This document shows positions 1 through 64,000 of a stretch of DNA of 64,000 nucleotides, piece after piece. Below the pieces are notes generated by a model. That model was not told where the DNA came from and searched no databases. It worked only from the letters and a program-made list of their open reading frames with translations. Origin of the DNA: Subtercola lobariae (lineage in GTDB: Bacteria; Actinomycetota; Actinomycetes; Actinomycetales; Microbacteriaceae); NCBI RefSeq assembly GCF_014640255.1, contig NZ_BMGP01000001.1:124001-188000 (forward strand), written 5' to 3'. The position numbers and the translations under genes are program-made. Within the stretch, counting starts at the first letter, position 1. Each line of letters starts with the position of its first letter.

Positions 1-1
1 A

Positions 2-592
2 CCGGGCAAGAAGATTTCGGTGCATTCCAATCGGGGGCTCGCCGGCATCGACGGTACCATCGCCACCGCCGCGGGAATCGCCCTGGCAAGTCAGCGCCCC
101 GCCGCCTCGCTGCTCGTCGCAGAAAACCCCGGCGGTTCGCTGCACAGCGTGGAAAGCCTCACGGCCCGCCCGGCTGGCGAAGCTGCCGATGCCGCCCGCC
201 CTGCTGGCGTAGCTGCCGGCCGGCCGGCGCGCGCGGCCGACAGAGATCTCGCGGCACAGACCGGCGTCACCCGGGTGCTGCTCGGCGACCTCACCCTGCT
301 GCACGACGTCGGCAGTCTGCTGTTCGGCGTGGGCGAGCGTCGCCCGAGGATTCAGCTCATCGTGGGTAACGACGGGGGCGGCACAATCTTCGACACCCTC
401 GAAGTCGCCGCCACAGCCCATCGCGATGCCTTCGACCGCGTCATGATGACCCCGCAGAACGTCGACCTGGCAGCCCTCGCGGCTGCCTACGGCTGGGCGT
501 ACTCGAAGGCGGCGACCCGGAGCGAGCTCGACAGTGCTCTGACGGCTCCCGTCACCGGTCCGAGCATTCTCGAAGTGCCTCTCGCTCGGTGA
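2..592 (+). CDS. menD: MenD C-terminal part (SEPHCHC synthase), truncated by the window start
   Basis: C-terminal about 196 residues of 2-succinyl-5-enolpyruvyl-6-hydroxy-3-cyclohexene-1-carboxylate synthase, a ThDP-dependent enzyme that joins isochorismate and 2-oxoglutarate in menaquinone synthesis. The frame is open to the left edge ([18 protein letters not shown]), so the gene begins upstream. The [13 protein letters not shown] signature, the [16 protein letters not shown] block and the NDGGGTIF block that binds ThDP/Mg are typical of MenD. Odd: about 50 Ala/Arg/Pro-rich residues (roughly 88-250) sit between GIALAS and VLLGDL, where MenD normally has a short link. menF lies about 1 kb away on the other strand and menG at 4454, so the pathway is clustered. 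Confidence 0.9.
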
Positions 593-635
593 GCCGCTGG
601 CCAGTAGCCTGAACTGATCTGACGAAGGGTGAGTC

Positions 636-1490
636 ATGAAGGCTGCGAAGAACTGGAACGAAGACCCGGCTCCACTGCTGCGGGCTGGTGCCGGTTACGA
701 ACTGCACGGCAGCGACGCCAGTGCCACTCCGGGATTCGCGGGCACGAAGACCGCCGGCGAGGCCGCTCTGGCCGCGAACGCTACCGAGGTGGGCAATCTG
801 CAGGAGAAGCTTTTCGCCAACAGCCTGTACGACGACTCCCGCTCGATTCTGCTGGTGCTTCAGGGCATGGATTCGGCCGGCAAGGGCGGCATCGTGAAGC
901 ACGTGGTGGGTTCTGTCGACCCGCAGGGCGTCATGCACGCCAGCTTCAAGAAGCCCACGCCCGAAGAACTCAAGCACGACTTTCTCTGGCGCATCCGAAA
1001 ACATGTTCCCACTCCGGGCCAGATCGGGGTGTTCGACCGTTCGCACTACGAAGACGTTCTGGCGGGCAAGGTGCTGAACCTCGCCCCCGCAGACGTGATC
1101 GAGGAGCGCTACCGTCAGATCAACGAATTCGAGTCAGAGCTCATGGCGCACGGCACAACGGTGGTGAAAGTGATGCTGAATATCAGCGCCGATGAGCAGA
1201 AGGGCCGGCTGGCCGAACGCCTTGACCGGCCCGACAAGTACTGGAAGTTCAACCCCGACGACATCGACTCACGCGAGCTGTGGAATCAGTATCAAGACGC
1301 CTATCAGGCCGTCTTCGACAAGACCTCGACCACCACGGCGCCCTGGTACGTCATTCCGGCCAACCGCAAATGGTACGCCCGGCTCGCCGTGCAGCGTCTG
1401 ATGATGGATGCCCTGCGAAACCTCAACCAAGACTGGCCTGCGGCCACCTTCGACGTCGAAGAGCAACGCGCCCGCCTCGACCTCACCTAA
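636..1490 (+). CDS. ppk2: Polyphosphate kinase 2 family protein
   Basis: 284 aa, the usual length of a one-domain PPK2. These cytoplasmic enzymes move phosphate between inorganic polyphosphate and nucleotides. Visible motifs are a Walker A-like GMDSAGKGG (about residue 77), the lid/Walker B region FDRSHYEDV (about 131) and a C-terminal WYVIPANRKWYARL block found in the family. The ATG at 636 follows AGGGTGAGTC, a reasonable Shine-Dalgarno site. It lies 43 nt after menD but is functionally unrelated. Which nucleotide (ADP, GDP or AMP) is preferred cannot be read with confidence. Confidence 0.9.
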   Translation: MKAAKNWNEDPAPLLRAGAGYELHGSDASATPGFAGTKTAGEAALAANATEVGNLQEKLFANSLYDDSRSILLVLQGMDSAGKGGIVKHVVGSVDPQGVMHASFKKPTPEELKHDFLWRIRKHVPTPGQIGVFDRSHYEDVLAGKVLNLAPADVIEERYRQINEFESELMAHGTTVVKVMLNISADEQKGRLAERLDRPDKYWKFNPDDIDSRELWNQYQDAYQAVFDKTSTTTAPWYVIPANRKWYARLAVQRLMMDALRNLNQDWPAATFDVEEQRARLDLT

Positions 1491-1504
1491 GCCCCTGCGA
1501 TCAC

Positions 1505-1540
1505 GAAACTCCTCAAAAACCCGCAGTTGAGGGGAGTTTC
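1505..1540. terminator. Bidirectional hairpin between ppk2 and menF
   Basis: Left arm GAAACTCCTCAA (1505-1516) pairs with TTGAGGGGAGTTTC (1527-1540), with two extra bases bulged. It lies in the convergent gap between ppk2 (+) and menF (-). There is no long T tract. Confidence 0.6.
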
Positions 1541-1555
1541 TGTGAACGCCGGGCG

Positions 1556-2863
1556 TCAGCCGAAGGCCTCGACGATGGGGCGGAATTTCATGCGCGTCTC
1601 GAGGTACTCGCGCTCGGGGTTCGACTCCGAGACGATGCCCGCGCCGGCATACGCCGTGATGGTGCCTTCGGCATCGACTTGGGCGCAGCGGAGGGCGACC
1701 GCCCACTCGCCGTCACCGTCGGCGCCGACCCAGCCCACCGGGCCCGCGTAGCGACCACGGTCGAAGGGTTCGAGTTCGTCGATGAGCCGCAGGGCATCCT
1801 GAGTCGGCGTGCCGGCCACAGCCGCTGTGGGGTGCAGCGACGCGATGAGATCGAGCGAGGTGGATCCGTCGCTGAGGGTGCCCTCGATGTCACTTGCAAG
1901 GTGCCAGAGGTTCGGCAGCTTCAAGGTGAAGGGCAACTCGCTCGCAATGAGCGTGCGTGAGTGCGGCGCGAGCGCGTTCATCACGCTTGCCACCGCGAAC
2001 CGGTGCTCGTCTTGATCTTTCGGGCTGGTGGCGAGGGCGACGGCCTGGTCGTGGTCGGCTTCGGCGTCGCGGCCGCGCGAAATGGTTCCGGCCAGCACGC
2101 GCGCGCTCACGGTGCCGTGGTAGACCCGCACGAGCGTTTCGGGGCTCGAACCGACAAGCCCGTCGACCGCGAACGTGAAGCAGTCGGGGTAACCGAGCGC
2201 GAGGTCGAGCAGCACGCGCCGCAGGTCGGAGTCTTTCGGCAGATGCCCCACGAGGTCACGCGCGAGCACGACCTTCTCGAGTTCGCCCGCGTTGATGTGC
2301 CCCACGGCGGCCTCGACGGCTTCGCGGTACGAGTCGGGTTTCGCCTCGCCCGGAAGCAGCGAGATGCGGTATTCGGGCCCGAATGAGGTCGCGGGGGGCA
2401 CCGGATGCCCGCCCGAGCGCACCTCGCCCCGAGCCGTCGGCCCGGCGGCAGTGGGCGACGCGGGTGCGCTCTCGCCTTCGGCCAGCACCCGCACCCGCGT
2501 CACCCAGAAGACGCCGTCGCGTTTGCCGATGACGACCTCGGGAACGATCAACACACTGCTGTGAGCGGATTTCGCGGAGAACGCGAAGGTTCCGAACGCA
2601 ATGAGGCCTGTGCCGGGCGAATCGAGTGGATCGTGAACGGTTGCGGCCGCTGCAACCTCGCGCCAGGCCTCGCACGCGGCGGTGAAGCGATCGGCGCCTG
2701 AGAACTCGAGGCGCAGGGCCGTGCCGAGGCCGGCCATGCCCTGGCCTTTGCGAATCCAGAGCAGCGGGGACTGAGCGTTCAGCAGCGGAATCAGCAGCCG
2801 AATGTCACCGACCGCCTGAGTTTCTACGTACAGCCGGGGGGTCGCGCGTGCAGTTTCGGTCAC
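1556..2863 (-). CDS. menF: Isochorismate synthase
   Basis: 435 aa chorismate-binding enzyme that converts chorismate to isochorismate, the first committed step to menaquinone. The C-terminal half carries the family blocks: KVVLARDL, SPETLVRVYHG, LAGTISRGRD, KDQDEHRFAV, HPTAAVAGTP and the terminal YAGAGIVSESNPEREYLET. GTG start at 2863. The protein is a lone chorismate-utilising domain with no glutaminase partner, and the clustering with menD and menG favours MenF over anthranilate synthase or a siderophore EntC. Confidence 0.9.
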   Translation of the reverse strand: MTETARATPRLYVETQAVGDIRLLIPLLNAQSPLLWIRKGQGMAGLGTALRLEFSGADRFTAACEAWREVAAAATVHDPLDSPGTGLIAFGTFAFSAKSAHSSVLIVPEVVIGKRDGVFWVTRVRVLAEGESAPASPTAAGPTARGEVRSGGHPVPPATSFGPEYRISLLPGEAKPDSYREAVEAAVGHINAGELEKVVLARDLVGHLPKDSDLRRVLLDLALGYPDCFTFAVDGLVGSSPETLVRVYHGTVSARVLAGTISRGRDAEADHDQAVALATSPKDQDEHRFAVASVMNALAPHSRTLIASELPFTLKLPNLWHLASDIEGTLSDGSTSLDLIASLHPTAAVAGTPTQDALRLIDELEPFDRGRYAGPVGWVGADGDGEWAVALRCAQVDAEGTITAYAGAGIVSESNPEREYLETRMKFRPIVEAFG

Positions 2864-3000
2864 GAATCAAGGCTACGCGCCGCCGGGCGCCTTACTGTGC
2901 AGAGCGTCGCGCGACGGCCGACCGCGCAGCAGGCTCGCGGCCGGCGTTCAGCTGCGGCGCAGGATGCGGTCGCTTGGCGGTCGACCCGAATGAACCGCTT

Positions 3001-4269
3001 CTACTGCGACAGCCCCAGCACCCGTTCGAGATACGTGTTGCGAAACTGCCGGTCGGGGTCGTACACGTCGGCGAGGGCGGCGAAGTCGGGCATCCGCTCG
3101 TATAACGGCGCAATGCTCTCGGCCGTCTGAGTGAACACCTTGCCCCAGTGCGGCCGGGCTCCGAACGGTGCGAGCGCGGCCTCGAGCTCGGGAAGCAGAG
3201 AGTGCACGGCGGCGGGCGAATTCTTCCAGGTGAAATGGATGGCGAGCGAATCTCTGTCGTATGCCATGCTCAGCCACAATTCGTCGGCCGCGACGGTGCG
3301 CAGCTCGGTAACGTGCAGCAGCGGCGCGATCTGGTCGCTCATCGATCGCACGACGCTGAGCGCTGCTGCGGCATGCGCGCGATCGACGAAGAACTCGCTC
3401 TGCAATTCGTCACCGTTGCTCGGCGTCTCTTCGAACCTGAAATGCGGCAGTCGCTCAGACCACGGCCCGGGCACGCCGCCCTGCACCGTGGTGTTGTCGC
3501 GACTCGCATCGGCCGGCGACATGACCTTCGATGCGGCAGCCCGGGCGCCGAACAGGGTCGCCGGCAGCACTCGAGGTTCTGCGCCGCCCAGCCTGGTCTT
3601 CAGCCAGAGTTGAGCGAGCGAGTCGCCCTGCCAATCGGTGAACAGGCTCACGCTGTATGCCGCGCCGGTGATCTCGTCGAATGACTCGAGCAGGGCATGC
3701 CACGGCACATCGACGTAGACGTCTTGCTGCATCTGAAAACTCGGCTGAATGTCGAGAGTCAGGCGCGTGATGACGCCCAGCGCACCGAGCGAAACCACCA
3801 TGCCTGAGAACGCCGGCGTTGCCCGAGTAACCGTGGCGAGTTCACCGCGCCCGGTCACGAACTCGAGGCCGCTGACGGCGGTGGCGAGGTTGCCGTTGCG
3901 GTTGCCTGAGCCGTGGGTCGCTGTCGAGATAGCGCCCGCCACCGAGATGTGCGGCAGCGAGCCCATGTTGTGCAGCGCCCAGCCCTGCTGCTGCAGCGCC
4001 GCGGCGAGGGTGCCATAGCGGGTGCCGGCCGCGAGGGTGACGGTACGGGCATCCTCATCGATCGAGATGTCGGGCGGCAGGTCGACCAGGCTGATCAGGT
4101 CAGCGGATGCATCGGCCAGATCATTGAACGAATGACGAGTGCCGAGGGCGCGCACGTGAGGCGAGCCGGCCACAAGGGCTTGAACCTCGCCCACGTCGCG
4201 CGGCGAATGCACTCGCGCGGCCCCGAACTCATAATTGCCCGCCCAGTTCACTCCGGCACTCGACGTCAT
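3001..4269 (-). CDS. FAD-dependent alditol (xylitol) oxidase
   Basis: 422 aa from the ATG at 4269. Members of this vanillyl-alcohol-oxidase-type flavoenzyme family oxidise the terminal hydroxyl of sugar alcohols with O2, giving aldose and H2O2. It matches what I recall of Streptomyces AldO almost throughout: NWAGN at the N-terminus, RVLGxxHSFND-like RALGTRHSFNDLAD, the flavin-binding stretch SLPHISVAGAISTATHGSG, SLGALGVITRLTLDI, AYSVSLFTDWQ and the C-terminal PHWGKVF. The same frame is open to 4476, but that would overlap menG head-on, and similarity starts at MTSSAGVNWAGN. It is divergent from menG and not obviously part of quinone synthesis. Confidence 0.85.
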   Translation of the reverse strand: MTSSAGVNWAGNYEFGAARVHSPRDVGEVQALVAGSPHVRALGTRHSFNDLADASADLISLVDLPPDISIDEDARTVTLAAGTRYGTLAAALQQQGWALHNMGSLPHISVAGAISTATHGSGNRNGNLATAVSGLEFVTGRGELATVTRATPAFSGMVVSLGALGVITRLTLDIQPSFQMQQDVYVDVPWHALLESFDEITGAAYSVSLFTDWQGDSLAQLWLKTRLGGAEPRVLPATLFGARAAASKVMSPADASRDNTTVQGGVPGPWSERLPHFRFEETPSNGDELQSEFFVDRAHAAAALSVVRSMSDQIAPLLHVTELRTVAADELWLSMAYDRDSLAIHFTWKNSPAAVHSLLPELEAALAPFGARPHWGKVFTQTAESIAPLYERMPDFAALADVYDPDRQFRNTYLERVLGLSQ

Positions 4270-4453
4270 ACCGGCCTGCTTTCTCGCACTCGTACCTTCA
4301 CGCCTCCATCCTCGCGCACCTGCGCTCAAGCCTCGCCCGGCCACCTCGCCGGTTGCGCTGCTCCGCACCCCTCGTGGCCGCGCAGCAGCCGCGCACCTGC
4401 GCTCATGCTGAGCCTTTGCCGAGAGCCGCAGATGCGCCCCGTAAACTGAAGGC

Positions 4454-5221
4454 GTGTCTAAGGCCGACCTCAGCAAGCAACCCGCGCAGGTTTCTGCGAT
4501 GTTCGACGACGTGTCGACCCACTACGACCGCACCAACAACGTGCTCTCGGTCGGTAACGCGCTGCTCTGGCGGGTGGCCACCACGAACGCAGTGGGCCCG
4601 AAGCCCGGCGAACGCATTCTCGACCTCGCCGCCGGCACAGGCACCTCGAGCGCCTCCCTCGCGAAGACCGGCGCCCACGTGGTGGCCGCCGACTTCTCGC
4701 CCGGAATGATCGAGGTGGGCAAACGCCAGCAGGCCGGCAACCAGAACGTCGAATTCGTGGTGGCCGACGGCATGAACCTGCCGTTCGAGAACGACGAATT
4801 CGACGCCGTGACCATTTCGTTCGGCCTCCGCAACATCGTCGAGCCGAAAGTCGCGCTCGCCGAACTCTTTCGTGTCACCAAGCCGGGCGGCCGCATCGTG
4901 ATCTGCGAGTTCAGCACCCCGCCCATCGCGCCCATTCGCATCGGCTACTCGGCCTACTTGCAACGCGTGATGCCGGCGCTCGCCAAGCTCGCCAGCTCGA
5001 ACCCCGCCGCTTACCTCTACCTCGCCGACTCGATCAAAGACTGGCCGAACCAGAGCACCCTCTCGAAGTGGCTGCGCGAAACCGGGTTCGCAAACGTCGG
5101 CTACCGCAACCTGACTGCCGGCATCGTGGCCCTCCACCGGGGCACAAAGCCGCATCCGGCGACGGTTTCGGCAACCGCAAGCCCCCCGCCCGAGTCTTTC
5201 GACGCCGACGTGACTCAGTAG
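4454..5221 (+). CDS. menG: Demethylmenaquinone methyltransferase
   Basis: 255 aa class I SAM-dependent UbiE/MenG methyltransferase, the last step of menaquinone synthesis. Family signatures are FDDVSTHYDRTNNVLS near the N-terminus, the SAM motif LDLAAGTGTSS (about residue 55), VVADGMNLPF and the UbiE block SFGLRNI. The GTG start at 4454 follows AACTGAAGG. The last 25 residues are a Pro/Ala-rich tail. The next gene, a polyprenyl diphosphate synthase, starts 10 nt downstream, so the two probably share a transcript and jointly make the quinone ring and side chain. Confidence 0.95.
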   Translation: MSKADLSKQPAQVSAMFDDVSTHYDRTNNVLSVGNALLWRVATTNAVGPKPGERILDLAAGTGTSSASLAKTGAHVVAADFSPGMIEVGKRQQAGNQNVEFVVADGMNLPFENDEFDAVTISFGLRNIVEPKVALAELFRVTKPGGRIVICEFSTPPIAPIRIGYSAYLQRVMPALAKLASSNPAAYLYLADSIKDWPNQSTLSKWLRETGFANVGYRNLTAGIVALHRGTKPHPATVSATASPPPESFDADVTQ

Positions 5222-5231
5222 GCTTGACTCC

Positions 5232-6332
5232 GTGAACCCGACCAATCGGTCCCTGAACCTTTCCGGGGGCGCCAGCCTGTCGAAGGGCGCACGCCGCAGC
5301 CAGACCCCGTCATCGCCGTTTTCGCTCACCGAGCGTCTTTTCGCGTCAGCGGATGACCGTAAAGCCTCGAAGGCCATCGACAACGGCATCGTGCGCCTCG
5401 AAGAGCGCCTCGTCTCAGAAACCGCTTTTCACGACGGCATGGCCGAGGTGTCTGCGCGCTACCTGCTCGACGCGGGCGGAAAGCGAATTCGCCCCATCCT
5501 CGCCTTTCTCACCGCCCAGCTCGGCGACGGCGTTACAGATGACGTGGTGACGGCCGCGACCTCTATCGAACTGATTCACTTGGCCTCGCTCTACCACGAT
5601 GACGTGATGGACGAAGCAGAGCAGCGCCGCGGCGTACCCACAGCGCACACCGTATGGAGCAACTCCATCGCCATTCTCACCGGCGACCTGCTCTTCGCCA
5701 GGGCCAGCAAACTGCTCTCCATTCTCGGCGAACGGGCCATCCGCCTGCAGGCCGATACCTTCGAGCGGCTCTGCCTCGGGCAGTTGCACGAAACCGTCGG
5801 CCCGCGGCCCGGCGAAGACGAGATCGAACACTACCTGCGCGTGCTCGCCGACAAAACGGGGTCGCTCATCGCAGCATCCGCTCAGCTCGGCGTGCTGGTA
5901 TCGAACGCGCCCGAGGCCTACCAGCAAGCCGTCTTCGACTTCGGCGAAAAGGTGGGCATCGCGTTTCAGCTCATCGACGACGTCATCGACCTCGCGCCGC
6001 CCAGCGACAAGACGGGCAAAACCGCCGGAACCGACATTCGTGCCGGCGTCGTGACTCTGCCGCTGTTGTACCTGCGACGGGATGCCCCCACCGACCCCCA
6101 GGCCGCTGAACTGCTTCGTCGGCTCGACCCCGACACCATCGCGGCCACCCCCGCGGCAGAGGTCGACGCTCTGATCGCAGAGCTTCGCGCGCATCCGGTG
6201 ACTCTCGAGACCACTGCCGAGGCGCACCGGTGGGCGGCAGACGCCGTGTCGGCGCTCGACCCGCTGCCCGAGGGCACCGTCAAAAAGGCTCTCATGCGGT
6301 TCGCCGAGACCATGGTCGAGCGCTCGGCCTGA
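5232..6332 (+). CDS. Polyprenyl diphosphate synthase (quinone side chain)
   Basis: 366 aa all-trans polyprenyl diphosphate synthase. The first aspartate-rich motif is in LYHDDVMDEAEQRRG and the second in FQLIDDVIDLAP; GGKRIRP near residue 85 is the IPP-binding block. The enzyme lengthens an allylic diphosphate with IPP to give the menaquinone tail. Chain length cannot be told from sequence alone; the place right after menG suggests a hepta- to nonaprenyl product (GrcC/HepT/IspB type). GTG start at 5232; the first about 45 residues are a low-complexity extension. Likely in an operon with menG. Confidence 0.9.
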   Translation: MNPTNRSLNLSGGASLSKGARRSQTPSSPFSLTERLFASADDRKASKAIDNGIVRLEERLVSETAFHDGMAEVSARYLLDAGGKRIRPILAFLTAQLGDGVTDDVVTAATSIELIHLASLYHDDVMDEAEQRRGVPTAHTVWSNSIAILTGDLLFARASKLLSILGERAIRLQADTFERLCLGQLHETVGPRPGEDEIEHYLRVLADKTGSLIAASAQLGVLVSNAPEAYQQAVFDFGEKVGIAFQLIDDVIDLAPPSDKTGKTAGTDIRAGVVTLPLLYLRRDAPTDPQAAELLRRLDPDTIAATPAAEVDALIAELRAHPVTLETTAEAHRWAADAVSALDPLPEGTVKKALMRFAETMVERSA

Positions 6333-6410
6333 GCCGCGCGCGGCTCGCACTTGACCACTCGCGCTGCGACGGAGATCGCCCGCGAACAGACAACGTAAGG
6401 AATCACCCTC

Positions 6411-7772
6411 ATGACCAAGCTCCGCCTGGCCATCGTCGGCGCAGGGCCGGCCGGTATTTACGCCGCCGACCTGCTCATCAAAGCCGAGCGGCACTTCGAC
6501 GTGTCGATCGACCTCTTCGACCACCTGCCTGCGCCTTACGGGCTGGTTCGGTATGGGGTCGCCCCCGATCATCCGCGCATCAAGGGCATCATCGGCGCGC
6601 TGCGTGAGGTGCTCGACCGCGGCGACATCAGGTTCTTCGGCAACGTGCGGTACGGCGTCGATCTGACTCTTTCTGACCTGAAAAAGCACTACAACGCGGT
6701 CATCTTCGCCACCGGCGCCATTCGCGATGCGACGCTCGACATTGCGGGCATCGACCTCGATGGATCGTACGGCGCCGCCGATTTCGTGAGCTGGTTCGAC
6801 GGGCACCCCGATGTGCCGCGCACCTGGCCGCTGACGGCCTCGTCGGTTGCGGTGCTTGGTAACGGCAACGTGGCGCTCGACGTGGCTCGCATTCTGGCGA
6901 AGCACCCCGACGATCTGCTGCCCACCGAGATTCCGGCGAACGTCTACGAGGGGCTGCAAGAATCGCCCGTGACCGACGTGCACGTCTTCGGGCGCCGCGG
7001 CCCCGCGCAGGTGAAGTTCACGCCGCTCGAGCTGCGCGAGCTCGGCGAGGTGCCCGACGTCGACATCGTGGTGGCCGATGAAGACTTCGACCTCGACCCC
7101 GCGTCAGAGGCGGCGATAGCGTCGAACAAGCAGGTCATGGTGATCAACCGGGTCATGAACCAATGGCGTACGCGCCCGGCCGGCACCGCGTCGAGGCGGC
7201 TTCATCTGCACTTCTACGCCAAGCCCCTTGAGGTACTCGGTGCCGATGGTGCGGTCACGGGCATCCGGTACGAACGAACCCGGCCCGATGGCGCCGGGGG
7301 AGTCGAAGGCACCGGCGAGATTCGCGAGCTGCCGATTCAGGCGCTCTACCGCGCGGTGGGGTACTTCGGTTCGCCGCTGCCCGACGTGCCGTTCGACGAG
7401 CGGCGTGGGGTGATTCCGAACCGTGAAGGGCGGGTTCTGGATGATCATGACGAAGTGGTTCCTGGCGTGTACGCCACGGGGTGGATCAAGCGCGGCCCCG
7501 TGGGGCTCATCGGGCACACCAAGTCTGACGCCATGGAGACCCTCTCGCACCTCGTGCGTGACCAGGCCTCGTGGTGGACGCCGGCCGACCCCGCGGAAGA
7601 GTCGATCGTGACCCTGCTCGACTCGCGTGGGGTGGTTTTCACCACCGTCGACGGCTGGCACCACCTCGACCAGTACGAGCTCGGCCTCGGCGCCGCGGCC
7701 GGGCGCACCCGCATTAAGGTGGTCGCCCGCGACGAGATGGTCGCCGTCTCGAACCAGACCCCCGAGGCGTAG
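6411..7772 (+). CDS. fprA: Ferredoxin-NADP+ reductase, FprA type
   Basis: 453 aa adrenodoxin-reductase-like flavoprotein that shuttles electrons between NADPH and ferredoxin. Motifs: N-terminal FAD dinucleotide fold IVGAGPAGIYAADLL; APYGLVRYGVAPDHP, which marks the FprA family; NADP fold VLGNGNVALDVARIL (about residue 145); and the C-terminal GVYATGWIKRGPVGLIGHTKSDA. AAGGA sits 10 nt before the ATG. It is 78 nt after the polyprenyl synthase and followed by a strong terminator, so it probably closes that transcription unit. Confidence 0.95.
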   Translation: MTKLRLAIVGAGPAGIYAADLLIKAERHFDVSIDLFDHLPAPYGLVRYGVAPDHPRIKGIIGALREVLDRGDIRFFGNVRYGVDLTLSDLKKHYNAVIFATGAIRDATLDIAGIDLDGSYGAADFVSWFDGHPDVPRTWPLTASSVAVLGNGNVALDVARILAKHPDDLLPTEIPANVYEGLQESPVTDVHVFGRRGPAQVKFTPLELRELGEVPDVDIVVADEDFDLDPASEAAIASNKQVMVINRVMNQWRTRPAGTASRRLHLHFYAKPLEVLGADGAVTGIRYERTRPDGAGGVEGTGEIRELPIQALYRAVGYFGSPLPDVPFDERRGVIPNREGRVLDDHDEVVPGVYATGWIKRGPVGLIGHTKSDAMETLSHLVRDQASWWTPADPAEESIVTLLDSRGVVFTTVDGWHHLDQYELGLGAAAGRTRIKVVARDEMVAVSNQTPEA

Positions 7773-7800
7773 CCGCCGCACACCCAACGTCGCGCAAAAT

Positions 7801-7865
7801 GGGCGGCGATTTCGCACCAGCACCGGCCTCTACGCCGAGCTCTAGCGAAATCGCCGCCCTTTTTC
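7801..7865 (+). terminator. Intrinsic terminator after fprA
   Basis: A perfect 15-bp stem, GGGCGGCGATTTCGC (7801-7815) with GCGAAATCGCCGCCC (7845-7859), a 29-nt loop and a TTTTT tract. The loop is long for an intrinsic terminator. Confidence 0.75.
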
Positions 7866-7875
7866 GCGTTCACTC

Positions 7876-7924
7876 TTGACACGGGCATCCCAACGTGGTT
7901 GGTTAACTACTGTAGTAACTAACC
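7876..7924 (+). promoter_or_regulatory. Promoter and palindromic operator of the GntR/ABC operon
   Basis: A consensus -35 TTGACA lies at 7876-7881. Over the expected -10 region sits an imperfect palindrome at 7901-7924: GGTTAACTACT and AGTAACTAACC around a central TG. It is 23 nt before the GntR start. Autoregulation through such an operator is the usual pattern for YtrA-type GntR proteins. The -10 is not clear: TTAACT at 7903 is the best hexamer but gives a long spacer. Confidence 0.6.
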
Positions 7925-7946
7925 AAGCAACCGAGAGTGAGCCACG

Positions 7947-8303
7947 ATGATCGAAGACGGCCGACCCATCTTCGTTCAGATCGCCGAGCAGATCGAGAAC
8001 GACATCATCGACGGCAGCCTGCCCGAAGAGGGCCAGGTTCCATCGACGAACGAGTTCGCCGCCTTTCACCGCATCAACCCGGCCACCGCCGGCAGGGGCG
8101 TGAACGTGCTCGTCGAGAACGGCACTCTCTACAAGAAGAGGGGCATCGGCATGTTCGTTTCACCCGGCGCGCGTGAGCGCCTGCTTGCCGCCCGGCGCGA
8201 CATGTTCGAAAAACAGTACCTGCGCCCGCTCATCGCCGAGGCAGCGAAGCTCGGCATCACCAGAGACCAGATCGCAAAGCTTCTTCAGAAAGACGAGGTG
8301 TGA
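7947..8303 (+). CDS. GntR-family regulator, YtrA type
   Basis: 118 aa. Short GntR protein with the N-terminal winged helix (PIFVQIAEQIENDIIDGSLPEEGQVPSTNEFAAFHRINPATAGRGVNVLVENGTLYKKRGIGMFV) and a short C-terminal helix region, as in the YtrA subfamily, which normally represses the ABC transporter encoded next to it. Odd: the usual N-P-x-T-V after the recognition helix is NPATAGRGV, with Gly for the expected V or Y. The ABC ATPase starts 3 nt after the stop, so they are co-transcribed. Confidence 0.9.
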   Translation: MIEDGRPIFVQIAEQIENDIIDGSLPEEGQVPSTNEFAAFHRINPATAGRGVNVLVENGTLYKKRGIGMFVSPGARERLLAARRDMFEKQYLRPLIAEAAKLGITRDQIAKLLQKDEV

Positions 8304-8306
8304 ATC

Positions 8307-9242
8307 ATGAGTGTCGTCGAAATCGCGAACCTCACCAAACGCTACGGCAGCGTTCTCGCCGTGAACGACGTGACTCTCTCGCTCGAACAAGACATCATCC
8401 ACGGCCTGCTCGGTCGCAATGGCGCCGGTAAGACCACCCTCATGCAGCTGCTCACCGGGCAAGACTTCGCGAGTTCGGGCTCGATCAGCGTGTTCGGTGC
8501 CCCGCCGGTTGAGAATGCACGGGTGCTGCAGAACATCTGCTTCATCAAAGAGAGCCAGAAGTACCCCGAAGACTTTCGCGCCAAGCACGTCTTCACGAAC
8601 GCTCCGCTGTTCTTCGAGAACTGGGATTCCGCATTCGCGGAGCAGCTCGTCGCCGAGTTTCGACTGCCGCTGAACCGCCGTATCAAGAAGCTCTCGCGCG
8701 GGCAGCTCTCGTCGCTCGGCGTCATCGTGGGGCTGGCGTCACGCGCCCCCCTCACGTTCTTCGACGAGCCGTACCTCGGGCTCGATGCGGTAGCGCGTCA
8801 GCTGTTCTACGACCGGTTGCTCGAAGATTTCGCCGAGCATCCACGCACCGTCATCTTGTCGACGCACCTCATCGATGAAGTGCAGAACCTCTTGCAGCAC
8901 GTCATCGTCATCGACGAGGGTCGCATCTTGGTCGATTCGGATGCCGAAGAGTTGCGCGGGTCGGCAACCACCGTGGCGGGCACGGCTCGCGCAGTCGACG
9001 CCTTCACCCTGGGGCGTACCGTACTCAGTCGGCAAGGCCTCGGCGCACTCGCCCAGGCCACGCTCTCCCGACTGAGCGATGAAGACCGGGCTGCGGCAGC
9101 GGCGGCCGGTCTCGACATCACCCCTGTTTCGCTGCAACAACTTGTGGTCTCGCTGAGCGAAACGGCTCAGGCCGCCTCGGCGCACTCCGGTACCTCGGCG
9201 CAGCTCGGTACCTCGACGACCTCGACGCAGAGAGAGAAGTAG
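8307..9242 (+). CDS. ABC transporter ATP-binding protein
   Basis: 311 aa. One nucleotide-binding domain: Walker A GRNGAGKTT (about residue 36), a reduced signature LSRGQL in place of LSGGQ, Walker B LTFFDEPYLGLD and the switch His in ILSTHLIDEV. The C-terminal about 90 residues are outside the NBD and end in a Ser/Thr-rich tail. Partner of the permease 4 nt downstream. The YtrA-type arrangement often concerns export or cell-envelope stress, but the substrate is unknown. Confidence 0.9.
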   Translation: MSVVEIANLTKRYGSVLAVNDVTLSLEQDIIHGLLGRNGAGKTTLMQLLTGQDFASSGSISVFGAPPVENARVLQNICFIKESQKYPEDFRAKHVFTNAPLFFENWDSAFAEQLVAEFRLPLNRRIKKLSRGQLSSLGVIVGLASRAPLTFFDEPYLGLDAVARQLFYDRLLEDFAEHPRTVILSTHLIDEVQNLLQHVIVIDEGRILVDSDAEELRGSATTVAGTARAVDAFTLGRTVLSRQGLGALAQATLSRLSDEDRAAAAAAGLDITPVSLQQLVVSLSETAQAASAHSGTSAQLGTSTTSTQREK

Positions 9243-9246
9243 ACCG

Positions 9247-10038
9247 ATGACAACCCTCGCCGCAGATCAGCCGGCCACCGCACGTGTCGCCTCCAGCGCC
9301 CCTCGTGCAATCAACGTGCTGCGACTGCACCTCACCAATAAGTGGACCACCCTCGGCACCCCGTTACTCATTCTGACGTTCATCTTCGCGGTGAACTACG
9401 TGATCTGGCTGCTGATCTACACGTCGACGCCCGAAGCCGCGCGAACGGCGGCCGGGGGCAACCAATACGTCGAGGGTACTCAGTACAGCGGGTCGACCTT
9501 CTACATCTTCATCTACATGCTCGTCATCGCCATCCAAGTGGTCTTGCGAACCTTTCCGTTCGCGCTCGGCTTCAGCATCACCCGGCGCGACTTCTACCTC
9601 GGAACCGCCCTCCTCTTCGGAGTGCTCGCAGCCATCTACTCGGTGATCTTGACGATCATGAGCTATATCGAAGAAGCCACGACCGGCTGGGGCCTTGGCG
9701 GGCACATGTTCTCGACGGTGTGGTTCGGCACTGGCAGCCTCGGCCAGCGCCTGTCATCGGAGTTCTTCGCCTTTTTATTCTTCTTCTTCGTGGGGGCGGC
9801 GATCTCAACGGTATACCTGCGGTGGCGCGCCACCGGGATGATCGTGCTCTGGGGTTCGATCGTTCTGATCGGCGTCGCGGCGGCGGCACTCATCACCTTC
9901 GCGAACGGCTGGCCTGCCGTCGGCACCTGGTTTCTCAACGCGGGCGTGTACGGAGTGGTGCTGTGGTCGCTCGTGATCACCGTCATCTCGGCGTTCTTCG
10001 GCTTCCGTATCCTGCGCCGCGCTACCCCGGTCAATTGA
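9247..10038 (+). CDS. ABC transporter permease
   Basis: 263 aa with about six hydrophobic segments: residues about 33-57, 85-110, 115-140, 165-190, 195-217 and 225-250. No signature motif beyond an ABC-2-like layout. It sits 4 nt after the ATPase and is the last gene of the GntR/ABC unit. Confidence 0.85.
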   Translation: MTTLAADQPATARVASSAPRAINVLRLHLTNKWTTLGTPLLILTFIFAVNYVIWLLIYTSTPEAARTAAGGNQYVEGTQYSGSTFYIFIYMLVIAIQVVLRTFPFALGFSITRRDFYLGTALLFGVLAAIYSVILTIMSYIEEATTGWGLGGHMFSTVWFGTGSLGQRLSSEFFAFLFFFFVGAAISTVYLRWRATGMIVLWGSIVLIGVAAAALITFANGWPAVGTWFLNAGVYGVVLWSLVITVISAFFGFRILRRATPVN

Positions 10039-10134
10039 CCGAGAGCCGATAGACTACCGATTCTGCATCGCCGCAGATACGTCGCCACGGCCCGTATTCA
10101 CCCAGTCGCATCGCCACAGAGTCGAGGTTCATTC

Positions 10135-11280
10135 GTGCACAGTCAGGTTCCTCAGTTCGAGCCGTTCAGCCCCGACCTCGTGCACCGCATGCAGACGACG
10201 ATCGACTGCCACGACGCCGACGACCTTCCCAAGGTAGACCGCGCGGGCGAGGTCTATGACCACGAAGGCACGCCCGTTCAGATCATGCACAACGGAGTGC
10301 TCGTGGAGGCAGACGGGTATGCCGGCCCATGGATGACCGAGATCATCCGAGTGCTGAACGGGCATCATGAACCGCAGGAGGAGCTCGCATTCGCTCGCAT
10401 CATGCAGCGATTGCACGACACCGGCGGCGCTCAGGCCATGATCGAGTTCGGCAGCTTCTGGAGCTACTACAGCATCTGGTTCTGCACGGAGTTCGCCGAC
10501 GGTCGCGTATTGGCGATCGAACCCGACCCGGTGAATCTCGACCTCGGTCGCCGCAACGCTGAACTGAACGGAGTGGCTGACCGCATCACGTTCATCCAGG
10601 CGGCCATCGGCGATGACCCGGGCGCGACGATTCGAATCCGCACTGAGAGCGACAATCTCGAGCGCGACATCGTCACGGCAGATCTGGCGTCGCTGATGGC
10701 GGATGCTGCACTCGACCACGTGGATGTGGTGCTGTGCGATGTCCAGGGCGCCGAAACGATCGCGCTGGCGCGCGCCCGCGGAGACTTCGCAGCGGGGCGG
10801 GTTCGCTTTCTCATCGTCTCGACTCACCACTATCGCATCTCGGGTGATGCGCTGACGCATCAGAATGCCTTGGCGCTCTTGATCGAATCGGGTGCGCACA
10901 TCATCGCTGAACACTCGGTGGGGGAGTCGGCGAGCGGCGATGGCCTGATCGTCGTCTCGTTCGACCCGAGAGACAGCGATTTCGTCGTGCCCGTGTCTCA
11001 CGTGCGAGCACGCGACTCTCTGTTCGGCGAACTCGAGTTCGATCTTGCAGCAGCGCAGGCGGCCGGGGCTGTTGCGGAGCAATCGGCTGACGTGCTGAGG
11101 CACGACGCCGATGCGCTTCGGCACCAGCTCGCCGAGGCTGAGGCTCAGCGAGACGCGCTTCGCTCAGAGGCGGCCGAGCAGCAGGCAGCGCTTCAGCGCG
11201 AGATCGACGCCATCACGCACACGAAGACGTGGCGCTTGGCGAGCATTCCGCGCAAGGTGTACGGCCGCATCGTGCGCTAG
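10135..11280 (+). CDS. FkbM-like methyltransferase with C-terminal coiled coil
   Basis: 381 aa. The central region fits a SAM-dependent FkbM fold: MIEFGSFWSYYSIWF (SAM loop), VLAIEPDPVNLDLGRRNAELNG, ITFIQAAIGD and VVLCDVQGAE. The last about 90 residues are Ala/Glu/Gln-rich and should form a coiled coil, ending in the basic TWRLASIPRKVYGRIVR, a type of tail common on proteins that act on cell-surface glycans. GTG start at 10135 behind GAGG. The acceptor is unknown. No glycosylation genes are adjacent. Confidence 0.7.
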   Translation: MHSQVPQFEPFSPDLVHRMQTTIDCHDADDLPKVDRAGEVYDHEGTPVQIMHNGVLVEADGYAGPWMTEIIRVLNGHHEPQEELAFARIMQRLHDTGGAQAMIEFGSFWSYYSIWFCTEFADGRVLAIEPDPVNLDLGRRNAELNGVADRITFIQAAIGDDPGATIRIRTESDNLERDIVTADLASLMADAALDHVDVVLCDVQGAETIALARARGDFAAGRVRFLIVSTHHYRISGDALTHQNALALLIESGAHIIAEHSVGESASGDGLIVVSFDPRDSDFVVPVSHVRARDSLFGELEFDLAAAQAAGAVAEQSADVLRHDADALRHQLAEAEAQRDALRSEAAEQQAALQREIDAITHTKTWRLASIPRKVYGRIVR

Positions 11281-11339
11281 CTCGCGAGTCGAGCCGCGCT
11301 CCTCGGCGCGTCCGCGCTTTTCGACGCAATGCGCACCGC

Positions 11340-11383
11340 TTTGGAACATGTGCACCCCGTCGAGTGGGTGCAGTTGTTCCAAA
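11340..11383. terminator. Convergent hairpin between the methyltransferase and yajQ
   Basis: TTTGGAACA (11340-11348) pairs with TGTTCCAAA (11375-11383), and inside it TGCACCC with GGGTGCA; a two-base mismatch separates the two stems. No T tract on either side. Confidence 0.6.
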
Positions 11384-11416
11384 GGGGTGCGGAAGCGGGT
11401 GGCGGCGGGCCAGCGC

Positions 11417-11905
11417 TCAGCGGAAATTGACGAACTGCACGGCCACGTCGAGATCAGTTGACTTCAGCAGGGCCATGGTGGCTTGCAGGTCATCCCGAGA
11501 CTTGGAAGACACCCGAAGCTCGTCGCCCTGAATCTGCGATTTGACCGTCTTCGGCGCTTCGTCACGAATGATCTTCGAGATCTTCTTTGCCGCATCTTGC
11601 TCGATGCCGTTCTTGAAGCTCGCTTCGATGCGGTACTCCTTGCCGCTGGCGAACGGTTCGCCGGCATCGAGGCTGCGCAGACTGATACTGCGCTTGATGA
11701 GCTTCGCCTCGAACACCTCGAGAATGGCCTTGGCGCGCTCTTCGGAGTTCGCCTTGATCAGCACTTTCTCGCCGCTGTAGTCGATCGACGCGCCCACGTT
11801 CTTGAAGTCGTAGCGCTGCTCGACCTCTTTCTGCGCCTGGTGCAGGGCGTTATCGGCCTCCATCTTGTCGACCTTGCTCACGATGTCAAAACTTGAATCT
11901 GCCAT
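11417..11905 (-). CDS. yajQ: YajQ family nucleotide-binding protein
   Basis: 162 aa, full length for the family. MADSSFDIVSKVDKME at the start, QRYDFKN, RSISLRSLDAGEP and the C-terminal DVAVQFVNFR are diagnostic. YajQ proteins are small cytosolic proteins with two ferredoxin-like folds. Some bind cyclic di-GMP and act as regulators; whether that holds here is not known. It stands alone between convergent and divergent neighbours. Confidence 0.95.
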   Translation of the reverse strand: MADSSFDIVSKVDKMEADNALHQAQKEVEQRYDFKNVGASIDYSGEKVLIKANSEERAKAILEVFEAKLIKRSISLRSLDAGEPFASGKEYRIEASFKNGIEQDAAKKISKIIRDEAPKTVKSQIQGDELRVSSKSRDDLQATMALLKSTDLDVAVQFVNFR

Positions 11906-12089
11906 AGCCCGATTCTACTCAGGGCGGTGTGAATGCCCCGCTTGCCCCGAGATCGCCCCTAGAAGAGGGGATGCTCGGCGAGCCCCCATCGACCATAGAG
12001 TTCGTTCGGGGGAATCACCGGCGCGGTTGCGCCACGCGCGTTCGGCGCATCCTCCGCGACGCCCGCACCAGCCGACCGATTGTGATTCG

Positions 12090-13217
12090 ATGACGACTCC
12101 CGCCATTCCCGCAGCGTGGTACCCCGACCCCGAGAACCCGGCGCAGTTGCGCTGGTGGAACGGCACGAGCTGGACGCAGCAGTTCGCGCCCGCCGCGGCG
12201 CCCGCGCCGGCCGCCCGGCCTGCGCCTGCGCGCGCCGCTAACCCTGCGCCTGCGCCGGCCGCCGTGCCTGCGCCCGCGCTGGCCGTGCCCGTGCCCGCCA
12301 CCGTGGCTGCGGCTGCGCCCGCCGTGGCTGCGCCCGTGCTCGCCGCGTCGCCTGTCGGGGCGAGTCGAGCGGCCTGGCGCCCCACCGTCGCGACGTACGT
12401 GGTGGGCGCAATCGCCGTGATCGTGGCGTTGATCGCCCTCGTGTCGAGCGGGTTCGGTGCCTTTTTGCTCACGGCCGGTCTATTCGTCGGCGCGGCGGGA
12501 ATCTACACCGTCGTCACCAGACGCCCGAGCTGGCTGAACCTCGCCCGCAGCCGGGGTGCCGGCGGTCTCACCGTTGGTCTCGGAGCGATTTTGCTCATCG
12601 TCGGAGCCATTGCCTCTCCGCATTCCGGTAACGCCGCCCCCGCGCCCGACGTCGCCGCGGCCCAGGTGTCTTCGCACACCCCCACGCCCTCAGCGACTCC
12701 GAAGCCCAGCCCCACGCCAACTCCCACGGCCAAACCTGTTCCCGAGGTCGGCTACCTGGGGCAGGCGGCGGCGGATGCCCTAAAATCTCTCACCACGGCA
12801 GGTTTCGTCGTGACCGTGGCGGCGGCCGACGGTTCGGCCCACGCCGACTGGACGGGCTGGACGGTTGCCGCCCAGAAGCCCGCACCGGGAACCCTCATCG
12901 CGCCCGGCTCGGCGGTCGCCCTCGTGCTGAACCCGCCGGCACCAGCCCCGGCGACCTCGGCCCCAGCGGCCCCCGCGGCCCCGGCACCGGCGCCCGCGGT
13001 GCCAGCCCCGGCGGCACCCGCTCCCGCCGCCCCGGCCGCTCCCGCCGTGCCTGCACCCGCGGCCCCGGCACCCGCCCCCGCCTCTGCCGACGTCGACCCC
13101 GGCGGCTACTGCTCCGACTCCGATGTCGGCGTCACCGTCACGAACTCCAACGGCCGCAGCTACACCTGTGGCGGCAGCGGCCCCGACTCCAAGGGTCGCT
13201 ACCACTGGAACAAATAA
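12090..13217 (+). CDS. DUF2510 membrane protein with PASTA-like domain
   Basis: 375 aa. The N-terminus AAWYPDPENPAQLRWWNGTSWT is a DUF2510 motif, followed by an Ala/Pro-rich linker of about 70 residues, two or three membrane segments (about 95-165), a Thr/Pro linker, a single PASTA-like repeat (PEVGYLGQAAADALKSLTTAGFVV, about 215-280), another long Ala/Pro spacer and a small Cys-containing C-terminal domain (GGYCSDSDVGVTV...YTCGG). The PASTA-like unit suggests contact with peptidoglycan outside the cell. The ATG at 12090 starts the DUF2510 motif; the open frame upstream to 11865 is on the other side of the yajQ start and unlikely to be coding. Confidence 0.75.
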   Translation: MTTPAIPAAWYPDPENPAQLRWWNGTSWTQQFAPAAAPAPAARPAPARAANPAPAPAAVPAPALAVPVPATVAAAAPAVAAPVLAASPVGASRAAWRPTVATYVVGAIAVIVALIALVSSGFGAFLLTAGLFVGAAGIYTVVTRRPSWLNLARSRGAGGLTVGLGAILLIVGAIASPHSGNAAPAPDVAAAQVSSHTPTPSATPKPSPTPTPTAKPVPEVGYLGQAAADALKSLTTAGFVVTVAAADGSAHADWTGWTVAAQKPAPGTLIAPGSAVALVLNPPAPAPATSAPAAPAAPAPAPAVPAPAAPAPAAPAAPAVPAPAAPAPAPASADVDPGGYCSDSDVGVTVTNSNGRSYTCGGSGPDSKGRYHWNK

Positions 13218-13313
13218 CGCCTTTCCGTTCACAACGCGCCCGCACGTTTCACCTAGTCGACCTCTCAGACACCCTCGGGCGTCTTCGGAGTTCTCGTCTG
13301 TAGGGTGGCGCAG

Positions 13314-14264
13314 GTGAACGCCTCAGCCAATCGTCGCCTCTCAGCGAAAGCCGCACCACGCGGCGCGCCACAGGGTCAACGGTCTGGCGCGACCCGGGCG
13401 GCACAGAGCGGCACCAGGCAGGCCGCGAAGAGTTCACGCTCGAAAAGGGCCCTTACGGGCATCCGTCGCCGCGGGGTTGTTATCGCGCTGTCGGTCACGG
13501 GTGTCATCGCTGCCATGCTCGTGACCGGCGTGATCGTTGCGGCGCCGCTCGGCGATGCCATCGGTCAGGCGGTGAATGGCGCCTTGAGCGTGGGTGCCAA
13601 GAACGAGGTTCCGGATGCCCCGCAGAGCATCGTCGTTCCGCCGCAGTCTGCCGCGGTGAGCCAGGCGGGCGACACCGCCGGAGCGCTGCCCGGGCTTCCG
13701 GGGCTGGCCGACGTGGCGTGGGCGACTCGCATCTCGACCGAGACCAACATTTCGGTGCGCGCCATTCAGGCCTACGCTGGCGTCGCCATCGCGAAGCAAA
13801 CAGAGAACCCGGGCTGCCATCTGGGCTGGAACACTCTTGCTGCAATCGGCTCAGTCGAGTCGGGCAACGGCACCCACGGCGGCAGCACGGTGGGCGTTGA
13901 CGGGGCCGTCACCCCACCCATCTATGGCCCAGCGCTCGACGGCAACGGGTTCAACACCGTGCCTGACAGTGATGCCGGAGCGATCGACGCCGACGCTACG
14001 GGCGACCGTGCCGTGGGGCCGATGCAGATGATTCCGCAGGCGTGGCGAAACTGGGGTACCGACGCCAACGCCGACGGAAAAGTAGACCCGCAGAACATCG
14101 ACGACGCGACTCTCGCCACCGCGAACTACCTCTGCCATGCCGGCGGAGACCTCTCGACCGATGCTGGGTGGAAGAAGGCCGTCGCGGCATACAACGACGC
14201 CGGCTCTTACGCGCTCAAGGTTTCGCAGGCGGCCAACCGTTTCGCCGCGGCTACTGCAACCTGA
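13314..14264 (+). CDS. Membrane-anchored lytic transglycosylase-like protein
   Basis: About 316 aa. Basic N-terminus, one membrane segment (about residues 50-75), then an extracellular lytic murein transglycosylase domain. The likely catalytic Glu is in IGSVESGNGTHGG, and GPMQMIPQAWRNWGTDANADGKVDPQNIDDATLATANYLC is the substrate-groove region seen in MltB/SLT-type enzymes. The GTG at 13314 is 8 nt after AGGG; another GTG at 13305 adds three residues. It probably cleaves peptidoglycan glycan strands. The next feature is tRNA-Tyr. Confidence 0.8.
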   Translation: MNASANRRLSAKAAPRGAPQGQRSGATRAAQSGTRQAAKSSRSKRALTGIRRRGVVIALSVTGVIAAMLVTGVIVAAPLGDAIGQAVNGALSVGAKNEVPDAPQSIVVPPQSAAVSQAGDTAGALPGLPGLADVAWATRISTETNISVRAIQAYAGVAIAKQTENPGCHLGWNTLAAIGSVESGNGTHGGSTVGVDGAVTPPIYGPALDGNGFNTVPDSDAGAIDADATGDRAVGPMQMIPQAWRNWGTDANADGKVDPQNIDDATLATANYLCHAGGDLSTDAGWKKAVAAYNDAGSYALKVSQAANRFAAATAT

Positions 14265-14404
14265 TCGCGCCGGCGTCTGATTGGTCGCGTCTGGTCGCGA
14301 AAAAGTACCCCGACCACCCCGTTCTCGATTTCGCAGCAGCGGCTTGGGCAAGTATTGTTGTCAAGCGCCTTCGGTTATGTTGTTGAACGTGGTCGGGTGC
14401 GCCT

Positions 14405-14486
14405 GGCAAGTTACCCTAGCGGCCAAAGGGATCTGACTGTAAATCAGACGGCTGAGCCTTCGGGGGTTCGAATCCCTCACTTGCCA
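14405..14486 (+). tRNA. tRNA-Tyr (GUA)
   Basis: 82 nt. Acceptor GGCAAGT/ACTTGCC, anticodon stem-loop TCTGA-CTGTAAA-TCAGA with anticodon GTA, a long class II variable arm and T-arm GGGGGTTCGAATCCCTC. No encoded CCA. The 3' half (from 14437) is the attachment site of the downstream element, and the insertion leaves the gene intact. Confidence 0.97.
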
Positions 14487-14487
14487 C
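14437..14487 (+). repeat. attL: 51-bp repeat in the 3' half of tRNA-Tyr
   Basis: The 51 bases from the anticodon loop to one base past the tRNA are identical to 29734-29784. Flanking bases differ at once on both sides (A versus T before, T versus G after), so these are the exact limits of the repeat. Confidence 0.95.
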
Positions 14488-14497
14488 TCAAGATAAA

Positions 14498-14542
14498 AGC
14501 CCTGGTCAGATGCGGTTTTCCGCAAAGACCAGGGCTCTTTTC
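14498..14542. terminator. Hairpin inside attL end, between tRNA-Tyr and int
   Basis: AGCCCTGGTC (14498-14507) pairs with GACCAGGGCT (14527-14536). CTTTT follows on the plus strand, and AAAA before the stem gives a T tract on the minus strand. It can end both tRNA and integrase transcripts. Confidence 0.75.
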
Positions 14543-14560
14543 ATTTGTTCTAGAGGTCCT

Positions 14561-15823
14561 CTATTCGGCAAATGTGTGCAGTTTGTGTGCAACTGAGGTT
14601 TTCGGGGGTAGCACAGACTCCATGGCATCCGCCGCTGCACGGTTCGCGTCCGCCAGCAAATGACTATAGAGATCACTCGTCACGGCAATCGTCGAGTGCC
14701 CCAGCCGTTTACTGACTACTGCGATGTCGACGCCGCCTGAGAGAAGCAAAGAAGCGTGCTCGTGGCGTAGATCGTGCAGGCGCATGTGCGGCAGCCCTGA
14801 CCGTTCCACGAGGGTATCGAACGTTCTCGAGATGTGCGCCGGCCGCAGCGGTCGACCGTCCTCGTAGCTGAACACGTGACCCGCGCCTTGGTAGGCGGCT
14901 GCCCACTCGGCCCGCTCGCCCTCTTGCCTGATCTGCCATGCGACCAGAGCGCCGATCGCTTCGCTTCCGAGCGACACTTTGCGATCCTGCCCCGAGTCGG
15001 TCTTGATCGCACCGTCGAGCACCGTGTGTCCAACTTGGACACGTTGCTGCCTCACCACGAGTTCCCGTTTGGTGAAGTCGACATCGGCCCAACGGAGGCC
15101 AGCCAGCTCCCCTCGACGTAGCCCGGTGAAGATCGCCAACTCGAAGACGGGTGCTAGGCGCGAGTCGGCGATTGCGTCGAGGAACGCGCGCACCTGATCC
15201 GGCTCCCAGATTCTCGTTTTCGACTTGCTTGTTGAGGGTAGTTCGATCTTCGATGCGGCGTTGAAGTCGACGAGATCAAGCCGCTCAGCGGACGATAACG
15301 CCGACGACAGGACAGCGTGTATCCGCCGCATTGTGGTGGCTCCACGACCGTCAGCACGTAGCTGTTGAACGAACTTATCGACGTGGAACTTGCGCAGCTC
15401 TGCGAGCTTCACAGCACCCAGAGCGGGCAGAATATCCTGCAGGACGTAGCGTCGATACATCAGCTCCGTTGATGGTCGCATGCCATCTCTGACACGCCTG
15501 TCGAGCCAGTCGGGCAGGTATGCGGCCATCGTAATTTTCTGGTCGCCCTTGTACCTGCCCGTGGCGATCTGGTCGATGACTTTCGCGCGTTCCTGCTGCG
15601 CCTCACGTTTCGTCGCGAAGCCCATCTTGCGCACCTGCACACGCTTACCGCTGCCAGCGCTGGTGCCCGCTGAGACCGCGAATCCCCATGAGCCGTGCTT
15701 GGAATCGCGAACAAGCGTCGGGCACGCCGCGGCCTTCTGTTTGTCGGTGGCACGATCAGGGAGCGGGCCGAAGGCCTTGCCGTCGGCCGTTCGGCACCCG
15801 CAGCGCCGGTAGATGTCACTCAT
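14561..15823 (-). CDS. int: Tyrosine recombinase (integrase)
   Basis: 420 aa phage-type integrase. N-terminal arm-binding region (about 40-90), SAM-like core-binding domain (about 95-190) and catalytic domain. Catalytic residues visible: Arg235 in TGLRRGELAGLRW, His350 and Arg353 in HDLRHEHASLLL, His376 in LGHSTI and nucleophile Tyr386 in SDLYSHLL. The ATG at 15823 has AGAGGAG 6 nt upstream; the open frame to 15880 is therefore not used. It ends about 75 bp from attL, the usual position for site-specific recombination into a tRNA gene. Confidence 0.95.
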   Translation of the reverse strand: MSDIYRRCGCRTADGKAFGPLPDRATDKQKAAACPTLVRDSKHGSWGFAVSAGTSAGSGKRVQVRKMGFATKREAQQERAKVIDQIATGRYKGDQKITMAAYLPDWLDRRVRDGMRPSTELMYRRYVLQDILPALGAVKLAELRKFHVDKFVQQLRADGRGATTMRRIHAVLSSALSSAERLDLVDFNAASKIELPSTSKSKTRIWEPDQVRAFLDAIADSRLAPVFELAIFTGLRRGELAGLRWADVDFTKRELVVRQQRVQVGHTVLDGAIKTDSGQDRKVSLGSEAIGALVAWQIRQEGERAEWAAAYQGAGHVFSYEDGRPLRPAHISRTFDTLVERSGLPHMRLHDLRHEHASLLLSGGVDIAVVSKRLGHSTIAVTSDLYSHLLADANRAAADAMESVLPPKTSVAHKLHTFAE

Positions 15824-15884
15824 GATCGCTCCTCTCGAGTTGGCAGATTTCTGACACCTCGGATGACAGCGGGTGAGCAATGTT

Positions 15885-15926
15885 GCTCAGGTGGTACACC
15901 CTGCACCACCTGAGCGGAAATTCCGC
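15885..15926. promoter_or_regulatory. Two overlapping palindromes upstream of int
   Basis: Perfect 11-bp arms GCTCAGGTGGT (15885-15895) and ACCACCTGAGC (15905-15915) with a 9-nt spacer. The perfect 13-bp palindrome GCGGAAATTCCGC (15914-15926) overlaps it by two bases. They lie between the stop of the 70-aa gene and the int start. No T tract follows, so an operator or excisionase site is more likely than a terminator. Confidence 0.55.
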
Positions 15927-15931
15927 ACGTC

Positions 15932-16144
15932 TCACTCATCGTCTGTCCAATCGTTGGGTTCGTTTCGTTCTGCTTGTGCCGCTGCTTCGATGAGCTTCAC
16001 GGCGAGGGTTCGGGCTTCGTCTGGGAACAACGGGAGGTCGAGGCCGGGTGTGCTGAATCTGACACCGAGCAGGTCGCCTGACGGCAGTTCGTGGGTGTCG
16101 ACGGTGAGATGGCCCCCCGAGAAACGGGCATCTACGACGCTCAA
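15932..16144 (-). CDS. Small hypothetical protein of the element
   Basis: 70 aa, acidic, not recognised. It starts with an ATG overlapping the stop of the upstream HTH gene (ATGA), so it is translationally coupled to it. The sequence LPSGDLLGVRFSTPGLDLPLFPDEARTLAVKLIEAA suggests one small folded domain; no motif. It precedes int in the leftward operon. Confidence 0.65.
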   Translation of the reverse strand: MSVVDARFSGGHLTVDTHELPSGDLLGVRFSTPGLDLPLFPDEARTLAVKLIEAAAQAERNEPNDWTDDE

Positions 16145-16353
16145 GATGCATCCTCCTCACCCAAATTGCTGCTGAGGTGCGCCATAGCATCTGGGCATGA
16201 GTTGAGCCACGATTTGATGTCGCGCTTCACGATGACGATCTTTCCCGCGACCCTTCTCGCGATTAGCTCACCGTTTCGTATCGCCATTACAACGGTCTGT
16301 TCGGAGATGGCCGCAGTTTTAGCGGCACCTTTGACGGAATACGCGACAGCCAT
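16141..16353 (-). CDS. Excisionase-like HTH protein
   Basis: 70 aa from the ATG at 16353 (a GTG directly before it is an alternative). Helix-turn-helix of the Xis/MerR-like type: VKGAAKTAAISEQTVVMAIRNGELIARRVAGKIVIVKRDIKSWL. Its place next to int suggests a recombination directionality factor. Coupled by ATGA to the 70-aa gene downstream. Confidence 0.7.
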   Translation of the reverse strand: MAVAYSVKGAAKTAAISEQTVVMAIRNGELIARRVAGKIVIVKRDIKSWLNSCPDAMAHLSSNLGEEDAS

Positions 16354-16417
16354 CACTTCACCGCCGTTCGGAGGTAATAGGCGGAGAGTTCCGGGCGGTC
16401 AACGACGACTATCGTGT

Positions 16418-16642
16418 TCATTGTTTCTGGCTCCTCGAAGAAGAACGCTCGGGCAGGTTGTCGCAGTGCCGGTCTAGATCGCGCTTGTCGTACAGAACGC
16501 GCCGCCCCGTACCTTTCGGCGTGATCTCGTTCTGCTCACGCAAAGCGTCTAGATCGCGCACAGACTTGCCGATGTAGTAGGCGGCAAGTTCGCGGCTCAT
16601 CATTCGGGGAGGAAACTCGACCCGGATGGTTGTGGCGCTCAC
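16418..16642 (-). CDS. HTH DNA-binding protein (excisionase family)
   Basis: 74 aa with MSRELAAYYIGKSVRDLDALREQNEITPKGTGRRVLYDKRDLDRHC, a winged HTH like the helix-turn-helix 17 group. The GTG start at 16642 overlaps the stop of the preceding gene (GTGA). It is the second Xis-like protein of the leftward operon; which of the two drives excision cannot be told. Confidence 0.7.
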   Translation of the reverse strand: MSATTIRVEFPPRMMSRELAAYYIGKSVRDLDALREQNEITPKGTGRRVLYDKRDLDRHCDNLPERSSSRSQKQ

Positions 16643-17046
16643 GAGTTGACTCCCTCAATGTTGAGCGAATTTAACGCATCGATCCTGGCGGCAATCCTCT
16701 CGGCATACTCATGGAACCCGGCCCACTCGTCGCTCCGCGTTCTGATGGATTCGGCATCCATGTCTTCGGCGGCATCGGTGATCCAATACGCCCCAAAAAA
16801 TCGCTGTGTCTCTGGGTGCCAGTGAATTTCGATGACCAAGTTGTTGTTGTATTGCTCATTGAAGACTCTGTGACGCCAGTTTTTTGGTTCGTCTGGGTCG
16901 ACTTCATGGCCGAAACCGTCGCAGCCGAGGGAGCGAAACGGGCAGACGGCAGCCACAGCCTCCGCTTGCTCGGCCATGGCTTCCAGAACGAGCGCTTCGC
17001 GCGCTTCGGCTTCGGCCATGATGAGGTCGTTTGTTACAGTGTTCAT
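16639..17046 (-). CDS. Hypothetical protein of the element
   Basis: 135 aa, acidic, not recognised. N-terminal helix rich in Ala and Glu (residues 8-33), then two Cys (CPFRSLGC), a WRHRVFNEQYNNNLVIEIHWHPETQRFFGAYWI segment that looks like beta strands, and a C-terminal helix. It overlaps the following HTH gene by GTGA, so it belongs to the leftward operon. No function proposed. Confidence 0.65.
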   Translation of the reverse strand: MNTVTNDLIMAEAEAREALVLEAMAEQAEAVAAVCPFRSLGCDGFGHEVDPDEPKNWRHRVFNEQYNNNLVIEIHWHPETQRFFGAYWITDAAEDMDAESIRTRSDEWAGFHEYAERIAARIDALNSLNIEGVNS

Positions 17047-17086
17047 GATTCTGCTTCTTCCTTGGTTGGTTGTTGCGTTTCATTTG

Positions 17087-17119
17087 CCCCCGGTCTGTTA
17101 GCGCAGATTCGGGGGTTTT
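17087..17119 (+). terminator. Hairpin with T tract between two leftward genes
   Basis: CCCCCG (17087-17092) pairs with CGGGGG (17110-17115), followed by TTTT on the plus strand. The flanking genes read leftward, so it would stop antisense transcription or act as an attenuator in the operon. Confidence 0.45.
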
Positions 17120-17120
17120 C

Positions 17121-17735
17121 TCATTGGCCCGTAGGCCTGTCCTTCTCAGATGGGGAAGGAAGTTCTTGTTCACCGGCCATGCCGGGGCTGGCAGCTCCTA
17201 GTAGCCCTTCTTTTCTGGCCTCACTAACGAGGCGGCTGATGTAACCAGGCTGATAGTTGAGCCTTTGCGCGACAGCGACGATTGGCTTCGATCGAGTCGC
17301 TTCGTTCGCGAGCGCCTCGCGGTATGCCGCTACCACCCTCGGCATGAGCACGCGCCGAGGTTCTCGACTTGCGCGCTCATTCACCAGACTCTGTGTGGCA
17401 ACCTCCACACGTTCGTCACCATCGAAACGAAATGGATAACCGAACACGCCTGCGAGAGTCTGTTCGATGATGGAGGCGACAGGGATTTCGCGCAGCGTGG
17501 TCGCCGTGACCGAGGGGCCCCCACGAGATGCCTTGATCGACAACAGATCGCAGACGGGCTGGCGGTCTTCGATTCGAACGATCACCTCCAAGTCGTAGCC
17601 CTTGAATTTAGTCGTCACTTTCGCACGAGTGTGGGGCAGAAAGATGCCGTGGGCAACCTCAGCTGGTGTGTCGTCGAGAGCCTCGCCTACCATCCATGCC
17701 AGTTGATGAGCCTGCGCGGATTTTCTTGGTGCCAT
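17121..17735 (-). CDS. Probable DNA-binding regulator of the element, leaderless
   Basis: 204 aa. The N-terminal two thirds have no motif I recognise. The C-terminal part SKPIVAVAQRLNYQPGYISRLVSEARKEGLLG reads as a helix-turn-helix, of the kind found at the end of actinobacterial replication or regulatory proteins. The ATG at 17735 lies about where transcription from the promoter at 17741-17770 would start, so the mRNA is probably leaderless. It is the first gene of the leftward operon and faces the XRE gene across a short gap, the position of a lysogeny-type regulator. Confidence 0.65.
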   Translation of the reverse strand: MAPRKSAQAHQLAWMVGEALDDTPAEVAHGIFLPHTRAKVTTKFKGYDLEVIVRIEDRQPVCDLLSIKASRGGPSVTATTLREIPVASIIEQTLAGVFGYPFRFDGDERVEVATQSLVNERASREPRRVLMPRVVAAYREALANEATRSKPIVAVAQRLNYQPGYISRLVSEARKEGLLGAASPGMAGEQELPSPSEKDRPTGQ

Positions 17736-17740
17736 GTACT

Positions 17741-17770
17741 GATGTAACCACTGAGTAATGGTTCTGTCAA
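17741..17770 (-). promoter_or_regulatory. Leftward promoter of the element's switch region
   Basis: On the minus strand: -35 TTGACA (17770-17765), then TTACAT after 17 nt or TACATC after 18 nt. The start codon of the 204-aa gene is 6-7 nt beyond the -10, giving a leaderless message. The spacer holds an AACCACT copy whose inverse AGTGGTT recurs at 17802-17808, a possible operator pair. Confidence 0.65.
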
Positions 17771-17835
17771 TACCCTTACCTTTGCGCGCCTACTGGAGGG
17801 TAGTGGTTATGCAAAGCCCTTGTTACGTTCAGGTC

Positions 17836-18075
17836 ATGAGACAAAGCCAGCTACGGATTCGACGGATCGTCGAAGCTCGCCGCCTCTTCCGCGAGGGGGA
17901 GGCCACCCGCATTCGAACTGAGGCGGGAATCAGTCAGGCCGAATTTTCGAAGGGGGTCGGAGTCAGCCCAGCGACGATCTCGCTGTGGGAGTCGGGCGGT
18001 CGAAGCCCAATCGGCGAACACGCGCTGAAGTCGTGGGCGCTCCTCATGACTCTTCAGAGAGCAGGCGAGAAATGA
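17836..18075 (+). CDS. XRE-family HTH regulator
   Basis: 79 aa. Classic Cro/CI-type HTH: RTEAGISQAEFSKGVGVSPATISLWESGGRSPIGEHALKSWALLM. I choose the ATG at 17836 because the frame upstream of it gives no domain and TACGTT at 17824-17829 could be a -10 placing the TSS at the start codon; starts at 17758 or 17812 remain possible. It faces the 204-aa gene, so together they look like a two-way switch. Its stop overlaps the next start (ATGA). Confidence 0.8.
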   Translation: MRQSQLRIRRIVEARRLFREGEATRIRTEAGISQAEFSKGVGVSPATISLWESGGRSPIGEHALKSWALLMTLQRAGEK

Positions 18076-18263
18076 CCATCGACGAGATCCGCACCAAAGC
18101 CACGATCAATCTCTGGCCCGACACAGGGGAGCTATTGAATCTCTCTAAGAATTCCGTGTATGCAGCGGCCAAAGTTGGCGAGATACCCACCTTGCGCATC
18201 GGGCAGAGGTACATCGTGCCAGTTGCGCCGCTGCTCAAACTTCTCGGGCTGGAGGAGAGCTGA
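18072..18263 (+). CDS. Small HTH protein (excisionase/AlpA-like)
   Basis: 63 aa: INLWPDTGELLNLSKNSVYAAAKVGEIPTLRIGQRYIVPVAPLLKLLGL. This is the typical helix-turn-helix 17 pattern in which G-[ED]-[IL]-P-x-[LI]-R-[IV]-G-x-R follows the recognition helix. Coupled to the XRE gene by ATGA. In actinobacterial elements such proteins often act with replication or excision functions. Confidence 0.75.
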   Translation: MTIDEIRTKATINLWPDTGELLNLSKNSVYAAAKVGEIPTLRIGQRYIVPVAPLLKLLGLEES

Positions 18264-18484
18264 TGCGAGAGGACAAAACACCGCTCTGGTACTCGGACCC
18301 GACAGGCAACACGGCGGTCAGAAATGTCATGCGTGGCGGATTCCGCCACATCCAGCCGATCCCCGACCGCGTTCTGTCTCGGCTACTCGACAAGCTCGAG
18401 TGCGACATCGAGAGATACCGCGAAAACAAGAAAGCCCTGGCATCGGTGCTGGAACATCGCCAGGGCCACGCCACCGAAGCTTAG
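18263..18484 (+). CDS. Small hypothetical protein
   Basis: 73 aa, starts with an ATG overlapping the previous stop (TGATG). Contains TPLWYSDPTGNTAVRNVMRGGF and a C-terminal helix LSRLLDKLECDIERYRENKKALASVLEH. Not recognised. It is in the rightward operon before the ATPase. Confidence 0.65.
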   Translation: MREDKTPLWYSDPTGNTAVRNVMRGGFRHIQPIPDRVLSRLLDKLECDIERYRENKKALASVLEHRQGHATEA

Positions 18485-18495
18485 GAAGCGATCTC

Positions 18496-18840
18496 TTGAA
18501 CCACACGATAGCACCACCGACCGACTTCCCCGAGTGCATCACCCTCAGTCCGAGAGGTGAGACGTTCATCGAACAGCTTGGCGTCGCACTCATTGTCGGC
18601 ACCGTAAGCACGCACCAGCTCAGCCCTGCTCTTCTGCAGTTCTGGGAATTCGGGGTTCGGCAGGGTGAGCGGAACAAGCGGCCAGAAATCGACCAGGCCA
18701 ATGCTGACGCCAACCGTTTGTACGCGCTTCACTTCAACCCGCGCACGATTCTCAAGGTTGGCCTCCCGTTCCCCGAACTCGAGAACATCCGTGAGGCGAT
18801 GTACGCAGAGGGCGGCAGCTACGGAGGGCGCGCCGCGTGA
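18496..18840 (+). CDS. Small hypothetical protein
   Basis: 114 aa from a TTG at 18496 with AGGAAG about 8 nt upstream. The same frame is open back to 18160, but only across two other genes. Sequence: PECITLSPRGETFIEQLGVALIVGTVSTHQLSPALLQFWEFGVRQGERNKRPEIDQANADANRLY, probably helical. Not recognised. Its stop overlaps the ATPase start (GTGA), which supports a real, coupled gene. Confidence 0.6.
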   Translation: MNHTIAPPTDFPECITLSPRGETFIEQLGVALIVGTVSTHQLSPALLQFWEFGVRQGERNKRPEIDQANADANRLYALHFNPRTILKVGLPFPELENIREAMYAEGGSYGGRAA

Positions 18841-19904
18841 CCGCCGAAAGCTACGAAACGTCGACCGCTGCTGACGACCAGATGCAGGCCGACTGGTTGC
18901 TGAGTCAGGGCTTCCCGTCGAACAACTCAACAGGGTTCACGCCGAGGCTTTACGCCGACGTTGGGTTGCTGCTCTCAGGAGGTGCCCCTGAACCCCCTCA
19001 GCCCACGATTGGGAACCGAACCGACGGGCTGTCGCTCATCTACCCGGCCGCGGCGAACGTCTTCTTCGGCCCACCAGAGAGCGGGAAAACGCTCGCAGCG
19101 TCGTGCGTGGCAGCAGACGAACTCTTCGCCGACGGAGCCGTACTGATCATCGACATCGACCACAACGGCGCACCCGCCACAATCGCACGATTCAGAAGCT
19201 TCGGCATCGGCGCTGACACCCTCAGCGACACCAACAAATTCAGGTACGCGGCACCCGAAGACTCCACCGAACTGCTCGCCATCATCGAAGACACCAAAAC
19301 TTGGGCACCCGCCCTCTGCGTACTCGATTCCATTGGCGAACTGCTCCCCATGTTCGGAGCCAACTCCAACGACGCCGACGACTACACCCGCGTACACCGA
19401 GCAGCGATAACACCCTTCACACTCGCCGGCACCGCCGTACTCGCCATCGACCACGAAGCGAAAGGCACCGACTCGAGAAGCTACGGCAGCAGCGGAACGG
19501 CGGCGAAAAAGCGGGCAGTAGACGGGGCCATGCTCCGCTTCACCGTAAAGGATGCCTTCGCACCAGGAAGAGGAGGAAAAGCAGCACTCACCATCGCCAA
19601 AGACCGCCACGGAGCTCTACGCGCCAACTCGCCACACGGTGAACGCGAACCACTCGCCGCCGTCTTCCAACTCATCCAAAACGGCGAAGCCACGAACTGG
19701 AAATTCTGGGCACCGAAAGCCGACGACACCACAACCGACCCAACCGTCGAATCAGACGCCGCCGAACTCGACCAACTCAACCCCAAACCCAGAAGCGTCC
19801 GAGACGTCCAAGCACGCCTCAAATGGTCACCCAGACGAGCAGCCCCAGCACTCGCAATATGGCGCGAAAAGCGTTACCCGACCACCAACGGTGTTACCCG
19901 ATGA
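18837..19904 (+). CDS. RecA/RepA-like ATPase, probable replication protein
   Basis: 355 aa. P-loop ATPase of the RepA/AAA_25 type: Walker A FGPPESGKT (about residue 80), a RecA-like strand VLIIDIDHNG, Walker B ALCVLDSIGEL (about 160), and AVLAIDHEAKGTDSRSYGSSGTAAKKRAVDG, the loop region of RepA-like hexameric helicases. The C-terminal end (RSVRDVQARLKWSPRRAAPALAIWREKRY) looks like a winged helix. The GTG start overlaps the upstream stop. A cluster of GTTACC repeats begins within its last 32 bases and runs beyond it, which makes an initiator or helicase role at an adjacent origin likely. Confidence 0.75.
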   Translation: MTAESYETSTAADDQMQADWLLSQGFPSNNSTGFTPRLYADVGLLLSGGAPEPPQPTIGNRTDGLSLIYPAAANVFFGPPESGKTLAASCVAADELFADGAVLIIDIDHNGAPATIARFRSFGIGADTLSDTNKFRYAAPEDSTELLAIIEDTKTWAPALCVLDSIGELLPMFGANSNDADDYTRVHRAAITPFTLAGTAVLAIDHEAKGTDSRSYGSSGTAAKKRAVDGAMLRFTVKDAFAPGRGGKAALTIAKDRHGALRANSPHGEREPLAAVFQLIQNGEATNWKFWAPKADDTTTDPTVESDAAELDQLNPKPRSVRDVQARLKWSPRRAAPALAIWREKRYPTTNGVTR

Positions 19905-20037
19905 AAAGCGTTACCCGCACCACCCCTGAAACGGCTCAACTTCCGCCAAAACAAAGGCCAACCCTGTTACCCGGTAACGCTCGGGAAACGGGTAACCAGC
20001 GTCTGTTACCTGTTACCCCCTCCTTTAGGAGGGTAAC
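19873..20037. repeat. GTTACC repeat cluster, candidate iteron origin
   Basis: Copies of GTTACC: direct at 19873, 19893, 19910, 19966, 20005 and 20012; inverted (GGTAAC) ending at 19978, 19996 and 20037. Most extend to GTTACCCG or GTTACCC. The copy at 19966 forms the perfect palindrome GTTACCCGGTAAC (19966-19978), and the last pair flanks a CCTCC-TTTA-GGAGG hairpin. Nine copies in 165 bp right after a Rep-like ATPase is the layout of an origin. The AT content is low, so the unwinding region is not evident. Confidence 0.65.
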
Positions 20038-20072
20038 GGGAAACGCCCACCCCGAAACGGAGAAAAGTACCA

Positions 20073-20171
20073 ATGCCAAAAGACCTCGAACCGATCTTCT
20101 CGGATCTCAAACACACACCCCGAGCAGACGACAACCAACACCACGAAACAACAGAGGAGAACTACCGATGA
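20073..20171 (+). CDS. 32-aa small protein
   Basis: ATG at 20073 behind GGAGAAAAG, 32 codons (MPKDLEPIFSDLKHTPRADD...), with the stop overlapping the next ATG (ATGA). Hydrophilic, no motif. The ribosome binding site and the coupled start make it plausible as a coding leader or small protein. Confidence 0.45.
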   Translation: MPKDLEPIFSDLKHTPRADDNQHHETTEENYR

Positions 20172-20362
20172 ACACCAAAACGAGTCGTGGGCGGTCTGTC
20201 TGCGTCGGTCTCGCGAGAACGGCACACACCCCGCGCACGAACCTGCTGGAGAATTTCCCCACTGAACTGCACACACGGCGCACACACACGCTGAAGTTCC
20301 CAGTGTTCGCAACGGTTCTGGGCTGGGCATCTGACTCCGAGTCAATTGCGGAGGTGTTGTGA
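20168..20362 (+). CDS. Small hypothetical protein
   Basis: 64 aa from the ATG at 20168, with GAGGAG 9 nt upstream. Basic and Thr/Arg-rich at the start, hydrophobic near the end (TLKFPVFATVLGWASDSESIAEVL). Not recognised. Coupled at both ends: ATGA with the 32-aa gene and TGATG with the TerS-like gene. Confidence 0.5.
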   Translation: MNTKTSRGRSVCVGLARTAHTPRTNLLENFPTELHTRRTHTLKFPVFATVLGWASDSESIAEVL

Positions 20363-20880
20363 TGGATGCACCAGAAGGTTGGGTTCCTGAGTTCAAGGGT
20401 CAACGGCCACCATTCCAACCAGGTAACCAAGTTGCGCTCGGCAATCGTGGCACTGTCATTCACGGCAGCCGCAGCGAACGCCACGTAGAGCCGATAGCGA
20501 GGCAGATAGCTAAGGATCTCCGAGCCACCGCGGGCCTGGACTATCTGAGCACGCCACGCTTCGCTGGCCCGCTGATGGACTACTGCCGCGCTGAAGCTCG
20601 CGCCCGCCTGCTCGAGGTGTGGATGCAAGACATGAGCATGGAGAAGCAAGCCGGCGCTGGCCGTGTCGGAGATCCACCGCTCGAGATGCTACGCCAGGCC
20701 GAAGTACGTGCACGCGGGTTAGCCATCCGCATCGGCCTCTACCCAGACGTGCCTGAGGATGTGCAGGAGCAGATAGCAGCCGCACGTAAGACGCTGGCCA
20801 AGAGGGCTGACGCTAAGCAGCTACAGGCGAACCTTCGCGAGTCGATCGCGGCCGACTGGGATCGGCGGCGACAATCATGA
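20362..20880 (+). CDS. Probable phage terminase small subunit (TerS-like)
   Basis: 172 aa from the ATG at 20362 (GGAGG 7 nt upstream). The pattern FQPGNQVALGNRGTVIHGSRSERHVEPIARQIAKDL, a helical ARAEARARLLEVWM segment, a glycine-containing linker, LRQAEVRARGLAIRIGLYPDVPEDV and a basic C-terminal helix is that of small terminase-like proteins in actinophages. TerS recognises the DNA to be packaged. No large subunit is present, as in PICI satellites, which use TerS to redirect the helper's terminase. Family membership is by overall pattern, not by a strict motif. Confidence 0.6.
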   Translation: MDAPEGWVPEFKGQRPPFQPGNQVALGNRGTVIHGSRSERHVEPIARQIAKDLRATAGLDYLSTPRFAGPLMDYCRAEARARLLEVWMQDMSMEKQAGAGRVGDPPLEMLRQAEVRARGLAIRIGLYPDVPEDVQEQIAAARKTLAKRADAKQLQANLRESIAADWDRRRQS

Positions 20881-20973
20881 CACCCCACCCCACCCCCCCT
20901 TTTTCGGATCGAGTGAGCCGCAGGAGTGCCCGAAATTTTTGCGAGGTGTTTTTGAGATCTCGTTTTTGGGTTG

Positions 20974-21492
20974 CTAGCGGAGTTGGTTTCGCGTTTGGCC
21001 TTGGGCTTCTCGGCGTTGCTGCCAGCGTCCGGGCTGCTTATGCAGTTTCGGAAGCCGGTAAGGCTTCCAGTCCTCGCGAGCCCCTCCCGGAATTTCCGCC
21101 CGGGTCGCACGTGGTCGAGTTGATCGATTGCTCTGATCCACCCACCTTATTTCGACCGTGGCGTAGGCCGGCGGTGCGTCGTCGGGAATGGACAGTGTGA
21201 ACGCCACCGTCTCGGATCGACTGTCGAAGACGTTCGGCATATTCGGCGGGCGCGGCATTTTGGCGGCATCTGACCCGGTTATTTCCATAACAGGTTCGAA
21301 CATCACGAGCGAACCCATCGCCCTGACCCGCACCTGGATTTCGTGCATTCCATTGACCGATTGGGCTGCGATGACGAGAACAAATTTCACTTGCCGGGGC
21401 GGCGCTGACCACCAGCGGTACCAGATCTCAAGGATGACGCCGAGTGCGGCGATGACGGAGGTTACGAGGATTACTACATCCCACCAATGCAT
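20974..21492 (-). CDS. Membrane-anchored hypothetical protein
   Basis: 172 aa on the opposite strand to its neighbours. One N-terminal membrane segment (WDVVILVTSVIAALGVILEIWYRWW, residues about 4-28), then a domain with KFVLVIAAQSVNGMHEIQVRVRAMG and TVAFTLSIPDDAPPAYATVEIRWVDQ, probably beta-rich, and a very basic tail. Not recognised. Its isolated, reversed position within an otherwise rightward operon is typical of a cargo gene with its own promoter. Confidence 0.6.
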   Translation of the reverse strand: MHWWDVVILVTSVIAALGVILEIWYRWWSAPPRQVKFVLVIAAQSVNGMHEIQVRVRAMGSLVMFEPVMEITGSDAAKMPRPPNMPNVFDSRSETVAFTLSIPDDAPPAYATVEIRWVDQSNRSTRPRATRAEIPGGAREDWKPYRLPKLHKQPGRWQQRREAQGQTRNQLR

Positions 21493-21516
21493 GTCTCTCA
21501 GCGTAGGGGCTGTGAC

Positions 21517-21951
21517 GTGAGCGAGGAATCGTCTCGCTTAGTGGCGGCTCTGCTGCGTCCTGACGGCTCGGTGGTGGTGCCTCCTCGACTTGCAGGCTGG
21601 CTGGTGCGTGTTGCGGTGGCTGATCTGAATGGGATGCGGCAGTCGGGCCGTGGGGGTGGCTTACAGAATGACGTGATTTTGCTGCTCGAAGCGTTGCAAA
21701 AGGCGACTGATTTCGCTGAGTCCGACGATGGTTCCCCTAGCGGAACCCCTGATGAGAGGGCGAATAGGCTTGATATTGAGCCGATCAGCTGGCTCACAGT
21801 GAACGAGGTTGCAGATGCTTACGGATGTACTGCCCGGGCCGTCCGTAAGCAGATCTCGTCGGGCCGGCTGATTGCTTCGAAGGCTGGGCGTGATTGGCGC
21901 ATCAGCTCAACAGATTTCGATAGTTACAGGTTTACGAGAGGGAAGTTATGA
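21517..21951 (+). CDS. HTH DNA-binding protein
   Basis: 144 aa from the GTG at 21517, chosen because AGGGG lies 7 nt upstream; an ATG at 21487 would add ten residues. N-terminal helical part, then a winged HTH at the C-terminus: ISWLTVNEVADAYGCTARAVRKQISSGRLIASKAGRDWRISSTDFDSYR. This gene heads the tail-module operon and its stop overlaps the next start (ATGA), so it may regulate that operon. Confidence 0.7.
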   Translation: MSEESSRLVAALLRPDGSVVVPPRLAGWLVRVAVADLNGMRQSGRGGGLQNDVILLLEALQKATDFAESDDGSPSGTPDERANRLDIEPISWLTVNEVADAYGCTARAVRKQISSGRLIASKAGRDWRISSTDFDSYRFTRGKL

Positions 21952-22580
21952 GTACCAAGTTGGCGGCGCAGGCTGCTGTTGATGAGTTGGAACTGGCAAA
22001 GGCGGACGCGGAGATCGCGGCGAAGCTGGTGGCGCAGACCGAGGGTGACATTCAGCGTCTTGAGGCTGCGGTTGAGGATGGTGACGAGTCGATCGAGGCG
22101 GAACATATTTCGGCGGCGGAGTCGTTGTCGCGGTTCGCGAAGCTTCGGAAGGCTGCCGCTGACCGGAAGCTGGTTCGCGCTGAAGAAAAGTCGCTTGACG
22201 CGAAGCGAATGGCGCTGAAAGCGGAGATTCTGCGCGAGGCTCCTGAGAACGGGTCGCACATGATCGAACTCCTCGAGACATTCGATGCCGCGGCTCGTGC
22301 ACTGGTCGATGCGGGTGCGGAACACGATGCGCAGCTTCAGGGTTGGCGTGCACGGATGGATGCGCTGGGTATCCCGAACGGAACCGCTGAGCGTGTGGAT
22401 GGCATGAACCGCAGCTACGGAGGCGATCTGAACATCGATGATGTGACGATCAAGTCGGCCGAGGTCGGGAACGTGTTTCGCCTGAAGTTCAACCAGCAGA
22501 TGAACGGCTATTTGATGCCTGTTCCGGCTGAGAATCGTGACGCATACAACGTGCTGGACCACATCGGGAAGGCGTACTGA
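21948..22580 (+). CDS. Coiled-coil protein of the tail module
   Basis: 210 aa. Residues about 1-120 are a long Ala/Glu/Lys-rich coiled coil. The C-terminal part (RSYGGDLNIDDVTIKSAEVGNVFRLKFNQQMNGYLMPVPAENRDAYNVLDHIGKAY) is globular. Not recognised. The first half resembles scaffold or chaperone-type proteins only in composition. Coupled by ATGA upstream and TGATG downstream. Confidence 0.6.
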   Translation: MSTKLAAQAAVDELELAKADAEIAAKLVAQTEGDIQRLEAAVEDGDESIEAEHISAAESLSRFAKLRKAAADRKLVRAEEKSLDAKRMALKAEILREAPENGSHMIELLETFDAAARALVDAGAEHDAQLQGWRARMDALGIPNGTAERVDGMNRSYGGDLNIDDVTIKSAEVGNVFRLKFNQQMNGYLMPVPAENRDAYNVLDHIGKAY

Positions 22581-22918
22581 TGACGGTGCAGCGGGATGAT
22601 GCGTGGTGCAAGACGGCTACCCCTGAGCAGCGGGTTGCCGCTCGTAAGGCTGGTGAGCTTGACGACTACCTTGGGGCGACGAGGTACCGGGCTGATGCGG
22701 CGGAGTCTGTGAGGGTGGCGACGGTGAAGGATCGCCTGACGGCCGAGTTTTACGGAATGTCACTTCCCCAGGCGCGGGCACAGGTTGATTCGACGGTGTT
22801 CGCGTCGTTGCGGGCGGATATGCCGGCGGCGAAGTTGGCGCTTTTGGATTGGGTGGGTAAGAGCACAAACGAAGAGGTCGCGGCGCAAGAGGACGCGATT
22901 CGAGAGGCGGTTCAGTGA
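22580..22918 (+). CDS. Small protein upstream of the tape measure gene (possible tail chaperone)
   Basis: 112 aa, acidic and helical (ATPEQRVAARKAGELDDYLGATRYRADAAESVRVATVKDRLTAEFYGM). Position and size fit a tail assembly chaperone, which in siphophages lies just before the tape measure gene. I see no clear slippery heptamer and it ends with a normal TGATG coupling, so the usual frameshift fusion is not evident. The role is inferred from position only. Confidence 0.5.
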   Translation: MTVQRDDAWCKTATPEQRVAARKAGELDDYLGATRYRADAAESVRVATVKDRLTAEFYGMSLPQARAQVDSTVFASLRADMPAAKLALLDWVGKSTNEEVAAQEDAIREAVQ

Positions 22919-23214
22919 TGACGAATTGGCCGCCCCCCGAGCTTCGTTCTGCGGCACGGTTTTTTGAGGCTGTGATGGTTGAACAAATCGCTTCTCCGAA
23001 CGCTCGGACGTTGGCTGCGTCGATTCAGGCGCATGTGAACGGCACGGATGATCCTGTGCTCGAGCTGCACGCGCTGGCGACGTTCGCGATCGGTTCGTTC
23101 TCGGCGACGATGGTCGATATTTACGGCCAGGAGCAGGCTCTCGCGACGGCGCAGCAGCAGTTGTTGTCTCATGACGTTGATGCGGTGTTTGGTGACATGA
23201 AAGTGGGGTTGTGA
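22918..23214 (+). CDS. Second small protein upstream of the tape measure gene
   Basis: 98 aa from the ATG at 22918 (a GTG at 22915 is in frame). Helical: PPELRSAARFFEAVMVEQIASPNARTLAASIQAHVNGTDDPVLELHALATFAIGSFSATMVDIYGQEQALATAQQQLL. It could be the second chaperone of the pair. Overlaps both neighbours by TGATG. Confidence 0.5.
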   Translation: MTNWPPPELRSAARFFEAVMVEQIASPNARTLAASIQAHVNGTDDPVLELHALATFAIGSFSATMVDIYGQEQALATAQQQLLSHDVDAVFGDMKVGL

Positions 23215-25598
23215 TGTCGACCGAAGAGGGCAGCATTGTCGCGAAGATCAAAGCTGACCCGTCCGATATTCTCGCGAAATTCGATGAGGTTGAGGCGAGA
23301 GCGAAAGAACTCGGCGCGGTCGACCCGAAGATCAAGGTCGACGCTGAGGTAAGCGAAGCTCTCACCGCGATCGAGACCGTGAAAGCGGCCGAGAAAAGCC
23401 TCGGCGGCACGACAACCTCCACCATCCGTATCAACACGGAGACCACGGGCGGCGGTGACTCATCTAAGACGGACGCTGAGTCGGCTGCGGAGGCCCGTTT
23501 GGCGGCGGCGTTGACTTCGGCTGAGTCGGCTGCTGCGAGGGCGTCTATCGCGCAGATGCGTCTTGACGAATTACGCAGCAGCGGCGCGGACTCGGGCGCA
23601 CGTCTCGCCGCCGCTGAACTCGCAGTCACCGAAACACAGAACAGGTCAGCGGCCGCCGCAGCGAAAGCCGTAGCAGCCACGGAGGCGCTTACTGCCGCGC
23701 AGCAGGAAGCGGGCGTATCGGCTGTCGAAGAGGCTGCCGCGCAAGATGCCGCGTCAGTGTCGACGACAGCTTTGGGGGATGCCGCGGCAAGCTCAGGCCC
23801 GCAGATCGCTCTGATGGCCAGTGCGGTCGTGGCTGTCATCTCGCTGGCTGGCCCTGCGGTCGCCGCTACAGCCGGTATCGCGGGTGGTCTCGCTGGTATG
23901 GGCGCTGCGGGTGTCCTCGCGGTGGTGGGTATCAAGAATGCGATGGATGACGGTACTGCGACTGGTGAAGTGTATTCGTCCGGTTTGCAGGAGCTGAAGG
24001 GCGATCTCGACGGGCTTGCCTCGACGGCGGCGACGGGAGCGCTGGGGGCTTTCAAGAAGATCGAGGATGACATCAATTCGGCGATGCCGACCTTGAACTC
24101 TGAGGTGTCACGGTTCACGGGTTTGCTCGGTGACGGTTTATCTTCCGTGGTCGATGGCACTGTGAACGGTTTGCAGGTCATGAACCCGCTGTTCATCGAG
24201 GGTGCGCAGGTTGTCGACAAGATGGCTGCCGGTTTCGACGAGTGGACAAAGGACGGCGGTCTGCAGAAGTTCGTCGATTACGCCACCACGGAACTGCCTC
24301 CCGTGGTGCAGACGATTCAGGATGCGGCGACGGCCGTAATCGACGTGGTGACCGCTCTGAAGCCTCTGGGTGATGTTCTGGTTCAGAGCATGGATTCGGA
24401 GGGCACCGTCGCCAGGGGGCTTTCGGTTGACCTGGCCATACTCTCGGGTGCCCACAAGGTGGCGGCAGTATCGACGGACGGTCTCGCCGATTCGCAGAAG
24501 CTCGGTATCCAGCAAGTCACCGCAGCATCATTGGCGGCGGATGCGCTCACGGGAACCCTGGGCCTGACCGCTGACGCGTACAAGAACCTGACCACCCAGC
24601 AGAGCGCGGCATCGGATGCGGCGAAGGCGTACAAGGCCGAAATGGATCTGATCAACGGGGTCGCCCAAACCACGGAACAGATCGCCGAGAAGACCGCGGG
24701 TGATTTCCAGACGATGGCTGACACCATCAACACGAACCGCAAGACCATGGACAACGCGACGGTCACCAGCCTGGACATCAACACGGCCACCGGGTTGGCG
24801 AATCATCAGATGATCACCCAGCAGATCCAAGACGCTGAGTCGTCTGCAGCGAACGTGGTCTCGTCTGAGGTTGCTAAGAGCATCGCGACGGTGAAAGCGA
24901 ATCAGGACGGCCAGGCGGCTCTGATGGCGTCGAAGCAGGCGATCGAAGATGACCTCACCGCTCTCGGGTTCGATACCGCCGCGGTTGATGCGTTCGTGGA
25001 CTCGCAGTTGAAAATCAAGCCTGAAGTGAACACGGTCACAAACGTCATCGATAACGCCTCCGCGACCGTCGCGGCCCTCGCCGCTGAGTACGCCAACCTG
25101 CCCCGCAGCATCACCACTGTGATGACCGAAGAGCATTTCGTGGAGACTAATGCACCCTCGGGTTCCCTCAATTCCAGTTCATCCTCTGCGGCGAAACAGC
25201 AGGCAGCAGCGATAGCGAACGACGCGAATGGCGGCACGATTGTCTCTCACTTCGCTGACGGCGGCCAAGCAGGAACGGTGTGGGGTCGAGGTTCGGCGAA
25301 GTCCGATTCGGTGCCCGCGATGTTGTCGGTTGGCGAAGAGGTAACGAAGGAACCGTACGCAACCCAGTTCCGACCCGAGCTGAAGATGATGAACGCTGGC
25401 GTCGACCCCTACAAGGTTGCGCAGGCGTCGGCTCAGCCGGCACAGCAGGCACCAGGCGACCGACCTATCTACATGGACGGCTCCCTGTTTGGGATGCTGC
25501 GGGAAATGGCGAACGGTGAAGCACGCATCGTCGTCAACCAGGCAGCCAAGTCGAGGCAGATCGGTTTGTCGACTGGTCAGCAGAAAGCTGCGTTCTGA
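23214..25598 (+). CDS. Phage tail tape measure protein
   Basis: 794 aa from the ATG at 23214, overlapping the previous stop. The N-terminal about 180 residues are Ala/Glu-rich coiled coil; a hydrophobic region follows (about 200-245, LMASAVVAVISLAGPAVAATAGIAGGLAGMGAAGVLAVVGI). The middle (PTLNSEVSRFTGLLGDGLSSVVDGTVNGL...FIEGAQVVDKMAAGFDEWT) and the C-terminal block FADGGQAGTVWGRGSAKSDSVPAMLSVGEEV are hallmarks of actinophage tape measure proteins. The family sets siphophage tail length at roughly 0.15 nm per residue, so about 120 nm here. No tail tube, distal tail or baseplate gene follows. Confidence 0.9.
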   Translation: MSTEEGSIVAKIKADPSDILAKFDEVEARAKELGAVDPKIKVDAEVSEALTAIETVKAAEKSLGGTTTSTIRINTETTGGGDSSKTDAESAAEARLAAALTSAESAAARASIAQMRLDELRSSGADSGARLAAAELAVTETQNRSAAAAAKAVAATEALTAAQQEAGVSAVEEAAAQDAASVSTTALGDAAASSGPQIALMASAVVAVISLAGPAVAATAGIAGGLAGMGAAGVLAVVGIKNAMDDGTATGEVYSSGLQELKGDLDGLASTAATGALGAFKKIEDDINSAMPTLNSEVSRFTGLLGDGLSSVVDGTVNGLQVMNPLFIEGAQVVDKMAAGFDEWTKDGGLQKFVDYATTELPPVVQTIQDAATAVIDVVTALKPLGDVLVQSMDSEGTVARGLSVDLAILSGAHKVAAVSTDGLADSQKLGIQQVTAASLAADALTGTLGLTADAYKNLTTQQSAASDAAKAYKAEMDLINGVAQTTEQIAEKTAGDFQTMADTINTNRKTMDNATVTSLDINTATGLANHQMITQQIQDAESSAANVVSSEVAKSIATVKANQDGQAALMASKQAIEDDLTALGFDTAAVDAFVDSQLKIKPEVNTVTNVIDNASATVAALAAEYANLPRSITTVMTEEHFVETNAPSGSLNSSSSSAAKQQAAAIANDANGGTIVSHFADGGQAGTVWGRGSAKSDSVPAMLSVGEEVTKEPYATQFRPELKMMNAGVDPYKVAQASAQPAQQAPGDRPIYMDGSLFGMLREMANGEARIVVNQAAKSRQIGLSTGQQKAAF

Positions 25599-25657
25599 TG
25601 CCCTACGAGACTGATGCGACTGTGGCTAGTGGTGGTCCTCAGGGAGGCACGTTCTAA
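25598..25657 (+). pseudogene. 19-codon ORF after the tape measure gene, possible remnant
   Basis: The tape measure stop overlaps an ATG (TGATG), the same coupling used throughout this operon. The frame MPYETDATVASGGPQGGTF then stops at TAA 25655. It may be the start of a lost distal tail gene, marking where the tail module was cut, or a real microprotein. No similarity is claimed. Confidence 0.35.
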
Positions 25658-25748
25658 GTGCGGAGGTACGGGGCAATAAACACGTATTGCATTGGAGTGA
25701 GCCTGTCGTTTCCAGCCGAAGCCCACGTCATGTGGGTAGAGTTGCAGC

Positions 25749-26534
25749 ATGGTGGCTGGGAACGGGCTTAGTCGGGTGCCCTCGTTCGCTCATCCGCCTG
25801 TCACTGAGGCAGTCGTTTCCGTCGAATTCGCCCCGGTCGCGGCGATAGGATTCCTGTTTCTTGGAGCTTTCAACCAACAGATTCAAGCCGAATTCCCGCG
25901 CCACGAAGAGATGATCTTCGTCCCGCAAACGTCTACCTTTGCCGGATTTCAGCCGATTCAGCCCGTAGTTCGGCTGCGGATGATCACGGAAGATCAGTCA
26001 TCAGTCGCGCAATTGCAGAACGACCGATTGACTCTCAATTGGCGTCAAGCGCCGAACGGTCGCGAGTACCCGCATTACGCAGTGCACGTGGCCAAGCATC
26101 GTGAGTTGTTCGATCGGCTCGGGTCATCTGTCGCTGGGCTTGGCGACGAAGAGGTAATCCCGTTGATAGCCGAGAGCACTTATGTCAACCGGATTGAATT
26201 CGACGCCGGCGAGCAAGCACACGAATACTTTTCGCTTCTGACTGACGGTGAAGCTCTTCCTGGCGCGCATGTGGCAACGCATTTTCAGACGATTAGGGCG
26301 GTCTCTTCCGAAGATTCCCGTTTTGGTGGGCATTTGACGATTACGGCCGAGCCCTTTGCGGAGCCGAATGCGGTCGGCGTTATATTGACGGTGGTCACGC
26401 GCATCGCGCTTGACAGCGCGGATAGTCTGGACGCAACTTACGATGGCCTAGCTTTTGCGCATGAGACAAGCGTCGTTGCATTTGCGGCAGCTACCACATC
26501 TGAGATGCACTCTAGGTGGGGAATGGAAATCTGA
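25749..26534 (+). CDS. TIGR04255 family protein
   Basis: 261 aa. SFAHPPVTEAVVSVEFAP near the start, RMITEDQSSVAQLQNDRLTLNWR, a Tyr-rich YPHYAVHVAKHRELFDRL and the C-terminal AFAHETSVVAFAAATTSEMHSRWGMEI match the pattern of the TIGR04255 family, whose function is not known to me. First of three coupled genes (TGATG to the next). TAGAGT at 25737-25742 lies 6 nt before the ATG, so the transcript may be leaderless. Base composition is lower in GC than the phage-like genes, which suggests a separately acquired cargo unit. Confidence 0.7.
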   Translation: MVAGNGLSRVPSFAHPPVTEAVVSVEFAPVAAIGFLFLGAFNQQIQAEFPRHEEMIFVPQTSTFAGFQPIQPVVRLRMITEDQSSVAQLQNDRLTLNWRQAPNGREYPHYAVHVAKHRELFDRLGSSVAGLGDEEVIPLIAESTYVNRIEFDAGEQAHEYFSLLTDGEALPGAHVATHFQTIRAVSSEDSRFGGHLTITAEPFAEPNAVGVILTVVTRIALDSADSLDATYDGLAFAHETSVVAFAAATTSEMHSRWGMEI

Positions 26535-27127
26535 TGACTGCGATAACGGGCGACACTTTGATAGGAAGATCGCATGTTGAGTCGCGGTGGGACTTCGCGC
26601 AGGCTTTTGGTAACGCGCTTCCAGCGACACTTCTCTTTACTGGGTTTCGCGAGGGCACGTCGAATGCTCTATTGACTAGCTCCGTTCGTGTGCTCGTCTA
26701 TCGTCGCGGCAGGTACGTGAGTAAGCAAGAACACCTCGAACGCAGCCTGAACCGGCTTGTCGAGATCATTGCCGCGTCGAATCCAGTGGGTCGGAATGTA
26801 GTGATGGAGACGTATCAGGCGGTCGAGGCAATGGTTTTCGATAATTCGCCGACACCCAAGATTGCATACGTGGGCGGTGGCGCGTTGGAGATCGAGTGGC
26901 TCGTCGGCGGTCGTTCCTTGACTATTTCATGCTCACCAGAAGAGGGCATTGAGGCGTGGGCGACAGATGCTAACGGAGACCTTCTGTTTGAAGGCGAACC
27001 GCTTCCTATTGAGCGCTTCCTTTCTAGCACCTGGAAGAACCAGGGCCTAAAGCTGCTTAAGAGCATGAGCAGAGAGCTTAGGAACCAATCTTTTGACGTG
27101 CCCTTAGTCAGCATTCTTGCCGACTAA
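26534..27127 (+). CDS. Hypothetical protein, second gene of the TIGR04255 operon
   Basis: 197 aa from the ATG at 26534, overlapping the previous stop. Not recognised. Mixed alpha/beta: SVRVLVYRRGRYVSKQEHLERSLNRLVEII, KIAYVGGGALEIEWLVGGRSLTISCSPEEGIEAWATDANGDLLFEGEPLP. The EIEW...LTIS pattern looks like a beta sheet. It probably works with the TIGR04255 protein, since the two are translationally coupled. Confidence 0.65.
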   Translation: MTAITGDTLIGRSHVESRWDFAQAFGNALPATLLFTGFREGTSNALLTSSVRVLVYRRGRYVSKQEHLERSLNRLVEIIAASNPVGRNVVMETYQAVEAMVFDNSPTPKIAYVGGGALEIEWLVGGRSLTISCSPEEGIEAWATDANGDLLFEGEPLPIERFLSSTWKNQGLKLLKSMSRELRNQSFDVPLVSILAD

Positions 27128-27137
27128 GGCGACGTCG

Positions 27138-27605
27138 ATGGGAGCGCTCGGGGAACAGGAAGTCCTCATACGACGCTTTAACCCGTCTGATGAGAGTCAT
27201 TGCATCACTGATGAGATGAATCCTGCACTGACGCGCTTACGGTCGGGTGCCCTCGTTTTCGATTCAGATGACGCTGGCGAAGTCGGTTGTTCCGCCTTCC
27301 AAGTCTCACGACTCAACGCTGCAACGATTCCCTGTTCAGAGGTCACGGACGAGATTCGCACTGCTCTGGCGATGGCCAGCGCCTTCGAAGTGCGCGAGGT
27401 CGAGCATCAAGAGGAGCATCCGTTCGAGGCTGTCGAAGACTATTGGCCGCCCGCTGGTGCCGGACAAGGCCCCCGAATTGATGTCGCACATGTGTTGGTT
27501 CAGGAGGTGATTAGCTTCGGTACTAGTGCTACACGGAAGGCTCGAAGCAAGCTGGCTCAGAAGTTCATCGCTGTTCCAGAAGATTTGGACTTGGCGGCTC
27601 TTTAG
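27138..27605 (+). CDS. Hypothetical protein, third gene of the TIGR04255 operon
   Basis: 155 aa from the ATG at 27138 (AAGG 8 nt upstream; a TTG at 27117 is also in frame). Features: LIRRFNPSDESHCITDEMNPALTRLRSGALVFDSDDAGEVGCSAFQVSRL, EHPFEAVEDYWPPAGAG and a basic C-terminal helix. Not recognised. The E-H-P-F and W-P-P motifs may form a small beta domain. Same strand and 10 nt spacing make it the end of the operon. Confidence 0.6.
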   Translation: MGALGEQEVLIRRFNPSDESHCITDEMNPALTRLRSGALVFDSDDAGEVGCSAFQVSRLNAATIPCSEVTDEIRTALAMASAFEVREVEHQEEHPFEAVEDYWPPAGAGQGPRIDVAHVLVQEVISFGTSATRKARSKLAQKFIAVPEDLDLAAL

Positions 27606-27613
27606 GATCTGGG

Positions 27614-27889
27614 CTACATGTATCCTGGCCTGTTCTCGTACATCCCGAAATGCGACGGCACATTAGTCACGGGTGTGTCGTAGAGCACGGAGTCATTCGC
27701 GGCTTCGAGGGTGCGGTACCGGCCCAACAGTTTGCGTCGAGTCGGATCATGATCGAACGAAACGACTCTGAAGTGTTCGGTAGGTTCACCCGGGTCGATG
27801 CGACGTATCAAGGCCTTCGGGTAGCGCGGGTTATTCCGCACGATCACCCATTCGTGCCACCCGATACGGATAGGCCCGTCACCGACCAT
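27614..27889 (-). CDS. Small hypothetical protein
   Basis: 91 aa, ATG at 27889 with GAGAGGG upstream. GWHEWVIVRNNPRYPKALIRRI...EHFRVVSFDHDPTRRKLLGRYRTLEAANDSVLYDTP reads as a compact alpha/beta protein, like several small actinobacterial proteins of unknown role. It is convergent with the TIGR04255 operon. Confidence 0.6.
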   Translation of the reverse strand: MVGDGPIRIGWHEWVIVRNNPRYPKALIRRIDPGEPTEHFRVVSFDHDPTRRKLLGRYRTLEAANDSVLYDTPVTNVPSHFGMYENRPGYM

Positions 27890-28116
27890 CTGCGCCCTCT
27901 CAAGAGCGTTCCGGCCAACGTGGGTTCAACAATAGACACGGGGCACGACAATGCGCCACAATTGGAGGATAGCTCAACTAGTTGCTCACCTCGCCGGTGG
28001 TCCTTTCGACTGCTTCGCCGATTCCGGCGACCCGGCACGCGGACTTGTGGGGCGGGCGTGAGTGATTCAGCTTTTTTGCATCGGCGTGTCGCCCCGGAGA
28101 GGTGAATGATCGAAAT

Positions 28117-28266
28117 ATGAAAGCAGAAATCAAGTGTCCAACTTGTAAGCGGAGCGGCTTTGTACGTGAGGTCGATCATTTCGTTCCTCAGGACCCGAAC
28201 CACGCGATCGACTACATGTGCTTCAACCCCGACTGCGCCCGCAACGAGAGCTTCCGGATCACCTAG
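28117..28266 (+). CDS. Zinc-ribbon microprotein
   Basis: 49 aa. Two CxxC-type knuckles: CPTC at residues 7-10 and CFNPDC at 35-40, so probably a single zinc ribbon. AGAGGTGA lies 11 nt before the ATG. The stop codon directly abuts that of the convergent gene, with no base between. Confidence 0.6.
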   Translation: MKAEIKCPTCKRSGFVREVDHFVPQDPNHAIDYMCFNPDCARNESFRIT

Positions 28267-29577
28267 CTACGATCCAGAGGTGGTCTTGAAGAGCTTCGTG
28301 AGAGAGTCCAGCAATGATCCAACTGCCGTCACGTTGACTGTCTCGTCCTTGGCGTCAACGTTTTGGATGGAGTAGCCCTGACCGAATACGCTCTCAACGA
28401 TTGCTAGCTGAACTCGGTCGACTTCTGTCCGATCCGCAACCGTCGACAAAAATGGGCCGATCGTGCGCATTTCTAGCTCCATGCGCTTTGCTTTGGTTGC
28501 CTCGCGAAAGAAGTCAGCGCCAAGTTTGATGGCTACGGTCGCGGCAGTGACAAATAGTGCGCCGATCGATAGTCGAATAGCGACTTCTTGCCATTCTGAC
28601 GAGCTGATCTCGTGTGGGATTCCGAAGGCGGAAAGAACCAGCGGTATCGCACCGAGTAGTAATGCTGCCACGCCACCTATATACAGGCGGATTCCATAAC
28701 TACGCCCGCTATCCGCCTCCTTCTTATAGTGACCGGCGAGCTTGTCGGCAGCTGAGGCCGACGCTAAAGCTTTGAACTCGCCCTCCGTTTTCTCTAACTC
28801 TGTAAGCCGTTCCTGGGCGATGGTGAGTTTTGATCCGATTTCGTTGAGTAGAGGATCGAACCGTTCATCGAACTTCACACGAGCCTCGGCGACCCACGCC
28901 TCCCACGCATCGTCGTCCTTTTTCCTGAGTTCACTCGTGGTGGCTTCTGCTCGATCGACAGCCGAGTCGACGCGGGCTGCTTGATTGACTAGCTGTCCCT
29001 CGAGCGTGACTGCTCTCGCCGTGGTGCTACTCAATTCAGCAATTGCTTCATCTTTGACCCGCGTTGTCTCTTCGATGAACTCATCGATTTCTTCGCGCAG
29101 GTGCCCATGAGAGATGCCGAGGGAAGCGATCGAAAGTCGTTGCGCTTCGAGAAGATCTTCGAATATGGTCTGCTCCCGTTCAGCCTCTGCCGGCGCAGCA
29201 AATAGGCGGGGCCACGGAGCGAGAGTCAGGAGAGCTAATTCTGCGCTCGCGGCAGCAGCGGCAACCTCTGCGCCGGCATCCGGATTGATGGCTGATCTGC
29301 TTGTCAGATGATCGACAACACCCTGCCATGCGGCTTGCGTGTCAATGAGCATTCGAGCGGTGAACATCGTCGAATTTCGGGCACGCTGTTTGTGAAAGCT
29401 CCACAGATGCGCCTGAATGATCGAGACAACTTCGAGGGATGCCACGTCGCTCGGGTCGCCTTCGTCGAGAATCTCGGACACCAATCGCCCGGATTCGCGA
29501 AGTAGCTCCCAGAGTGGGTGATTTTCGAAATCAGAGCGCAGCAATGTTCTCCCCCTTGAAGTGATTCTTGTGACCAT
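28267..29577 (-). CDS. Coiled-coil protein with two membrane segments
   Basis: 436 aa, not recognised. N-terminal helical region (1-150), a long coiled coil (about 150-290), two hydrophobic segments (about 300-325 IRLYIGGVAALLLGAIPLVLSAFGI and 340-362 IRLSIGALFVTAATVAIKLGA), then a cytosolic C-terminal part (about 365-436). GAGG 7 nt before the ATG at 29577 supports that start; a TTG at 29544 with AAGGGGGAG upstream is an alternative. It is the last gene before attR, the usual cargo position, and the coiled-coil/two-TM layout is seen among membrane-acting defence proteins, but no family is assigned. Confidence 0.7.
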   Translation of the reverse strand: MVTRITSRGRTLLRSDFENHPLWELLRESGRLVSEILDEGDPSDVASLEVVSIIQAHLWSFHKQRARNSTMFTARMLIDTQAAWQGVVDHLTSRSAINPDAGAEVAAAAASAELALLTLAPWPRLFAAPAEAEREQTIFEDLLEAQRLSIASLGISHGHLREEIDEFIEETTRVKDEAIAELSSTTARAVTLEGQLVNQAARVDSAVDRAEATTSELRKKDDDAWEAWVAEARVKFDERFDPLLNEIGSKLTIAQERLTELEKTEGEFKALASASAADKLAGHYKKEADSGRSYGIRLYIGGVAALLLGAIPLVLSAFGIPHEISSSEWQEVAIRLSIGALFVTAATVAIKLGADFFREATKAKRMELEMRTIGPFLSTVADRTEVDRVQLAIVESVFGQGYSIQNVDAKDETVNVTAVGSLLDSLTKLFKTTSGS

Positions 29578-29733
29578 AGCGCAGCCTCGCTAGCGTGTGT
29601 GCGTTTGTGTGTGCAAACTGCCCGGGAACAGGTGGGAACTGAAGGTAGCTGGTCGCGTCGAGAGCGTGAAATACGCGCGGTATTGCGGGCTAGAGACGAA
29701 TCAAAGTGACTAGCTGAGACCCGTGCCAGTTCT

Positions 29734-29784
29734 CTGTAAATCAGACGGCTGAGCCTTCGGGGGTTCGAATCCCTCACTTGCCAC
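29734..29784 (+). repeat. attR: 51-bp copy of the tRNA-Tyr 3' half
   Basis: Identical over 51 bases to 14437-14487. It carries only the anticodon-loop-to-3'-end half of the tRNA, so it is not a second tRNA gene. Confidence 0.95.
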
Positions 29785-30155
29785 GTTCGTCGCAGGGCTC
29801 CACGGTTCATCCGGGAGCCCTTCGTTCGTTAAGCTGCGTCGTTTGGGTTGGATGCCGCTAGTAGGGTTTTTGCTCGCCAGGAAGTGCCTTGACGTCTGAC
29901 CCCCATGAGGGGGTAGTCTCTCTCCCATAGCGCTGCCCCGGAAGGGGGGATGCGGCGTGGCATCGCCGCCCCATATCCTACGTAAACCGCAATTACTTTC
30001 TGCTTCGCAGTGGCTCAAAGATTGCTGGGGCCCGGCCGGGCGATGGGGTAGTCGCCCGCCTGACCACGAGTGCGAGTTGTTCGAAAACGCCCATCGATTG
30101 CGATGTCGACGAGATCATCTCGCTCGCGTGCCGCTTCGATTGAAGGATATGCGTT
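29785..30155. other. Gene-free stretch after attR
   Basis: 371 bp without a convincing gene. It holds a hairpin (AGGGCTCC 29794-29801 with GGAGCCCT 29814-29821), probably the original terminator of tRNA-Tyr, and the promoter/dyad at 29889-29917. A plus-strand frame at 29957-30298 overlaps the next gene and shows no protein-like pattern. Confidence 0.7.
29889..29917 (+). promoter_or_regulatory. CsoR-like dyad within a promoter, no metal gene downstream
   Basis: TTGACG (29889-29894), 17 nt, then GGTAGT (29912-29917). The spacer contains ACCCCC-ATGA-GGGGGT (29899-29914), a dyad like those bound by CsoR/RcnR-type copper or persulfide sensors. Only short frames follow for 230 bp. Confidence 0.45.
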
Positions 30156-30563
30156 ATGACCCAACTTGCCCTCTCCTACGACAGAGAAGCCAACGGCTTC
30201 GAGTGTTATCTGCCCGACCGCACGGTGCACGCCCCACTCGCGCCCAGCCGCCCCATCGATGCCGTCTCCGTCAGCCCCGTGGGCTCGCGCGACGGTAATA
30301 TGCTCCGATTGGCATATTCGTCTCGCTCGGCCGATGGGCAGCGAGTCATCGTCATCGTGCACGTTGACGCCCTCACCGGCAAGCTGGTGGATGCCCCTGC
30401 TGTCAGCGACACAATCGACGACGAATTGGCGCAGGCCTTTCTCGAGGCCGCAGCCGAAACGGTGAATCCCCCCGGTGCGCTGCGCGATCTGCTCGAGTTT
30501 CGAACCGAGATCGCGGCAACGCCGTCGACCGGGTCGGATTCACCCGATCGAACCCCGAGATGA
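30156..30563 (+). CDS. Hypothetical protein
   Basis: 135 aa, ATG at 30156 behind GAAGGA. Reads YDREANGFECYLPDRTVHAPLAPSRPIDAVSVSPVGSRDGNMLRLAYSSRSADGQRVIVIVHVDALTGKLVDAP, a beta-rich protein with a helical C-terminal half. No family recognised. Coupled by ATGA to a 40-aa membrane protein. Confidence 0.65.
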   Translation: MTQLALSYDREANGFECYLPDRTVHAPLAPSRPIDAVSVSPVGSRDGNMLRLAYSSRSADGQRVIVIVHVDALTGKLVDAPAVSDTIDDELAQAFLEAAAETVNPPGALRDLLEFRTEIAATPSTGSDSPDRTPR

Positions 30564-30682
30564 GTGACAAGTTCGGTGACAACGAGCATGTTCGGGAGAA
30601 ACGCCGCCGCGAGCGCGTTCTGATGTTTTCAGCTGCCGCGACGTACCTCGCGGTGGTCGTGGCCTACGCTCTGACGCGCTGA
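30560..30682 (+). CDS. 40-aa membrane microprotein
   Basis: ATG overlapping the previous stop (ATGA). Basic, charged first half (KFGDNEHVREKRRRERV), then one membrane span (LMFSAAATYLAVVVAYAL) and a final TR. Probably inserted with the charged end inside the cell. Function unknown. Confidence 0.6.
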   Translation: MSDKFGDNEHVREKRRRERVLMFSAAATYLAVVVAYALTR

Positions 30683-30755
30683 GCGCGGGAGTACGATCGC
30701 TGGCCTGCCGAGCATCCACTCACCCGTAGAGTTCTGGGCCGGTAGAGTTCTGGGC

Positions 30756-31073
30756 ATGAGCGACCTGCCGCCGAATCTCGACGAGATCGATGACCTGCCC
30801 CGCAAACATCACGAAGAGACGTACTTTACGTACGGCAAGCACCAGTACCTGCTGACGAACGAGCATGACGATCGCTGGGGTCTGAGCGTCTACCGGCTCG
30901 TCGATTGGCACGAGGTGGGCCGTATTCATCAGCTACCCGCGGGCGAGTGTGCTGAGGCTGCTTTTGCCGGGGGAGCCTACTCGGTTCATGTGACGGGTCA
31001 CGCTCATAAGCACGACGTGCCTGGTGAACCTCAGTCCTGGCGTGATGCGGTCATTAGCCTCACGAATGCCTGA
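30756..31073 (+). CDS. Hypothetical protein
   Basis: 105 aa. EIDDLPRKHHEETYFTYGKHQYLLTNEHDDRWGLSVYRLVDWHEVGRIHQLPAGECAEAAFAGGAYSVHVTGHAHKHD. Rich in His and Tyr; no family recognised. Stands alone before a convergent secreted protein. Confidence 0.65.
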   Translation: MSDLPPNLDEIDDLPRKHHEETYFTYGKHQYLLTNEHDDRWGLSVYRLVDWHEVGRIHQLPAGECAEAAFAGGAYSVHVTGHAHKHDVPGEPQSWRDAVISLTNA

Positions 31074-31103
31074 CGCTGGCTGAAATCTGTGGGTTGAGCC
31101 CGA

Positions 31104-32759
31104 CTACTTCGGTGCCGCGCTCGGCGTCGACTTCGGAGGCACCGACGGCGTGGGAGCGACGGAGGCTGGTGCTGCCGGCGGCGGTGTCGCGGTTGACGGT
31201 GTAGGCGAGGGTGTGGATGTCGGCTTCGGGGTCGGCGGGCTTGCCAGCGGCGAAGGCGTGACGGGCGAAGGCGTGGGCGTGACGGGCGTGGGTGTCACCG
31301 GCGTGGGAGTGGTCGATGTTGGAGCGGCGGGCGGCGGCGCGATCGGCGTCGGCGCAACAGGAGCCGGAGCGAGCTGAGGTGCCGTTTGGGCGACCGCCTG
31401 CGGTGAGATGGACGCTCTCGAGCCTGCTCCCGCCTGAGCGATGGCCCAGTACTCATCGCTACTCGTGAGAGCGCTGCGCAGCCCGGAATCGCCGATCTGC
31501 AGTGCCAGCCCCACCCAGTGCTGCAGACCGCCCGGGTCGGGCACTCGACCGAGATACTTTTGGTACATCAGGCTGATGCGTTCTGAGATGGTTTCGGTCG
31601 ATGACCAGAATTGGGTGATGACCCAAGTGCGGCCGTACTGCGCCACCAGGTTCGTCCAGAACGCGTACTCGCTGCTCCCGGCCGAGCGGTGAAGCAGCGT
31701 CTGGTAAAGCGAAGTGACGAATCCGAGGTCGGTGCCGCCGTGCTGTGCGTAGTACTCATCGGAGGCGTAGAACGACTTGTCGACGTCGTCTGTCGTCAGC
31801 AGTCCCTTGTGCATTCCGTCGAGCCAGTTCTGCTCCCCCGGGGCATCCGGGCTGCGGCCGAGCACCGTGCGGTAGGCGTTGGTGATACGGATGAGACGGT
31901 ACTCGTCGCTGTTGACGAACCCGTCAGAGACCGAGCTTCGGGGCGACCCGTTGGCCAACTGCACTGCCCACCCGCGCACTTCGTCGCTTGACGGCACGCG
32001 GTTCAGGTAGTCGTTGTACAACAGCGTCACGTAGGCCGAGGCCTGCGACAGGCTCGGGAGAATGGTGGCGAGCGCGGAGGCGCTCAGCGGCGCGTTGGTG
32101 TTTCTGAAGTCGAGATGCTGATGGTTGCACGTGTCAGAGAACTGGTTGATGTTGTTCAGCGGCAACGGATTGTTCGACCGGCATTCCTGCTGGCCGGCAT
32201 TGGTTCCTGGCGGCACGAAGAAGTCGAGGTACGAAAGAAGGTTGCGGGTTTGTGTGTTATTGCCGTCGAGCCCGACCCCGCCTACGTTCGCGAAATCGAT
32301 TGCTTCGCCTGGGTTCAGGCAGTGCACGGAATAGGTGGGCGGTCCGCAGTTGAGGCTCGATCCGATACACGGGCGCTCGAGGTCAGACACCCGCAATGAG
32401 CCGAAGCGGTTGAGGGTCAGCACGATGACCTGCAGAATGCGAACATCCACTGCGCAGCCGCTGATGACCTGCCCCGAAGCGACCGGGGCGACCTCGCGAT
32501 CGTAGATGCTGGTGGGGTCGGTGGAGAAGTTGCCTGCGTTGTGCGCAGCCACGATCACCTTGGCGAGTTGCTGCGGATCACCGGTGACGGGCGAGACGGC
32601 GGTGAGCGCCGATGCGCTCACCTCGGATGCAGCACTCGACGTGGTTGCCGCGCTCACGGCGCTCGAAGCGCTCGCTGCGCTCAGCGTGGCACCGAAACCC
32701 GTCACGGCCGATGCCGCGACGACGAGTGCCGTCAAAGCCGCGATTACGGTGCGCTTCAT
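31104..32759 (-). CDS. Secreted protein: M15-like peptidase region plus DUF4214 repeats
   Basis: 551 aa from the ATG at 32759 (GGGGGA upstream). Signal peptide (KRTVIAALTALVVAASAV...). Next comes a region with YSVHCLNPGEAIDFA and CNHQHLDF, which fits the SxHxxGxAxD and HxH zinc motifs of D,D-peptidases (M15), so it may cut peptidoglycan. Three to four DUF4214 units follow (such as YNDYLNRVPSSDEVRGW and YRTVLGRSPDAPGEQNWLDG), common in bacterial surface and S-layer proteins, and then a Pro/Thr-rich wall-spanning tail. The peptidase reading rests on motifs alone. Confidence 0.7.
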   Translation of the reverse strand: MKRTVIAALTALVVAASAVTGFGATLSAASASSAVSAATTSSAASEVSASALTAVSPVTGDPQQLAKVIVAAHNAGNFSTDPTSIYDREVAPVASGQVISGCAVDVRILQVIVLTLNRFGSLRVSDLERPCIGSSLNCGPPTYSVHCLNPGEAIDFANVGGVGLDGNNTQTRNLLSYLDFFVPPGTNAGQQECRSNNPLPLNNINQFSDTCNHQHLDFRNTNAPLSASALATILPSLSQASAYVTLLYNDYLNRVPSSDEVRGWAVQLANGSPRSSVSDGFVNSDEYRLIRITNAYRTVLGRSPDAPGEQNWLDGMHKGLLTTDDVDKSFYASDEYYAQHGGTDLGFVTSLYQTLLHRSAGSSEYAFWTNLVAQYGRTWVITQFWSSTETISERISLMYQKYLGRVPDPGGLQHWVGLALQIGDSGLRSALTSSDEYWAIAQAGAGSRASISPQAVAQTAPQLAPAPVAPTPIAPPPAAPTSTTPTPVTPTPVTPTPSPVTPSPLASPPTPKPTSTPSPTPSTATPPPAAPASVAPTPSVPPKSTPSAAPK

Positions 32760-32854
32760 TGCATGTCCCCCTGTGCTTACATACTTAGAATACAAACAAC
32801 TCGCTTCACTCGTCGGCGAGTGCTCCTTCGAAAACACAAATGAGGCCGCCACAC

Positions 32855-33355
32855 ATGAAAATCACATCGGTCGCGGCGGTCGTTTGTGCGCTCGCTCTGA
32901 TGGCGGGTGCGACGGCGTGTTCGGCTCAGCAGACGAGCCCGCCGGTGACGGCCACATCGACCTCGACGGGGTCGCCGACGCCTACATCCAGTGCCACGAA
33001 CAGCTCGTCGCCGACGGCAACGACCGCTCCGGTGACCAGCTCGCCCACTCAGATCCCCGCGCCAGGTGCCGACCCGGCTGCCGCGCGGGCGAATGTGGTC
33101 TTGGCATGCCAGGCCTGGCAGACCAGCCTCAGCCAAGACTCGTCGACGTTCCCTGCGACCCAAGCGCAGGCGCTCACGATCGCCCAATCCGCCGCGGCGG
33201 CCGACGCTCAGTGGCAGCCGGTCGTGGTCACCATGCAGCTTTTGATATCACTCATTCCCGACACGAGCGCCGAGGGCGTCGCGCAGGGGCAGAAGGCCTT
33301 CACCGGCCTTGGCACCGAGTGCGGCGCAGTGGGGGTCGTGGTCAACGCTGGGTAA
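32855..33355 (+). CDS. Putative lipoprotein
   Basis: 166 aa from the ATG at 32855. Signal peptide with a possible lipobox (ALALMAGATAC), a Thr/Ser/Pro linker (about 25-70) and a small helical domain (RANVVLACQAWQTSLSQDS...AQSAAAADAQWQPVVVTMQLLISLIPD). No enzyme motif. Divergent from the DUF4214 protein, so the two may share a promoter region. Confidence 0.65.
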   Translation: MKITSVAAVVCALALMAGATACSAQQTSPPVTATSTSTGSPTPTSSATNSSSPTATTAPVTSSPTQIPAPGADPAAARANVVLACQAWQTSLSQDSSTFPATQAQALTIAQSAAAADAQWQPVVVTMQLLISLIPDTSAEGVAQGQKAFTGLGTECGAVGVVVNAG

Positions 33356-33446
33356 GCCACCCTTCGTTTCCGCCCCCGCCCCGCCCTCACCCCCGCCGCT
33401 GTCCCTTCGGTCCTGTACCGGCACATCGATCCAAACGAGAGCAGCT

Positions 33447-34274
33447 ATGACCGCTGACCCGAACCGCGAACTGCTCGAGATCGCCCGCCGCATCGCCGTA
33501 GCGGCCGGCGAGTTGGCGGCTGCGAGACGCGCCGCCGGCGTGGAGGTTGCGGCGAGCAAGTCGTCACCAGAAGACGTGGTGACGTTCGCCGACCGCGAGG
33601 TGGAGCAGTTCATCCGCCGTTCGCTCGCCGAAGCCCGCCCGAATGACGGATTCTTCGGCGAAGAGTCGATCGATTCGGCGTCGGCCGGCACCTCTGGCCT
33701 GACCTGGGTGGTCGACCCCATCGACGGCACCGTGAACTACCTCTACGGAATTCCGGCCTACAACATCAGCATCGCCGTCGTCGAGGGCGAACCCGACCCG
33801 CAAACCTGGCGGCCGCTCGCCGGTTGCGTCGTCAACCCAGTTCTCGGCGAGGTGTTCACGGCGACGGATGCCCGGGGAGCCCACTTGGGCACGAAACCGC
33901 TGCACGTGAACCCGCCGGTCGACCTCTCGCAGGCTCTCGTTGCGACCGGGTTCGGTTACAACTCTGACGTTCGTGTGAAACAGGGTCTCGTTCTGGCCGG
34001 ATTGATCGGCCAGGTTCGCGACATCCGCCGCATCGGCGCAGCGGCACTCGACCTGTGTTACCTCGCCGCGGGCCGTTACGACGCGTACTACGAACGCGGG
34101 CTCAACCCGTGGGATCACGCCGCGGGAGCACTCATCGCCGCCGAGGCCGGAGCCCGGGTGTCAGGTTTCGGCCAGGCGGCGGCCGGGCGTGACTTCACGC
34201 TCGCGGCCGAACCGCTGCTCGCGGCGCTGCTCGAGCCGATCATCCGCACCCTCTTCGACGAGGCCGGCCTCTAG
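33447..34274 (+). CDS. Inositol monophosphatase family protein
   Basis: 275 aa. Metal-binding motifs of the family: GEES (about residue 73), WVVDPIDGTVNY (about 92) and NPWDHAAGALIAAEAGARVS (about 218). Members dephosphorylate inositol phosphates, histidinol phosphate or related sugar phosphates; the substrate cannot be told. The frame is open upstream to 33309, inside the previous gene, but the family starts near MTADPNRELLEIAR. Confidence 0.9.
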   Translation: MTADPNRELLEIARRIAVAAGELAAARRAAGVEVAASKSSPEDVVTFADREVEQFIRRSLAEARPNDGFFGEESIDSASAGTSGLTWVVDPIDGTVNYLYGIPAYNISIAVVEGEPDPQTWRPLAGCVVNPVLGEVFTATDARGAHLGTKPLHVNPPVDLSQALVATGFGYNSDVRVKQGLVLAGLIGQVRDIRRIGAAALDLCYLAAGRYDAYYERGLNPWDHAAGALIAAEAGARVSGFGQAAAGRDFTLAAEPLLAALLEPIIRTLFDEAGL

Positions 34275-34335
34275 TCAGCGCAGCCCACGAGAGGCACTCG
34301 CCGGGCGTGAGACGGTGGCGCGGGTGAGGGGTGGG

Positions 34336-36105
34336 TCAGAGCGTGCGGAGCCAGACCGTGGTGTCGGGGCCGACGACGGCCTCGTCGACCGCCCCGCTGG
34401 CGAGCAGCAGCTCGCCGAGCACCTCGACGGGAATCTCCACCGGCATTGCGCCGGTGTTCGCGATGACGGTTACGTCGCGATTCGTGAACGCGATGACGTC
34501 GGGGCCGAAGCCGAGATCGTCGAGCCAGGTGATCGCGCCGAACCCGAGATCGTGTTCGGCGCGAAGGGCGAGGGCGAGCTTGTAGAGCTCGAGCGTGGAG
34601 CCGGTGACGCCGCTCTCCTGGTCGCGGGCGTACTGGTTCCAGTCATCGGGCTGCGGCAACCACGAGGCGTCGCCGGGGCCGAAGCCGTAACTCGGGGCGT
34701 CGGCCTGCCAGGGGATGGGCACGCGGCATCCGTCTCGCCCGTAGCGTTCACCGTGCGTGCGAAACCAGGTGGGGTCTTGGCGCGCCTCGTCAGGCAGGTA
34801 GATCGATTCGGGCAGGCCGAGCTCTTCGCCCTGGTAGATGTAGGCGCTGCCGGGCAGCGAGAGCATCACGGCGGTTGCTGCACGCGCTCGGCGCAGCCCG
34901 TCGACGGGGTCGGGTAGGCCGGTCGACTTCGGCCCGACGCCGTCACCCTGCAGGTGGCCGGGGCCGAGCGAGAGGCGCGTGGCGTGCCGCACCACGTCGT
35001 GGTTCGAGAGCACCCAGGTGCTCGGGGCGCCGACGCTCGCGAACGCCTCGATCGATCCGTCGATCACTAGTCGCAGTTCGCGGGCCGACCAGTTCGCCTC
35101 GAGGTAGGTGAAGTTGAAGGCCTGCTGCATCTCGTCGTCGCGCACCCAGTGCGCGAGTTTGTGCAGCGGCTCGACCCACGCCTCTGCGCACAGCACGCGT
35201 TCGCCGGCGTATTCGCTCAGCACGTGGTTCCAGTCACGGTAGATCTCATGAACGCCCTCTTGCGCCCAGTAAGGCGGGGTGGGAGCATCCACTTTCTCTG
35301 ACAGGGCGTCTGCAATGCTCGCGCCGCCGCCCATGCTGCCCGCCTCTGCGGGGGGTGTGTAGTCGGGCAGGCCGTCAGCCTTGACGAGGCCGTGGGCGAC
35401 GTCGACGCGAAAACCGTCGGCGCCGCGGTCGAGCCAGAAGCGCAGAATGCCCCGAAACTGCTCGCGCACCCACTGGTTCTGCCAGTTCAGATCGGGCTGG
35501 CTCTGGTCGAAGAGGTGCAGGTACCACTGGCCGGGGGTGCCGTCGTCGTTGGTCAGCCGCGTCCAGGCGGCGCCGCCGAACACCGACTCCCAATTGTTCG
35601 GGGGAGTGTCGCCGTTCGGGCCGAGGCCGTTTCGAAAGATGTAGCGATCGCGCTCAAGGCTGCCGGGAGCCGCGGCCTTGGCCTCCCTGAACCACTGATG
35701 ATCCCACGACGTATGGTTCGGCACGAGATCGACGATGACCCGAATGCCCAGGGCGTGACTTTTAGCCAGCAGAAAGTCGAAATCGGCCAACGTGCCGAAC
35801 CGCGGGTCGACGTCGCAGTAGTCGGCAACGTCATACCCAGCGTCGTGCTGGGGCGACGTGAAGAACGGCGACAGCCAAATCGCGTCGACTCCCAGCTCTT
35901 TCAAAGCAGGCAGGCGGCCGGTGATTCCGGCCAGGTCGCCGAGGCCGTCGCCGTCTGAATCGGCGAACGAGCGCGGGTAGATCTGGTAAATGACCGCAGA
36001 ACGCCACCATTCGCTGCCCGTGGTCACCAGCGTTTCGGCGTCGAGGCCGACAAAGGTGAGCGTTTCGGTCGGGTCGCCGACCTCGGGATTCTGCGCGGTG
36101 GTCAT
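34336..36105 (-). CDS. GH13 alpha-glucosidase / oligo-1,6-glucosidase
   Basis: 589 aa glycoside hydrolase family 13. Conserved regions in order: VIYQIYPRSFADSDGDGLGDLAGI, DLVPNHTS, GFRVDVAHG (Asp nucleophile), LCAEAWVE (Glu acid/base) and LSNHDVVRH (third carboxylate), then a short beta C-terminal domain. Subfamily as in actinobacterial alpha-glucosidases that cleave maltose- or isomaltose-type oligosaccharides in the cytoplasm. No signal peptide. No sugar transporter is adjacent. Confidence 0.93.
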   Translation of the reverse strand: MTTAQNPEVGDPTETLTFVGLDAETLVTTGSEWWRSAVIYQIYPRSFADSDGDGLGDLAGITGRLPALKELGVDAIWLSPFFTSPQHDAGYDVADYCDVDPRFGTLADFDFLLAKSHALGIRVIVDLVPNHTSWDHQWFREAKAAAPGSLERDRYIFRNGLGPNGDTPPNNWESVFGGAAWTRLTNDDGTPGQWYLHLFDQSQPDLNWQNQWVREQFRGILRFWLDRGADGFRVDVAHGLVKADGLPDYTPPAEAGSMGGGASIADALSEKVDAPTPPYWAQEGVHEIYRDWNHVLSEYAGERVLCAEAWVEPLHKLAHWVRDDEMQQAFNFTYLEANWSARELRLVIDGSIEAFASVGAPSTWVLSNHDVVRHATRLSLGPGHLQGDGVGPKSTGLPDPVDGLRRARAATAVMLSLPGSAYIYQGEELGLPESIYLPDEARQDPTWFRTHGERYGRDGCRVPIPWQADAPSYGFGPGDASWLPQPDDWNQYARDQESGVTGSTLELYKLALALRAEHDLGFGAITWLDDLGFGPDVIAFTNRDVTVIANTGAMPVEIPVEVLGELLLASGAVDEAVVGPDTTVWLRTL

Positions 36106-36204
36106 GCTAAAACCCTACTGGGCGTCTCTTCGTCTTTTCGGGCCACCACGGGATGCTATTCTCTTACGGTGCCAAAACACCGCCAGTCGGCGGTAAGTAT
36201 GTGC

Positions 36205-36276
<72 letters not shown>

Positions 36277-36350
36277 CTGTGCTAGCTCCATCGGCCTTCG
36301 GCCTCGGGCGCAGCGCACCGCCCTTCTGCTCGTGAGAGTATGGGGGGTAT

Positions 36351-36424
36351 GGCGGGGTAGCTCAGTTGGTTAGAGCACACGGCTCATAATCGTGGGGTCG
36401 CGGGTTCAAGTCCCGCTCCCGCTA
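36351..36424 (+). tRNA. tRNA-Met (CAU), elongator type
   Basis: 74 nt. Acceptor GGCGGGG/TCCCGCT with G-U pairs at both ends, anticodon arm CACGG-CTCATAA-TCGTG (CAT), T-arm GCGGGTTCAAGTCCCGC. It lacks the three G-C pairs of initiator tRNA. Confidence 0.95.
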
Positions 36425-36425
36425 C

Positions 36426-36463
36426 GAAGCCCTCGAGATCTCGCCGTCTCGGGGGCTTCTTTT
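36426..36463 (+). terminator. Terminator after tRNA-Met
   Basis: GAAGCCCTCGAGA (36426-36438) pairs with TCTCGGGGGCTTC (36447-36459) over 13 bp with one G-T, followed by TTTT. Confidence 0.85.
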
Positions 36464-36656
36464 ATGTGCCGACCGTGCCTGCCGCCTCTGCCGCCGCCCG
36501 CTTCCCGCGCGCCGCTGATTGACGAAGTGAGTCCACTACTCCGCAATGAGGCCGGTACACCTGCCGCTTTTCGTCGTAGCAGCCTCACCAGGCCGATGGA
36601 TGCCCGGCCCGCGGCACCTAGCGCATCGTGTTACAGAGGTCGGCGGGATGCCCGGG

Positions 36657-37250
36657 TCAGGCTTTTGGCGGGTGCGCCACCGTGAGCAGCACGTGGGCGG
36701 GGTGAGTGCCGGGGAGCATCCATCTGTGCCGGAGTGACGACGGGTGCATCATGAGGTCGCGGGGGCCGAGGCGCCAGGTGCCGGCCGACTCGACCTCTAC
36801 GTCGAGTTCGCCACTGATCACGTAGACGGCGAGGTCTCCGGCCGTTTGAAACCATTCGGAGATGTATTTGCCCGGTTCGATGACGTAGTCGATCACCTCG
36901 AGGGCACTGTTGCTGCCCATCGACAGTACCCGGCCTTGAACGGCGTCGGGGCGGTTCGCCACCGAGAGCATTCTGCCCTCGTCGGCGCGCACGACGGTCA
37001 CGAGTTCACCTGCGGGGGCCGGAAGGAGGGCGCCCGGCAGTACGTCGAGCGCGTCGGCCAGGCGGTAGGTGGTGACGATGGAGGGCGAGCTGAGGCCACG
37101 TTCGAGCTGGCTGAGAAAGGCTTGGCTGATGCCGGCTTGGGCCGCGAGCTGCCGCGTTGTCAGGCCACGACGCTCGCGGAGCGCTTTGAGTTGCGCGCCG
37201 AGACGCTGAACGAGGGCCGAGTCGGCTGAATCAGAAGGGTCAGATGTCAT
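36657..37250 (-). CDS. XRE-cupin transcriptional regulator
   Basis: 197 aa. N-terminal HTH (LGAQLKALRERRGLTTRQLAAQAGISQAFLSQLERGLSSPSIVTTYRLADAL) and a C-terminal cupin sensor domain (EVIDYVIEPGKYISEWFQTAGDLAVYVISGELDVEV...MHPSSLRHRWML). Such proteins bind a small ligand in the cupin and control nearby catabolic genes. Divergent from the LLM monooxygenase with a 145-nt gap, so that gene is the likely target. Confidence 0.88.
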   Translation of the reverse strand: MTSDPSDSADSALVQRLGAQLKALRERRGLTTRQLAAQAGISQAFLSQLERGLSSPSIVTTYRLADALDVLPGALLPAPAGELVTVVRADEGRMLSVANRPDAVQGRVLSMGSNSALEVIDYVIEPGKYISEWFQTAGDLAVYVISGELDVEVESAGTWRLGPRDLMMHPSSLRHRWMLPGTHPAHVLLTVAHPPKA

Positions 37251-37395
37251 CGGATCGTAACAAACTGTGAATGCTGGGGTAACACGAAAGAGCGATTCTG
37301 AGTAGTGACAGCAATCACGATGTCAGTTGATGCTGAGAACCCCATGTGTTCAGGGTAGCTGGCTCAGCACGACACAACGAAAGGCCGTACCCGCA

Positions 37396-38775
37396 GTGAC
37401 CAAGCAGATCTTTCTCGGTGCGTTCGAGGAATTCACCCCGAACTTCATCAGCAACGGGTGGAGCCACCCGAAGGGCGACACCGAGGGATTCGCCACTCTG
37501 CCGTATTGGCAGAACATGGCACGAGAACTCGAGGCGGGCGGCTTCGACTTTCTGTTCTTGGCCGAAGCGCTCGGGTACCCCATGCGACCCGACGGATCGG
37601 TGCCCGAAGTGGTCATCAAGGAGGCCGTGCAGATTCCCGTGCACGACCCGCTCATGCTCGTCAGCGGGCTGGCGGCAACCGTCGACAGGCTCGGTTTCGT
37701 CGTGACGGCGTCGACGACGGCGCAGCAGCCCTACCTCAATGCGCGCGCGTTCACGACCCTCGACCACATCACTAACGGCAGAATCGCGTGGAACATCGTG
37801 ACGAGCGACAACCAGATCGCCTTGTCGAAGATGCTCGGTCAGTCCAGCGTCACCCCGCACGCCGAACGGTACAAGCGGGCGACCGAATTCATCGAACTCT
37901 CGCTGAAGCTGTGGGAGGGCGCCTGGGAAGACGACGCCGTCGTCTTCGACAAGTCCACGCGCACGTTCGCCGACCCGAGCAAGGTGCACCGCATCACCCA
38001 CCACGGTGACTATTTCGATCTCGATGGGTATTTCACGGCCATCCCGTCGCCCCAGCGCACGCCGTTGTTGCTGCAGGCCGGCACTTCGCCCGCGGGGCGC
38101 ACGTTCGCCGGCCGGTTCGGTGAGTGCATCTTCATTCAAGACCGTGACCCCGAGGTGGCCGCGAGCGTCGTCGCCGACCTGCGTGCCCGAGCTGTGGAGA
38201 ACGGGCGCAGCGCATCAGACATCAAGGTCATCGACGCGGTATCGATCATCGTCGCCGACACCGAAGAAGAGGCTCTACGATTGCGAGCCGAATTGGATGC
38301 CACGCCGAGCTGGGAGGCGGCTGCGGCCCTGTTCATGGGCTGGAGCGGCGTCGATCTGATGTCATTTCCGCTCGACGCGACCCTCGCCGACGTCACGACC
38401 GAAATCGGCAAGAGCATGCTCGGCGTTTTTCAGAAGGGCGACGAGAGCCCCACCGTGGCGCAGATTCTCGCCGAGATCACCAGCTCCATCGGCGGAATGC
38501 GCGTGACGGGCACGCCCGAATCGGTGGCCGACCAGCTGCAGGCCATCGTCGAGCAGACCGACATCGATGGCTTTCTCATCGAATACACCTACGGCGGCAT
38601 GCCCACCTATCGTGATTTCATCGACACAGTCATGCCGCTTCTTCGTGAGCGCGGCCTGGTTCCCGAGACGCCGCGGGGTGGCACGATGCGCGAGCGGATT
38701 CTCGGCAACGGTAGTAGCCGGCTCCCTGAGACGCACCCCGGGGCCCACTACCGCGCCACTCACGGGGCGGAGTAG
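37396..38775 (+). CDS. LLM-class flavin-dependent monooxygenase (NtaA/SnaA/DszA type)
   Basis: 459 aa from the GTG at 37396, the start of the family-like sequence TKQIFLGAFEEFTPNFISNGWSHP. Motifs: FLFLAEALGYP, TTLDHITNGRIAWNIVTSDN, HAERYKRATEFIELSLKLWEGAWEDDAV, GDYFDLDGYFTAIPSPQRTPLLLQAGTSPAGRTFAGRFGECIF. These enzymes use FMNH2 from a separate reductase to oxidise S- or N-containing organic substrates. A flavin reductase gene exists at 51859, but not adjacent. The next gene is a TauE/SafE-type exporter, which fits release of sulfite from an organosulfur compound; this link is inference. Confidence 0.9.
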   Translation: MTKQIFLGAFEEFTPNFISNGWSHPKGDTEGFATLPYWQNMARELEAGGFDFLFLAEALGYPMRPDGSVPEVVIKEAVQIPVHDPLMLVSGLAATVDRLGFVVTASTTAQQPYLNARAFTTLDHITNGRIAWNIVTSDNQIALSKMLGQSSVTPHAERYKRATEFIELSLKLWEGAWEDDAVVFDKSTRTFADPSKVHRITHHGDYFDLDGYFTAIPSPQRTPLLLQAGTSPAGRTFAGRFGECIFIQDRDPEVAASVVADLRARAVENGRSASDIKVIDAVSIIVADTEEEALRLRAELDATPSWEAAAALFMGWSGVDLMSFPLDATLADVTTEIGKSMLGVFQKGDESPTVAQILAEITSSIGGMRVTGTPESVADQLQAIVEQTDIDGFLIEYTYGGMPTYRDFIDTVMPLLRERGLVPETPRGGTMRERILGNGSSRLPETHPGAHYRATHGAE

Positions 38776-38820
38776 GGCCGCCCTCACCCGGGCCGTGCCC
38801 GCACCGGTCGCCCGCGTTTT

Positions 38821-38940
38821 CGCGCAGCCCTCGGCCGAGCCATGGCCGCACAGCCCCCGGCCGAGCAGTGACCGCGCAGCCCCCGGCCGAGCCATGGCCG
38901 CGCAGCACCCGGCTGAGCAGTGACCGCGCAGCCCCGGCAC
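38821..38940. repeat. 26-bp tandem repeat, about 4.6 copies
   Basis: Units start at 38821, 38847, 38873, 38899 and 38925 (last partial). Each begins CGC[GA]CAGC, with a CCCGGCCGAGC-like centre, and the endings alternate between CATGGC and AGTGAC, so the true period is 52 bp. It fills the gap between the monooxygenase and the exporter gene. Confidence 0.9.
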
Positions 38941-38958
38941 CCGTGACAGGGTAGGGGA

Positions 38959-39711
38959 GTGGATAGCGCGATTCAGTGGTGGTTTCTGCTGGGAGCAGGG
39001 GTCGTCGCGGGCGTGATCGGCACGGCCGGCGGAATCACGTCGCTGGTGGCGTACCCGGCGCTGCTCGCCGTAGGCATTCCGCCGCTCGCCGCGAACGTCA
39101 CGAACTCGGTGGCGCTGCTCGGCAGCGGGTTCGGATCAGCCCTGCGCGCCCGGTTAGATCTCACCGGGCACTCGTCGACCCTGCGCACCTGGCTGCCGCC
39201 GACGGCACTGTTCTCTCTTGCCGGAGCGGTGCTTCTCGTGGTGACCCCGAGTGCGGTGTTCGACAACGTGGTGCCTTTTCTGGTGGCAACGGGCTCGGTG
39301 ATCTTGCTCGTGCAGCCCGCCATTTCGCGGTGGCAGGCGCGAGTGGGTTCGAGGGCGAACAAGACGGTGGTTCGGGCATCCGGAGCAGGCGTGGCTGTGT
39401 ACAACGGCTACTTCGGCGCGGGTTCAGGCATTCTGCTGATCGCCTTGCTGCTGTTCACCACCGAACCCGTGCTGCACCGGGCGAACGCGCTGAAGAATGT
39501 GATTCTGGTGGCGTCTGACATTCTGCCGGCCGTGCTGTTCGCGGTGGTCGGCTCGGTGGTGTGGCCCGCAGTGTGGCCGCTCGGCATCGGAGCGCTCGCC
39601 GGCGGTTTGATCGGCCCCTCGGTTGCGCGGCGGGTGCCGGCCGCTGTATTGCGACCGGCAATCGCCGCGTGCGGGCTAGCGCTCGCCGTGTGGCTCTTTC
39701 TGAATCACTGA
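38959..39711 (+). CDS. TauE/SafE-family membrane permease
   Basis: 250 aa, about seven or eight membrane segments. GVIGTAGGITSLVAYPALLAVGIPPLAANVTNSVALL and GVAVYNGYFGAGSGILLIALLLF...RANALKNVILVASDILPAVLF are the two inverted-repeat signature blocks of the TauE/SafE (DUF81) family, thought to export sulfite or organosulfonates. GTG start with AGGGG upstream. It follows the LLM monooxygenase after the 26-bp tandem repeat. Confidence 0.88.
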   Translation: MDSAIQWWFLLGAGVVAGVIGTAGGITSLVAYPALLAVGIPPLAANVTNSVALLGSGFGSALRARLDLTGHSSTLRTWLPPTALFSLAGAVLLVVTPSAVFDNVVPFLVATGSVILLVQPAISRWQARVGSRANKTVVRASGAGVAVYNGYFGAGSGILLIALLLFTTEPVLHRANALKNVILVASDILPAVLFAVVGSVVWPAVWPLGIGALAGGLIGPSVARRVPAAVLRPAIAACGLALAVWLFLNH

Positions 39712-39750
39712 ATCACCGACTCGCTGAATCACCGACTCGCGAAGCATTGC

Positions 39751-39810
39751 GGGCACAGCAGCGTTACGGGCAGAGCACCGTTACGGGCACAGCGGCGTTA
39801 CGGGCAGAGC
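39751..39810. repeat. 17-bp tandem repeat
   Basis: GGGCACAGCAGCGTTAC and variants at 39751, 39768, 39785 and (partial) 39802. It lies between convergent genes and runs into the 3' end of the minus-strand gene. Confidence 0.8.
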
Positions 39811-40601
39811 GTTCCGATGGCGCTGAACGAGGTCTGCACCGCCTGCGAGTCGGTGACGATAGTGTCTGTGCCCACGGTCGGGTCGGCCTGAAACGCCTGA
39901 ATGTCGGCGATCATCGTCTCGAGATCTTCGTTCGCCTGGGTGGCGGCCTCGAGCACGTCGGGGTTCGTCAATTCACCCTCGGCCGTGGTGAAGTCGTCTG
40001 ACAGGTTCTGCAGAGCATTGACGGCGGCGGCGGGGTCGCTCTCGAGCTCAGAGAAATTGTTGCTCAGCGCCGTGGCCGAATCGGAGACCTCGCTGTTCAG
40101 CAGCGTGCAGGCCTGGTCGGTGGTCTGAATGGAGCCGTCGTTCGATCCGTCGTCGGGCGAACTCGAGGAGGTGGGGTTCAGCAGCGAGTTGTTGAGGTTG
40201 TTGAGATTGTTGTGTGCCGCCCCGATGGCGGCGAACACGAAAATCAGCACGATGACCGTGATGATGCCGGCCAGAATGCTGAGGTAGCCGAGAATCAGGC
40301 CGGCGATGGCAAACCCGCGACCCTTGGTGCCGGTCTTCTTGATCTGGCTGAGGGCGATGTGCCCGGTGATGACGGCCCCGATGCCCAAGAAGAATCCGGT
40401 GAAGTACGAAACGACGCCGAGAATGAGTGAGACGATGGCCAGCACGTTGGTCTTGTCGGCCGCGGGCGGCGCGTAATAAGGGTTCGGTGCGCCGTACGGG
40501 TCGGGTGTGCCGTAAGGGTCGCCCGGGGGCACTCCGCCGCCCGGAGGAACAGGCGGACCGGGAGGAACAGGAGGGCCTGGAGGCGGGGTCTCGATGGTCA
40601 T
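39798..40601 (-). CDS. DUF4190-type membrane protein
   Basis: 267 aa. Pro/Gly/Tyr-rich N-terminus (PPGPPVPPG..., GDPYGTPDPYGAPNPYY), two membrane segments with the DUF4190 pattern (NVLAIVSLILGVVSYFTGFFLGIGAVITGHIALSQIKKTGTKGRGFAIAGLILGYLSIL), then an extracellular acidic helical domain (about 150-267). Its 3' end contains part of the 17-bp repeat. Function unknown; the family is common in actinobacteria. Confidence 0.8.
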   Translation of the reverse strand: MTIETPPPGPPVPPGPPVPPGGGVPPGDPYGTPDPYGAPNPYYAPPAADKTNVLAIVSLILGVVSYFTGFFLGIGAVITGHIALSQIKKTGTKGRGFAIAGLILGYLSILAGIITVIVLIFVFAAIGAAHNNLNNLNNSLLNPTSSSSPDDGSNDGSIQTTDQACTLLNSEVSDSATALSNNFSELESDPAAAVNALQNLSDDFTTAEGELTNPDVLEAATQANEDLETMIADIQAFQADPTVGTDTIVTDSQAVQTSFSAIGTLCP

Positions 40602-40728
40602 TTGTCAGCTCCTTGGCGTGAGGGCTCAGCGGTTTGTGCTGAAAGCTACCCTCATGTTTGCACGAGCAGGCGATTGCGGTCGCCCTCTTGCGCTGGGAGT
40701 TGCAGACGAACTAGGGCAGAACGAGCCC

Positions 40729-41742
40729 TCAGTGCAGGCCGGTCACGAAGGCGTTGTGCAGTTCGTCGGTGCGCACACCCAGGTCGGGCAGGTCGAGAAT
40801 GTTGGTCATGAGCACCAGGCAGGCGTCGTGTTCGGGGTAGATCGAGAGCTGGCACCCCGACCATCCACCGTGCCCGTAGAAGGTGTGCTCGAGCAGCGCC
40901 GATGACTTCTGGAGGTTGAACGCGAGGCCCCAGTCTTGTTCGAGCGGGTCGTTCGGGCGCGAGTTCAGGCGCGGCAGGCCGGCGGTTCGGTTGACCCGCA
41001 TGGCGTCGAGGGTGGCCGGATGCACGACCGCGCTCGAGCGTTCGGTGCTCGTTCGCAGCAGTGCACTGCCAAGCGCCAGCAGGTCTGAGGCGGTGGCGTA
41101 GGCGCCGGCTGCCGGATGCACGACCCGCGCCATCTGGTCGAAGTCGAGCCCCGCGGCCTCTGTGCCGTGCACCCGGTGAGCGTCGCGGCCAGCCCCGGTC
41201 GAGAGCTCGAGAGTGTTCACGCCGTCGAGGTCGTTGAACGCGGCGATGTGCTCTGCGAGCGAAACTCCGGTCGCCTGTTCGAGCAGCTTCTCGACGCCCA
41301 CGAAGCCGAGGTTGCAGTACTGCGTCATTGTTCCAGGCGGAAAGATGACGCTCGCCTGCTCGAGCAGCGCCCGAGGGTCGGGCGCGTCGAGCGGCGACTC
41401 CGCGAGGCCGCTCGTGTGGCTGAGCAGCTGTTCGAGGGTGACCTGGCCCGCCGCGGTCGCCGCGAGCGAAGGTACGGCTTGAGCGAGCTGCGCGTTCAGG
41501 CTGAGCTGGCCACGTTCGACGGCACGCATCGCCGCGAGGCCCACCAGGGGTTTCGTGACCGAGAAGAGCGCGAACGTGTCGTCGACCGCAGCCCGGCGAC
41601 CCTCGTCGGTGCCGAATGCGGCGATCTCTTGAATGCCGGTGGAGGTGGCGGCCCCGAACACGGCGACGGGCAGCGGGCCCGTCTCTACCGAGCGTTTCAC
41701 CCAGTCGAGGGCATAGTCGTACGAGTTCGCGCGCGCTGTCAT
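40729..41742 (-). CDS. Serine hydrolase, class C beta-lactamase/esterase family
   Basis: 337 aa from the ATG at 41742; the open frame to 41904 lacks family sequence. Motifs: SVTK (nucleophile Ser in FALFSVTKPLVGLAAMR), YCN (TQYCNLGFVGVEKLL) and HGG (YGHGGWSGCQLSIYP) in place of KTG. LEQLLSHTSGLAE is also typical. No signal peptide, so an esterase or peptidase acting inside the cell is more likely than a beta-lactamase. Confidence 0.88.
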   Translation of the reverse strand: MTARANSYDYALDWVKRSVETGPLPVAVFGAATSTGIQEIAAFGTDEGRRAAVDDTFALFSVTKPLVGLAAMRAVERGQLSLNAQLAQAVPSLAATAAGQVTLEQLLSHTSGLAESPLDAPDPRALLEQASVIFPPGTMTQYCNLGFVGVEKLLEQATGVSLAEHIAAFNDLDGVNTLELSTGAGRDAHRVHGTEAAGLDFDQMARVVHPAAGAYATASDLLALGSALLRTSTERSSAVVHPATLDAMRVNRTAGLPRLNSRPNDPLEQDWGLAFNLQKSSALLEHTFYGHGGWSGCQLSIYPEHDACLVLMTNILDLPDLGVRTDELHNAFVTGLH

Positions 41743-41987
41743 GCCCCCATTCTGGCCGAGACCGCGGGGGCGAAACGGCGAATCGCAGTCACAGAACGCC
41801 TCATCTCGGCCACGTTCTGCTGCGCGATGGTCGTCAACTGTGTGGGCTGACCCTTCCCAAACCCGGTCGGCGCCGAATACGTGATGCTCGCTGCGCCGAT
41901 TCATTGACGTTTTCTCTGCGCAGCGACCCGCCGCGCTCGTTGCGGGAGCAGAATGAAGAACACGTCAGCAGTGCAGGAGGTGCGGGT

Positions 41988-43241
41988 ATGTCGGCGGAGA
42001 CACCTGACGACCCGCCGCGCTCGCCGCAGGCTTCGCCCGAGCTGCGGAGGGCAGACGCAGAAGGCGCCGATGCACCTGTCACCGCTGCAGTGGCGGAGGC
42101 CCAGGCCGCGCCCGAGGCGGCCCGAAAGCCGCCCGCTGCGCCCGTGAGCGCGGCCAACGCTGCCCGATTTCTAAAAATAATCGTCGAAGACGACCGGGCG
42201 GCCACGGCGCTCGCCGACGCATACCGGGGGCGTCACACGGTGGCCGACGCGCTGTGGTGGCGGGCGCATCCACTCACCGACGCCCCGAGCGGTGCCATCG
42301 ACCCCGCGTCAGAGCGCGCCGATTTGCAGGTTCGGGCGTACTCACGCTCGGGCGTCGACTCGCCAGACGTGAGCATTGTCGACCCGGCGACGAACGAGAG
42401 CGTGCTGATGCCGGCACGCGCTGCGCCTCTCTTTGTGCTCGAACGCCAGCTCGAGGCCGATGCTGAGGCGCTCGACGCCGCGGTTCAGGATGCCCGAGCA
42501 GAACTTGCCCGCGCCGAGACGCGCGCGGCAGAACGCAGCGCGGCACTCGCCCGTGCCGCTGCCCTCGCCGATGACGAATCGCTCGATGACGAATTCGACG
42601 ACGGGGCCGCGGCGAATGCCGAGGGTGCGCTCGGCGGCACGCGCGCGAACGGCCGCAGCGCTACGACCTGGCGCAGGCGCTCACAGGTGTGGATGTGGAC
42701 GGCCGTGGCCTGTGGGGTGCTGTTGCTCGGTGGAGTGGCGCTCGTGGTGGTCGAGCAGGTGGCGCCAGAAGCCACGCCCGGGTTCGCGCTTCTGCCGGGG
42801 GCAGCTGGTACGGGCATCCCGAGCCCGTCGGCCACCGAGACCGCAGGAGGAACGAGCCTCGGACTGACCATTTTCGAAGACCCGACGTTGGCGCCGTCGA
42901 TTCCGCCGGCGAACATCGACCCGTACTACAAGCCGGATTCGTTGCGATTGCTCGGTGTGGCCGACACCGATCTCACGGTCTATGCGGTGGAGAACCGCAT
43001 CGACCAACCGTGCCTGCTCGCCGTGTACACCGACGGCACGCAGAGTGCCACCTGCGTCACTAAAGAGGAGTTCGCGTCGATGGGCATCGAGTTGCGCATC
43101 ACAAGTCTGCGAGTGAATGGCGTGAGCAGCAGCTACCCGTACCGGTCGGCGGCGCAAGACGTGGTGTTCTGGAACCCCGACGGGTCGTACGGCGTCAGTT
43201 CTTCACCGCAGAAGTCGCCCACCTCCGGGCCGGCCGGCTGA
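41988..43241 (+). CDS. Single-pass membrane protein with coiled coil
   Basis: 417 aa from the ATG at 41988 (GGAGG upstream). Ala/Pro-rich start, a conserved-looking block FLKIIVEDDRAATALADAYRGRHTVADALWWRAHPL, a coiled coil (about 140-185), an acidic stretch, one membrane segment (VWMWTAVACGVLLLGGVALVVVEQV, about 230-255) and an extracellular C-terminal domain with two Cys (QPCLLAVYTDGTQSATCVTKEEF). No family recognised. Divergent from the serine hydrolase. Confidence 0.7.
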   Translation: MSAETPDDPPRSPQASPELRRADAEGADAPVTAAVAEAQAAPEAARKPPAAPVSAANAARFLKIIVEDDRAATALADAYRGRHTVADALWWRAHPLTDAPSGAIDPASERADLQVRAYSRSGVDSPDVSIVDPATNESVLMPARAAPLFVLERQLEADAEALDAAVQDARAELARAETRAAERSAALARAAALADDESLDDEFDDGAAANAEGALGGTRANGRSATTWRRRSQVWMWTAVACGVLLLGGVALVVVEQVAPEATPGFALLPGAAGTGIPSPSATETAGGTSLGLTIFEDPTLAPSIPPANIDPYYKPDSLRLLGVADTDLTVYAVENRIDQPCLLAVYTDGTQSATCVTKEEFASMGIELRITSLRVNGVSSSYPYRSAAQDVVFWNPDGSYGVSSSPQKSPTSGPAG

Positions 43242-43338
43242 ACGCGGCACCTCTCGTCTGCGGCACGTTCGGCCCGCGTGTTCGCGAGCGGCGTCGAGCA
43301 GCACAGCGCCCCGCGCGGCTGCCTCGTAGACTTGACCG

Positions 43339-43785
43339 GTGCCAATCAACCCAGAATTGCAGGGGCGGGTCTACCCCACGACCCCGAGCTATCTCGTCGG
43401 GCGGGAGAAGATTCGTGAGTTCTCGCGGGCCGTCTTCTCGACCAATGCGCTGAACTTCGATGTGGCGGCCGCGCAACAGGCGGGCTATGCCGACGTGGTG
43501 GCGCCGCCGACCTTCGCCATCGTGCTGCAAGAGCTCACCCTGGCGCAGCTGCTGGCCGACGAAGACGCGGGCATCGAGTTGTCGCACGTGGTGCACGGCG
43601 ACCAGCGATTCACGCAGACGAGGCCGATCGTCGCCGGCGATGAGCTCACGGCCACCATGACCATCGCCAGCGTGAAGACGCTCGGCGGCAATGCCATGAT
43701 CACCTCAGAGTCGCGCATCGAAGACGCTTCGGGTCAGCACGTTGTGACGTCGACGTCGACGCTGGTTGTGCGAGGTGACTCGTGA
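43339..43785 (+). CDS. MaoC-like dehydratase, N-terminal domain type (HadA-like)
   Basis: 148 aa hot-dog protein: TPSYLVGREKIREFSRAV, DVVAPPTFAIVLQ, VVHGDQRFTQTRPIVAGDELTATMTIASVK. In actinobacteria this half-enzyme pairs with a MaoC protein to dehydrate 3-hydroxyacyl thioesters. GTG start. Overlaps the MaoC gene by GTGA, and murB follows, a conserved actinobacterial gene order. Confidence 0.9.
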   Translation: MPINPELQGRVYPTTPSYLVGREKIREFSRAVFSTNALNFDVAAAQQAGYADVVAPPTFAIVLQELTLAQLLADEDAGIELSHVVHGDQRFTQTRPIVAGDELTATMTIASVKTLGGNAMITSESRIEDASGQHVVTSTSTLVVRGDS

Positions 43786-44273
43786 GCGGCGGGGGCGGAA
43801 CAGGAACAGCAGCGAGCGCGGGTGAGGGTGTGCGGAGCGCGCCTCGCAGCGAGAACCGCTTCGCCGAACTCAGCGTGGGCGATGTGGTGGCCGAGCGGGA
43901 GTTCAGCCTCACGAGAGATTCACTGGTGAGGTACGCGGGGGCATCCGGTGACTTCAATACCATTCACTACCGCGACGACATCGCGAAGTCGGTCGGGCTC
44001 GACGGAGTGCTCGCGCACGGCATGCTCACCATGGGCCTCGCCGTTCAGCCCGTTCTCGACTGGCTGGGCGACCCGGCCCTGATCGACGACTACCAGGTGC
44101 GATTCACCCGGCCGGTCTACGTCGACGCCGAAACGGGCGCGACCGTCAGTGTGGTGGCGAAGGTCGGTCAGGTCGACGCAGAGCTGGGTACGGCACGCAT
44201 CGACCTCGTGGTGACCTTCAACGACCAGACGGTGCTCGGCAAAGCCCAGGTGCGCGTTCGCGCGGCGAAATGA
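43782..44273 (+). CDS. MaoC family dehydratase (HadB-like)
   Basis: 163 aa hot-dog protein with the hydratase-2 motif YAGASGDFNTIHYRDDIAKSVGLDGVLAHGMLTMGL, which holds the catalytic Asp and His. It should form the active partner of the preceding HadA-like subunit. The GTG start overlaps the upstream stop, and the stop overlaps the murB start. Confidence 0.92.
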   Translation: MSGGGGTGTAASAGEGVRSAPRSENRFAELSVGDVVAEREFSLTRDSLVRYAGASGDFNTIHYRDDIAKSVGLDGVLAHGMLTMGLAVQPVLDWLGDPALIDDYQVRFTRPVYVDAETGATVSVVAKVGQVDAELGTARIDLVVTFNDQTVLGKAQVRVRAAK

Positions 44274-45439
44274 CCGACGCCGCAGCGACTCTGTTGGCGC
44301 CCTACACGACCCTTCGTGTCGGGGGCCCGGCCGAGCGACTGATCAGGGTGACGGATGCCCGTGAGCTCGTCAACACGTGCCTCTCGGTATGGGGCGACGG
44401 TGAGCCGTGGCTGGTGCTCGGCGGCGGGTCGAACGTGGTCGTCTCAGACGAGGGGTTCGCCGGCACCGTGATTCTGGTAGCGACCAGCGGCATCGAACGC
44501 CTCCAGCCCGGGCCAGCGGATGCGCCCGGCGCCGCGATTCTGCGCGTTCAAGCCGGCGAGCCCTGGGATCAGGTGGTGGCCTACGCCGTGAGTCAGGGCC
44601 TCAGCGGTATCGAGGCGCTGTCGGGTATTCCGGGCTCGACGGGGGCCGCGCCCGTTCAGAACATCGGCGCGTACGGGCAAGAACTCGCGACAGCCCTCGT
44701 TGGCGTCGAGTTTCTCGACTACGAGACGGGCGAGCTTCAGTGGCTGGCGGCGGGCGAGCTCGGCTTCGGGTATCGCACGTCGGTATTCAAGCGCGGGCGC
44801 AGGGGCGTGGTCGTGTCGCTCGATCTGCGGCTGAGCGAGAGCGACGACAGGCGCGAAGCGCTGGCCCTCGGGCGGCCCATCGAATACGACCAGCTGGCGA
44901 AGGCCCTCGGGGTCGAGCTCGGCGCGCGCGTCGCCGTGGGGGCGGTTCGTGAGGCCGTGCTCAGGCTACGAGCCAGCAAGGGCATGGTTCTCGACCCCGC
45001 CGACCCCGACTCGGTGAGCGCGGGGTCGTTCTTCACGAACCCCGTCGTCAGCGAATCGTTCGCCCGTGCGCTGCCATCGGATGCCCCGCGGTGGTTCACC
45101 GAGCCCGAAGAGCCCGACACGATCATCCCGCTCGCCGGTTCTGGCGCCTACGCAGAGCTACCTGCCGCGCGAGCCGCGGCCGGGGGTGGCTACACGGTGA
45201 AGTTGAGTGCGGCGTGGTTGATCGAGCAGGCCGGAATTCGGCGCGGGTTCGCGCTACCGGGGTCGCAGGCTGCCATCTCGAGCAAACACACTCTGGCCAT
45301 TGTGAACCGCGGCGGCGCGACGGCTGAGCAGATCGCCGAACTCGCGCGATTGATTCAATGGCGCGTTCAGGCCGAGTTCGGCGTGAACCTCTCGCCCGAG
45401 CCGGTGTTCGTGGGCTTCGGCACTGCAGACGACGACTGA
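44270..45439 (+). CDS. murB: UDP-N-acetylenolpyruvoylglucosamine reductase
   Basis: 389 aa type I MurB: FAD-binding blocks TTLRVGGPAERLIRV, WLVLGGGSNVVVSDEGFAGTVI, GIEALSGIPGSTGAAPVQNIGAYGQE and FGYRTSVFK; catalytic Ser in SAGSFFTNPVV; and KLSAAWLIEQAGIRRG. It reduces the enolpyruvyl group to make UDP-MurNAc for peptidoglycan. The ATG overlaps the MaoC stop. Confidence 0.96.
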   Translation: MTDAAATLLAPYTTLRVGGPAERLIRVTDARELVNTCLSVWGDGEPWLVLGGGSNVVVSDEGFAGTVILVATSGIERLQPGPADAPGAAILRVQAGEPWDQVVAYAVSQGLSGIEALSGIPGSTGAAPVQNIGAYGQELATALVGVEFLDYETGELQWLAAGELGFGYRTSVFKRGRRGVVVSLDLRLSESDDRREALALGRPIEYDQLAKALGVELGARVAVGAVREAVLRLRASKGMVLDPADPDSVSAGSFFTNPVVSESFARALPSDAPRWFTEPEEPDTIIPLAGSGAYAELPAARAAAGGGYTVKLSAAWLIEQAGIRRGFALPGSQAAISSKHTLAIVNRGGATAEQIAELARLIQWRVQAEFGVNLSPEPVFVGFGTADDD

Positions 45440-45645
45440 GTGCGCGTCTGATCAGGGGTTTCTGCTGGTGTCAGAGGTCATGAGTACGGTGACGACGTTG
45501 TGGGGTGTGGACGTTGAGTCTCTTCGCGGCGGGTATCTGGGTGGGTACCCGCACGTTCCGTCTGCAAAACGCCTGATGGTTGGGCTGCGCGGCGGGCGGC
45601 GCAGCAACACACGGCTAGCCGTGCCTCCGCGCCGACCCCTCGTGC

Positions 45646-45698
45646 GGCGGGTTCAGATCGTGGGGCGGGCTCAGATCGTGGGGCGGGCTCAGAGCAGG
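45646..45698. repeat. 18-bp tandem repeat at the 3' end of the response regulator gene
   Basis: GGCGGGTTCAGATCGTGG, GGCGGGCTCAGATCGTGG and GGCGGGCTCAGAGCAGG start at 45646, 45664 and 45682. The last one runs into the stop codon of the response regulator. The gap from murB (45440-45688) holds nothing else I can support. Confidence 0.75.
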
Positions 45699-46312
45699 CC
45701 GAGCTCCATGGCGCGGGTGACAGCTCGGGTGCGGTCGGTCACGGCGAGCTTCTCGAAGGTGTGCTGCAGGTGCGTTTTCACGGTGGCGTCGCCGATGAAG
45801 AGAGCCTTGGCTATTTCGGGGTTGCTGCTGCCCGCGGCCACCAGCCGCAGAACGTCGAGTTCGCGTGCGCTGAGCTTGGGGGCCGGGGTGCGCTCGCCGC
45901 GCATCCGCTCGACGAGTTTCGTGGCGATCGAGGGCGCCAAGACGGTCTGCCCCGCCGCGACCGCCCGCACACCGGCGAGTATCTCGCCTTGAGGTGCGGC
46001 CTTCACGAGGTACCCGCTTGCGCCGGCCTCAATGGCCGGCAGAATGTCGTCGTCGGTTTCGTAGGTGGTGAGCACCAGCACGCGAATGCTCGGCTGGCGG
46101 CCCACGATCTGAGCAGTGGCGTCGGCGCCACCGAGGCCGGGCATCCGCAGGTCGATCACTACCAGGTCTGGTGCGAGTTCGGCGGCTAGCCTGACGGCCT
46201 CAAGCCCGTCGGCCGCTTGCCCCACCACGTCGATGTCGGCTTCGCCGGCCAGCAGCGCCACAATCCCGCTGCGCACAATGGGATGATCGTCGGCCACCAA
46301 CACCCGAATCAC
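45689..46312 (-). CDS. NarL/LuxR-type response regulator
   Basis: 207 aa. Receiver domain with acidic pocket ADDHP and phosphoacceptor Asp54 (VVIDLRMPGL), and a LuxR HTH (LSARELDVLRLVAAGSSNPEIAKALFIGDATVKTHLQHTFEKL). Start overlaps the stop of the kinase gene (ATGA). Last gene of the ABC-kinase-regulator operon, which it probably controls. Confidence 0.94.
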   Translation of the reverse strand: MIRVLVADDHPIVRSGIVALLAGEADIDVVGQAADGLEAVRLAAELAPDLVVIDLRMPGLGGADATAQIVGRQPSIRVLVLTTYETDDDILPAIEAGASGYLVKAAPQGEILAGVRAVAAGQTVLAPSIATKLVERMRGERTPAPKLSARELDVLRLVAAGSSNPEIAKALFIGDATVKTHLQHTFEKLAVTDRTRAVTRAMELGLL

Positions 46313-47670
46313 GACGCCACCTCTGTCGGGCTGCCGTCGCCGGGGCTGGCGGAGTCGCCCGGTTCGAACTCACCCGCGCTGGTGACGGCCGTGCCGCCGG
46401 CTTGCGTGCCGGTACCCGCCAGGCCCGGCACTCTCACCGCGAGCTGCACCCCTCCCGCCGTGCTGGTACCCGAGGCACCTGGCAACGTCACCGCGAGCTG
46501 CACCCCGCCGGCCGCCGATTGCCCCACCGTGAGGGTGCCGCCGAGCAGCGCCAGCCGCTGCTGCATTCCGGTCAGGCCGAAGCCGTTGTCGAGGGGTTCC
46601 GCGCCATCGATTCCCGAGCCGTTGTCGCCCACCGTCAGTACCACCGCACCATCCGAGGCTGTCGACAGCCGCATCGTCACCGTCGTCGCGCCCGAGTGCT
46701 TGCGCACGTTCGCGAGAGCCTCTTGAGCCGACCGCAAGAGCACCACCTCCACCTCGTTCGATTGAGTCACGTAGTCGGCCGCATCGAGCGTGATGGCCAC
46801 CGACGTTTCGCGCGTGAAACGCGCGATAAGCCGGTCGAGCGCGGGCAGCAGACCCCCGGCGGGGTCGACCGGCGCGCTGGCGGCGACCAGCGCCCGGGTT
46901 TCAACGAGCGCATCACGGGCGATGTCTTCGATGAGGCCGAGGTTTTCCCGGGCGGTGGTCAGATCATCCGGCAGCAGCGTGCTGGTTCGCTGAGCGACCA
47001 TGACAAGCCCGGTGAGGCTCTGCGCAATGGTGTCGTGTATTTCGCCGGCGAGCCGTTCGCGTTCGCTCAGAATGCCGCTGTCGCGGTTCAGGGCCGCGAG
47101 TTCGTCTTGAGCCGCCCGCAGCTCGTTCAGCAGCCTGGTGTTTTCGCGCCCTTTGTCGAGGGCGAAGCTGAACCAGAAGCCGAGCGCGAGGCTGAACAGC
47201 AACGAGATGCCTTCGATCACCGCAGATTGCACGACGTTCTGGAGGCCCGTGCCACCCCACACCACGAACCCCACCGTCACACCCACCGCGAGCAGCACGT
47301 TGAGCACCACCGCCCGGCTCAGCGGTTCGATCGAGAACCAGATGATGGGAAAGGTGATGGCCTGCAGAATGGCCATCGACGGGTTGAGCGCCACGCCCAC
47401 GCTCGTGCACGCGATGGCCAGCAGCGGAAAGACGAGGGCGGAGGCGCGCGCTCTGCGGTCACCGGCCGCCGCCGCGAATTCGTCGGTAGCGGGGTCGTCG
47501 GCCGTGAAGCTGCGCCAGCCGAACAGTGCGTAGCCGCCGCCGAGCACGGCAAGGCAACTCCACGCACCGATGGTCGTGCCTGGCGAGTCGGCGAGGTCTG
47601 GCAGAACCACGAGAGCCAGGGCGAGAACGGTCGCCCCGACTGCTACGTGCCACCAGCTGAAGCGAGTCAT
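46309..47670 (-). CDS. Sensor histidine kinase (HisKA_3)
   Basis: 453 aa. About six membrane helices (residues 7-170), then HisKA_3 with phosphoacceptor His212 in RERLAGEIHDTIAQSL, and a HATPase domain (SAQEALANVRKHSGATTV, VGDNGSGIDG, GFGLTGMQQRLALLGG). The C-terminus has an internal duplication (AGGVQLAVTLPG then AGGVQLAVRVPG) followed by a Gly/Ser/Thr tail. Membrane sensing without a large external loop is typical of kinases that watch an adjacent ABC exporter. Confidence 0.93.
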   Translation of the reverse strand: MTRFSWWHVAVGATVLALALVVLPDLADSPGTTIGAWSCLAVLGGGYALFGWRSFTADDPATDEFAAAAGDRRARASALVFPLLAIACTSVGVALNPSMAILQAITFPIIWFSIEPLSRAVVLNVLLAVGVTVGFVVWGGTGLQNVVQSAVIEGISLLFSLALGFWFSFALDKGRENTRLLNELRAAQDELAALNRDSGILSERERLAGEIHDTIAQSLTGLVMVAQRTSTLLPDDLTTARENLGLIEDIARDALVETRALVAASAPVDPAGGLLPALDRLIARFTRETSVAITLDAADYVTQSNEVEVVLLRSAQEALANVRKHSGATTVTMRLSTASDGAVVLTVGDNGSGIDGAEPLDNGFGLTGMQQRLALLGGTLTVGQSAAGGVQLAVTLPGASGTSTAGGVQLAVRVPGLAGTGTQAGGTAVTSAGEFEPGDSASPGDGSPTEVAS

Positions 47671-48543
47671 TCAGCTATCTTTGCGGATCCAGCGGAACGT
47701 CACGCGGCAGATGACCAGCCCGGCGACCAGCCAAATCAGTAGCGCGATGGCCACGGCGCCCAGATTCCAGCTGCCGCCCGGCTCCACCGAGGCGAACGTC
47801 TCGGGCAGAAAGACCGAGCGCATTCCCTGTGCGATCCACTTCAGCGGAAAAATGCTGGCCACGGTCTGCAACCAGTTCGGCAGCAGCGAGAACTGCAGGT
47901 AGACGCCCGAGATGAACTGCAGAATCAGCACCGGCGGAATGATGACCGCCGTGGCGCTCTTACCGGTGCGCGGCAGGCGCGAGATGGCGATGCCGAGAAT
48001 CGCCGAGGTGGCGATTCCGAGCAGATAGACCCAGGCGAAGGTCATCCACTTGGCCGGGTCGGTCGGAAGCGAGACGCCGAACGCCACCACGGCGACGAGC
48101 AGCAGCAGAGCGATCTGCAGAATCGAGGTGGCGAAGACCTGCCCCATCTTGCCGAAGAAGTACGAGAGTACCGGCAGCGGTGTGCCGCCGAGGCGCTTCA
48201 ACGTGCCGTCGCTGCGTTCGGCGGCGATGTCGACGCCGAGATTCTGTACGCCAGAGAGCAGGATGCCCGCGGCGATCATTCCCGGCAGGTACGCCGCTGC
48301 CTGGCTGATGCCCCCGGTGCCGTCGGGGTTCGCCCCCACGTTGCCCATGCCCTGAAAGGCCACCGAGAAGATGGTCAGCATGATGACGGGGAACAGAAAG
48401 GTGAAGAACAGCGTGTCGGTCTGCCGAAAGTAGATCTTCGTCTCGTAGCCGATGCGGCTGAGGCCGAGCCGAACAGTGCGGCCCATGCCGAAGGCGGCGG
48501 CGCTCGCTGAGAGCGCGGGTGAGGTGTGGGTTGCGGTGCTCAT
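47671..48543 (-). CDS. ABC-2 type transporter permease
   Basis: 290 aa, six membrane segments; DTLFFTFLFPVIMLTIF and YLPGMIAAGILLSGVQNLGVDIAAERSDGTLKRLGGTPLP are ABC-2 signatures of DrrB-like drug or lipid exporters. The start at 48543 overlaps the ATPase stop (ATGA), and the kinase begins directly after its stop. Confidence 0.92.
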   Translation of the reverse strand: MSTATHTSPALSASAAAFGMGRTVRLGLSRIGYETKIYFRQTDTLFFTFLFPVIMLTIFSVAFQGMGNVGANPDGTGGISQAAAYLPGMIAAGILLSGVQNLGVDIAAERSDGTLKRLGGTPLPVLSYFFGKMGQVFATSILQIALLLLVAVVAFGVSLPTDPAKWMTFAWVYLLGIATSAILGIAISRLPRTGKSATAVIIPPVLILQFISGVYLQFSLLPNWLQTVASIFPLKWIAQGMRSVFLPETFASVEPGGSWNLGAVAIALLIWLVAGLVICRVTFRWIRKDS

Positions 48544-49520
48544 GCTCGTTCGTTCTCCTTCGTGGTGGTGAAAGACGTGGTGGTGGGCGAGGCGCCCGCG
48601 GCAGGGTTCGTGCCCGCGATGACCGCGCCGTCGGTCGCCGTGGTGTTCGCGGCCACTCGGGCCTCGGCTTCGGCGTTCTCGGCCGTGACGAGTTCGAGGT
48701 AGATGTCTTCGAGGCTCGGGCGCACCACCTCGAGTTCGACCGGTTCGCCGAGACGTGCGACGAGGCCGGCGACCACTGCGCCCGGATCGGTGGCGCGTTG
48801 CTCGCGCACGATGCCGCTCTCGCGCCACCGCACAAGCGGAACGCGCGCCTCGGCTGACCCGAGAGACCCGACGGGCCCGATATCGACGAGCTTGCCCCCG
48901 GCCACGACAGCCGCGCGGTCGCTCAGCTGGGCTGCTTCGTCGAGGTAGTGAGTGGTGAGCAGGATGGTCGTTCCCTCACGCTTGAGCGAGCGAATCAGCT
49001 CCCAGAACTGGCGTCTCGCCTCGGGGTCGAACCCCGTGGTCGGTTCGTCGAGAAAGAGCAACTCGGGGCGCCCGATGACGCCGAGCCCAACATCCACTCG
49101 TCGTTGCTGACCGCCGGAGAGGTTCTTGATGCGCGTGTTGGCTTTTTCTTCGAGGCCGATGGCGGCGATGACTTCGTTGACGTCGCGCGAGTTCGGGTAC
49201 ATGCCGGCGAACTGGGTGAGCTGCTCGCGCACGGTCACGTTGCCGCTCTCACCCGAGCTCTGCAGCACGATGCCGAGCTTGGCCTTCCACGGTAGGCCGC
49301 CGTGCTGAGGGTCGACGCCGAGCACGCGAACCTCGCCGCCGCTGCGGTCGCGGTAGCCCTCGAGAATCTCGATGGTGGTGCTCTTGCCGGCCCCATTGGG
49401 CCCCAGCAGCGCGAACGTCTCGCCGCGCTCGATGTCGAAGGTGATTCCCTTGAGGGCGGCGAAGGCGCCGTACGTCTTCGTGAGGTTCTGAACGCTCACG
49501 GCGATGTCGTTTGAGGTCAT
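48540..49520 (-). CDS. ABC transporter ATP-binding protein (DrrA-like)
   Basis: 326 aa from the ATG at 49520. Walker A GPNGAGKSTTIEIL, Q-loop IVLQSSGE, signature LSGGQQRRVDVGLG, Walker B LLFLDEPTTGFD, switch His TTHYLDEA, and a DrrA-like C-terminal region. First gene of the operon ATPase-permease-kinase-regulator, a layout usual for antimicrobial or cell-envelope stress export. The last 40 residues are Ala/Thr-rich. Confidence 0.93.
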   Translation of the reverse strand: MTSNDIAVSVQNLTKTYGAFAALKGITFDIERGETFALLGPNGAGKSTTIEILEGYRDRSGGEVRVLGVDPQHGGLPWKAKLGIVLQSSGESGNVTVREQLTQFAGMYPNSRDVNEVIAAIGLEEKANTRIKNLSGGQQRRVDVGLGVIGRPELLFLDEPTTGFDPEARRQFWELIRSLKREGTTILLTTHYLDEAAQLSDRAAVVAGGKLVDIGPVGSLGSAEARVPLVRWRESGIVREQRATDPGAVVAGLVARLGEPVELEVVRPSLEDIYLELVTAENAEAEARVAANTTATDGAVIAGTNPAAGASPTTTSFTTTKENERA

Positions 49521-49671
49521 GTCACCATGCTGGCGTGCCTCGACCGTTTGCAACAGCCTCCGCCTGGCCGACGCGGGCATCCCCCCATTGGGGGATCGCG
49601 CTTGAGGCACAAAAGCGCTGAGATAGTTGAGCGCTCCTTAAATGTCGGAGTTTGATGAGGGGGAGGTTCTC

Positions 49672-50604
49672 ATGGTCGAGAATTCACAGGCACAGCGTCG
49701 CGCGGTCGACGATGAGCGTTACTGCGTGAGCTCCGACGAAGTTCAGCGACGAATCAACTACGCAGACGCGGCGCTCGCTCTCGTGAACGCCGCACCAGGC
49801 GACCTGAGGCACCGCGTGCTCGTTCGTCGAGTGGCGAGCGAAACGATGACTGCTGATCAGGCGGTCGCCATTACGGCGGCGCGCGCGGGTCTCGTCTCCA
49901 CGACTGCACCGTTCGCCATCGACGAGTTCGAAGACTATCTGATTCCGAAAACGTTGACTCTGCGCAACAAGCTCATCGACTCAGCCCACCCGAATGGAAT
50001 TGACGACAGTGAGCTATTTCGCCGCCTGGAGCTCGAGATTTCGAGAATCAGGTTGGTCGAATTGGCCATTCGGCCCGTCGAGGGTGTGCTCGATTACGAT
50101 CACATGAAAGAAATTCACCGTCGAATCTTCTGCGACATTTTCGAGTGGGCTGGTAAAGAGCGCGTCGGGCCCGATGGGGCGATGATCAGATTCGCGCCCG
50201 ACGCGGTGAATTTCGCGCCAGGAGATTCGCGCGCTCCAATGATCAAGTACTGCTACTTCTCTGGCCCAGAGATCGCCGACGCCGCCTCAGTGATCTATCA
50301 GCAACTGGCTGCTCTTGCCCGCAGAACTGACCTGCCGAGAAAAGAGGTTCTCGACCATATGGCTGAACTGGCGGGCGAGGTGCAGACGATTCACGCGTTT
50401 CGAGACGGCAATTCGCGCGCCGTCTACGTTTTTGCCATGCAGTTTTTTGAAAAAGTCGGTTTCGCCGCGCTGCCCGCTCACTTTCTACCGGGCGGCACTC
50501 TGCGCGAGCGCATGATTCACGCCAGGTTTCAAAATCACGCCACAGGCGGTCATGAGGAGTATTTCCACACGTTCGACTCCCTCCTCACGTCGCTAAGCGC
50601 GTAG
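49672..50604 (+). CDS. Fic-domain protein with a VbhA-like N-terminal region
   Basis: 310 aa from the ATG at 49672 (GGGGGAGG about 6 nt upstream; an ATG at 49642 has no such site). The Fic fold is clear: LDYDHMKEIHRRIFCDIFEWAGKERVG and the active site HAFRDGNSR (His241). The consensus is HPFxxGNGRTxR, so the second Gly is Ser and the last Arg is Tyr. Residues about 20-75 (VQRRINYADAALALVNAAPGD...ASETMTADQAVAI) resemble the VbhA antitoxin helix, but the inhibitory S-x-x-x-E-G/N reads A-L-A-L-V-N. Fic proteins usually AMPylate target proteins. Stands alone, 2 nt from the convergent aminotransferase. Confidence 0.8.
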   Translation: MVENSQAQRRAVDDERYCVSSDEVQRRINYADAALALVNAAPGDLRHRVLVRRVASETMTADQAVAITAARAGLVSTTAPFAIDEFEDYLIPKTLTLRNKLIDSAHPNGIDDSELFRRLELEISRIRLVELAIRPVEGVLDYDHMKEIHRRIFCDIFEWAGKERVGPDGAMIRFAPDAVNFAPGDSRAPMIKYCYFSGPEIADAASVIYQQLAALARRTDLPRKEVLDHMAELAGEVQTIHAFRDGNSRAVYVFAMQFFEKVGFAALPAHFLPGGTLRERMIHARFQNHATGGHEEYFHTFDSLLTSLSA

Positions 50605-50606
50605 CG

Positions 50607-51806
50607 CTAGCCGAAGAGGCGCGCGAGACGCGCTACGCCCTCTGCGAGAGCGTCGTCGCCGAGGGCGTACGACATGCGCACGAAACCGCTCGGCCCGAAT
50701 GCCTCGCCCGGAACCACGGCAACGTCGGCCTGCTCGAGAATGAGGTCGGCGAGTTCGAGCGATGTCGTCGGTGTTACGCCGCCCCACGAGCGCCCGAGCA
50801 GCCCGCTCACGTCAGGGTAGACGTAGAACGCTCCCTCTGGGGTGGGCGTCAGGATGCCCGAAATCTGGTTCAGCGAAGCCACGATGCTCTTGCGGCGGCG
50901 GTCGAACGCCTGGCGCATCTCTTCCACGGCGGTCTGCGGCCCCGTGAGGGCGGCGAGCGCAGCTCGTTGTGAAACGTTGGCCACGTTCGACGAGAGGTGC
51001 GATTGCAGGTTTGCGGCGCCCTTGATGGCATCGGAAGGGCCGACCATCCAGCCGACCCGCCAGCCTGTCATGGCGTAGGTCTTCGCCACACCGTTCACGA
51101 GAATGGTGCGGTCGGCGAGCGTCGGCACAGCCTCGACGATAGAGATGGCCCGAACCCCGTCGTAGGTGAGGTTCTGGTAGATCTCGTCGGTGACGACCCA
51201 GAGCCCGTTCGAGTCGGCCCACTCGCCGATGGCGCGGGTCTGTTCGGGCGAGTACACCGCGCCGGTGGGGTTCGACGGTGAGACGAACAGCAACACCTTG
51301 GTGCGCGGCGTGCGTGCGGCCTCGAGCTGCTCCACGGTGACGAGGTAGCCCTGGTCGCTGCCCGCGAACACCTCGACCGGCACACCGTCGGCGAGGGCGA
51401 TGGCCTCGGGGTAGGTCGTCCAGAACGGAGTCGGCACCAGAACTTCGTCACCCGGGTCGAGCAGCGTCTGAAACGCCTGGTAGACGGCCTGCTTGCCGCC
51501 GTTTGTGACGATGACCTGCGCGGCTGAAACCTCGAGCCCGCTGTCGCGGAGCGTCTTCTCCGCAATCGCCTCGCGCAGCTCGGGCAGCCCGGCCGCCGGG
51601 GTGTAGCGGTGGTTCTTCGGGTCGCGCGCCGCCTCTACGGCGGCCTCGACGATGAAGTCGGGCGTCGCGAAGTCGGGTTCACCCGCGGCATAGCTGATGA
51701 TCGGCCGGCCGGCCGCCTTCAGTGCCTTTGCCTTGGCATCGACCTTGAGGGTCGCCGATTCGGAGATGGCAGAGATACGGCGCGAGATTCTGGAGCTTTC
51801 AGTCAC
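50607..51806 (-). CDS. aspC: Pyridoxal phosphate-dependent aminotransferase (aspartate aminotransferase family)
   Basis: 399 aa class I/II aminotransferase. [66 protein letters not shown], and the PLP Lys in [19 protein letters not shown]; Arg in [21 protein letters not shown] binds the substrate carboxylate. GTG start at 51806. Aspartate specificity is by overall similarity. Confidence 0.9.
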
Positions 51807-51858
51807 CCGTCAAGCTTAGAGGGCGCGCCCACGGGCATTCTGTAGCGAGCCCGAAGCG

Positions 51859-52482
51859 TTACTGAATCTTCGAGTTCTCGTCGAGGCGGTGCCAGGTGCG
51901 GTTGTGGTACACCAACGGATGCGCGAGGTTGGCGTCTGCCGAAGCGTCGCCCGGTGCCGGGGCCTTCGTTTCGAGGGCCTGCACGGCGACAACGGTCGAG
52001 CCGCCGGCCTCCATCTTGTTCACGATGCGCCCGCGAATCCAGGCGTGAGCCGCCGGAAAGTACGGCTCGCCGGTGGGCAGGCGGGTCCAGATGCTGGTGT
52101 CGGCGAAGCGGTCGATACCGCTCGTAGCGCCGAGCTTGGCGATGTCGATCTGGTCGGCGCCGAGCAAGTGCACCACCACGGTGTCTGCCCTGCGAATCGT
52201 GGGCGAGCTCGACGACAACTCAGAGATGGAGAACACCAGCAGCGGCGGAACAGCGCTCACCGAGAACACCGAGGTGGCAGTCAACGCGACCGGCCCATCG
52301 CCCGCGTCGGCGGTGATGACAGCGACACCGGCGGGGTGATTGCGAAACGCCGCCTTGAACTCATCGGGCGTCACCGTCTCTGAACTGGGGTGCTGCACCA
52401 GCTGGTGTTCGGTGGTCACGGCGTGCTCATCGTCGTCACGGTTCGCGCGGTTGAACGGGTTCGAAGGCTGCGGGTCGCTCAC
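51859..52482 (-). CDS. Flavin reductase domain protein
   Basis: 207 aa. FRNHPAGVAVITADAGDGPVALTATSVFSVSAVPPLLVFSISELSSSSPTI...VHLLGADQIDIAKLGA is the flavin-reductase-like FMN-binding fold, followed by HAWIRGRIVNKMEAGGSTVVAVQALE and a final LVYHNRTWHRL. Such proteins supply reduced flavin to monooxygenases; the LLM enzyme at 37396 is a possible partner but distant. GTG start at 52482 with GGAG upstream. Same strand as, and 101 nt after, the quinone oxidoreductase. Confidence 0.87.
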   Translation of the reverse strand: MSDPQPSNPFNRANRDDDEHAVTTEHQLVQHPSSETVTPDEFKAAFRNHPAGVAVITADAGDGPVALTATSVFSVSAVPPLLVFSISELSSSSPTIRRADTVVVHLLGADQIDIAKLGATSGIDRFADTSIWTRLPTGEPYFPAAHAWIRGRIVNKMEAGGSTVVAVQALETKAPAPGDASADANLAHPLVYHNRTWHRLDENSKIQ

Positions 52483-52545
52483 GGTTGCTCCTGGAATAGA
52501 ACGGTGCTCGTTTCGAAAGCCACGACGGTGTTGGCGCAGCTCGCT

Positions 52546-52601
52546 CTTACTGACAATAGAGTTACTTCGCTTTTACTAGCGATTCACTCTGTAATAGTAA
52601 G
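52546..52601. promoter_or_regulatory. Large dyad between quinone oxidoreductase and flavin reductase
   Basis: Arms begin CTTACT (52546) and end AGTAAG (52601). The left arm continues GACAATAGAGT, and the right arm, read inversely, continues ATTACAGAGT. It spans the stop codon of the oxidoreductase gene and lies upstream of the flavin reductase. A local AT-rich island in high-GC DNA suggests a promoter and operator. Confidence 0.5.
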
Positions 52602-53561
52602 CAATACCTTTCCGATGTGAGCTGAAGATTCCACTAGATGGTGCGCTTTGGTCGCATCGGCCAGCGGCACGCGTGTGTCGATAATGGGCCGCACCGCGCC
52701 GTTGGCTACCAGCGGCCAGACGTTCTCGCCCACGCTCGCCACAATCGCCGCCTTTGCCGCCGCCGATCGCGCCCGCAGGCTCGTGCCGTGAATGGTGCCA
52801 CGCTTCATCATCAGCACGCCGAAATTGAGGCTGCCCGGCTCTCCGCTGAGGTTGCCGATGTTCAGAATGTGGCCATCGGTGGTCAGCGCCCGAATGTTGC
52901 GGTCGAGGTATGAACCGCCGATCGAGTCGAGAATGACGTGCGCTCCCGGCCCCTCCGCCTTCAGGCGCGCCACGAAGTCGTCGGTCTTGTAGTTGATGAG
53001 AATGTCGGCGCCGAGTGCGGCGCACGCCGCCAATTTGGCTTCCGACCCTGCAGTGACCGCGACTGTTGCGCCGAATGCTTTGCCGAGTTGGATGCCCATG
53101 GTGCCGATTCCGCTCGACCCCCCATGCACGAGCAACGTCTCGCCGCGCCGCAAATCGGCGAGCAGAAACACGTTCGACCACACCGTACAGGCCACCTCGA
53201 GCAGCCCCGCTGCGTCGATCAGGTCGACGTTCTGCGGAACCTTGAGCACCTGCCCCGCGGGCACGCTGACCTTCTCGGCGTAGCCGCCGCCGCTCAGCAG
53301 CGCACAGACCCGGTCGCCCACGGCGAAGCCGGTGACCTCGCTGCCAACCTCGGAGATCACACCCGAAACCTCGAGCCCGGGCCACTCAGGGGCTCCGACG
53401 GGCGCCGGGTAATGCCCCTCGCGCTGGCTGATGTCGGCTCTGTTCACGCCAGCCGCGGCCACCTCGATGAGCACGTCTCCCGCGCCGACCGTGGGGTCGG
53501 GTACGTCAGCAATTCGAAGCACCTCGGGGCCGCCGAACGACGAAATCACTACAGCTTTCAT
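52584..53561 (-). CDS. NAD(P)H quinone oxidoreductase (zinc-independent MDR family)
   Basis: 325 aa. Medium-chain reductase with no structural zinc Cys cluster: VEVAAAGVNRADISQREGHYPAPVGAPEWPGLEVSGVI, the NADPH fold TLLVHGGSSGIGTMGIQLGKAFGA, VTAGSEAKLAACAALGADILINYKT. Closest to the PIG3/TP53I3-like quinone reductases. Reduces quinones or enones with NADPH. Confidence 0.9.
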   Translation of the reverse strand: MKAVVISSFGGPEVLRIADVPDPTVGAGDVLIEVAAAGVNRADISQREGHYPAPVGAPEWPGLEVSGVISEVGSEVTGFAVGDRVCALLSGGGYAEKVSVPAGQVLKVPQNVDLIDAAGLLEVACTVWSNVFLLADLRRGETLLVHGGSSGIGTMGIQLGKAFGATVAVTAGSEAKLAACAALGADILINYKTDDFVARLKAEGPGAHVILDSIGGSYLDRNIRALTTDGHILNIGNLSGEPGSLNFGVLMMKRGTIHGTSLRARSAAAKAAIVASVGENVWPLVANGAVRPIIDTRVPLADATKAHHLVESSAHIGKVLLTITE

Positions 53562-53629
53562 GCGTTATAACGTACGCCCTGCCGAAGCCAGAGCCCGCTC
53601 AGCGTAGGCCAGGGCGTGCTTGGCGCAGC

Positions 53630-54673
53630 TCAGAGCCGCTGCTGTCTAGGCACGATCACCTGTTTCACGATGATCAGAATCGAGGCCGTCACCGGCACGG
53701 CCACGAGCGCCCCGAGAATGCCGAGCAGAGTGCCGCCCACCAGGGCTCCGATGACCACGAGGATGCCCGGAACATCCACTGCCTTGCTCATCACTCGTGG
53801 GCTGAAGACGTATGCCTCGACCTGCATGTAGATCAAGAAGTAGATCGCGATGGCGATGGCCGTGCCGGGCGAAGCAGTGAGTGCGACAGCGGTGACCAGA
53901 ATGGCACTGATGACCGTGCCGACCAGCGGAATCAACGCCAGCATGAAGGCGACAACGGCGAGCACCCCGGCGAACGGCACCCCGATGATGCTCATGGCGA
54001 TGAATCCGAGAATGCCGTTCGAGGCGGCCAGAATGACCTGACCGATGACGTATTTGCCGACGGAGTTGACGATCTGCTCGGTGATCGAGATGAAACCCTG
54101 GCGTCTGGATGCCGGTATCAGGCTGTACATGCCTGTCTTTGCGGCGTCGAGCGAGCCCAGAAAGAATAGCGACAGAATCACGATGGTGACGCCGCCGAAG
54201 ACCCCGCCGATGACGTCGCTGCCCACCTTCAGAATGCCGCCGCCCAGGGTGGCGAGGTTCGTGGGGTTGCTGAGAAAGCTGCCGAGCGACGATGACAGAG
54301 ACGACATGTTGATGGCTCCGCCAAGCGAATTGTTCAGCGAGATGAACCACGACTGCTGCGACACGTTCGTAATGGCCTGCGGCAGGCCGTTCACCAGCGC
54401 GGTGCCTTCTTTGAACACCACGGGCACGATGAGAAAGAGAATGCCGATGATGAGCAGAATGAAGAGCACGAACACAATGGCGATGGCGAGCATCCGCTTC
54501 AGCCCGCGGCTTTCGAGCAGCCGCACAATGGGGTCGAGGCCGAGCGCAATGAACAAGGCGGCGGCGAGATAGACCAGAATCGTGGCGATCGACGACAGCG
54601 CCAGGCCGAGCAGAACGGCGAGCAAGCCGCCGAGGGTGGCGATGAAGCCGATTCTGAACGCATTCGTTTTCAT
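53630..54673 (-). CDS. AI-2E family transporter (PerM-like permease)
   Basis: 347 aa from the ATG at 54673; upstream frame to 54757 is not family-like. Eight or so membrane helices. GLDPIVRLLESRGLKRMLAIAIVFVLF and the C-terminal QVEAYVFSPRVMSKAVDVPGILVVIGALVGGTLLGILGALVAVPVTASILI are the family signature. Members have been linked to autoinducer-2 or Na+/H+ transport; the substrate here is unknown. Confidence 0.9.
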   Translation of the reverse strand: MKTNAFRIGFIATLGGLLAVLLGLALSSIATILVYLAAALFIALGLDPIVRLLESRGLKRMLAIAIVFVLFILLIIGILFLIVPVVFKEGTALVNGLPQAITNVSQQSWFISLNNSLGGAINMSSLSSSLGSFLSNPTNLATLGGGILKVGSDVIGGVFGGVTIVILSLFFLGSLDAAKTGMYSLIPASRRQGFISITEQIVNSVGKYVIGQVILAASNGILGFIAMSIIGVPFAGVLAVVAFMLALIPLVGTVISAILVTAVALTASPGTAIAIAIYFLIYMQVEAYVFSPRVMSKAVDVPGILVVIGALVGGTLLGILGALVAVPVTASILIIVKQVIVPRQQRL

Positions 54674-54812
54674 CGCCGGGCTCTCTTTGCGGTCGTCTTC
54701 GATGTGACTTACACTAGGTGAAGGTAGTTGAAATCTGCCATGCTTTTCTATGCCCATTTGTCGCAGCCCGGCTCGTCATCGAGTGTAGTGAAGCAGTGCG
54801 ATTTCTCATCCT

Positions 54813-54885
54813 AGGGTGGTGGCTCAATTGGTAGAGCAGCGGTCTCCAAAACCGCAGGTTGCAGGTTCGAGTCCTGTCCGCCCTG
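54813..54885 (+). tRNA. tRNA-Trp (CCA)
   Basis: 73 nt. Acceptor AGGGTGG/CCGCCCT with one G-T-free 7-bp stem apart from a T-G pair, anticodon arm GCGGT-CTCCAAA-ACCGC (CCA), T-arm GCAGGTTCGAGTCCTGT. Immediately before secE, as in many bacteria. Confidence 0.95.
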
Positions 54886-54938
54886 CACATCGAAAAGGGC
54901 GCTTGCTCTTCTTCGATCGCTTGTGAAAGGTACTAACG

Positions 54939-55229
54939 GTGGCACGAAAGATAGTCGACGAACCCAGTGAGGCTGTCGTCGAACGCGCCAAGACCGATCG
55001 GGATGCCCGGCGCAACCCGTTCTCTCGCATCGTGCTTTTCGTTCAGCAGGTCTTCACAGAACTGAAAAAAGTCGTCACGCCGACGCGAAAAGAGCTGATC
55101 AGCTACACGCTGGTCGTGCTGGTCTTCGTGGTCATCATGATGGCGCTCGTTGGTGGCCTCGACTGGTTGTTCAGCTGGGCGGCCGTCATCGTGTTCGGTG
55201 ATCCGGGAACCACTCCACTAGGTTCCTGA
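54939..55229 (+). CDS. secE: Preprotein translocase subunit SecE
   Basis: 96 aa. One membrane segment (YTLVVLVFVVIMMALVGGLDWLFSWAAVIVF) after the SecE signature FVQQVFTELKKVVTPTRKELISYT. GTG start. Essential clamp subunit of the SecYEG channel. Followed by nusG in the standard order. Confidence 0.96.
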   Translation: MARKIVDEPSEAVVERAKTDRDARRNPFSRIVLFVQQVFTELKKVVTPTRKELISYTLVVLVFVVIMMALVGGLDWLFSWAAVIVFGDPGTTPLGS

Positions 55230-55318
55230 CCAGTTCCAATTGACCGCCCGTCCTCGCCGGGCGGTCCGGAACGCAAGTTCCGCACGTACAGCCAAAACTA
55301 AGAAATGGAACGTATTTA

Positions 55319-56350
55319 GTGTCTAAGTCAAACCGCGACGATCTCGACCTCGGGGCTGCTGAAGAGCAGTCGAGTGAGGTCGAAGAGGCGCAAGAGGGCG
55401 ACAACATCGAGATCGAGTCACCGAGCGATCTTGATGCACTTCTGCGTGCCATCGACGGCGGTACGAACGACGAGCACTTCATCGATGAGAACTCCGACGG
55501 CATCGAGACCGAGGTCGACGACTTAGAGGCCGACAATGAGGTGAACGAAGCCCTCGAATCGGGTGACGCACTCGACACCGAGGCCGCCCTCGAAGCGATC
55601 GAAGACGAAGAAGAGATCGACGGCGTCGAAACAGACGCCGAAGACGACGACTTCGTTTCTGACGCGGTCGTCTCGGCCGACGACGCCGGCGAACTCGAGC
55701 TGGAGGCCGAACTGGCCGAGGCCGCAGAGGTCGACCCCTACGAGGCGTTCCGCACCGAGCTGCGTTTCATGCCGGGCAAGTGGTACGTCATTCACTCGTA
55801 CGCCGGATTCGAGAAGCGCGTCAAGCAGAACATCGAGAGCCGCAAGAGCTCCATGGGCATGGAAGATTACGTCTACCAGGTCGAGGTACCGATGGAAGAC
55901 GTGGTCGAGATCAAGAACGGTCAGCGCAAGCTGGTCACTCGCGTTCGCATTCCCGGTTACGTGCTCGTTCGTATGGATCTGAACGAAGACAGCTGGTCGG
56001 TCGTTCGCCACACCCCCGGTGTGACCGGCTTCGTCGGCAACTCGCACAACCCCACACCGCTTCGCTTCGAAGAGGCCTTCAATATGTTGAAGAGCCTGGT
56101 CGAGATCGTCGAGGTTCCGGTGGCGAAGTCGGCGGGTGGCAAGGGCGGCAAGGCCGTTTCGCGTTCCATTCCGGCCGAGATCGACTTCGAGATCGGTGAG
56201 ACGATCACCATCAAAGAGGGTTCGTTCGCAGGTCTTCCCGGCACGATCAGCGAGATCAAGCCCGAGAGCGGCAAGCTCACGGTTCTCGTTTCGCTCTTCG
56301 AGCGCGAGACTCCGGTCGAGCTCAGCTTCGACCAGGTCACCAAGCTCTGA
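55319..56350 (+). CDS. nusG: Transcription termination/antitermination protein NusG
   Basis: 343 aa. NGN domain ([69 protein letters not shown]) and a C-terminal KOW domain ([46 protein letters not shown]). The first about 145 residues are a very acidic, disordered extension, as is usual in Micrococcales NusG. GTG start. Couples RNA polymerase, Rho and ribosomes. Confidence 0.96.
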
Positions 56351-56389
56351 GTTTATGGTCGCGCCGCCGCTGCTGCGGCGCGACGTCGT

Positions 56390-56426
56390 CCGATGAATGA
56401 CACGATGCGATCGCGTCATTCATCGG
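56390..56426. promoter_or_regulatory. Perfect 12-bp hairpin in the nusG-rplK gap
   Basis: CCGATGAATGAC (56390-56401) pairs with GTCATTCATCGG (56415-56426) around a 13-nt loop. TAAAGT (56428-56433) follows and could be a -10. No T tract. It may be a terminator for nusG or part of the rplK leader; a GC-rich stem (CGCCGC/GCGGCG) lies just before it. Confidence 0.55.
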
Positions 56427-56528
56427 CTAAAGTATGTAGGTTGCCTACGGGCGATCGACACCACCACTGCAGGGAATTGCCCGGCCGTGGGAGCGCCGCA
56501 CGACGCGGCACGAAAGAGAAGAGAAAAA

Positions 56529-56960
56529 ATGGCACCGAAGAAGAAGGTCACAGGTCTGATTAAGCTTCAGATCAAGGCCGGCGCCGCCAACCCCGCACCG
56601 CCCATCGGGCCTGCGCTGGGTCAGCACGGCGTGAACATCATGGAGTTCTGCAAGGCGTACAACGCTGCGACTGAAGACCAGCGCGGCAACGTCATTCCGG
56701 TTGAGATCACCGTGTACGAAGACCGTTCGTTCACGTTCATCCTGAAGACCCCGCCCGCCGCCGAGCTCATCAAGAAGGCCGCCGGCGTTGCCAAGGGTTC
56801 AGGTACTCCGCACACCGTCAAGGTTGCGAAGCTCACCAAAGACCAGGTTCGCGAGATCGCCCAGATCAAACTGGCCGACCTCAACGCCAACGATCTCGAC
56901 GCTGCGTCGCTGATCATCGCAGGTACTGCCCGTTCCATGGGCATCACGGTCGAGGCGTAG
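56529..56960 (+). CDS. rplK: 50S ribosomal protein L11
   Basis: 143 aa. [45 protein letters not shown] and [20 protein letters not shown] are diagnostic. Binds the GTPase-associated region of 23S rRNA. Start at the ATG at 56529; nine nt before rplA. Confidence 0.98.
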
Positions 56961-56969
56961 GAGGCTCTC

Positions 56970-57662
56970 ATGGCACAGAAATCAAAGGCTTACCGCGCTG
57001 CCGCTTCGAAGATCGAAGAAGGCAAGCTCTACACCGCCGCCGAAGCCGTCGTTCTTGCAAAAGAGACCGGCTCGGCCAAGTTCGACAGCACCGTTGAGGT
57101 CGCCCTCAAGCTCGGTGTTGACCCCCGCAAGGCTGACCAGATGGTTCGCGGCACCGTGATCCTTCCTCACGGTACCGGTAAGACCGCCCGCGTCATCGTG
57201 TTCGCAACGGGCCCCGCGGCCGAAGCAGCCATCGCTGCCGGCGCCGACGAGGTCGGTGGCGACGAGCTCATCGAGAAGGTAGCCGCCGGTTACACCTCGT
57301 TCGACTCTGCCGTCTCGACCCCTGAGCTCATGGGCAAGGTCGGTCGTCTCGGTAAGGTACTCGGCCCGCGCGGGCTCATGCCCAACCCGAAGACCGGTAC
57401 CGTTACGCCCGACGTGGCGAAGGCTGTCACCGAGATCAAGGGCGGCAAGATCGAATTTCGCGTCGACAAGCACTCCAACGTGCACTTCGTCGCAGGCAAG
57501 GCCAGCTTCACCCCTGACCAGCTGCGCGAGAACGTGGGCGCTGCGCTCGACGAGATCGTTCGCCAGAAGCCGAGCTCGTCGAAGGGCCGCTACATCACCA
57601 AGGGCACCGTTTCGACGACGTTCGGCCCGGGCATCCCGGTCGACGTCAACGCACTTGCGTAA
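56970..57662 (+). CDS. rplA: 50S ribosomal protein L1
   Basis: 230 aa, full length. Signatures [44 protein letters not shown] and [21 protein letters not shown]. Part of the L1 stalk; in many bacteria it represses its own operon by binding the mRNA leader. Followed by a terminator. Confidence 0.98.
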
Positions 57663-57676
57663 GGTCTGATCACGAA

Positions 57677-57708
57677 AAAAGGGGTTCGCTTCGGCGGGCC
57701 CCTTTTTG
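57677..57708 (+). terminator. Terminator after rplA
   Basis: AAAAAGGGG (57677-57685) pairs with CCCCTTTTT (57700-57708); the T tract is part of the stem. Confidence 0.9.
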
Positions 57709-57746
57709 GTTTCCGGATGCCCGGGGCAGCCCAATAGGCTGAAGCT

Positions 57747-58277
57747 GTGACTCTCGAATTTCGCCGCGCCGGCCACGGCGACGCCGCCCGCCTGGCGCTC
57801 ATCGCCTCCGCCACCTTCGCACTCGCCTGCCCCGATCGCGCGCGAGCCGGCGACGTAAACCACTTCGTGACCACCAATCTCACCGAAGACCGGTTCGTGG
57901 GGTACCTGGCCGACGATAACCGAATCCTTTTCCTCGCCGAAGACGACGGCGTGCCCATCGGCTACACCATGGTGATTCTCGGCGAGCCGACTGACGCTGA
58001 CGTCGCTGCGTCGATCACGCTGCGGCCGACCGCGGAGTTGAGCAAGATGTACGTCTTCTCAGGCCACCATGGGCGTGGGGTCGCGGCGCACCTGATGTCG
58101 CTCTCGGTGGAGGCCGCGCGCGAGGCGGGCGCATCCGGAATCTGGCTCGGAGTGAACAACGAAAACGTGCGCGCCAACCGCTTCTACGAGAAAAGCGGCT
58201 TCGCCGTCGTCGGCGCCAAGACCTTCCAGCTAGGCGCCGAACTCGAGTCGGACTTCGTGCGCGAACGCGCCCTCTAG
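57747..58277 (+). CDS. GNAT family N-acetyltransferase
   Basis: 176 aa. The acetyl-CoA loop region reads LSKMYVFSGHHGRGVAAHLMSLSVEAAREAGASGIWLGVNNENVRANRFYEKSGFAVVGAKTF, with the GNAT Q/RxxGxG/A pattern as HGRGVA. The acceptor is unknown; the layout is that of small-molecule or peptide acetyltransferases. GTG start. Confidence 0.9.
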   Translation: MTLEFRRAGHGDAARLALIASATFALACPDRARAGDVNHFVTTNLTEDRFVGYLADDNRILFLAEDDGVPIGYTMVILGEPTDADVAASITLRPTAELSKMYVFSGHHGRGVAAHLMSLSVEAAREAGASGIWLGVNNENVRANRFYEKSGFAVVGAKTFQLGAELESDFVRERAL

Positions 58278-58364
58278 CTCGGCGAGGTCACGCGGCGACG
58301 CCCGAGCGACTGTTGCGGACGAGGTGCGTCGTTGGGGCGGTCGCTTTCGTCCGGAAAGCTCGCT

Positions 58365-59405
58365 CTAGATTTGGTCGGCTACGTTGAGCACGAGTTTGCC
58401 GCGGGTGTGTCCCGACTCGAGGGCGCGGTGGGCGGCCGCGGCGTCGGCCAGGTCGAAGACCTCGTCGACGTGAACGAGTACGTCGCCCGAGTTGATGAGC
58501 CGGGTGATGATGGTGAGCGTCGACGCGTCGGGCGAGACCTTATAGGTGGTGGCGCGAATGCCGAGGCGGTGGGCGTCTTCGATGACCGTGGGCCAGCTGC
58601 CGGTCGGCGCATTGACGAGCAGGCCGCCGGGGCGCAGGGTCGGCAGTGAACGGGTTCCGGTGTCGTTGTGGGTGTTGCCGATGAGGTCGATGACCACGTC
58701 GACGTTCGATACCTCGTCTTCGAAGTTCTTCGTGGTGTAGTCGATCACCTCCGCGGCGCCGAGCTCGCGCAGCCAGCTGGCGTTACGGGCCGACGAGGTG
58801 GCGATGACGTAGGCACCGAAGTAGGCGGCGAACTGAACCGCGAAGTGGCCGACCCCTCCGGAGGCGGCGTGGATGAGCATCCGCTGGCCTTCGTGAGCTT
58901 TTGCCACGTCGACCACCATGCCCCAGGCGGTGAGGGCGGCGAGGGGTACTCCTGCCGCTTCGATGAGCGACAGGCGACCTGGCTTCTTGCAGAGTTGCAG
59001 GCTCGGCACTGTGACGTATTCGGCGTACGAGCCTTGGCCGCGTGGCGCGGTGAGCATGCCGTAGACCTCGTCGCCGGGCTTCAGAAAGTGGCCCTCGTAC
59101 GGTGCTTCGACGACGACTCCGCTGAAGTCTTGGCCCAGAATGTAGGGAAAGCTCGGGATGGCCGCCGCAACGCCGCGCCCCGCTCGAGTCTTGGCGTCGA
59201 GCGGGTTGAGGCCCGCGCCAGCGACCTTGACGAGCACTTCGGCGTTGATTCGAATGGGCATCGGCACGTCGGCGGTGTGCAGAACCTCCGCCGACCCGGT
59301 GCTGTCGATGACCGCCGCTGTCATGGTGGTCGGGAGGTTGTCGCGGCTTAAGACGTCTGCCTTCGGATTCGACAAGTGGCTCACTCCGGTTGTTTGATGC
59401 GTCAT
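58365..59405 (-). CDS. NADP-dependent oxidoreductase (MDR superfamily)
   Basis: 346 aa from the ATG at 59405 (GGAAGG upstream); the longer frame to 59510 is not family-like. MTAAVIDSTGSAEVLHTADVPMP, VKVAGAGLNPLDAKTRAG, PYILGQDFSGVV, the NADPH fold MLIHAASGGVGHFAVQFAAYFGAYVIATSS and VIDLIGNT. Close to quinone or zeta-crystallin-like reductases. It lies near the phenylacetate cluster but there is no sign that it belongs to it. Confidence 0.88.
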   Translation of the reverse strand: MTHQTTGVSHLSNPKADVLSRDNLPTTMTAAVIDSTGSAEVLHTADVPMPIRINAEVLVKVAGAGLNPLDAKTRAGRGVAAAIPSFPYILGQDFSGVVVEAPYEGHFLKPGDEVYGMLTAPRGQGSYAEYVTVPSLQLCKKPGRLSLIEAAGVPLAALTAWGMVVDVAKAHEGQRMLIHAASGGVGHFAVQFAAYFGAYVIATSSARNASWLRELGAAEVIDYTTKNFEDEVSNVDVVIDLIGNTHNDTGTRSLPTLRPGGLLVNAPTGSWPTVIEDAHRLGIRATTYKVSPDASTLTIITRLINSGDVLVHVDEVFDLADAAAAHRALESGHTRGKLVLNVADQI

Positions 59406-59585
59406 CGGTAACCTTCCGTGTGGTGCGACCAACTCCGCTGGTGATCGCGAGGTATCGACTTGCTCTGTAGCGCATTCGCGGGGGCCCCGTGAACCAGTAA
59501 AGCCCCCCATTGATACAAAGATGTTACGAGGGTGTCACCTTGTTGCTAACAAACCGGCAGCAAACCTCACTTTCGTTCGTATGGT

Positions 59586-60905
59586 TTAGCGGTTGTCGTA
59601 GACGCGCTTGAGTTTGCCGCCCGAGCGCTCGAGCGAGCCGGGGGCCGCGAGTTCGACGGTGACGCTCGAGCCGATGCGGGTCTTGATGTCGCGAACGAGG
59701 GCGGCCGAGGCGCGCTCGCCCTCGGCGGCGCTGAGGCCGGGGGTCGGTTCGATGCGCACGGTCATGCAATCCATGCGGCCCTGCTTGGTGAGTTCGAGCA
59801 CGAAATGCGGCGACAGCCCGTCGATGGTGAGCGCGATCTCCTCGATCTGCGTCGGAAAGAGATTGACGCCGCGCAAGATGATCATGTCGTCGTTGCGGCC
59901 GGTGATCTTCATGATGCGGCGCATGTTCGGCCTGGCGGTTCCGGGTAGCAACGTCGAGATGTCGTGTGTGCGGTACCGGATGATCGGCAGCGCTTCTTTG
60001 GTGAGAGTGGTGAAGACGAGTTCGCCCTGCCGACCATCCGGAACCGCGTGACCCAACGCGTCGACGATTTCGGGCCGAAACTCGTCTTCCCAGATGTGCG
60101 GGCCGTCTTTGCTTTCGATGCATTCGCTGCCGACGCCGGGGCCCATGACCTCGCTGAGGCCGTAGATGTCGAGGGCGTCGATACCGAAGCTCTCTTCGAT
60201 GGTGGTGCGCATCTCGTTGGTCCAGGGTTCGGCGCCGAGCACGCCCACTGTGATGGAGCTGTCGCGCGGGTCGATTCCGCTGGCGCGAAGGGCGTCGATG
60301 ATGGTGAGCAGGTAGGTGGGGGTGCACATGATGGCGTCGGGTTCGAAGTCGCGAATGAGTTGCACCTGCTTCAGGGTGTTGCCGCCCGACATGGGTACCA
60401 CCGTGCAGCCGAGCCGCTCGATGCCGGCGTGCGCGCCGAGGCCGCCGGTGAAGAGGCCGTAGCCGTAGGCGTTATGCACCATCTGGCCGGGGCGGATGCC
60501 CGCGGCGCGCAACGAGCGGGCGACGAGGTTCGCCCAGCGATCGAGGTCGCCCTGCGTGTAGCCGACGACGGTGGGCAGCCCGGTGGTGCCCGATGAGGCG
60601 TGGATGCGCGTGACCTCGCTGCGCGGCACAGCAAACATGCCGAACGGGTAGGTCTCCCGCAGGTCGTCTTTGGTGGTGAACGGAAGCTTTTCGAGGTCTG
60701 ACAGCTCGCGAATGTCGTCGGGGTGCATGCCGACCGCGTCGAACTTGCGGGTGTAGAGCGGAACGTTCTCGTAGGCCCTTCGCACCGTCTGCTGCAGCCG
60801 GCTCAGTTGCAGTGCCTCGAGTTCGTCGCGCGACATGCGCTCTTCGGGGTCGAGTTCGGCGGCCGCCGGGGCGTGCGCTCGCGTCTTGTTCGTGACCGGT
60901 GACAT
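59586..60905 (-). CDS. paaK: Phenylacetate-CoA ligase
   Basis: 439 aa adenylate-forming enzyme. RIHASSGTTGLPTVVGYTQGDL is the ATP-binding loop; YGLFTGGLGAHAGIERLGCTVVPMSGGNT, YGLSEVMGPGVGSEC and the C-terminal GRNDDMIILRGVNLFPTQIEEI follow. It activates phenylacetate to its CoA thioester, the entry step of aerobic degradation. paaI is just upstream on the same strand (42 nt gap), so they are probably one transcript, divergent from the beta-oxidation-like genes. Confidence 0.94.
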   Translation of the reverse strand: MSPVTNKTRAHAPAAAELDPEERMSRDELEALQLSRLQQTVRRAYENVPLYTRKFDAVGMHPDDIRELSDLEKLPFTTKDDLRETYPFGMFAVPRSEVTRIHASSGTTGLPTVVGYTQGDLDRWANLVARSLRAAGIRPGQMVHNAYGYGLFTGGLGAHAGIERLGCTVVPMSGGNTLKQVQLIRDFEPDAIMCTPTYLLTIIDALRASGIDPRDSSITVGVLGAEPWTNEMRTTIEESFGIDALDIYGLSEVMGPGVGSECIESKDGPHIWEDEFRPEIVDALGHAVPDGRQGELVFTTLTKEALPIIRYRTHDISTLLPGTARPNMRRIMKITGRNDDMIILRGVNLFPTQIEEIALTIDGLSPHFVLELTKQGRMDCMTVRIEPTPGLSAAEGERASAALVRDIKTRIGSSVTVELAAPGSLERSGGKLKRVYDNR

Positions 60906-60947
60906 GGGGCCCTCCGTTGGGTGTAGGTGTCGTGCGATGGATGCGCG

Positions 60948-61430
60948 TCAGCGCGCAGGGATGGGCAGGTTGGTGGTGCGGCTGCGGCCACGGAATTCGG
61001 CGACGATGGCACCTGATTCGTCGGTGACTTGCACGTCGTAGATTCCGGTTCGGCCGCTGAGCGTGCGGCGGGCTGCCGTGGCAGTGAGCAACTGCCCTGA
61101 TCTCACCGGTCGCAGAAACGAGATCTCGGCGCCGGCTGCTAGGGTCACGGCCTCGTTTTCGTTACAGGCGATGGCGAAAGCGGTGTCGGCGACGGCGAAG
61201 ATGAAGCCGCCGTGCATCACGTCGAATCCGTTCAGCATGTCGTCGCGCACGAGCATGGTGACGACCGCAGAGCCGGGCTCGCCCGTGACGACCGTCATGC
61301 CGAGGGCAGCGGATGCTCGATCCCTGCCCATCATCGCAGTAGCGCCAGTAGCGCCAGTAGCGCCAGTAGCGCCAGTAGCGCCAGTAGCGCCAGTAGCGCC
61401 CGTGTTGCCCGCGGCGTTCGTACTCTTCAC
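60948..61430 (-). CDS. paaI: Hydroxyphenylacetyl-CoA thioesterase PaaI, with a GAT repeat N-terminus
   Basis: 160 aa hot-dog thioesterase. [33 protein letters not shown] is the PaaI active-site region; [19 protein letters not shown] follows. It is thought to release CoA from dead-end intermediates of the pathway. Odd: residues 10-30 are seven perfect Gly-Ala-Thr repeats encoded by a 9-bp tandem repeat, before the catalytic domain (from about [11 protein letters not shown]). The real start could also be MMGRDRA just after the repeat. Confidence 0.9.
61338..61400. repeat. 9-bp tandem repeat, seven perfect copies, inside paaI
   Basis: AGTAGCGCC repeated seven times (63 bp) with an imperfect eighth copy to the right. 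Encodes (GAT)7 on the minus strand. Copy number can change without shifting the frame. Confidence 0.95.
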
Positions 61431-61500
61431 CCGAAACCTCTGCCTCGTTGCGTGGGGGGTGCGCGTTGATCATCGCGCTCGTTCGCGTTCACTCTACATC

Positions 61501-61522
61501 ACTGACTGAACGTACGGTAAGT
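61501..61522. promoter_or_regulatory. PaaR-like operator 1
   Basis: Reads ACTGACTGAACG then TACGGTAAGT. From memory, the Corynebacterium PaaR site has half-sites ACTNACCGNNCG and NNCGGTNAGT; only one defined base differs. Lies in the divergent gap between paaI and the thiolase gene. Confidence 0.65.
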
Positions 61523-61554
61523 GGAGTTGACGACGGCGTCGTTGACGTGGCATT

Positions 61555-61576
61555 GTTTACAGAACGAACGGTCAGT
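61555..61576. promoter_or_regulatory. PaaR-like operator 2
   Basis: Reads GTTTACAGAACG then AACGGTCAGT: the right half fits the PaaR pattern fully, the left half less well (three mismatches). It ends 27 nt before the thiolase start, where it could block transcription of the thiolase operon. Confidence 0.55.
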
Positions 61577-61603
61577 AAGTTGGGTCAGCGAGGTAACGGA
61601 GCC

Positions 61604-62788
61604 ATGGCAGAAGCATTTGTGATCGGCGGGGTGCGCACTCCGATCGGGCGATACGGCGGCTCGCTGGCGACGGTTCGGCCCGACGACCTCGCCGCCATCG
61701 CGATTCGTGAGCTGGTAGCCCGCACCGGGGTTGATCCTGATCAGATCGACGACGTGATCTTCGGTGATGCGAACCAGGCCGGTGAAGACAATCGAAACGT
61801 GGCACGAATGGCCGCGCTTCTCGCCGGGCTGCCGGTGACGGTACCGGGCATTACGGTGAACCGCCTTTGTGCATCCGGTCTCTCGGCCGTGCAGCTGGCG
61901 TCGGCGATGGTCAAGTCGGGCGAAGCAGACATCGTGATCGCGGGCGGGGTCGAGTCGATGACCCGTGCACCATGGGTGCAGGCGAAGCCCGAGAAGGCGT
62001 GGGCGAAGCCGGGGCTGGCGTATGACACGTCGATCGGCTGGCGGTTTCCGAACCCGGAGTTTCTAAAGCGCGACAAGTTCACGTTCAGCATGCCCGAAAC
62101 GGGCGAAGAGGTGGGCATTCAAGAGGGCATCTCGCGGGAGGATGCCGATGCCTTCTCGCTGCGATCGCACCAGCGCGCGCTCGCAGCTGCGGCCGCTGGG
62201 CACTTCGATGACGAGATCGTTTCGGTGCCGACGAAGGCCGGGCTGGTCACCGCTGATGAGGGGCCGCGCGCCAACACGTCGCTCGAAGTTCTTGCGGGCC
62301 TGCGCCCAGTGGTCAAGGGCGGAACGCTCGTGACGGCCGGAAATGCATCGCCGCTGAACGACGGGGCCGCCGCGATTCTGGTGGCGAGCGAGTCGGCCGT
62401 CGAGCGATTCGGGCTGACGCCGCGTGCTCGGGTCATCGGCGGGTCGTCGGCGGGGGTCTCGCCCGAAGTTATGGGGCTCGGGCCGGTTCCGGCCGTTCAG
62501 AAGCTGATGGCACGCACCGGGCTGTCGCTTGACAGCATCGGTGCCATCGAGCTGAACGAAGCGTTTGCGACGCAAGCGCTCGCCGTGGTTCGCCGCCTCG
62601 GGCTCGACGAGTCGATCGTGAACGCTGACGGGGGCGCTATTGCGCTCGGGCATCCACTTGGCGCATCGGGCACCCGGATTCTCGTTACTCTGCTGGGCCG
62701 CATGCAGCGCGAAGGCGCAGCGCGCGGCCTCGCGACCATGTGCGTAGGCGTCGGCCAAGGCGCGGCGCTCGTGGTCGAGGCGGTGTAG
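61604..62788 (+). CDS. paaJ: Acetyl-CoA acyltransferase (thiolase), PaaJ-like
   Basis: 394 aa from the ATG at 61604; the longer frame to 61448 covers the operators and is rejected. Thiolase motifs: [15 protein letters not shown] with nucleophile Cys89, [36 protein letters not shown] and the final [12 protein letters not shown] with the acid/base Cys. As part of a paa cluster it probably cleaves 3-oxoadipyl-CoA to succinyl- and acetyl-CoA. Confidence 0.9.
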
Positions 62789-62937
62789 CGGATGCTCGTG
62801 AATACTCGCGTCGCTCGCTTTGACTCGGTGCCCGCTTGTGTATCTGCGGCGCAGCAACCGCACACGAGGGGCGCGCTTCGAGCCCGCGCCGCAGGGTCGC
62901 CCCGAGTCGGGCACACTCGTCGAAGGGGTGCCGACGC

Positions 62938-63693
62938 ATGACTGAGCTACCCGAGTTGAGCACTCTGCGGGTCGTGGATGATCGCGCCGACCGTTTGCAT
63001 ATCGCGCTGAACCGCCCCGAAGTTCGCAACGCCATCGACCTGACCATGGTGACGGAGATGCACGCCGTGTGTGCTGACCTCGAGCGGTCGCCGCGCATTC
63101 TCATCGTGTCAGGCGGCGACGGAGTGTTTGCCTCAGGTGCCGACATCGCGCAGCTGCGCGAACGCCGGCGCGATGACGCCCTTGCCGGAATCAACTCCCG
63201 CATCATGGTGCGCATTGCGGCGCTGCCGCTGCCGGTGATCGCCGCGATCGATGGCTGGGCGCTGGGCGGCGGCGCAGAGCTTGCGTATGCGGCCGACTTT
63301 CGCGTCGCCTCGTCGAGGGCGAAGATCGGCAACCCCGAGACGAGCCTCGGAATCGTCGCGGCGGCCGGCGCGACCTGGCGGCTCGTCGAACTCGTGGGGG
63401 AGCCGCTGGCCAAAGAGATACTGCTCGCGGGGCGAGTACTCGACGCCTCCGAAGCGCTCGCGGCCCGTCTCGTCTCGTCGGTGCACGAGCCCGCCGAGTT
63501 GCTGGCGGCAGCGGATGCCCTTGCCGACCGCATCGCGAAACAAGACCCCCTGGCACTGCGCTTCACGAAGAGCATGATCCACGCGCCGCGTACGGCGCAC
63601 CCCGCCATCGACGAGCAGGCGCAGGCCGTGCTCTTCGAAAGCGACGCGAAGTTCGAGCGTATGACAGCGTTCCTCGAGAGGAAGACACGATGA
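62938..63693 (+). CDS. Enoyl-CoA hydratase/isomerase, PaaF/PaaG-like
   Basis: 251 aa crotonase. VSGGDGVFASGADIAQL is the oxyanion-hole region, and AIDGWALGGGAELAYAADFRVASSRAKIGNPETSLGIVAAAGATWRLVELVG holds the second oxyanion Gly and the catalytic Glu. In phenylacetate breakdown this step hydrates or isomerises the ring-opened acyl-CoA. Whether PaaF or PaaG is not decided. The stop overlaps the next start (ATGA). Confidence 0.9.
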   Translation: MTELPELSTLRVVDDRADRLHIALNRPEVRNAIDLTMVTEMHAVCADLERSPRILIVSGGDGVFASGADIAQLRERRRDDALAGINSRIMVRIAALPLPVIAAIDGWALGGGAELAYAADFRVASSRAKIGNPETSLGIVAAAGATWRLVELVGEPLAKEILLAGRVLDASEALAARLVSSVHEPAELLAAADALADRIAKQDPLALRFTKSMIHAPRTAHPAIDEQAQAVLFESDAKFERMTAFLERKTR

Positions 63694-64000
63694 GCTCCGT
63701 GCCCGACGTGGCGGATGTGCTCGAGGTAGTAGCCGTGCCCGACGTCGTGGGTGTGCTCGGCGGGGGCCGCATGGGCGTGGGAATCGCTCATGCGTTTCTG
63801 CTCGCGGGCAGCAGGGCGATCATCCTGGAGCGTGACGATGCTGCGGCAGCGCACGCACGCGAGGCGTTCATCAGTGCTCTTCTGAAGAGCGTTTCTCGAG
63901 GCACGACGAACGAGAATGCCGACGCGCTGCGCGATCGCATCGACGTCACCACCGACGTTTCTGCGTTCGCCAGCGCAGGGCTCGTCGTGGAGGCGGTTCC
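63690..64000 (+). CDS. paaH: 3-hydroxyacyl-CoA dehydrogenase N-terminus, PaaH-like, cut by the window end
   Basis: First 103 codons. VVGVLGGGRMGVGIAHAFLLAGSRAIILERDDAAAA is the NAD-binding fold of 3-hydroxyacyl-CoA dehydrogenases (GGGxMGxGIA). Overlaps the hydratase stop by ATGA. In the pathway it would oxidise 3-hydroxyadipyl-CoA. The rest lies outside the window. Confidence 0.88.
   Translation, partial: MSSVPDVADVLEVVAVPDVVGVLGGGRMGVGIAHAFLLAGSRAIILERDDAAAAHAREAFISALLKSVSRGTTNENADALRDRIDVTTDVSAFASAGLVVEAV

Follow-up and report, generated by a model that had tools for sequence, protein, structure and literature searches.

A candidate phage satellite with its own tape measure protein at a tRNA-Tyr gene of Subtercola lobariae

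The integrated element and its gene content

In the genome of Subtercola lobariae, an element of 15,348 bp lies between two perfect 51-bp direct repeats within the window, which here denotes the whole 64,000-nucleotide stretch of DNA that was analyzed (Table 1). The coordinates of the two copies confirm the att repeats at tRNA-Tyr that an earlier sequence-only reading had described, and a whole-genome search with the 201 bases around the left copy as the query located the core in only two places. The GC content is approximately 0.55−0.63 within the element, 0.65−0.74 in the left flank, and 0.62−0.66 in the right flank. The search for empty sites suggested by that reading revealed one empty attachment site in a genome of the same genus, along with an alternative occupant in another genome of the genus (G347), where a different element bearing a tape measure protein (TMP) is flanked by this 51-bp core.

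Table 1. Features of the element and its attachment site, with positions in the window
Feature	Position	Strand	Basis
tRNA-Tyr (GTA), intact; attachment site	14405..14487	+	ARAGORN, Rfam
attL core, 51 bp	14437..14487	.	Perfect direct repeat, 3' part of tRNA-Tyr
Tyrosine integrase	14561..15823	-	PF00589 E 1e-25, phrog_1 E 8e-74
Xis-like small HTH protein	16418..16642	-	phrog_25900 7e-5, phrog_66 3e-4
Unnamed ORF overlapping the Xis-like gene	16639..17046	-	ORF and codon-position GC; no family
Regulator candidate, divergent switch	17121..17735	-	Short matches in L022, L024, L074
XRE/Cro-type repressor	17836..18075 (ORF open from 17758)	+	PF01381 3e-9
g18160, small protein 5' of Rep	18160..18840	+	Profile match in several elements
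Rep-like AAA ATPase	18837..19904	+	46−59% identical to ORFs in L028−L032, L074
Iteron cluster, candidate replication origin	19873..20012	.	GTTACCYG sites
TerS-like small terminase	20362..20880 (alternative start 20359)	+	Homologous ORFs directly upstream of TerL
HTH protein (hth21487), satellite core gene 1	21487..21951	+	PF12728 6e-10
g21948, long helical hairpin, satellite core gene 2	21948..22580	+	AlphaFold; family in satellite loci
g22580, putative scaffold mimic, satellite core gene 3; motif residues 13−32	22580..22918	+	phrog_2592, family profile
g22915, all-helical protein just 5' of TMP	22915..23214	+	AlphaFold pLDDT 70
Tape measure protein (TMP), 794 aa	23214..25598 (alternative start 23211)	+	Kinship to L078 TMP
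Cargo: TIGR04255 family protein	25749..26534	+	NCBIfam 1e-13
Cargo ORF, no family	26534..27127	+	ORF
Cargo ORF, no family	27117..27605	+	ORF
Cargo: coiled-coil-like protein, hydrophobic stretches (seen by eye)	28267..29577	-	ORF
attR core, 51 bp	29734..29784	.	Perfect direct repeat

Family searches and comparisons with related elements recovered the integration and regulation genes predicted from the sequence. The tyrosine integrase shares 79% identity with its counterpart at tRNA-Tyr of genome G114 (L028), HTH matches of the Xis or regulator type were obtained for two genes (16418−16642 and 21487−21951), and the proposed divergent switch consists of two opposed genes, one encoding an XRE-type repressor and the other a regulator candidate that matched no family in Pfam or PHROG and had matches in L022 (E 0.001), L024 (E 4e-6), and L074 (E 0.003). 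The true start of g18160 is probably internal to its ORF, and its profile finds matches upstream of Rep or helicase genes in several elements. The Rep-like ATPase, whose family matches are weak (AAA_25, E 0.002; phrog_97, E 1e-7), is accompanied, as had been claimed, by a repeat cluster: six of the seven GTTACCYG sites in the window fall within 19873−20012, against a chance expectation of 1.3 in the window, and 9 of the 23 GTTACC sites fall within 19873−20037. Kin of this ATPase are present in satellite-like IMG/VR contigs, and a family member lies beside a minor-head-like gene in L184, so Rep alone is no marker of satellites.

The TerS-like protein matched nothing in Pfam or PHROG; its assignment holds through homologues located directly 5' of TerL in L023, L024, L197, and L198. 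The genes had been described as all translationally coupled, which is true of g18160 with Rep and of the run from hth21487 through g21948, g22580, and g22915 to TMP, but not of the approximately 450 bp containing the iterons after Rep or the 600 bp after TerS, where no convincing gene is found. Among the cargo genes, the protein at 28267−29577 has only weak DivIVA-repeat and JetC matches, and a defense role for the cargo was dismissed for want of a convincing PADLOC match.

Genes for TerL, portal, capsid, protease, tail tube, baseplate, and lysis had been reported as absent, and none was recognized among 20 window ORFs by Pfam or among 18 by PHROGs, a scaffold-like match of g22580 excepted; nor were conjugation genes seen in the element by either resource, again in agreement with that reading. 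A tblastn search of the element with 13 head and tail proteins gave no match at E 1e-3; when applied to the control prophage L072, the same search picked up 8 of these proteins, and it overlooked the TerL genes of L024 and L198, which profiles detect, so it excludes close head relatives only. The element thus combines its own integration, regulation, and replication genes with an incomplete set of virion genes, as satellites in general do.

The probable satellite family and its core genes

The element belongs to a conserved family, whose members within the order of the window have hth21487, g21948, and g22580 as a common core. In 14 satellite loci (including L087 and L028, both from G114 and perhaps one element), g21948 occurs in 10, hth21487 in 8, and g22580 in 6, and none of the three is present in any of the eight prophages compared. 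Six head and tail-tube clusters, defined by profiles derived from one group of phages, are found in 0/14 satellite loci and 8/8 prophages, and TerL in 1/14 and 8/8, respectively. Across the bacterial family, 13 loci contain g21948, of which 10 carry TMP and none a recognized portal or capsid; two genomes with weak g21948 matches and none of the families (G165 and G077) were left out, and the matches in G485, G715, and G731 lie outside the loci examined. Since the loci behind the g21948 profile had initially been located by way of TMP, this survey is not wholly independent of TMP, which was not recognized in three of the 13 loci (G191, G097, and G221) or in L199. The core profiles matched none of 44 IMG/VR TMP loci, many of them short contigs, and 42 of these loci carry head or tail-tube families. 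A backbone shared at several tRNA genes and found neither in the eight prophages nor in the 44 IMG/VR loci supports the satellite reading.

Comparable small sets of genes that include TMP, flanked by exact att repeats, occupy tRNA-Tyr, -Pro, -Ser, and -Asn genes in three or more bacterial families, and the gene order of the window element recurs in L197 and L198 from another bacterial family. An att repeat was not found in 7 of 14 repeat tests, and L024 and L073 carry a second integrase before the distal repeat, indicating that these elements may be composite. Several relatives have TerS or TerS-TerL, and further tail genes include a chaperone and a neck gene in L071, a weaker chaperone match in L200, a tailspike-like protein in L070, and minor tail and S74 proteins in L022/L089. 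According to the sequence-only reading, capsid and portal genes in close relatives would point to a deleted prophage; none was recognized in the relatives examined, and TerL alone was present in three (L024, L197, and L198). In five of the elements, the PHROG scan took in 66 of 108 listed ORFs and 2 further ones (68 in total) and displayed 25 of 44 families, so that a single weak head match in these elements could have gone unseen. The window element itself carries hth21487, g21948, and g22580 beside TMP between its att sites and has no recognized head gene, which are the features that characterize the family.

Of the core proteins, g22580 is likely a second hijacking protein that the earlier reading missed. 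It matched the head scaffolding protein family phrog_2592 (E 0.006) at the last residues of the profile, and its family profile matched the C-terminus of phage scaffold candidates (hhalign, 96%, E 3e-9). The window sequence alone matched this C-terminus weakly (E 0.67), so the link depends on the family members together with the PHROG match. The comparison drew on 14,044 ORFs, with some loci included more than once (L022/L089/L092 and L074/L094/L115), and the profile of the phage C-terminus was made after a more stringent pattern, derived from the motif in the satellite proteins, had recovered 6/9 satellite proteins and 0/27 phage proteins. Computation thus indicates a motif common to the g22580 family and the phage proteins, which are presumed scaffolds on the basis of gene position; for the L078 candidate, the assignment depends on where its gene lies and on the match between g22580 and PHROG. 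The profile of the phage scaffolds found nothing in the PDB.

The AlphaFold model of g21948 contains a block predicted at pLDDT 88−96 (residues 11−80) and falls below 50 from residue 145 onward; a fold search with it returned nothing at E 0.001, the best hits being ESCRT-III chains (E 0.05). For g22915, a fold search likewise gave no match at E 0.001. Both g22915 and g22580 were considered as tail assembly chaperones and set aside, as no profile match was obtained to 12 chaperones (11 from phages and 1 from a satellite), although this negative is weak for g22915, whose profile has three rows only. With such shallow profiles, no tail assembly chaperone was recognized in the window.

Kinship and exchange of the tape measure proteins

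The TMP in the window was left unnamed by Pfam, PHROGs, and NCBIfam and had no tblastn match in the phage collection at E 1e-5. Its identity comes from an alignment of 758 columns with the prophage L078 TMP (56% identity), a protein that has a phrog_9228 match (E 0.001) and whose gene is flanked by a chaperone gene and downstream tail genes. The homology to phage TMPs extends over almost the full length, and the 794 residues of the window TMP compare with 800 in the nearest phage TMP. The only other TMP match in the same genome is weak (E 8e-4), so no resident helper is seen. The tail module of the earlier reading is upheld as far as a TMP gene is concerned and reduced in extent, TMP standing alone in the window copy; to our knowledge, no TMP is known from classical PICIs.

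The dN/dS values, calculated as quotients of the printed dN and dS, were 0.17−0.28 in six satellite−phage TMP pairs, 0.59 in a seventh (L024−L131), and 0.17 in the single phage−phage control pair, a sign that purifying selection acts on TMP in these pairs. In a tree of 13 satellite and 41 phage rows, the starred branches force at least 11 label changes, the satellite labels are no more clustered than shuffled ones (mean 11.8 changes), and a single satellite clade is rejected (AU p 3e-8). The tree left out rows shorter than 500 aa (among them contig-edge pieces from G114 and fragments from G120 and G385), duplicates of loci, and 10 phage rows that were short or nearly identical to others; L143 was labeled phage though it has neither kind of gene, and for L083 and L084 this label was based only on tail-tube and connector genes. 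When each of nine eligible satellites was paired with its nearest prophage among the 11 of known genus, the host genus agreed for six (p 0.00035), or for four of five (p 0.005) without L090 and L091, which were placed in host genus g55 by name, G304 of that genus being named Leifsonia; the weakest variant gave p 0.014. These computations point to phage kinship of the satellite TMPs with repeated exchange. Across 36 pairs of nine satellites, which are not independent, the identities of g21948 and TMP correlate with a Spearman coefficient of 0.33 (p 0.05).

Proposed mechanism, rival explanations, and known satellites

We consider it probable that the locus is an integrated phage satellite that packages its DNA through its own TerS, alters the helper capsid by a scaffold mimic, and uses a TMP of its own to assemble chimeric tails. 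Excision, induction, the identity of the helper, capsid redirection, and the entry of TMP into particles are deduced from the genes as follows. The tyrosine integrase would insert the element at tRNA-Tyr, where the divergent regulators would keep it silent until a siphophage helper, perhaps L078-like, becomes active; replication could then start from the iterons beside the Rep ATPase, and TerS would direct the element's DNA to the TerL of the helper. Sharing the C-terminal motif of the helper's presumed scaffold, g22580 may alter or capture capsid assembly, possibly together with g21948 and most likely towards smaller heads, while the satellite TMP would replace that of the helper to give chimeric tails of nearly unchanged length. 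We also lean slightly towards a broader view, in which satellites of a family widespread among actinobacteria reshape the helper virion at both ends, redirecting the head by a free-standing mimic of the coat-binding tail of the scaffold and replacing part of the tail by an exchangeable TMP, re-acquired time and again from local phages, along with receptor-binding genes in some members; TMP would then be the key that matches satellite to helper, and the choice of tail a modular trait under selection.

A prophage decaying after the loss of its head, lysis, and most tail genes could explain why TMP and TerS have phage relatives, why TerL, neck, or chaperone genes are retained in some relatives, and why TMP fragments occur in G120 and G385. 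This origin is judged very unlikely because the reduced set recurs with TMP at four tRNA types with exact repeats in several bacterial families, the core genes are missing from all prophages compared, and TMP is open, under purifying selection in the pairs analyzed, and has been exchanged many times. The same selection on TMP, together with the retention of TerS of the window type in the window, L022/L089, L024, L091, L094, L197, and L198 and the lack of any conjugation gene seen in the element, makes it highly improbable that the element moves by conjugation or passive transduction with TMP and TerS as relics.

It is also unlikely that the satellite TMP is a decoy, poisoning helper tails as a defense and not being built into satellite particles. 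Satellites and prophages are known to direct defenses at tail assembly (PMC11364771; PMC10884400), and an inhibitor would have to resemble phages of its own host genus, as TMP tends to do; however, TMP is full-length, within 30 residues of the phage TMP in five of seven satellite−phage pairs, and the additional tail genes in L071, L070, and L022/L089 fit construction better than poisoning.

For the satellite that we favor, Vibrio cholerae offers the closest precedent in function for a tail gene of this kind, in its PLE satellites (PLE11, PLE1, and PLE4), which, as far as PMC12987554 details them, are likewise integrated, encode their own TMP, and have no capsid of their own. Their helper, ICP1, is lytic and contractile-tailed, every PLE carries a TAC, and the TMP of PLE11 is 20% identical to that of ICP1 and gives shorter tails (PMC12987554). 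Chimeric tails were demonstrated there, whereas they are proposed here from genes alone; the available PLE descriptions set the window element apart in that its TMP has its kin in a prophage whose gene order is siphovirus-like, no TAC was recognized, and a putative scaffold mimic is present.

The order of int, divergent regulators, rep with origin, and terS, as well as the size, resembles that of PICIs and SaPIs in the portions of PMC10690885 and PMC11364771 that describe them; the PICI-type order in the earlier reading is thus retained, although PICI membership is not demonstrated and the likeness in capsid redirection is a proposal based on these descriptions. Similar to capsid-forming PICIs (cf-PICIs) and the Streptomyces satellites MulchRoom and MiniFlayer, the window family would supply part of the particle, but whereas those encode their own capsid and packaging genes, as outlined in PMC10690885, no capsid gene was recognized here, where the contribution consists of tail and scaffold-like parts; the window element lacks the capsid, portal, protease, and terminase set of cf-PICIs, some of which have putative tmp genes (PMC12987554, legend of Extended Data Fig. 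10). The Pseudomonas satellite AH14b also has no structural head genes and a single tail-related gene, for tail assembly protein I, but its host belongs to another phylum and no TMP is reported in the section of PMC4936722 concerned.

The family was not found described in the literature searched; it lies in another phylum, with no capsid genes shown. If the scaffold mimic binds coat protein, this would be a new route of capsid redirection, by a scaffold tail alone. The family also provides a natural comparison between satellite and phage TMPs of known kinship, with or without chaperone, neck, and tailspike-like genes, through which the question of why satellites replace the tape measure becomes directly testable. 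A Rep ATPase of the window's family also occurs in the IMG/VR contig L178, together with TerL, portal, and capsid genes.

The element at tRNA-Tyr and its site within the genus

The perfect 51-bp repeats that the sequence-only reading had taken for attachment sites at tRNA-Tyr were borne out. The left copy coincides with the 3′ end of an intact tRNA-Tyr gene, and a search of the 4.09-Mb genome with the left site recovered the core at two places only. The nucleotide composition of the enclosed element is distinct. From the left, its minus strand carries an integrase, an Xis-like HTH protein, an unknown gene and a regulator candidate. The plus strand carries an XRE repressor, g18160 and the Rep ATPase, followed by iterons and the small terminase gene (TerS), and then by an HTH protein, g21948, g22580, g22915, the tape measure protein (TMP) and three cargo genes; the rightmost gene, coding for a coiled-coil-like protein, is again on the minus strand.

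Coordinates of the features discussed, in the window or in loci fetched for comparison
Locus	Position	Feature	Remark
Window	14437-29784	Element	15,348 bp; perfect 51-bp repeat at each end
Window	21487-21951	HTH protein, hth21487	Satellite core gene
Window	21948-22580	g21948	Satellite core gene
Window	22580-22918	g22580	Satellite core gene
Window	22915-23214	g22915	
Window	23214-25598	TMP	794 aa
Window	25749-28105	Cargo after TMP: one TIGR04255 gene, two of no known family	GC below most of element; place where satellites may carry cargo
L024	17792-18811	Second integrase	Between TMP and distal repeat
L073	18042-19484	Second integrase	Between TMP and distal repeat
L070	6513-8159	Pectate-lyase-like protein, element at tRNA-Tyr	Directly upstream of TMP; PF12708, E 2e-8
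L111	9845-10135	g22580 protein, element at tRNA-Leu	Two scaffold-like motifs
L179 (IMG/VR 2788500312)	686-12044	Integrase, Rep family, 1,438-aa TMP	TMP matches phrog_9228, E 6e-126

When the joined flanks were used as a query against ten genomes of the same genus, the empty site that had been sought was found in G395, where the tRNA-Tyr gene runs straight into a homologue of the right flank. A different element, 14.1 kb long and flanked by identical cores of 51 bp, occupies this site in G347; it encodes an integrase, a protein matching g21948 (E 6e-10) and a 1,035-aa TMP that fits known models (TIGR01760, E 4e-54; phrog_1533, E 8e-93). In G373 the tRNA and the right flank are about 2.2 kb apart, with other DNA lying between them.

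Headless loci and prophages

An all-against-all ORF comparison of 14 headless loci, TMP-bearing or related, with 8 prophage loci separated two kinds of TMP locus. TMP was present in 13 of the 14 headless loci and in all 8 prophages, whereas g21948, hth21487 and g22580 occurred in 10, 8 and 6 of the headless loci, respectively, and in no prophage. Conversely, six clusters, including those of the portal, minor head, scaffold candidate, connector and major tail proteins, were found in 8/8 prophages and 0/14 headless loci, and the large terminase (TerL) in 8/8 and 1/14. Profiles derived from the clusters reproduced the same split across further loci. Among 44 IMG/VR TMP loci, many of them on short contigs, the core profiles matched none, and head or tail-tube families were present in 42, with neither in L143 and L153.

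Across the bacterial family, g21948 matched in 15 of 398 genomes, two of these matches being weak and having no related gene within the 20 kb fetched. In the stretches fetched for the remaining 13 loci, TMP was carried by 10 and TerL by one (G295). Capsid and portal genes in relatives had been named beforehand as the sign of a deleted prophage, and no recognised portal or capsid family was present in any of these 13 stretches. At the level of the order, matches came from 8 of 396 genomes, the window's own among them, and four of the seven others were fetched. One of these, L197, comes from another bacterial family; it lies at tRNA-Tyr, has a 52-bp repeat and nearly the order of the window, and comprises integrase, Rep, TerS, TerL, HTH, g21948, two g22580-like ORFs, a neck protein and TMP. 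The other three are L198 (tRNA-Pro, 44-bp repeat; TerS, TerL and TMP), L200 (tRNA-Asn, 29-bp repeat; TMP matched at E 4e-11, plus a chaperone-like ORF) and L199 (tRNA-Lys, 45-bp repeat), a 7.4-kb form without TMP. Of 14 tests of family-level loci (L029 and L118 being one locus), 7 recovered direct repeats, with lengths of 51 (window), 55 (L024), 52 (L070), 26 (L073), 53 (L113), 22 (L111) and 43 bp (L115/L094). As a side reading, L024 and L073, each with a second integrase, may be tandem or composite elements.

Several relatives carry additional tail genes. Ahead of TMP, L071 has one gene for a tail assembly chaperone (phrog_3860, E 5e-8) and another for a neck protein (phrog_5, E 7e-8). L022/L089 encodes a minor tail protein, matching phrog_1885 at E 2e-15, together with a Peptidase_S74 protein (PF13884, E 4e-8), and L094 encodes a PKD-domain protein of 442 aa (E 2e-6). 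The pectate-lyase-like protein of L070 is presumably a tailspike candidate, such proteins being typical of tailspikes. The window element has none of these chaperone, neck, pectate-lyase-like, minor tail, Peptidase_S74 or PKD-domain genes, and the L111 element has no recognised TMP.

Kinship and exchange of tape measure proteins

The window TMP is named by none of Pfam, PHROGs and NCBIfam. The closest relative found, with 56% identity in 758 aligned columns (51% in 836 columns by blastp), is the 800-aa TMP of L078, a prophage in G373 of the same genus. That TMP matches the tail length tape measure family phrog_9228 (E 0.001), and its gene comes after those for TerL, portal, minor head, connector, major tail and tail assembly chaperone. 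A profile built from five TMPs gave hits at E 0.001, many of them weak, in 76 of the 398 Microbacteriaceae genomes.

In a TMP tree of 54 rows (13 satellite, 41 labelled phage; quick search, SH-aLRT support), satellite TMPs are scattered among phage TMPs, with at least 11 label changes forced by the starred branches, about as many as with shuffled labels, and a single satellite clade is rejected (p-AU 3e-8). In the window's genus, the window TMP pairs with that of L078, and that of satellite L073 with that of prophage L023; L070 pairs with L090 of Leifsonia (support 87), and L024 groups with phages among which is L075, from the same genus as L024. Of 9 eligible satellites, 6 shared their host genus with the nearest of 11 known-genus prophages (p 0.00035, 20,000 permutations), the misses being L085, L113 and L091; the result was 4/5 (p 0.005) without L090 and L091, 6/9 (p 0.002) when the partial loci L083 and L084 were dropped, and 4/5 (p 0.014) without all four. 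For satellite-phage pairs, dN/dS was 0.22 (window), 0.28, 0.17, 0.26, 0.19, 0.21 and 0.59 (L024), with dS near saturation in several, and it was 0.17 in one phage-phage pair.

A candidate scaffold mimic and the putative helper

The window g22580 matches phrog_2592, 'head scaffolding protein' (E 0.006), solely at profile residues 184-206 of 209. In the prophages, cluster pro11 occupies the place expected of a scaffold gene, flanked by the minor head gene and by the presumed coat gene, the latter assigned from gene place and size. In one phage group pro11 ends in the motif MTPEQI..A...G.L..LLG, and in other phages its ends differ. The final 30 residues of seven motif-bearing pro11 proteins were made into a profile and used to search 14,044 ORFs; the first matches after the phage scaffold candidates were g22580 family members: L197 (1e-11 and 6e-9), L111 (4e-6, two copies), L071 (4e-5), L074/L094/L115 (one locus; 1e-4, two copies) and, more weakly, L022/L089/L092 (one locus; 0.055), L073 (0.096), L091 (0.42) and the window (0.67). 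One phage protein, L160 (E 0.093), falls among them, and the best reversed-sequence match had E 4.7. Profile-profile comparison of the g22580 family with the phage scaffold end gave 96% (E 3e-9) when the L197 proteins were included and 87% (E 4e-6) when they were left out. As a control, profiles from 17 other ends of prophage proteins were run on the satellite loci; the best matches came from the chaperone end, to chaperone-like ORFs of L071 (E 0.0045) and L200 (E 0.012), followed by the scaffold N-terminus, to an ORF of L092 (E 0.03). A free-standing protein family, to which g22580 belongs, thus bears the motif found at the C-terminus of the presumed phage scaffold. In other phages, this end of the scaffold binds the coat protein.

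On the simplest reading, TerS (packaging), the scaffold mimic (head) and TMP (tail) would form one programme remaking a helper siphophage, perhaps one of the L078/L023 type. The rest of the window's own genome yielded a single, weak TMP match (E 8e-4), and therefore the helper would come from outside. Earlier papers describe Vibrio cholerae PLE satellites that encode a TMP and have chimeric tails, along with putative tmp genes in some capsid-forming PICIs (PMC12987554), Streptomyces satellites with capsid genes (PMC10690885), a gene for tail assembly protein I in a Pseudomonas satellite (PMC4936722) and inhibition of tail assembly by PICIs (PMC11364771). In the literature searched, which included few subscription papers and no preprints, no report of actinobacterial TMP-bearing satellites was found, and an earlier description elsewhere is possible.

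Members of the Rep ATPase family are also present in IMG/VR contigs resembling capsid-forming satellites, which fits a satellite backbone. By PHROGs, TerL and portal are present in L178 and L183, and a capsid in L178 only. In L184, Rep lies beside a minor-head-like gene, and thus Rep is not exclusive to satellites. Four further satellite-like Rep contigs (L177, L180, L181 and L182) share gene sizes or weak TerL matches. L179, in which the profiles used found no head gene and whose TMP, unlike that of the window, fits PHROG TMP models, is perhaps a second type of TMP-bearing satellite.
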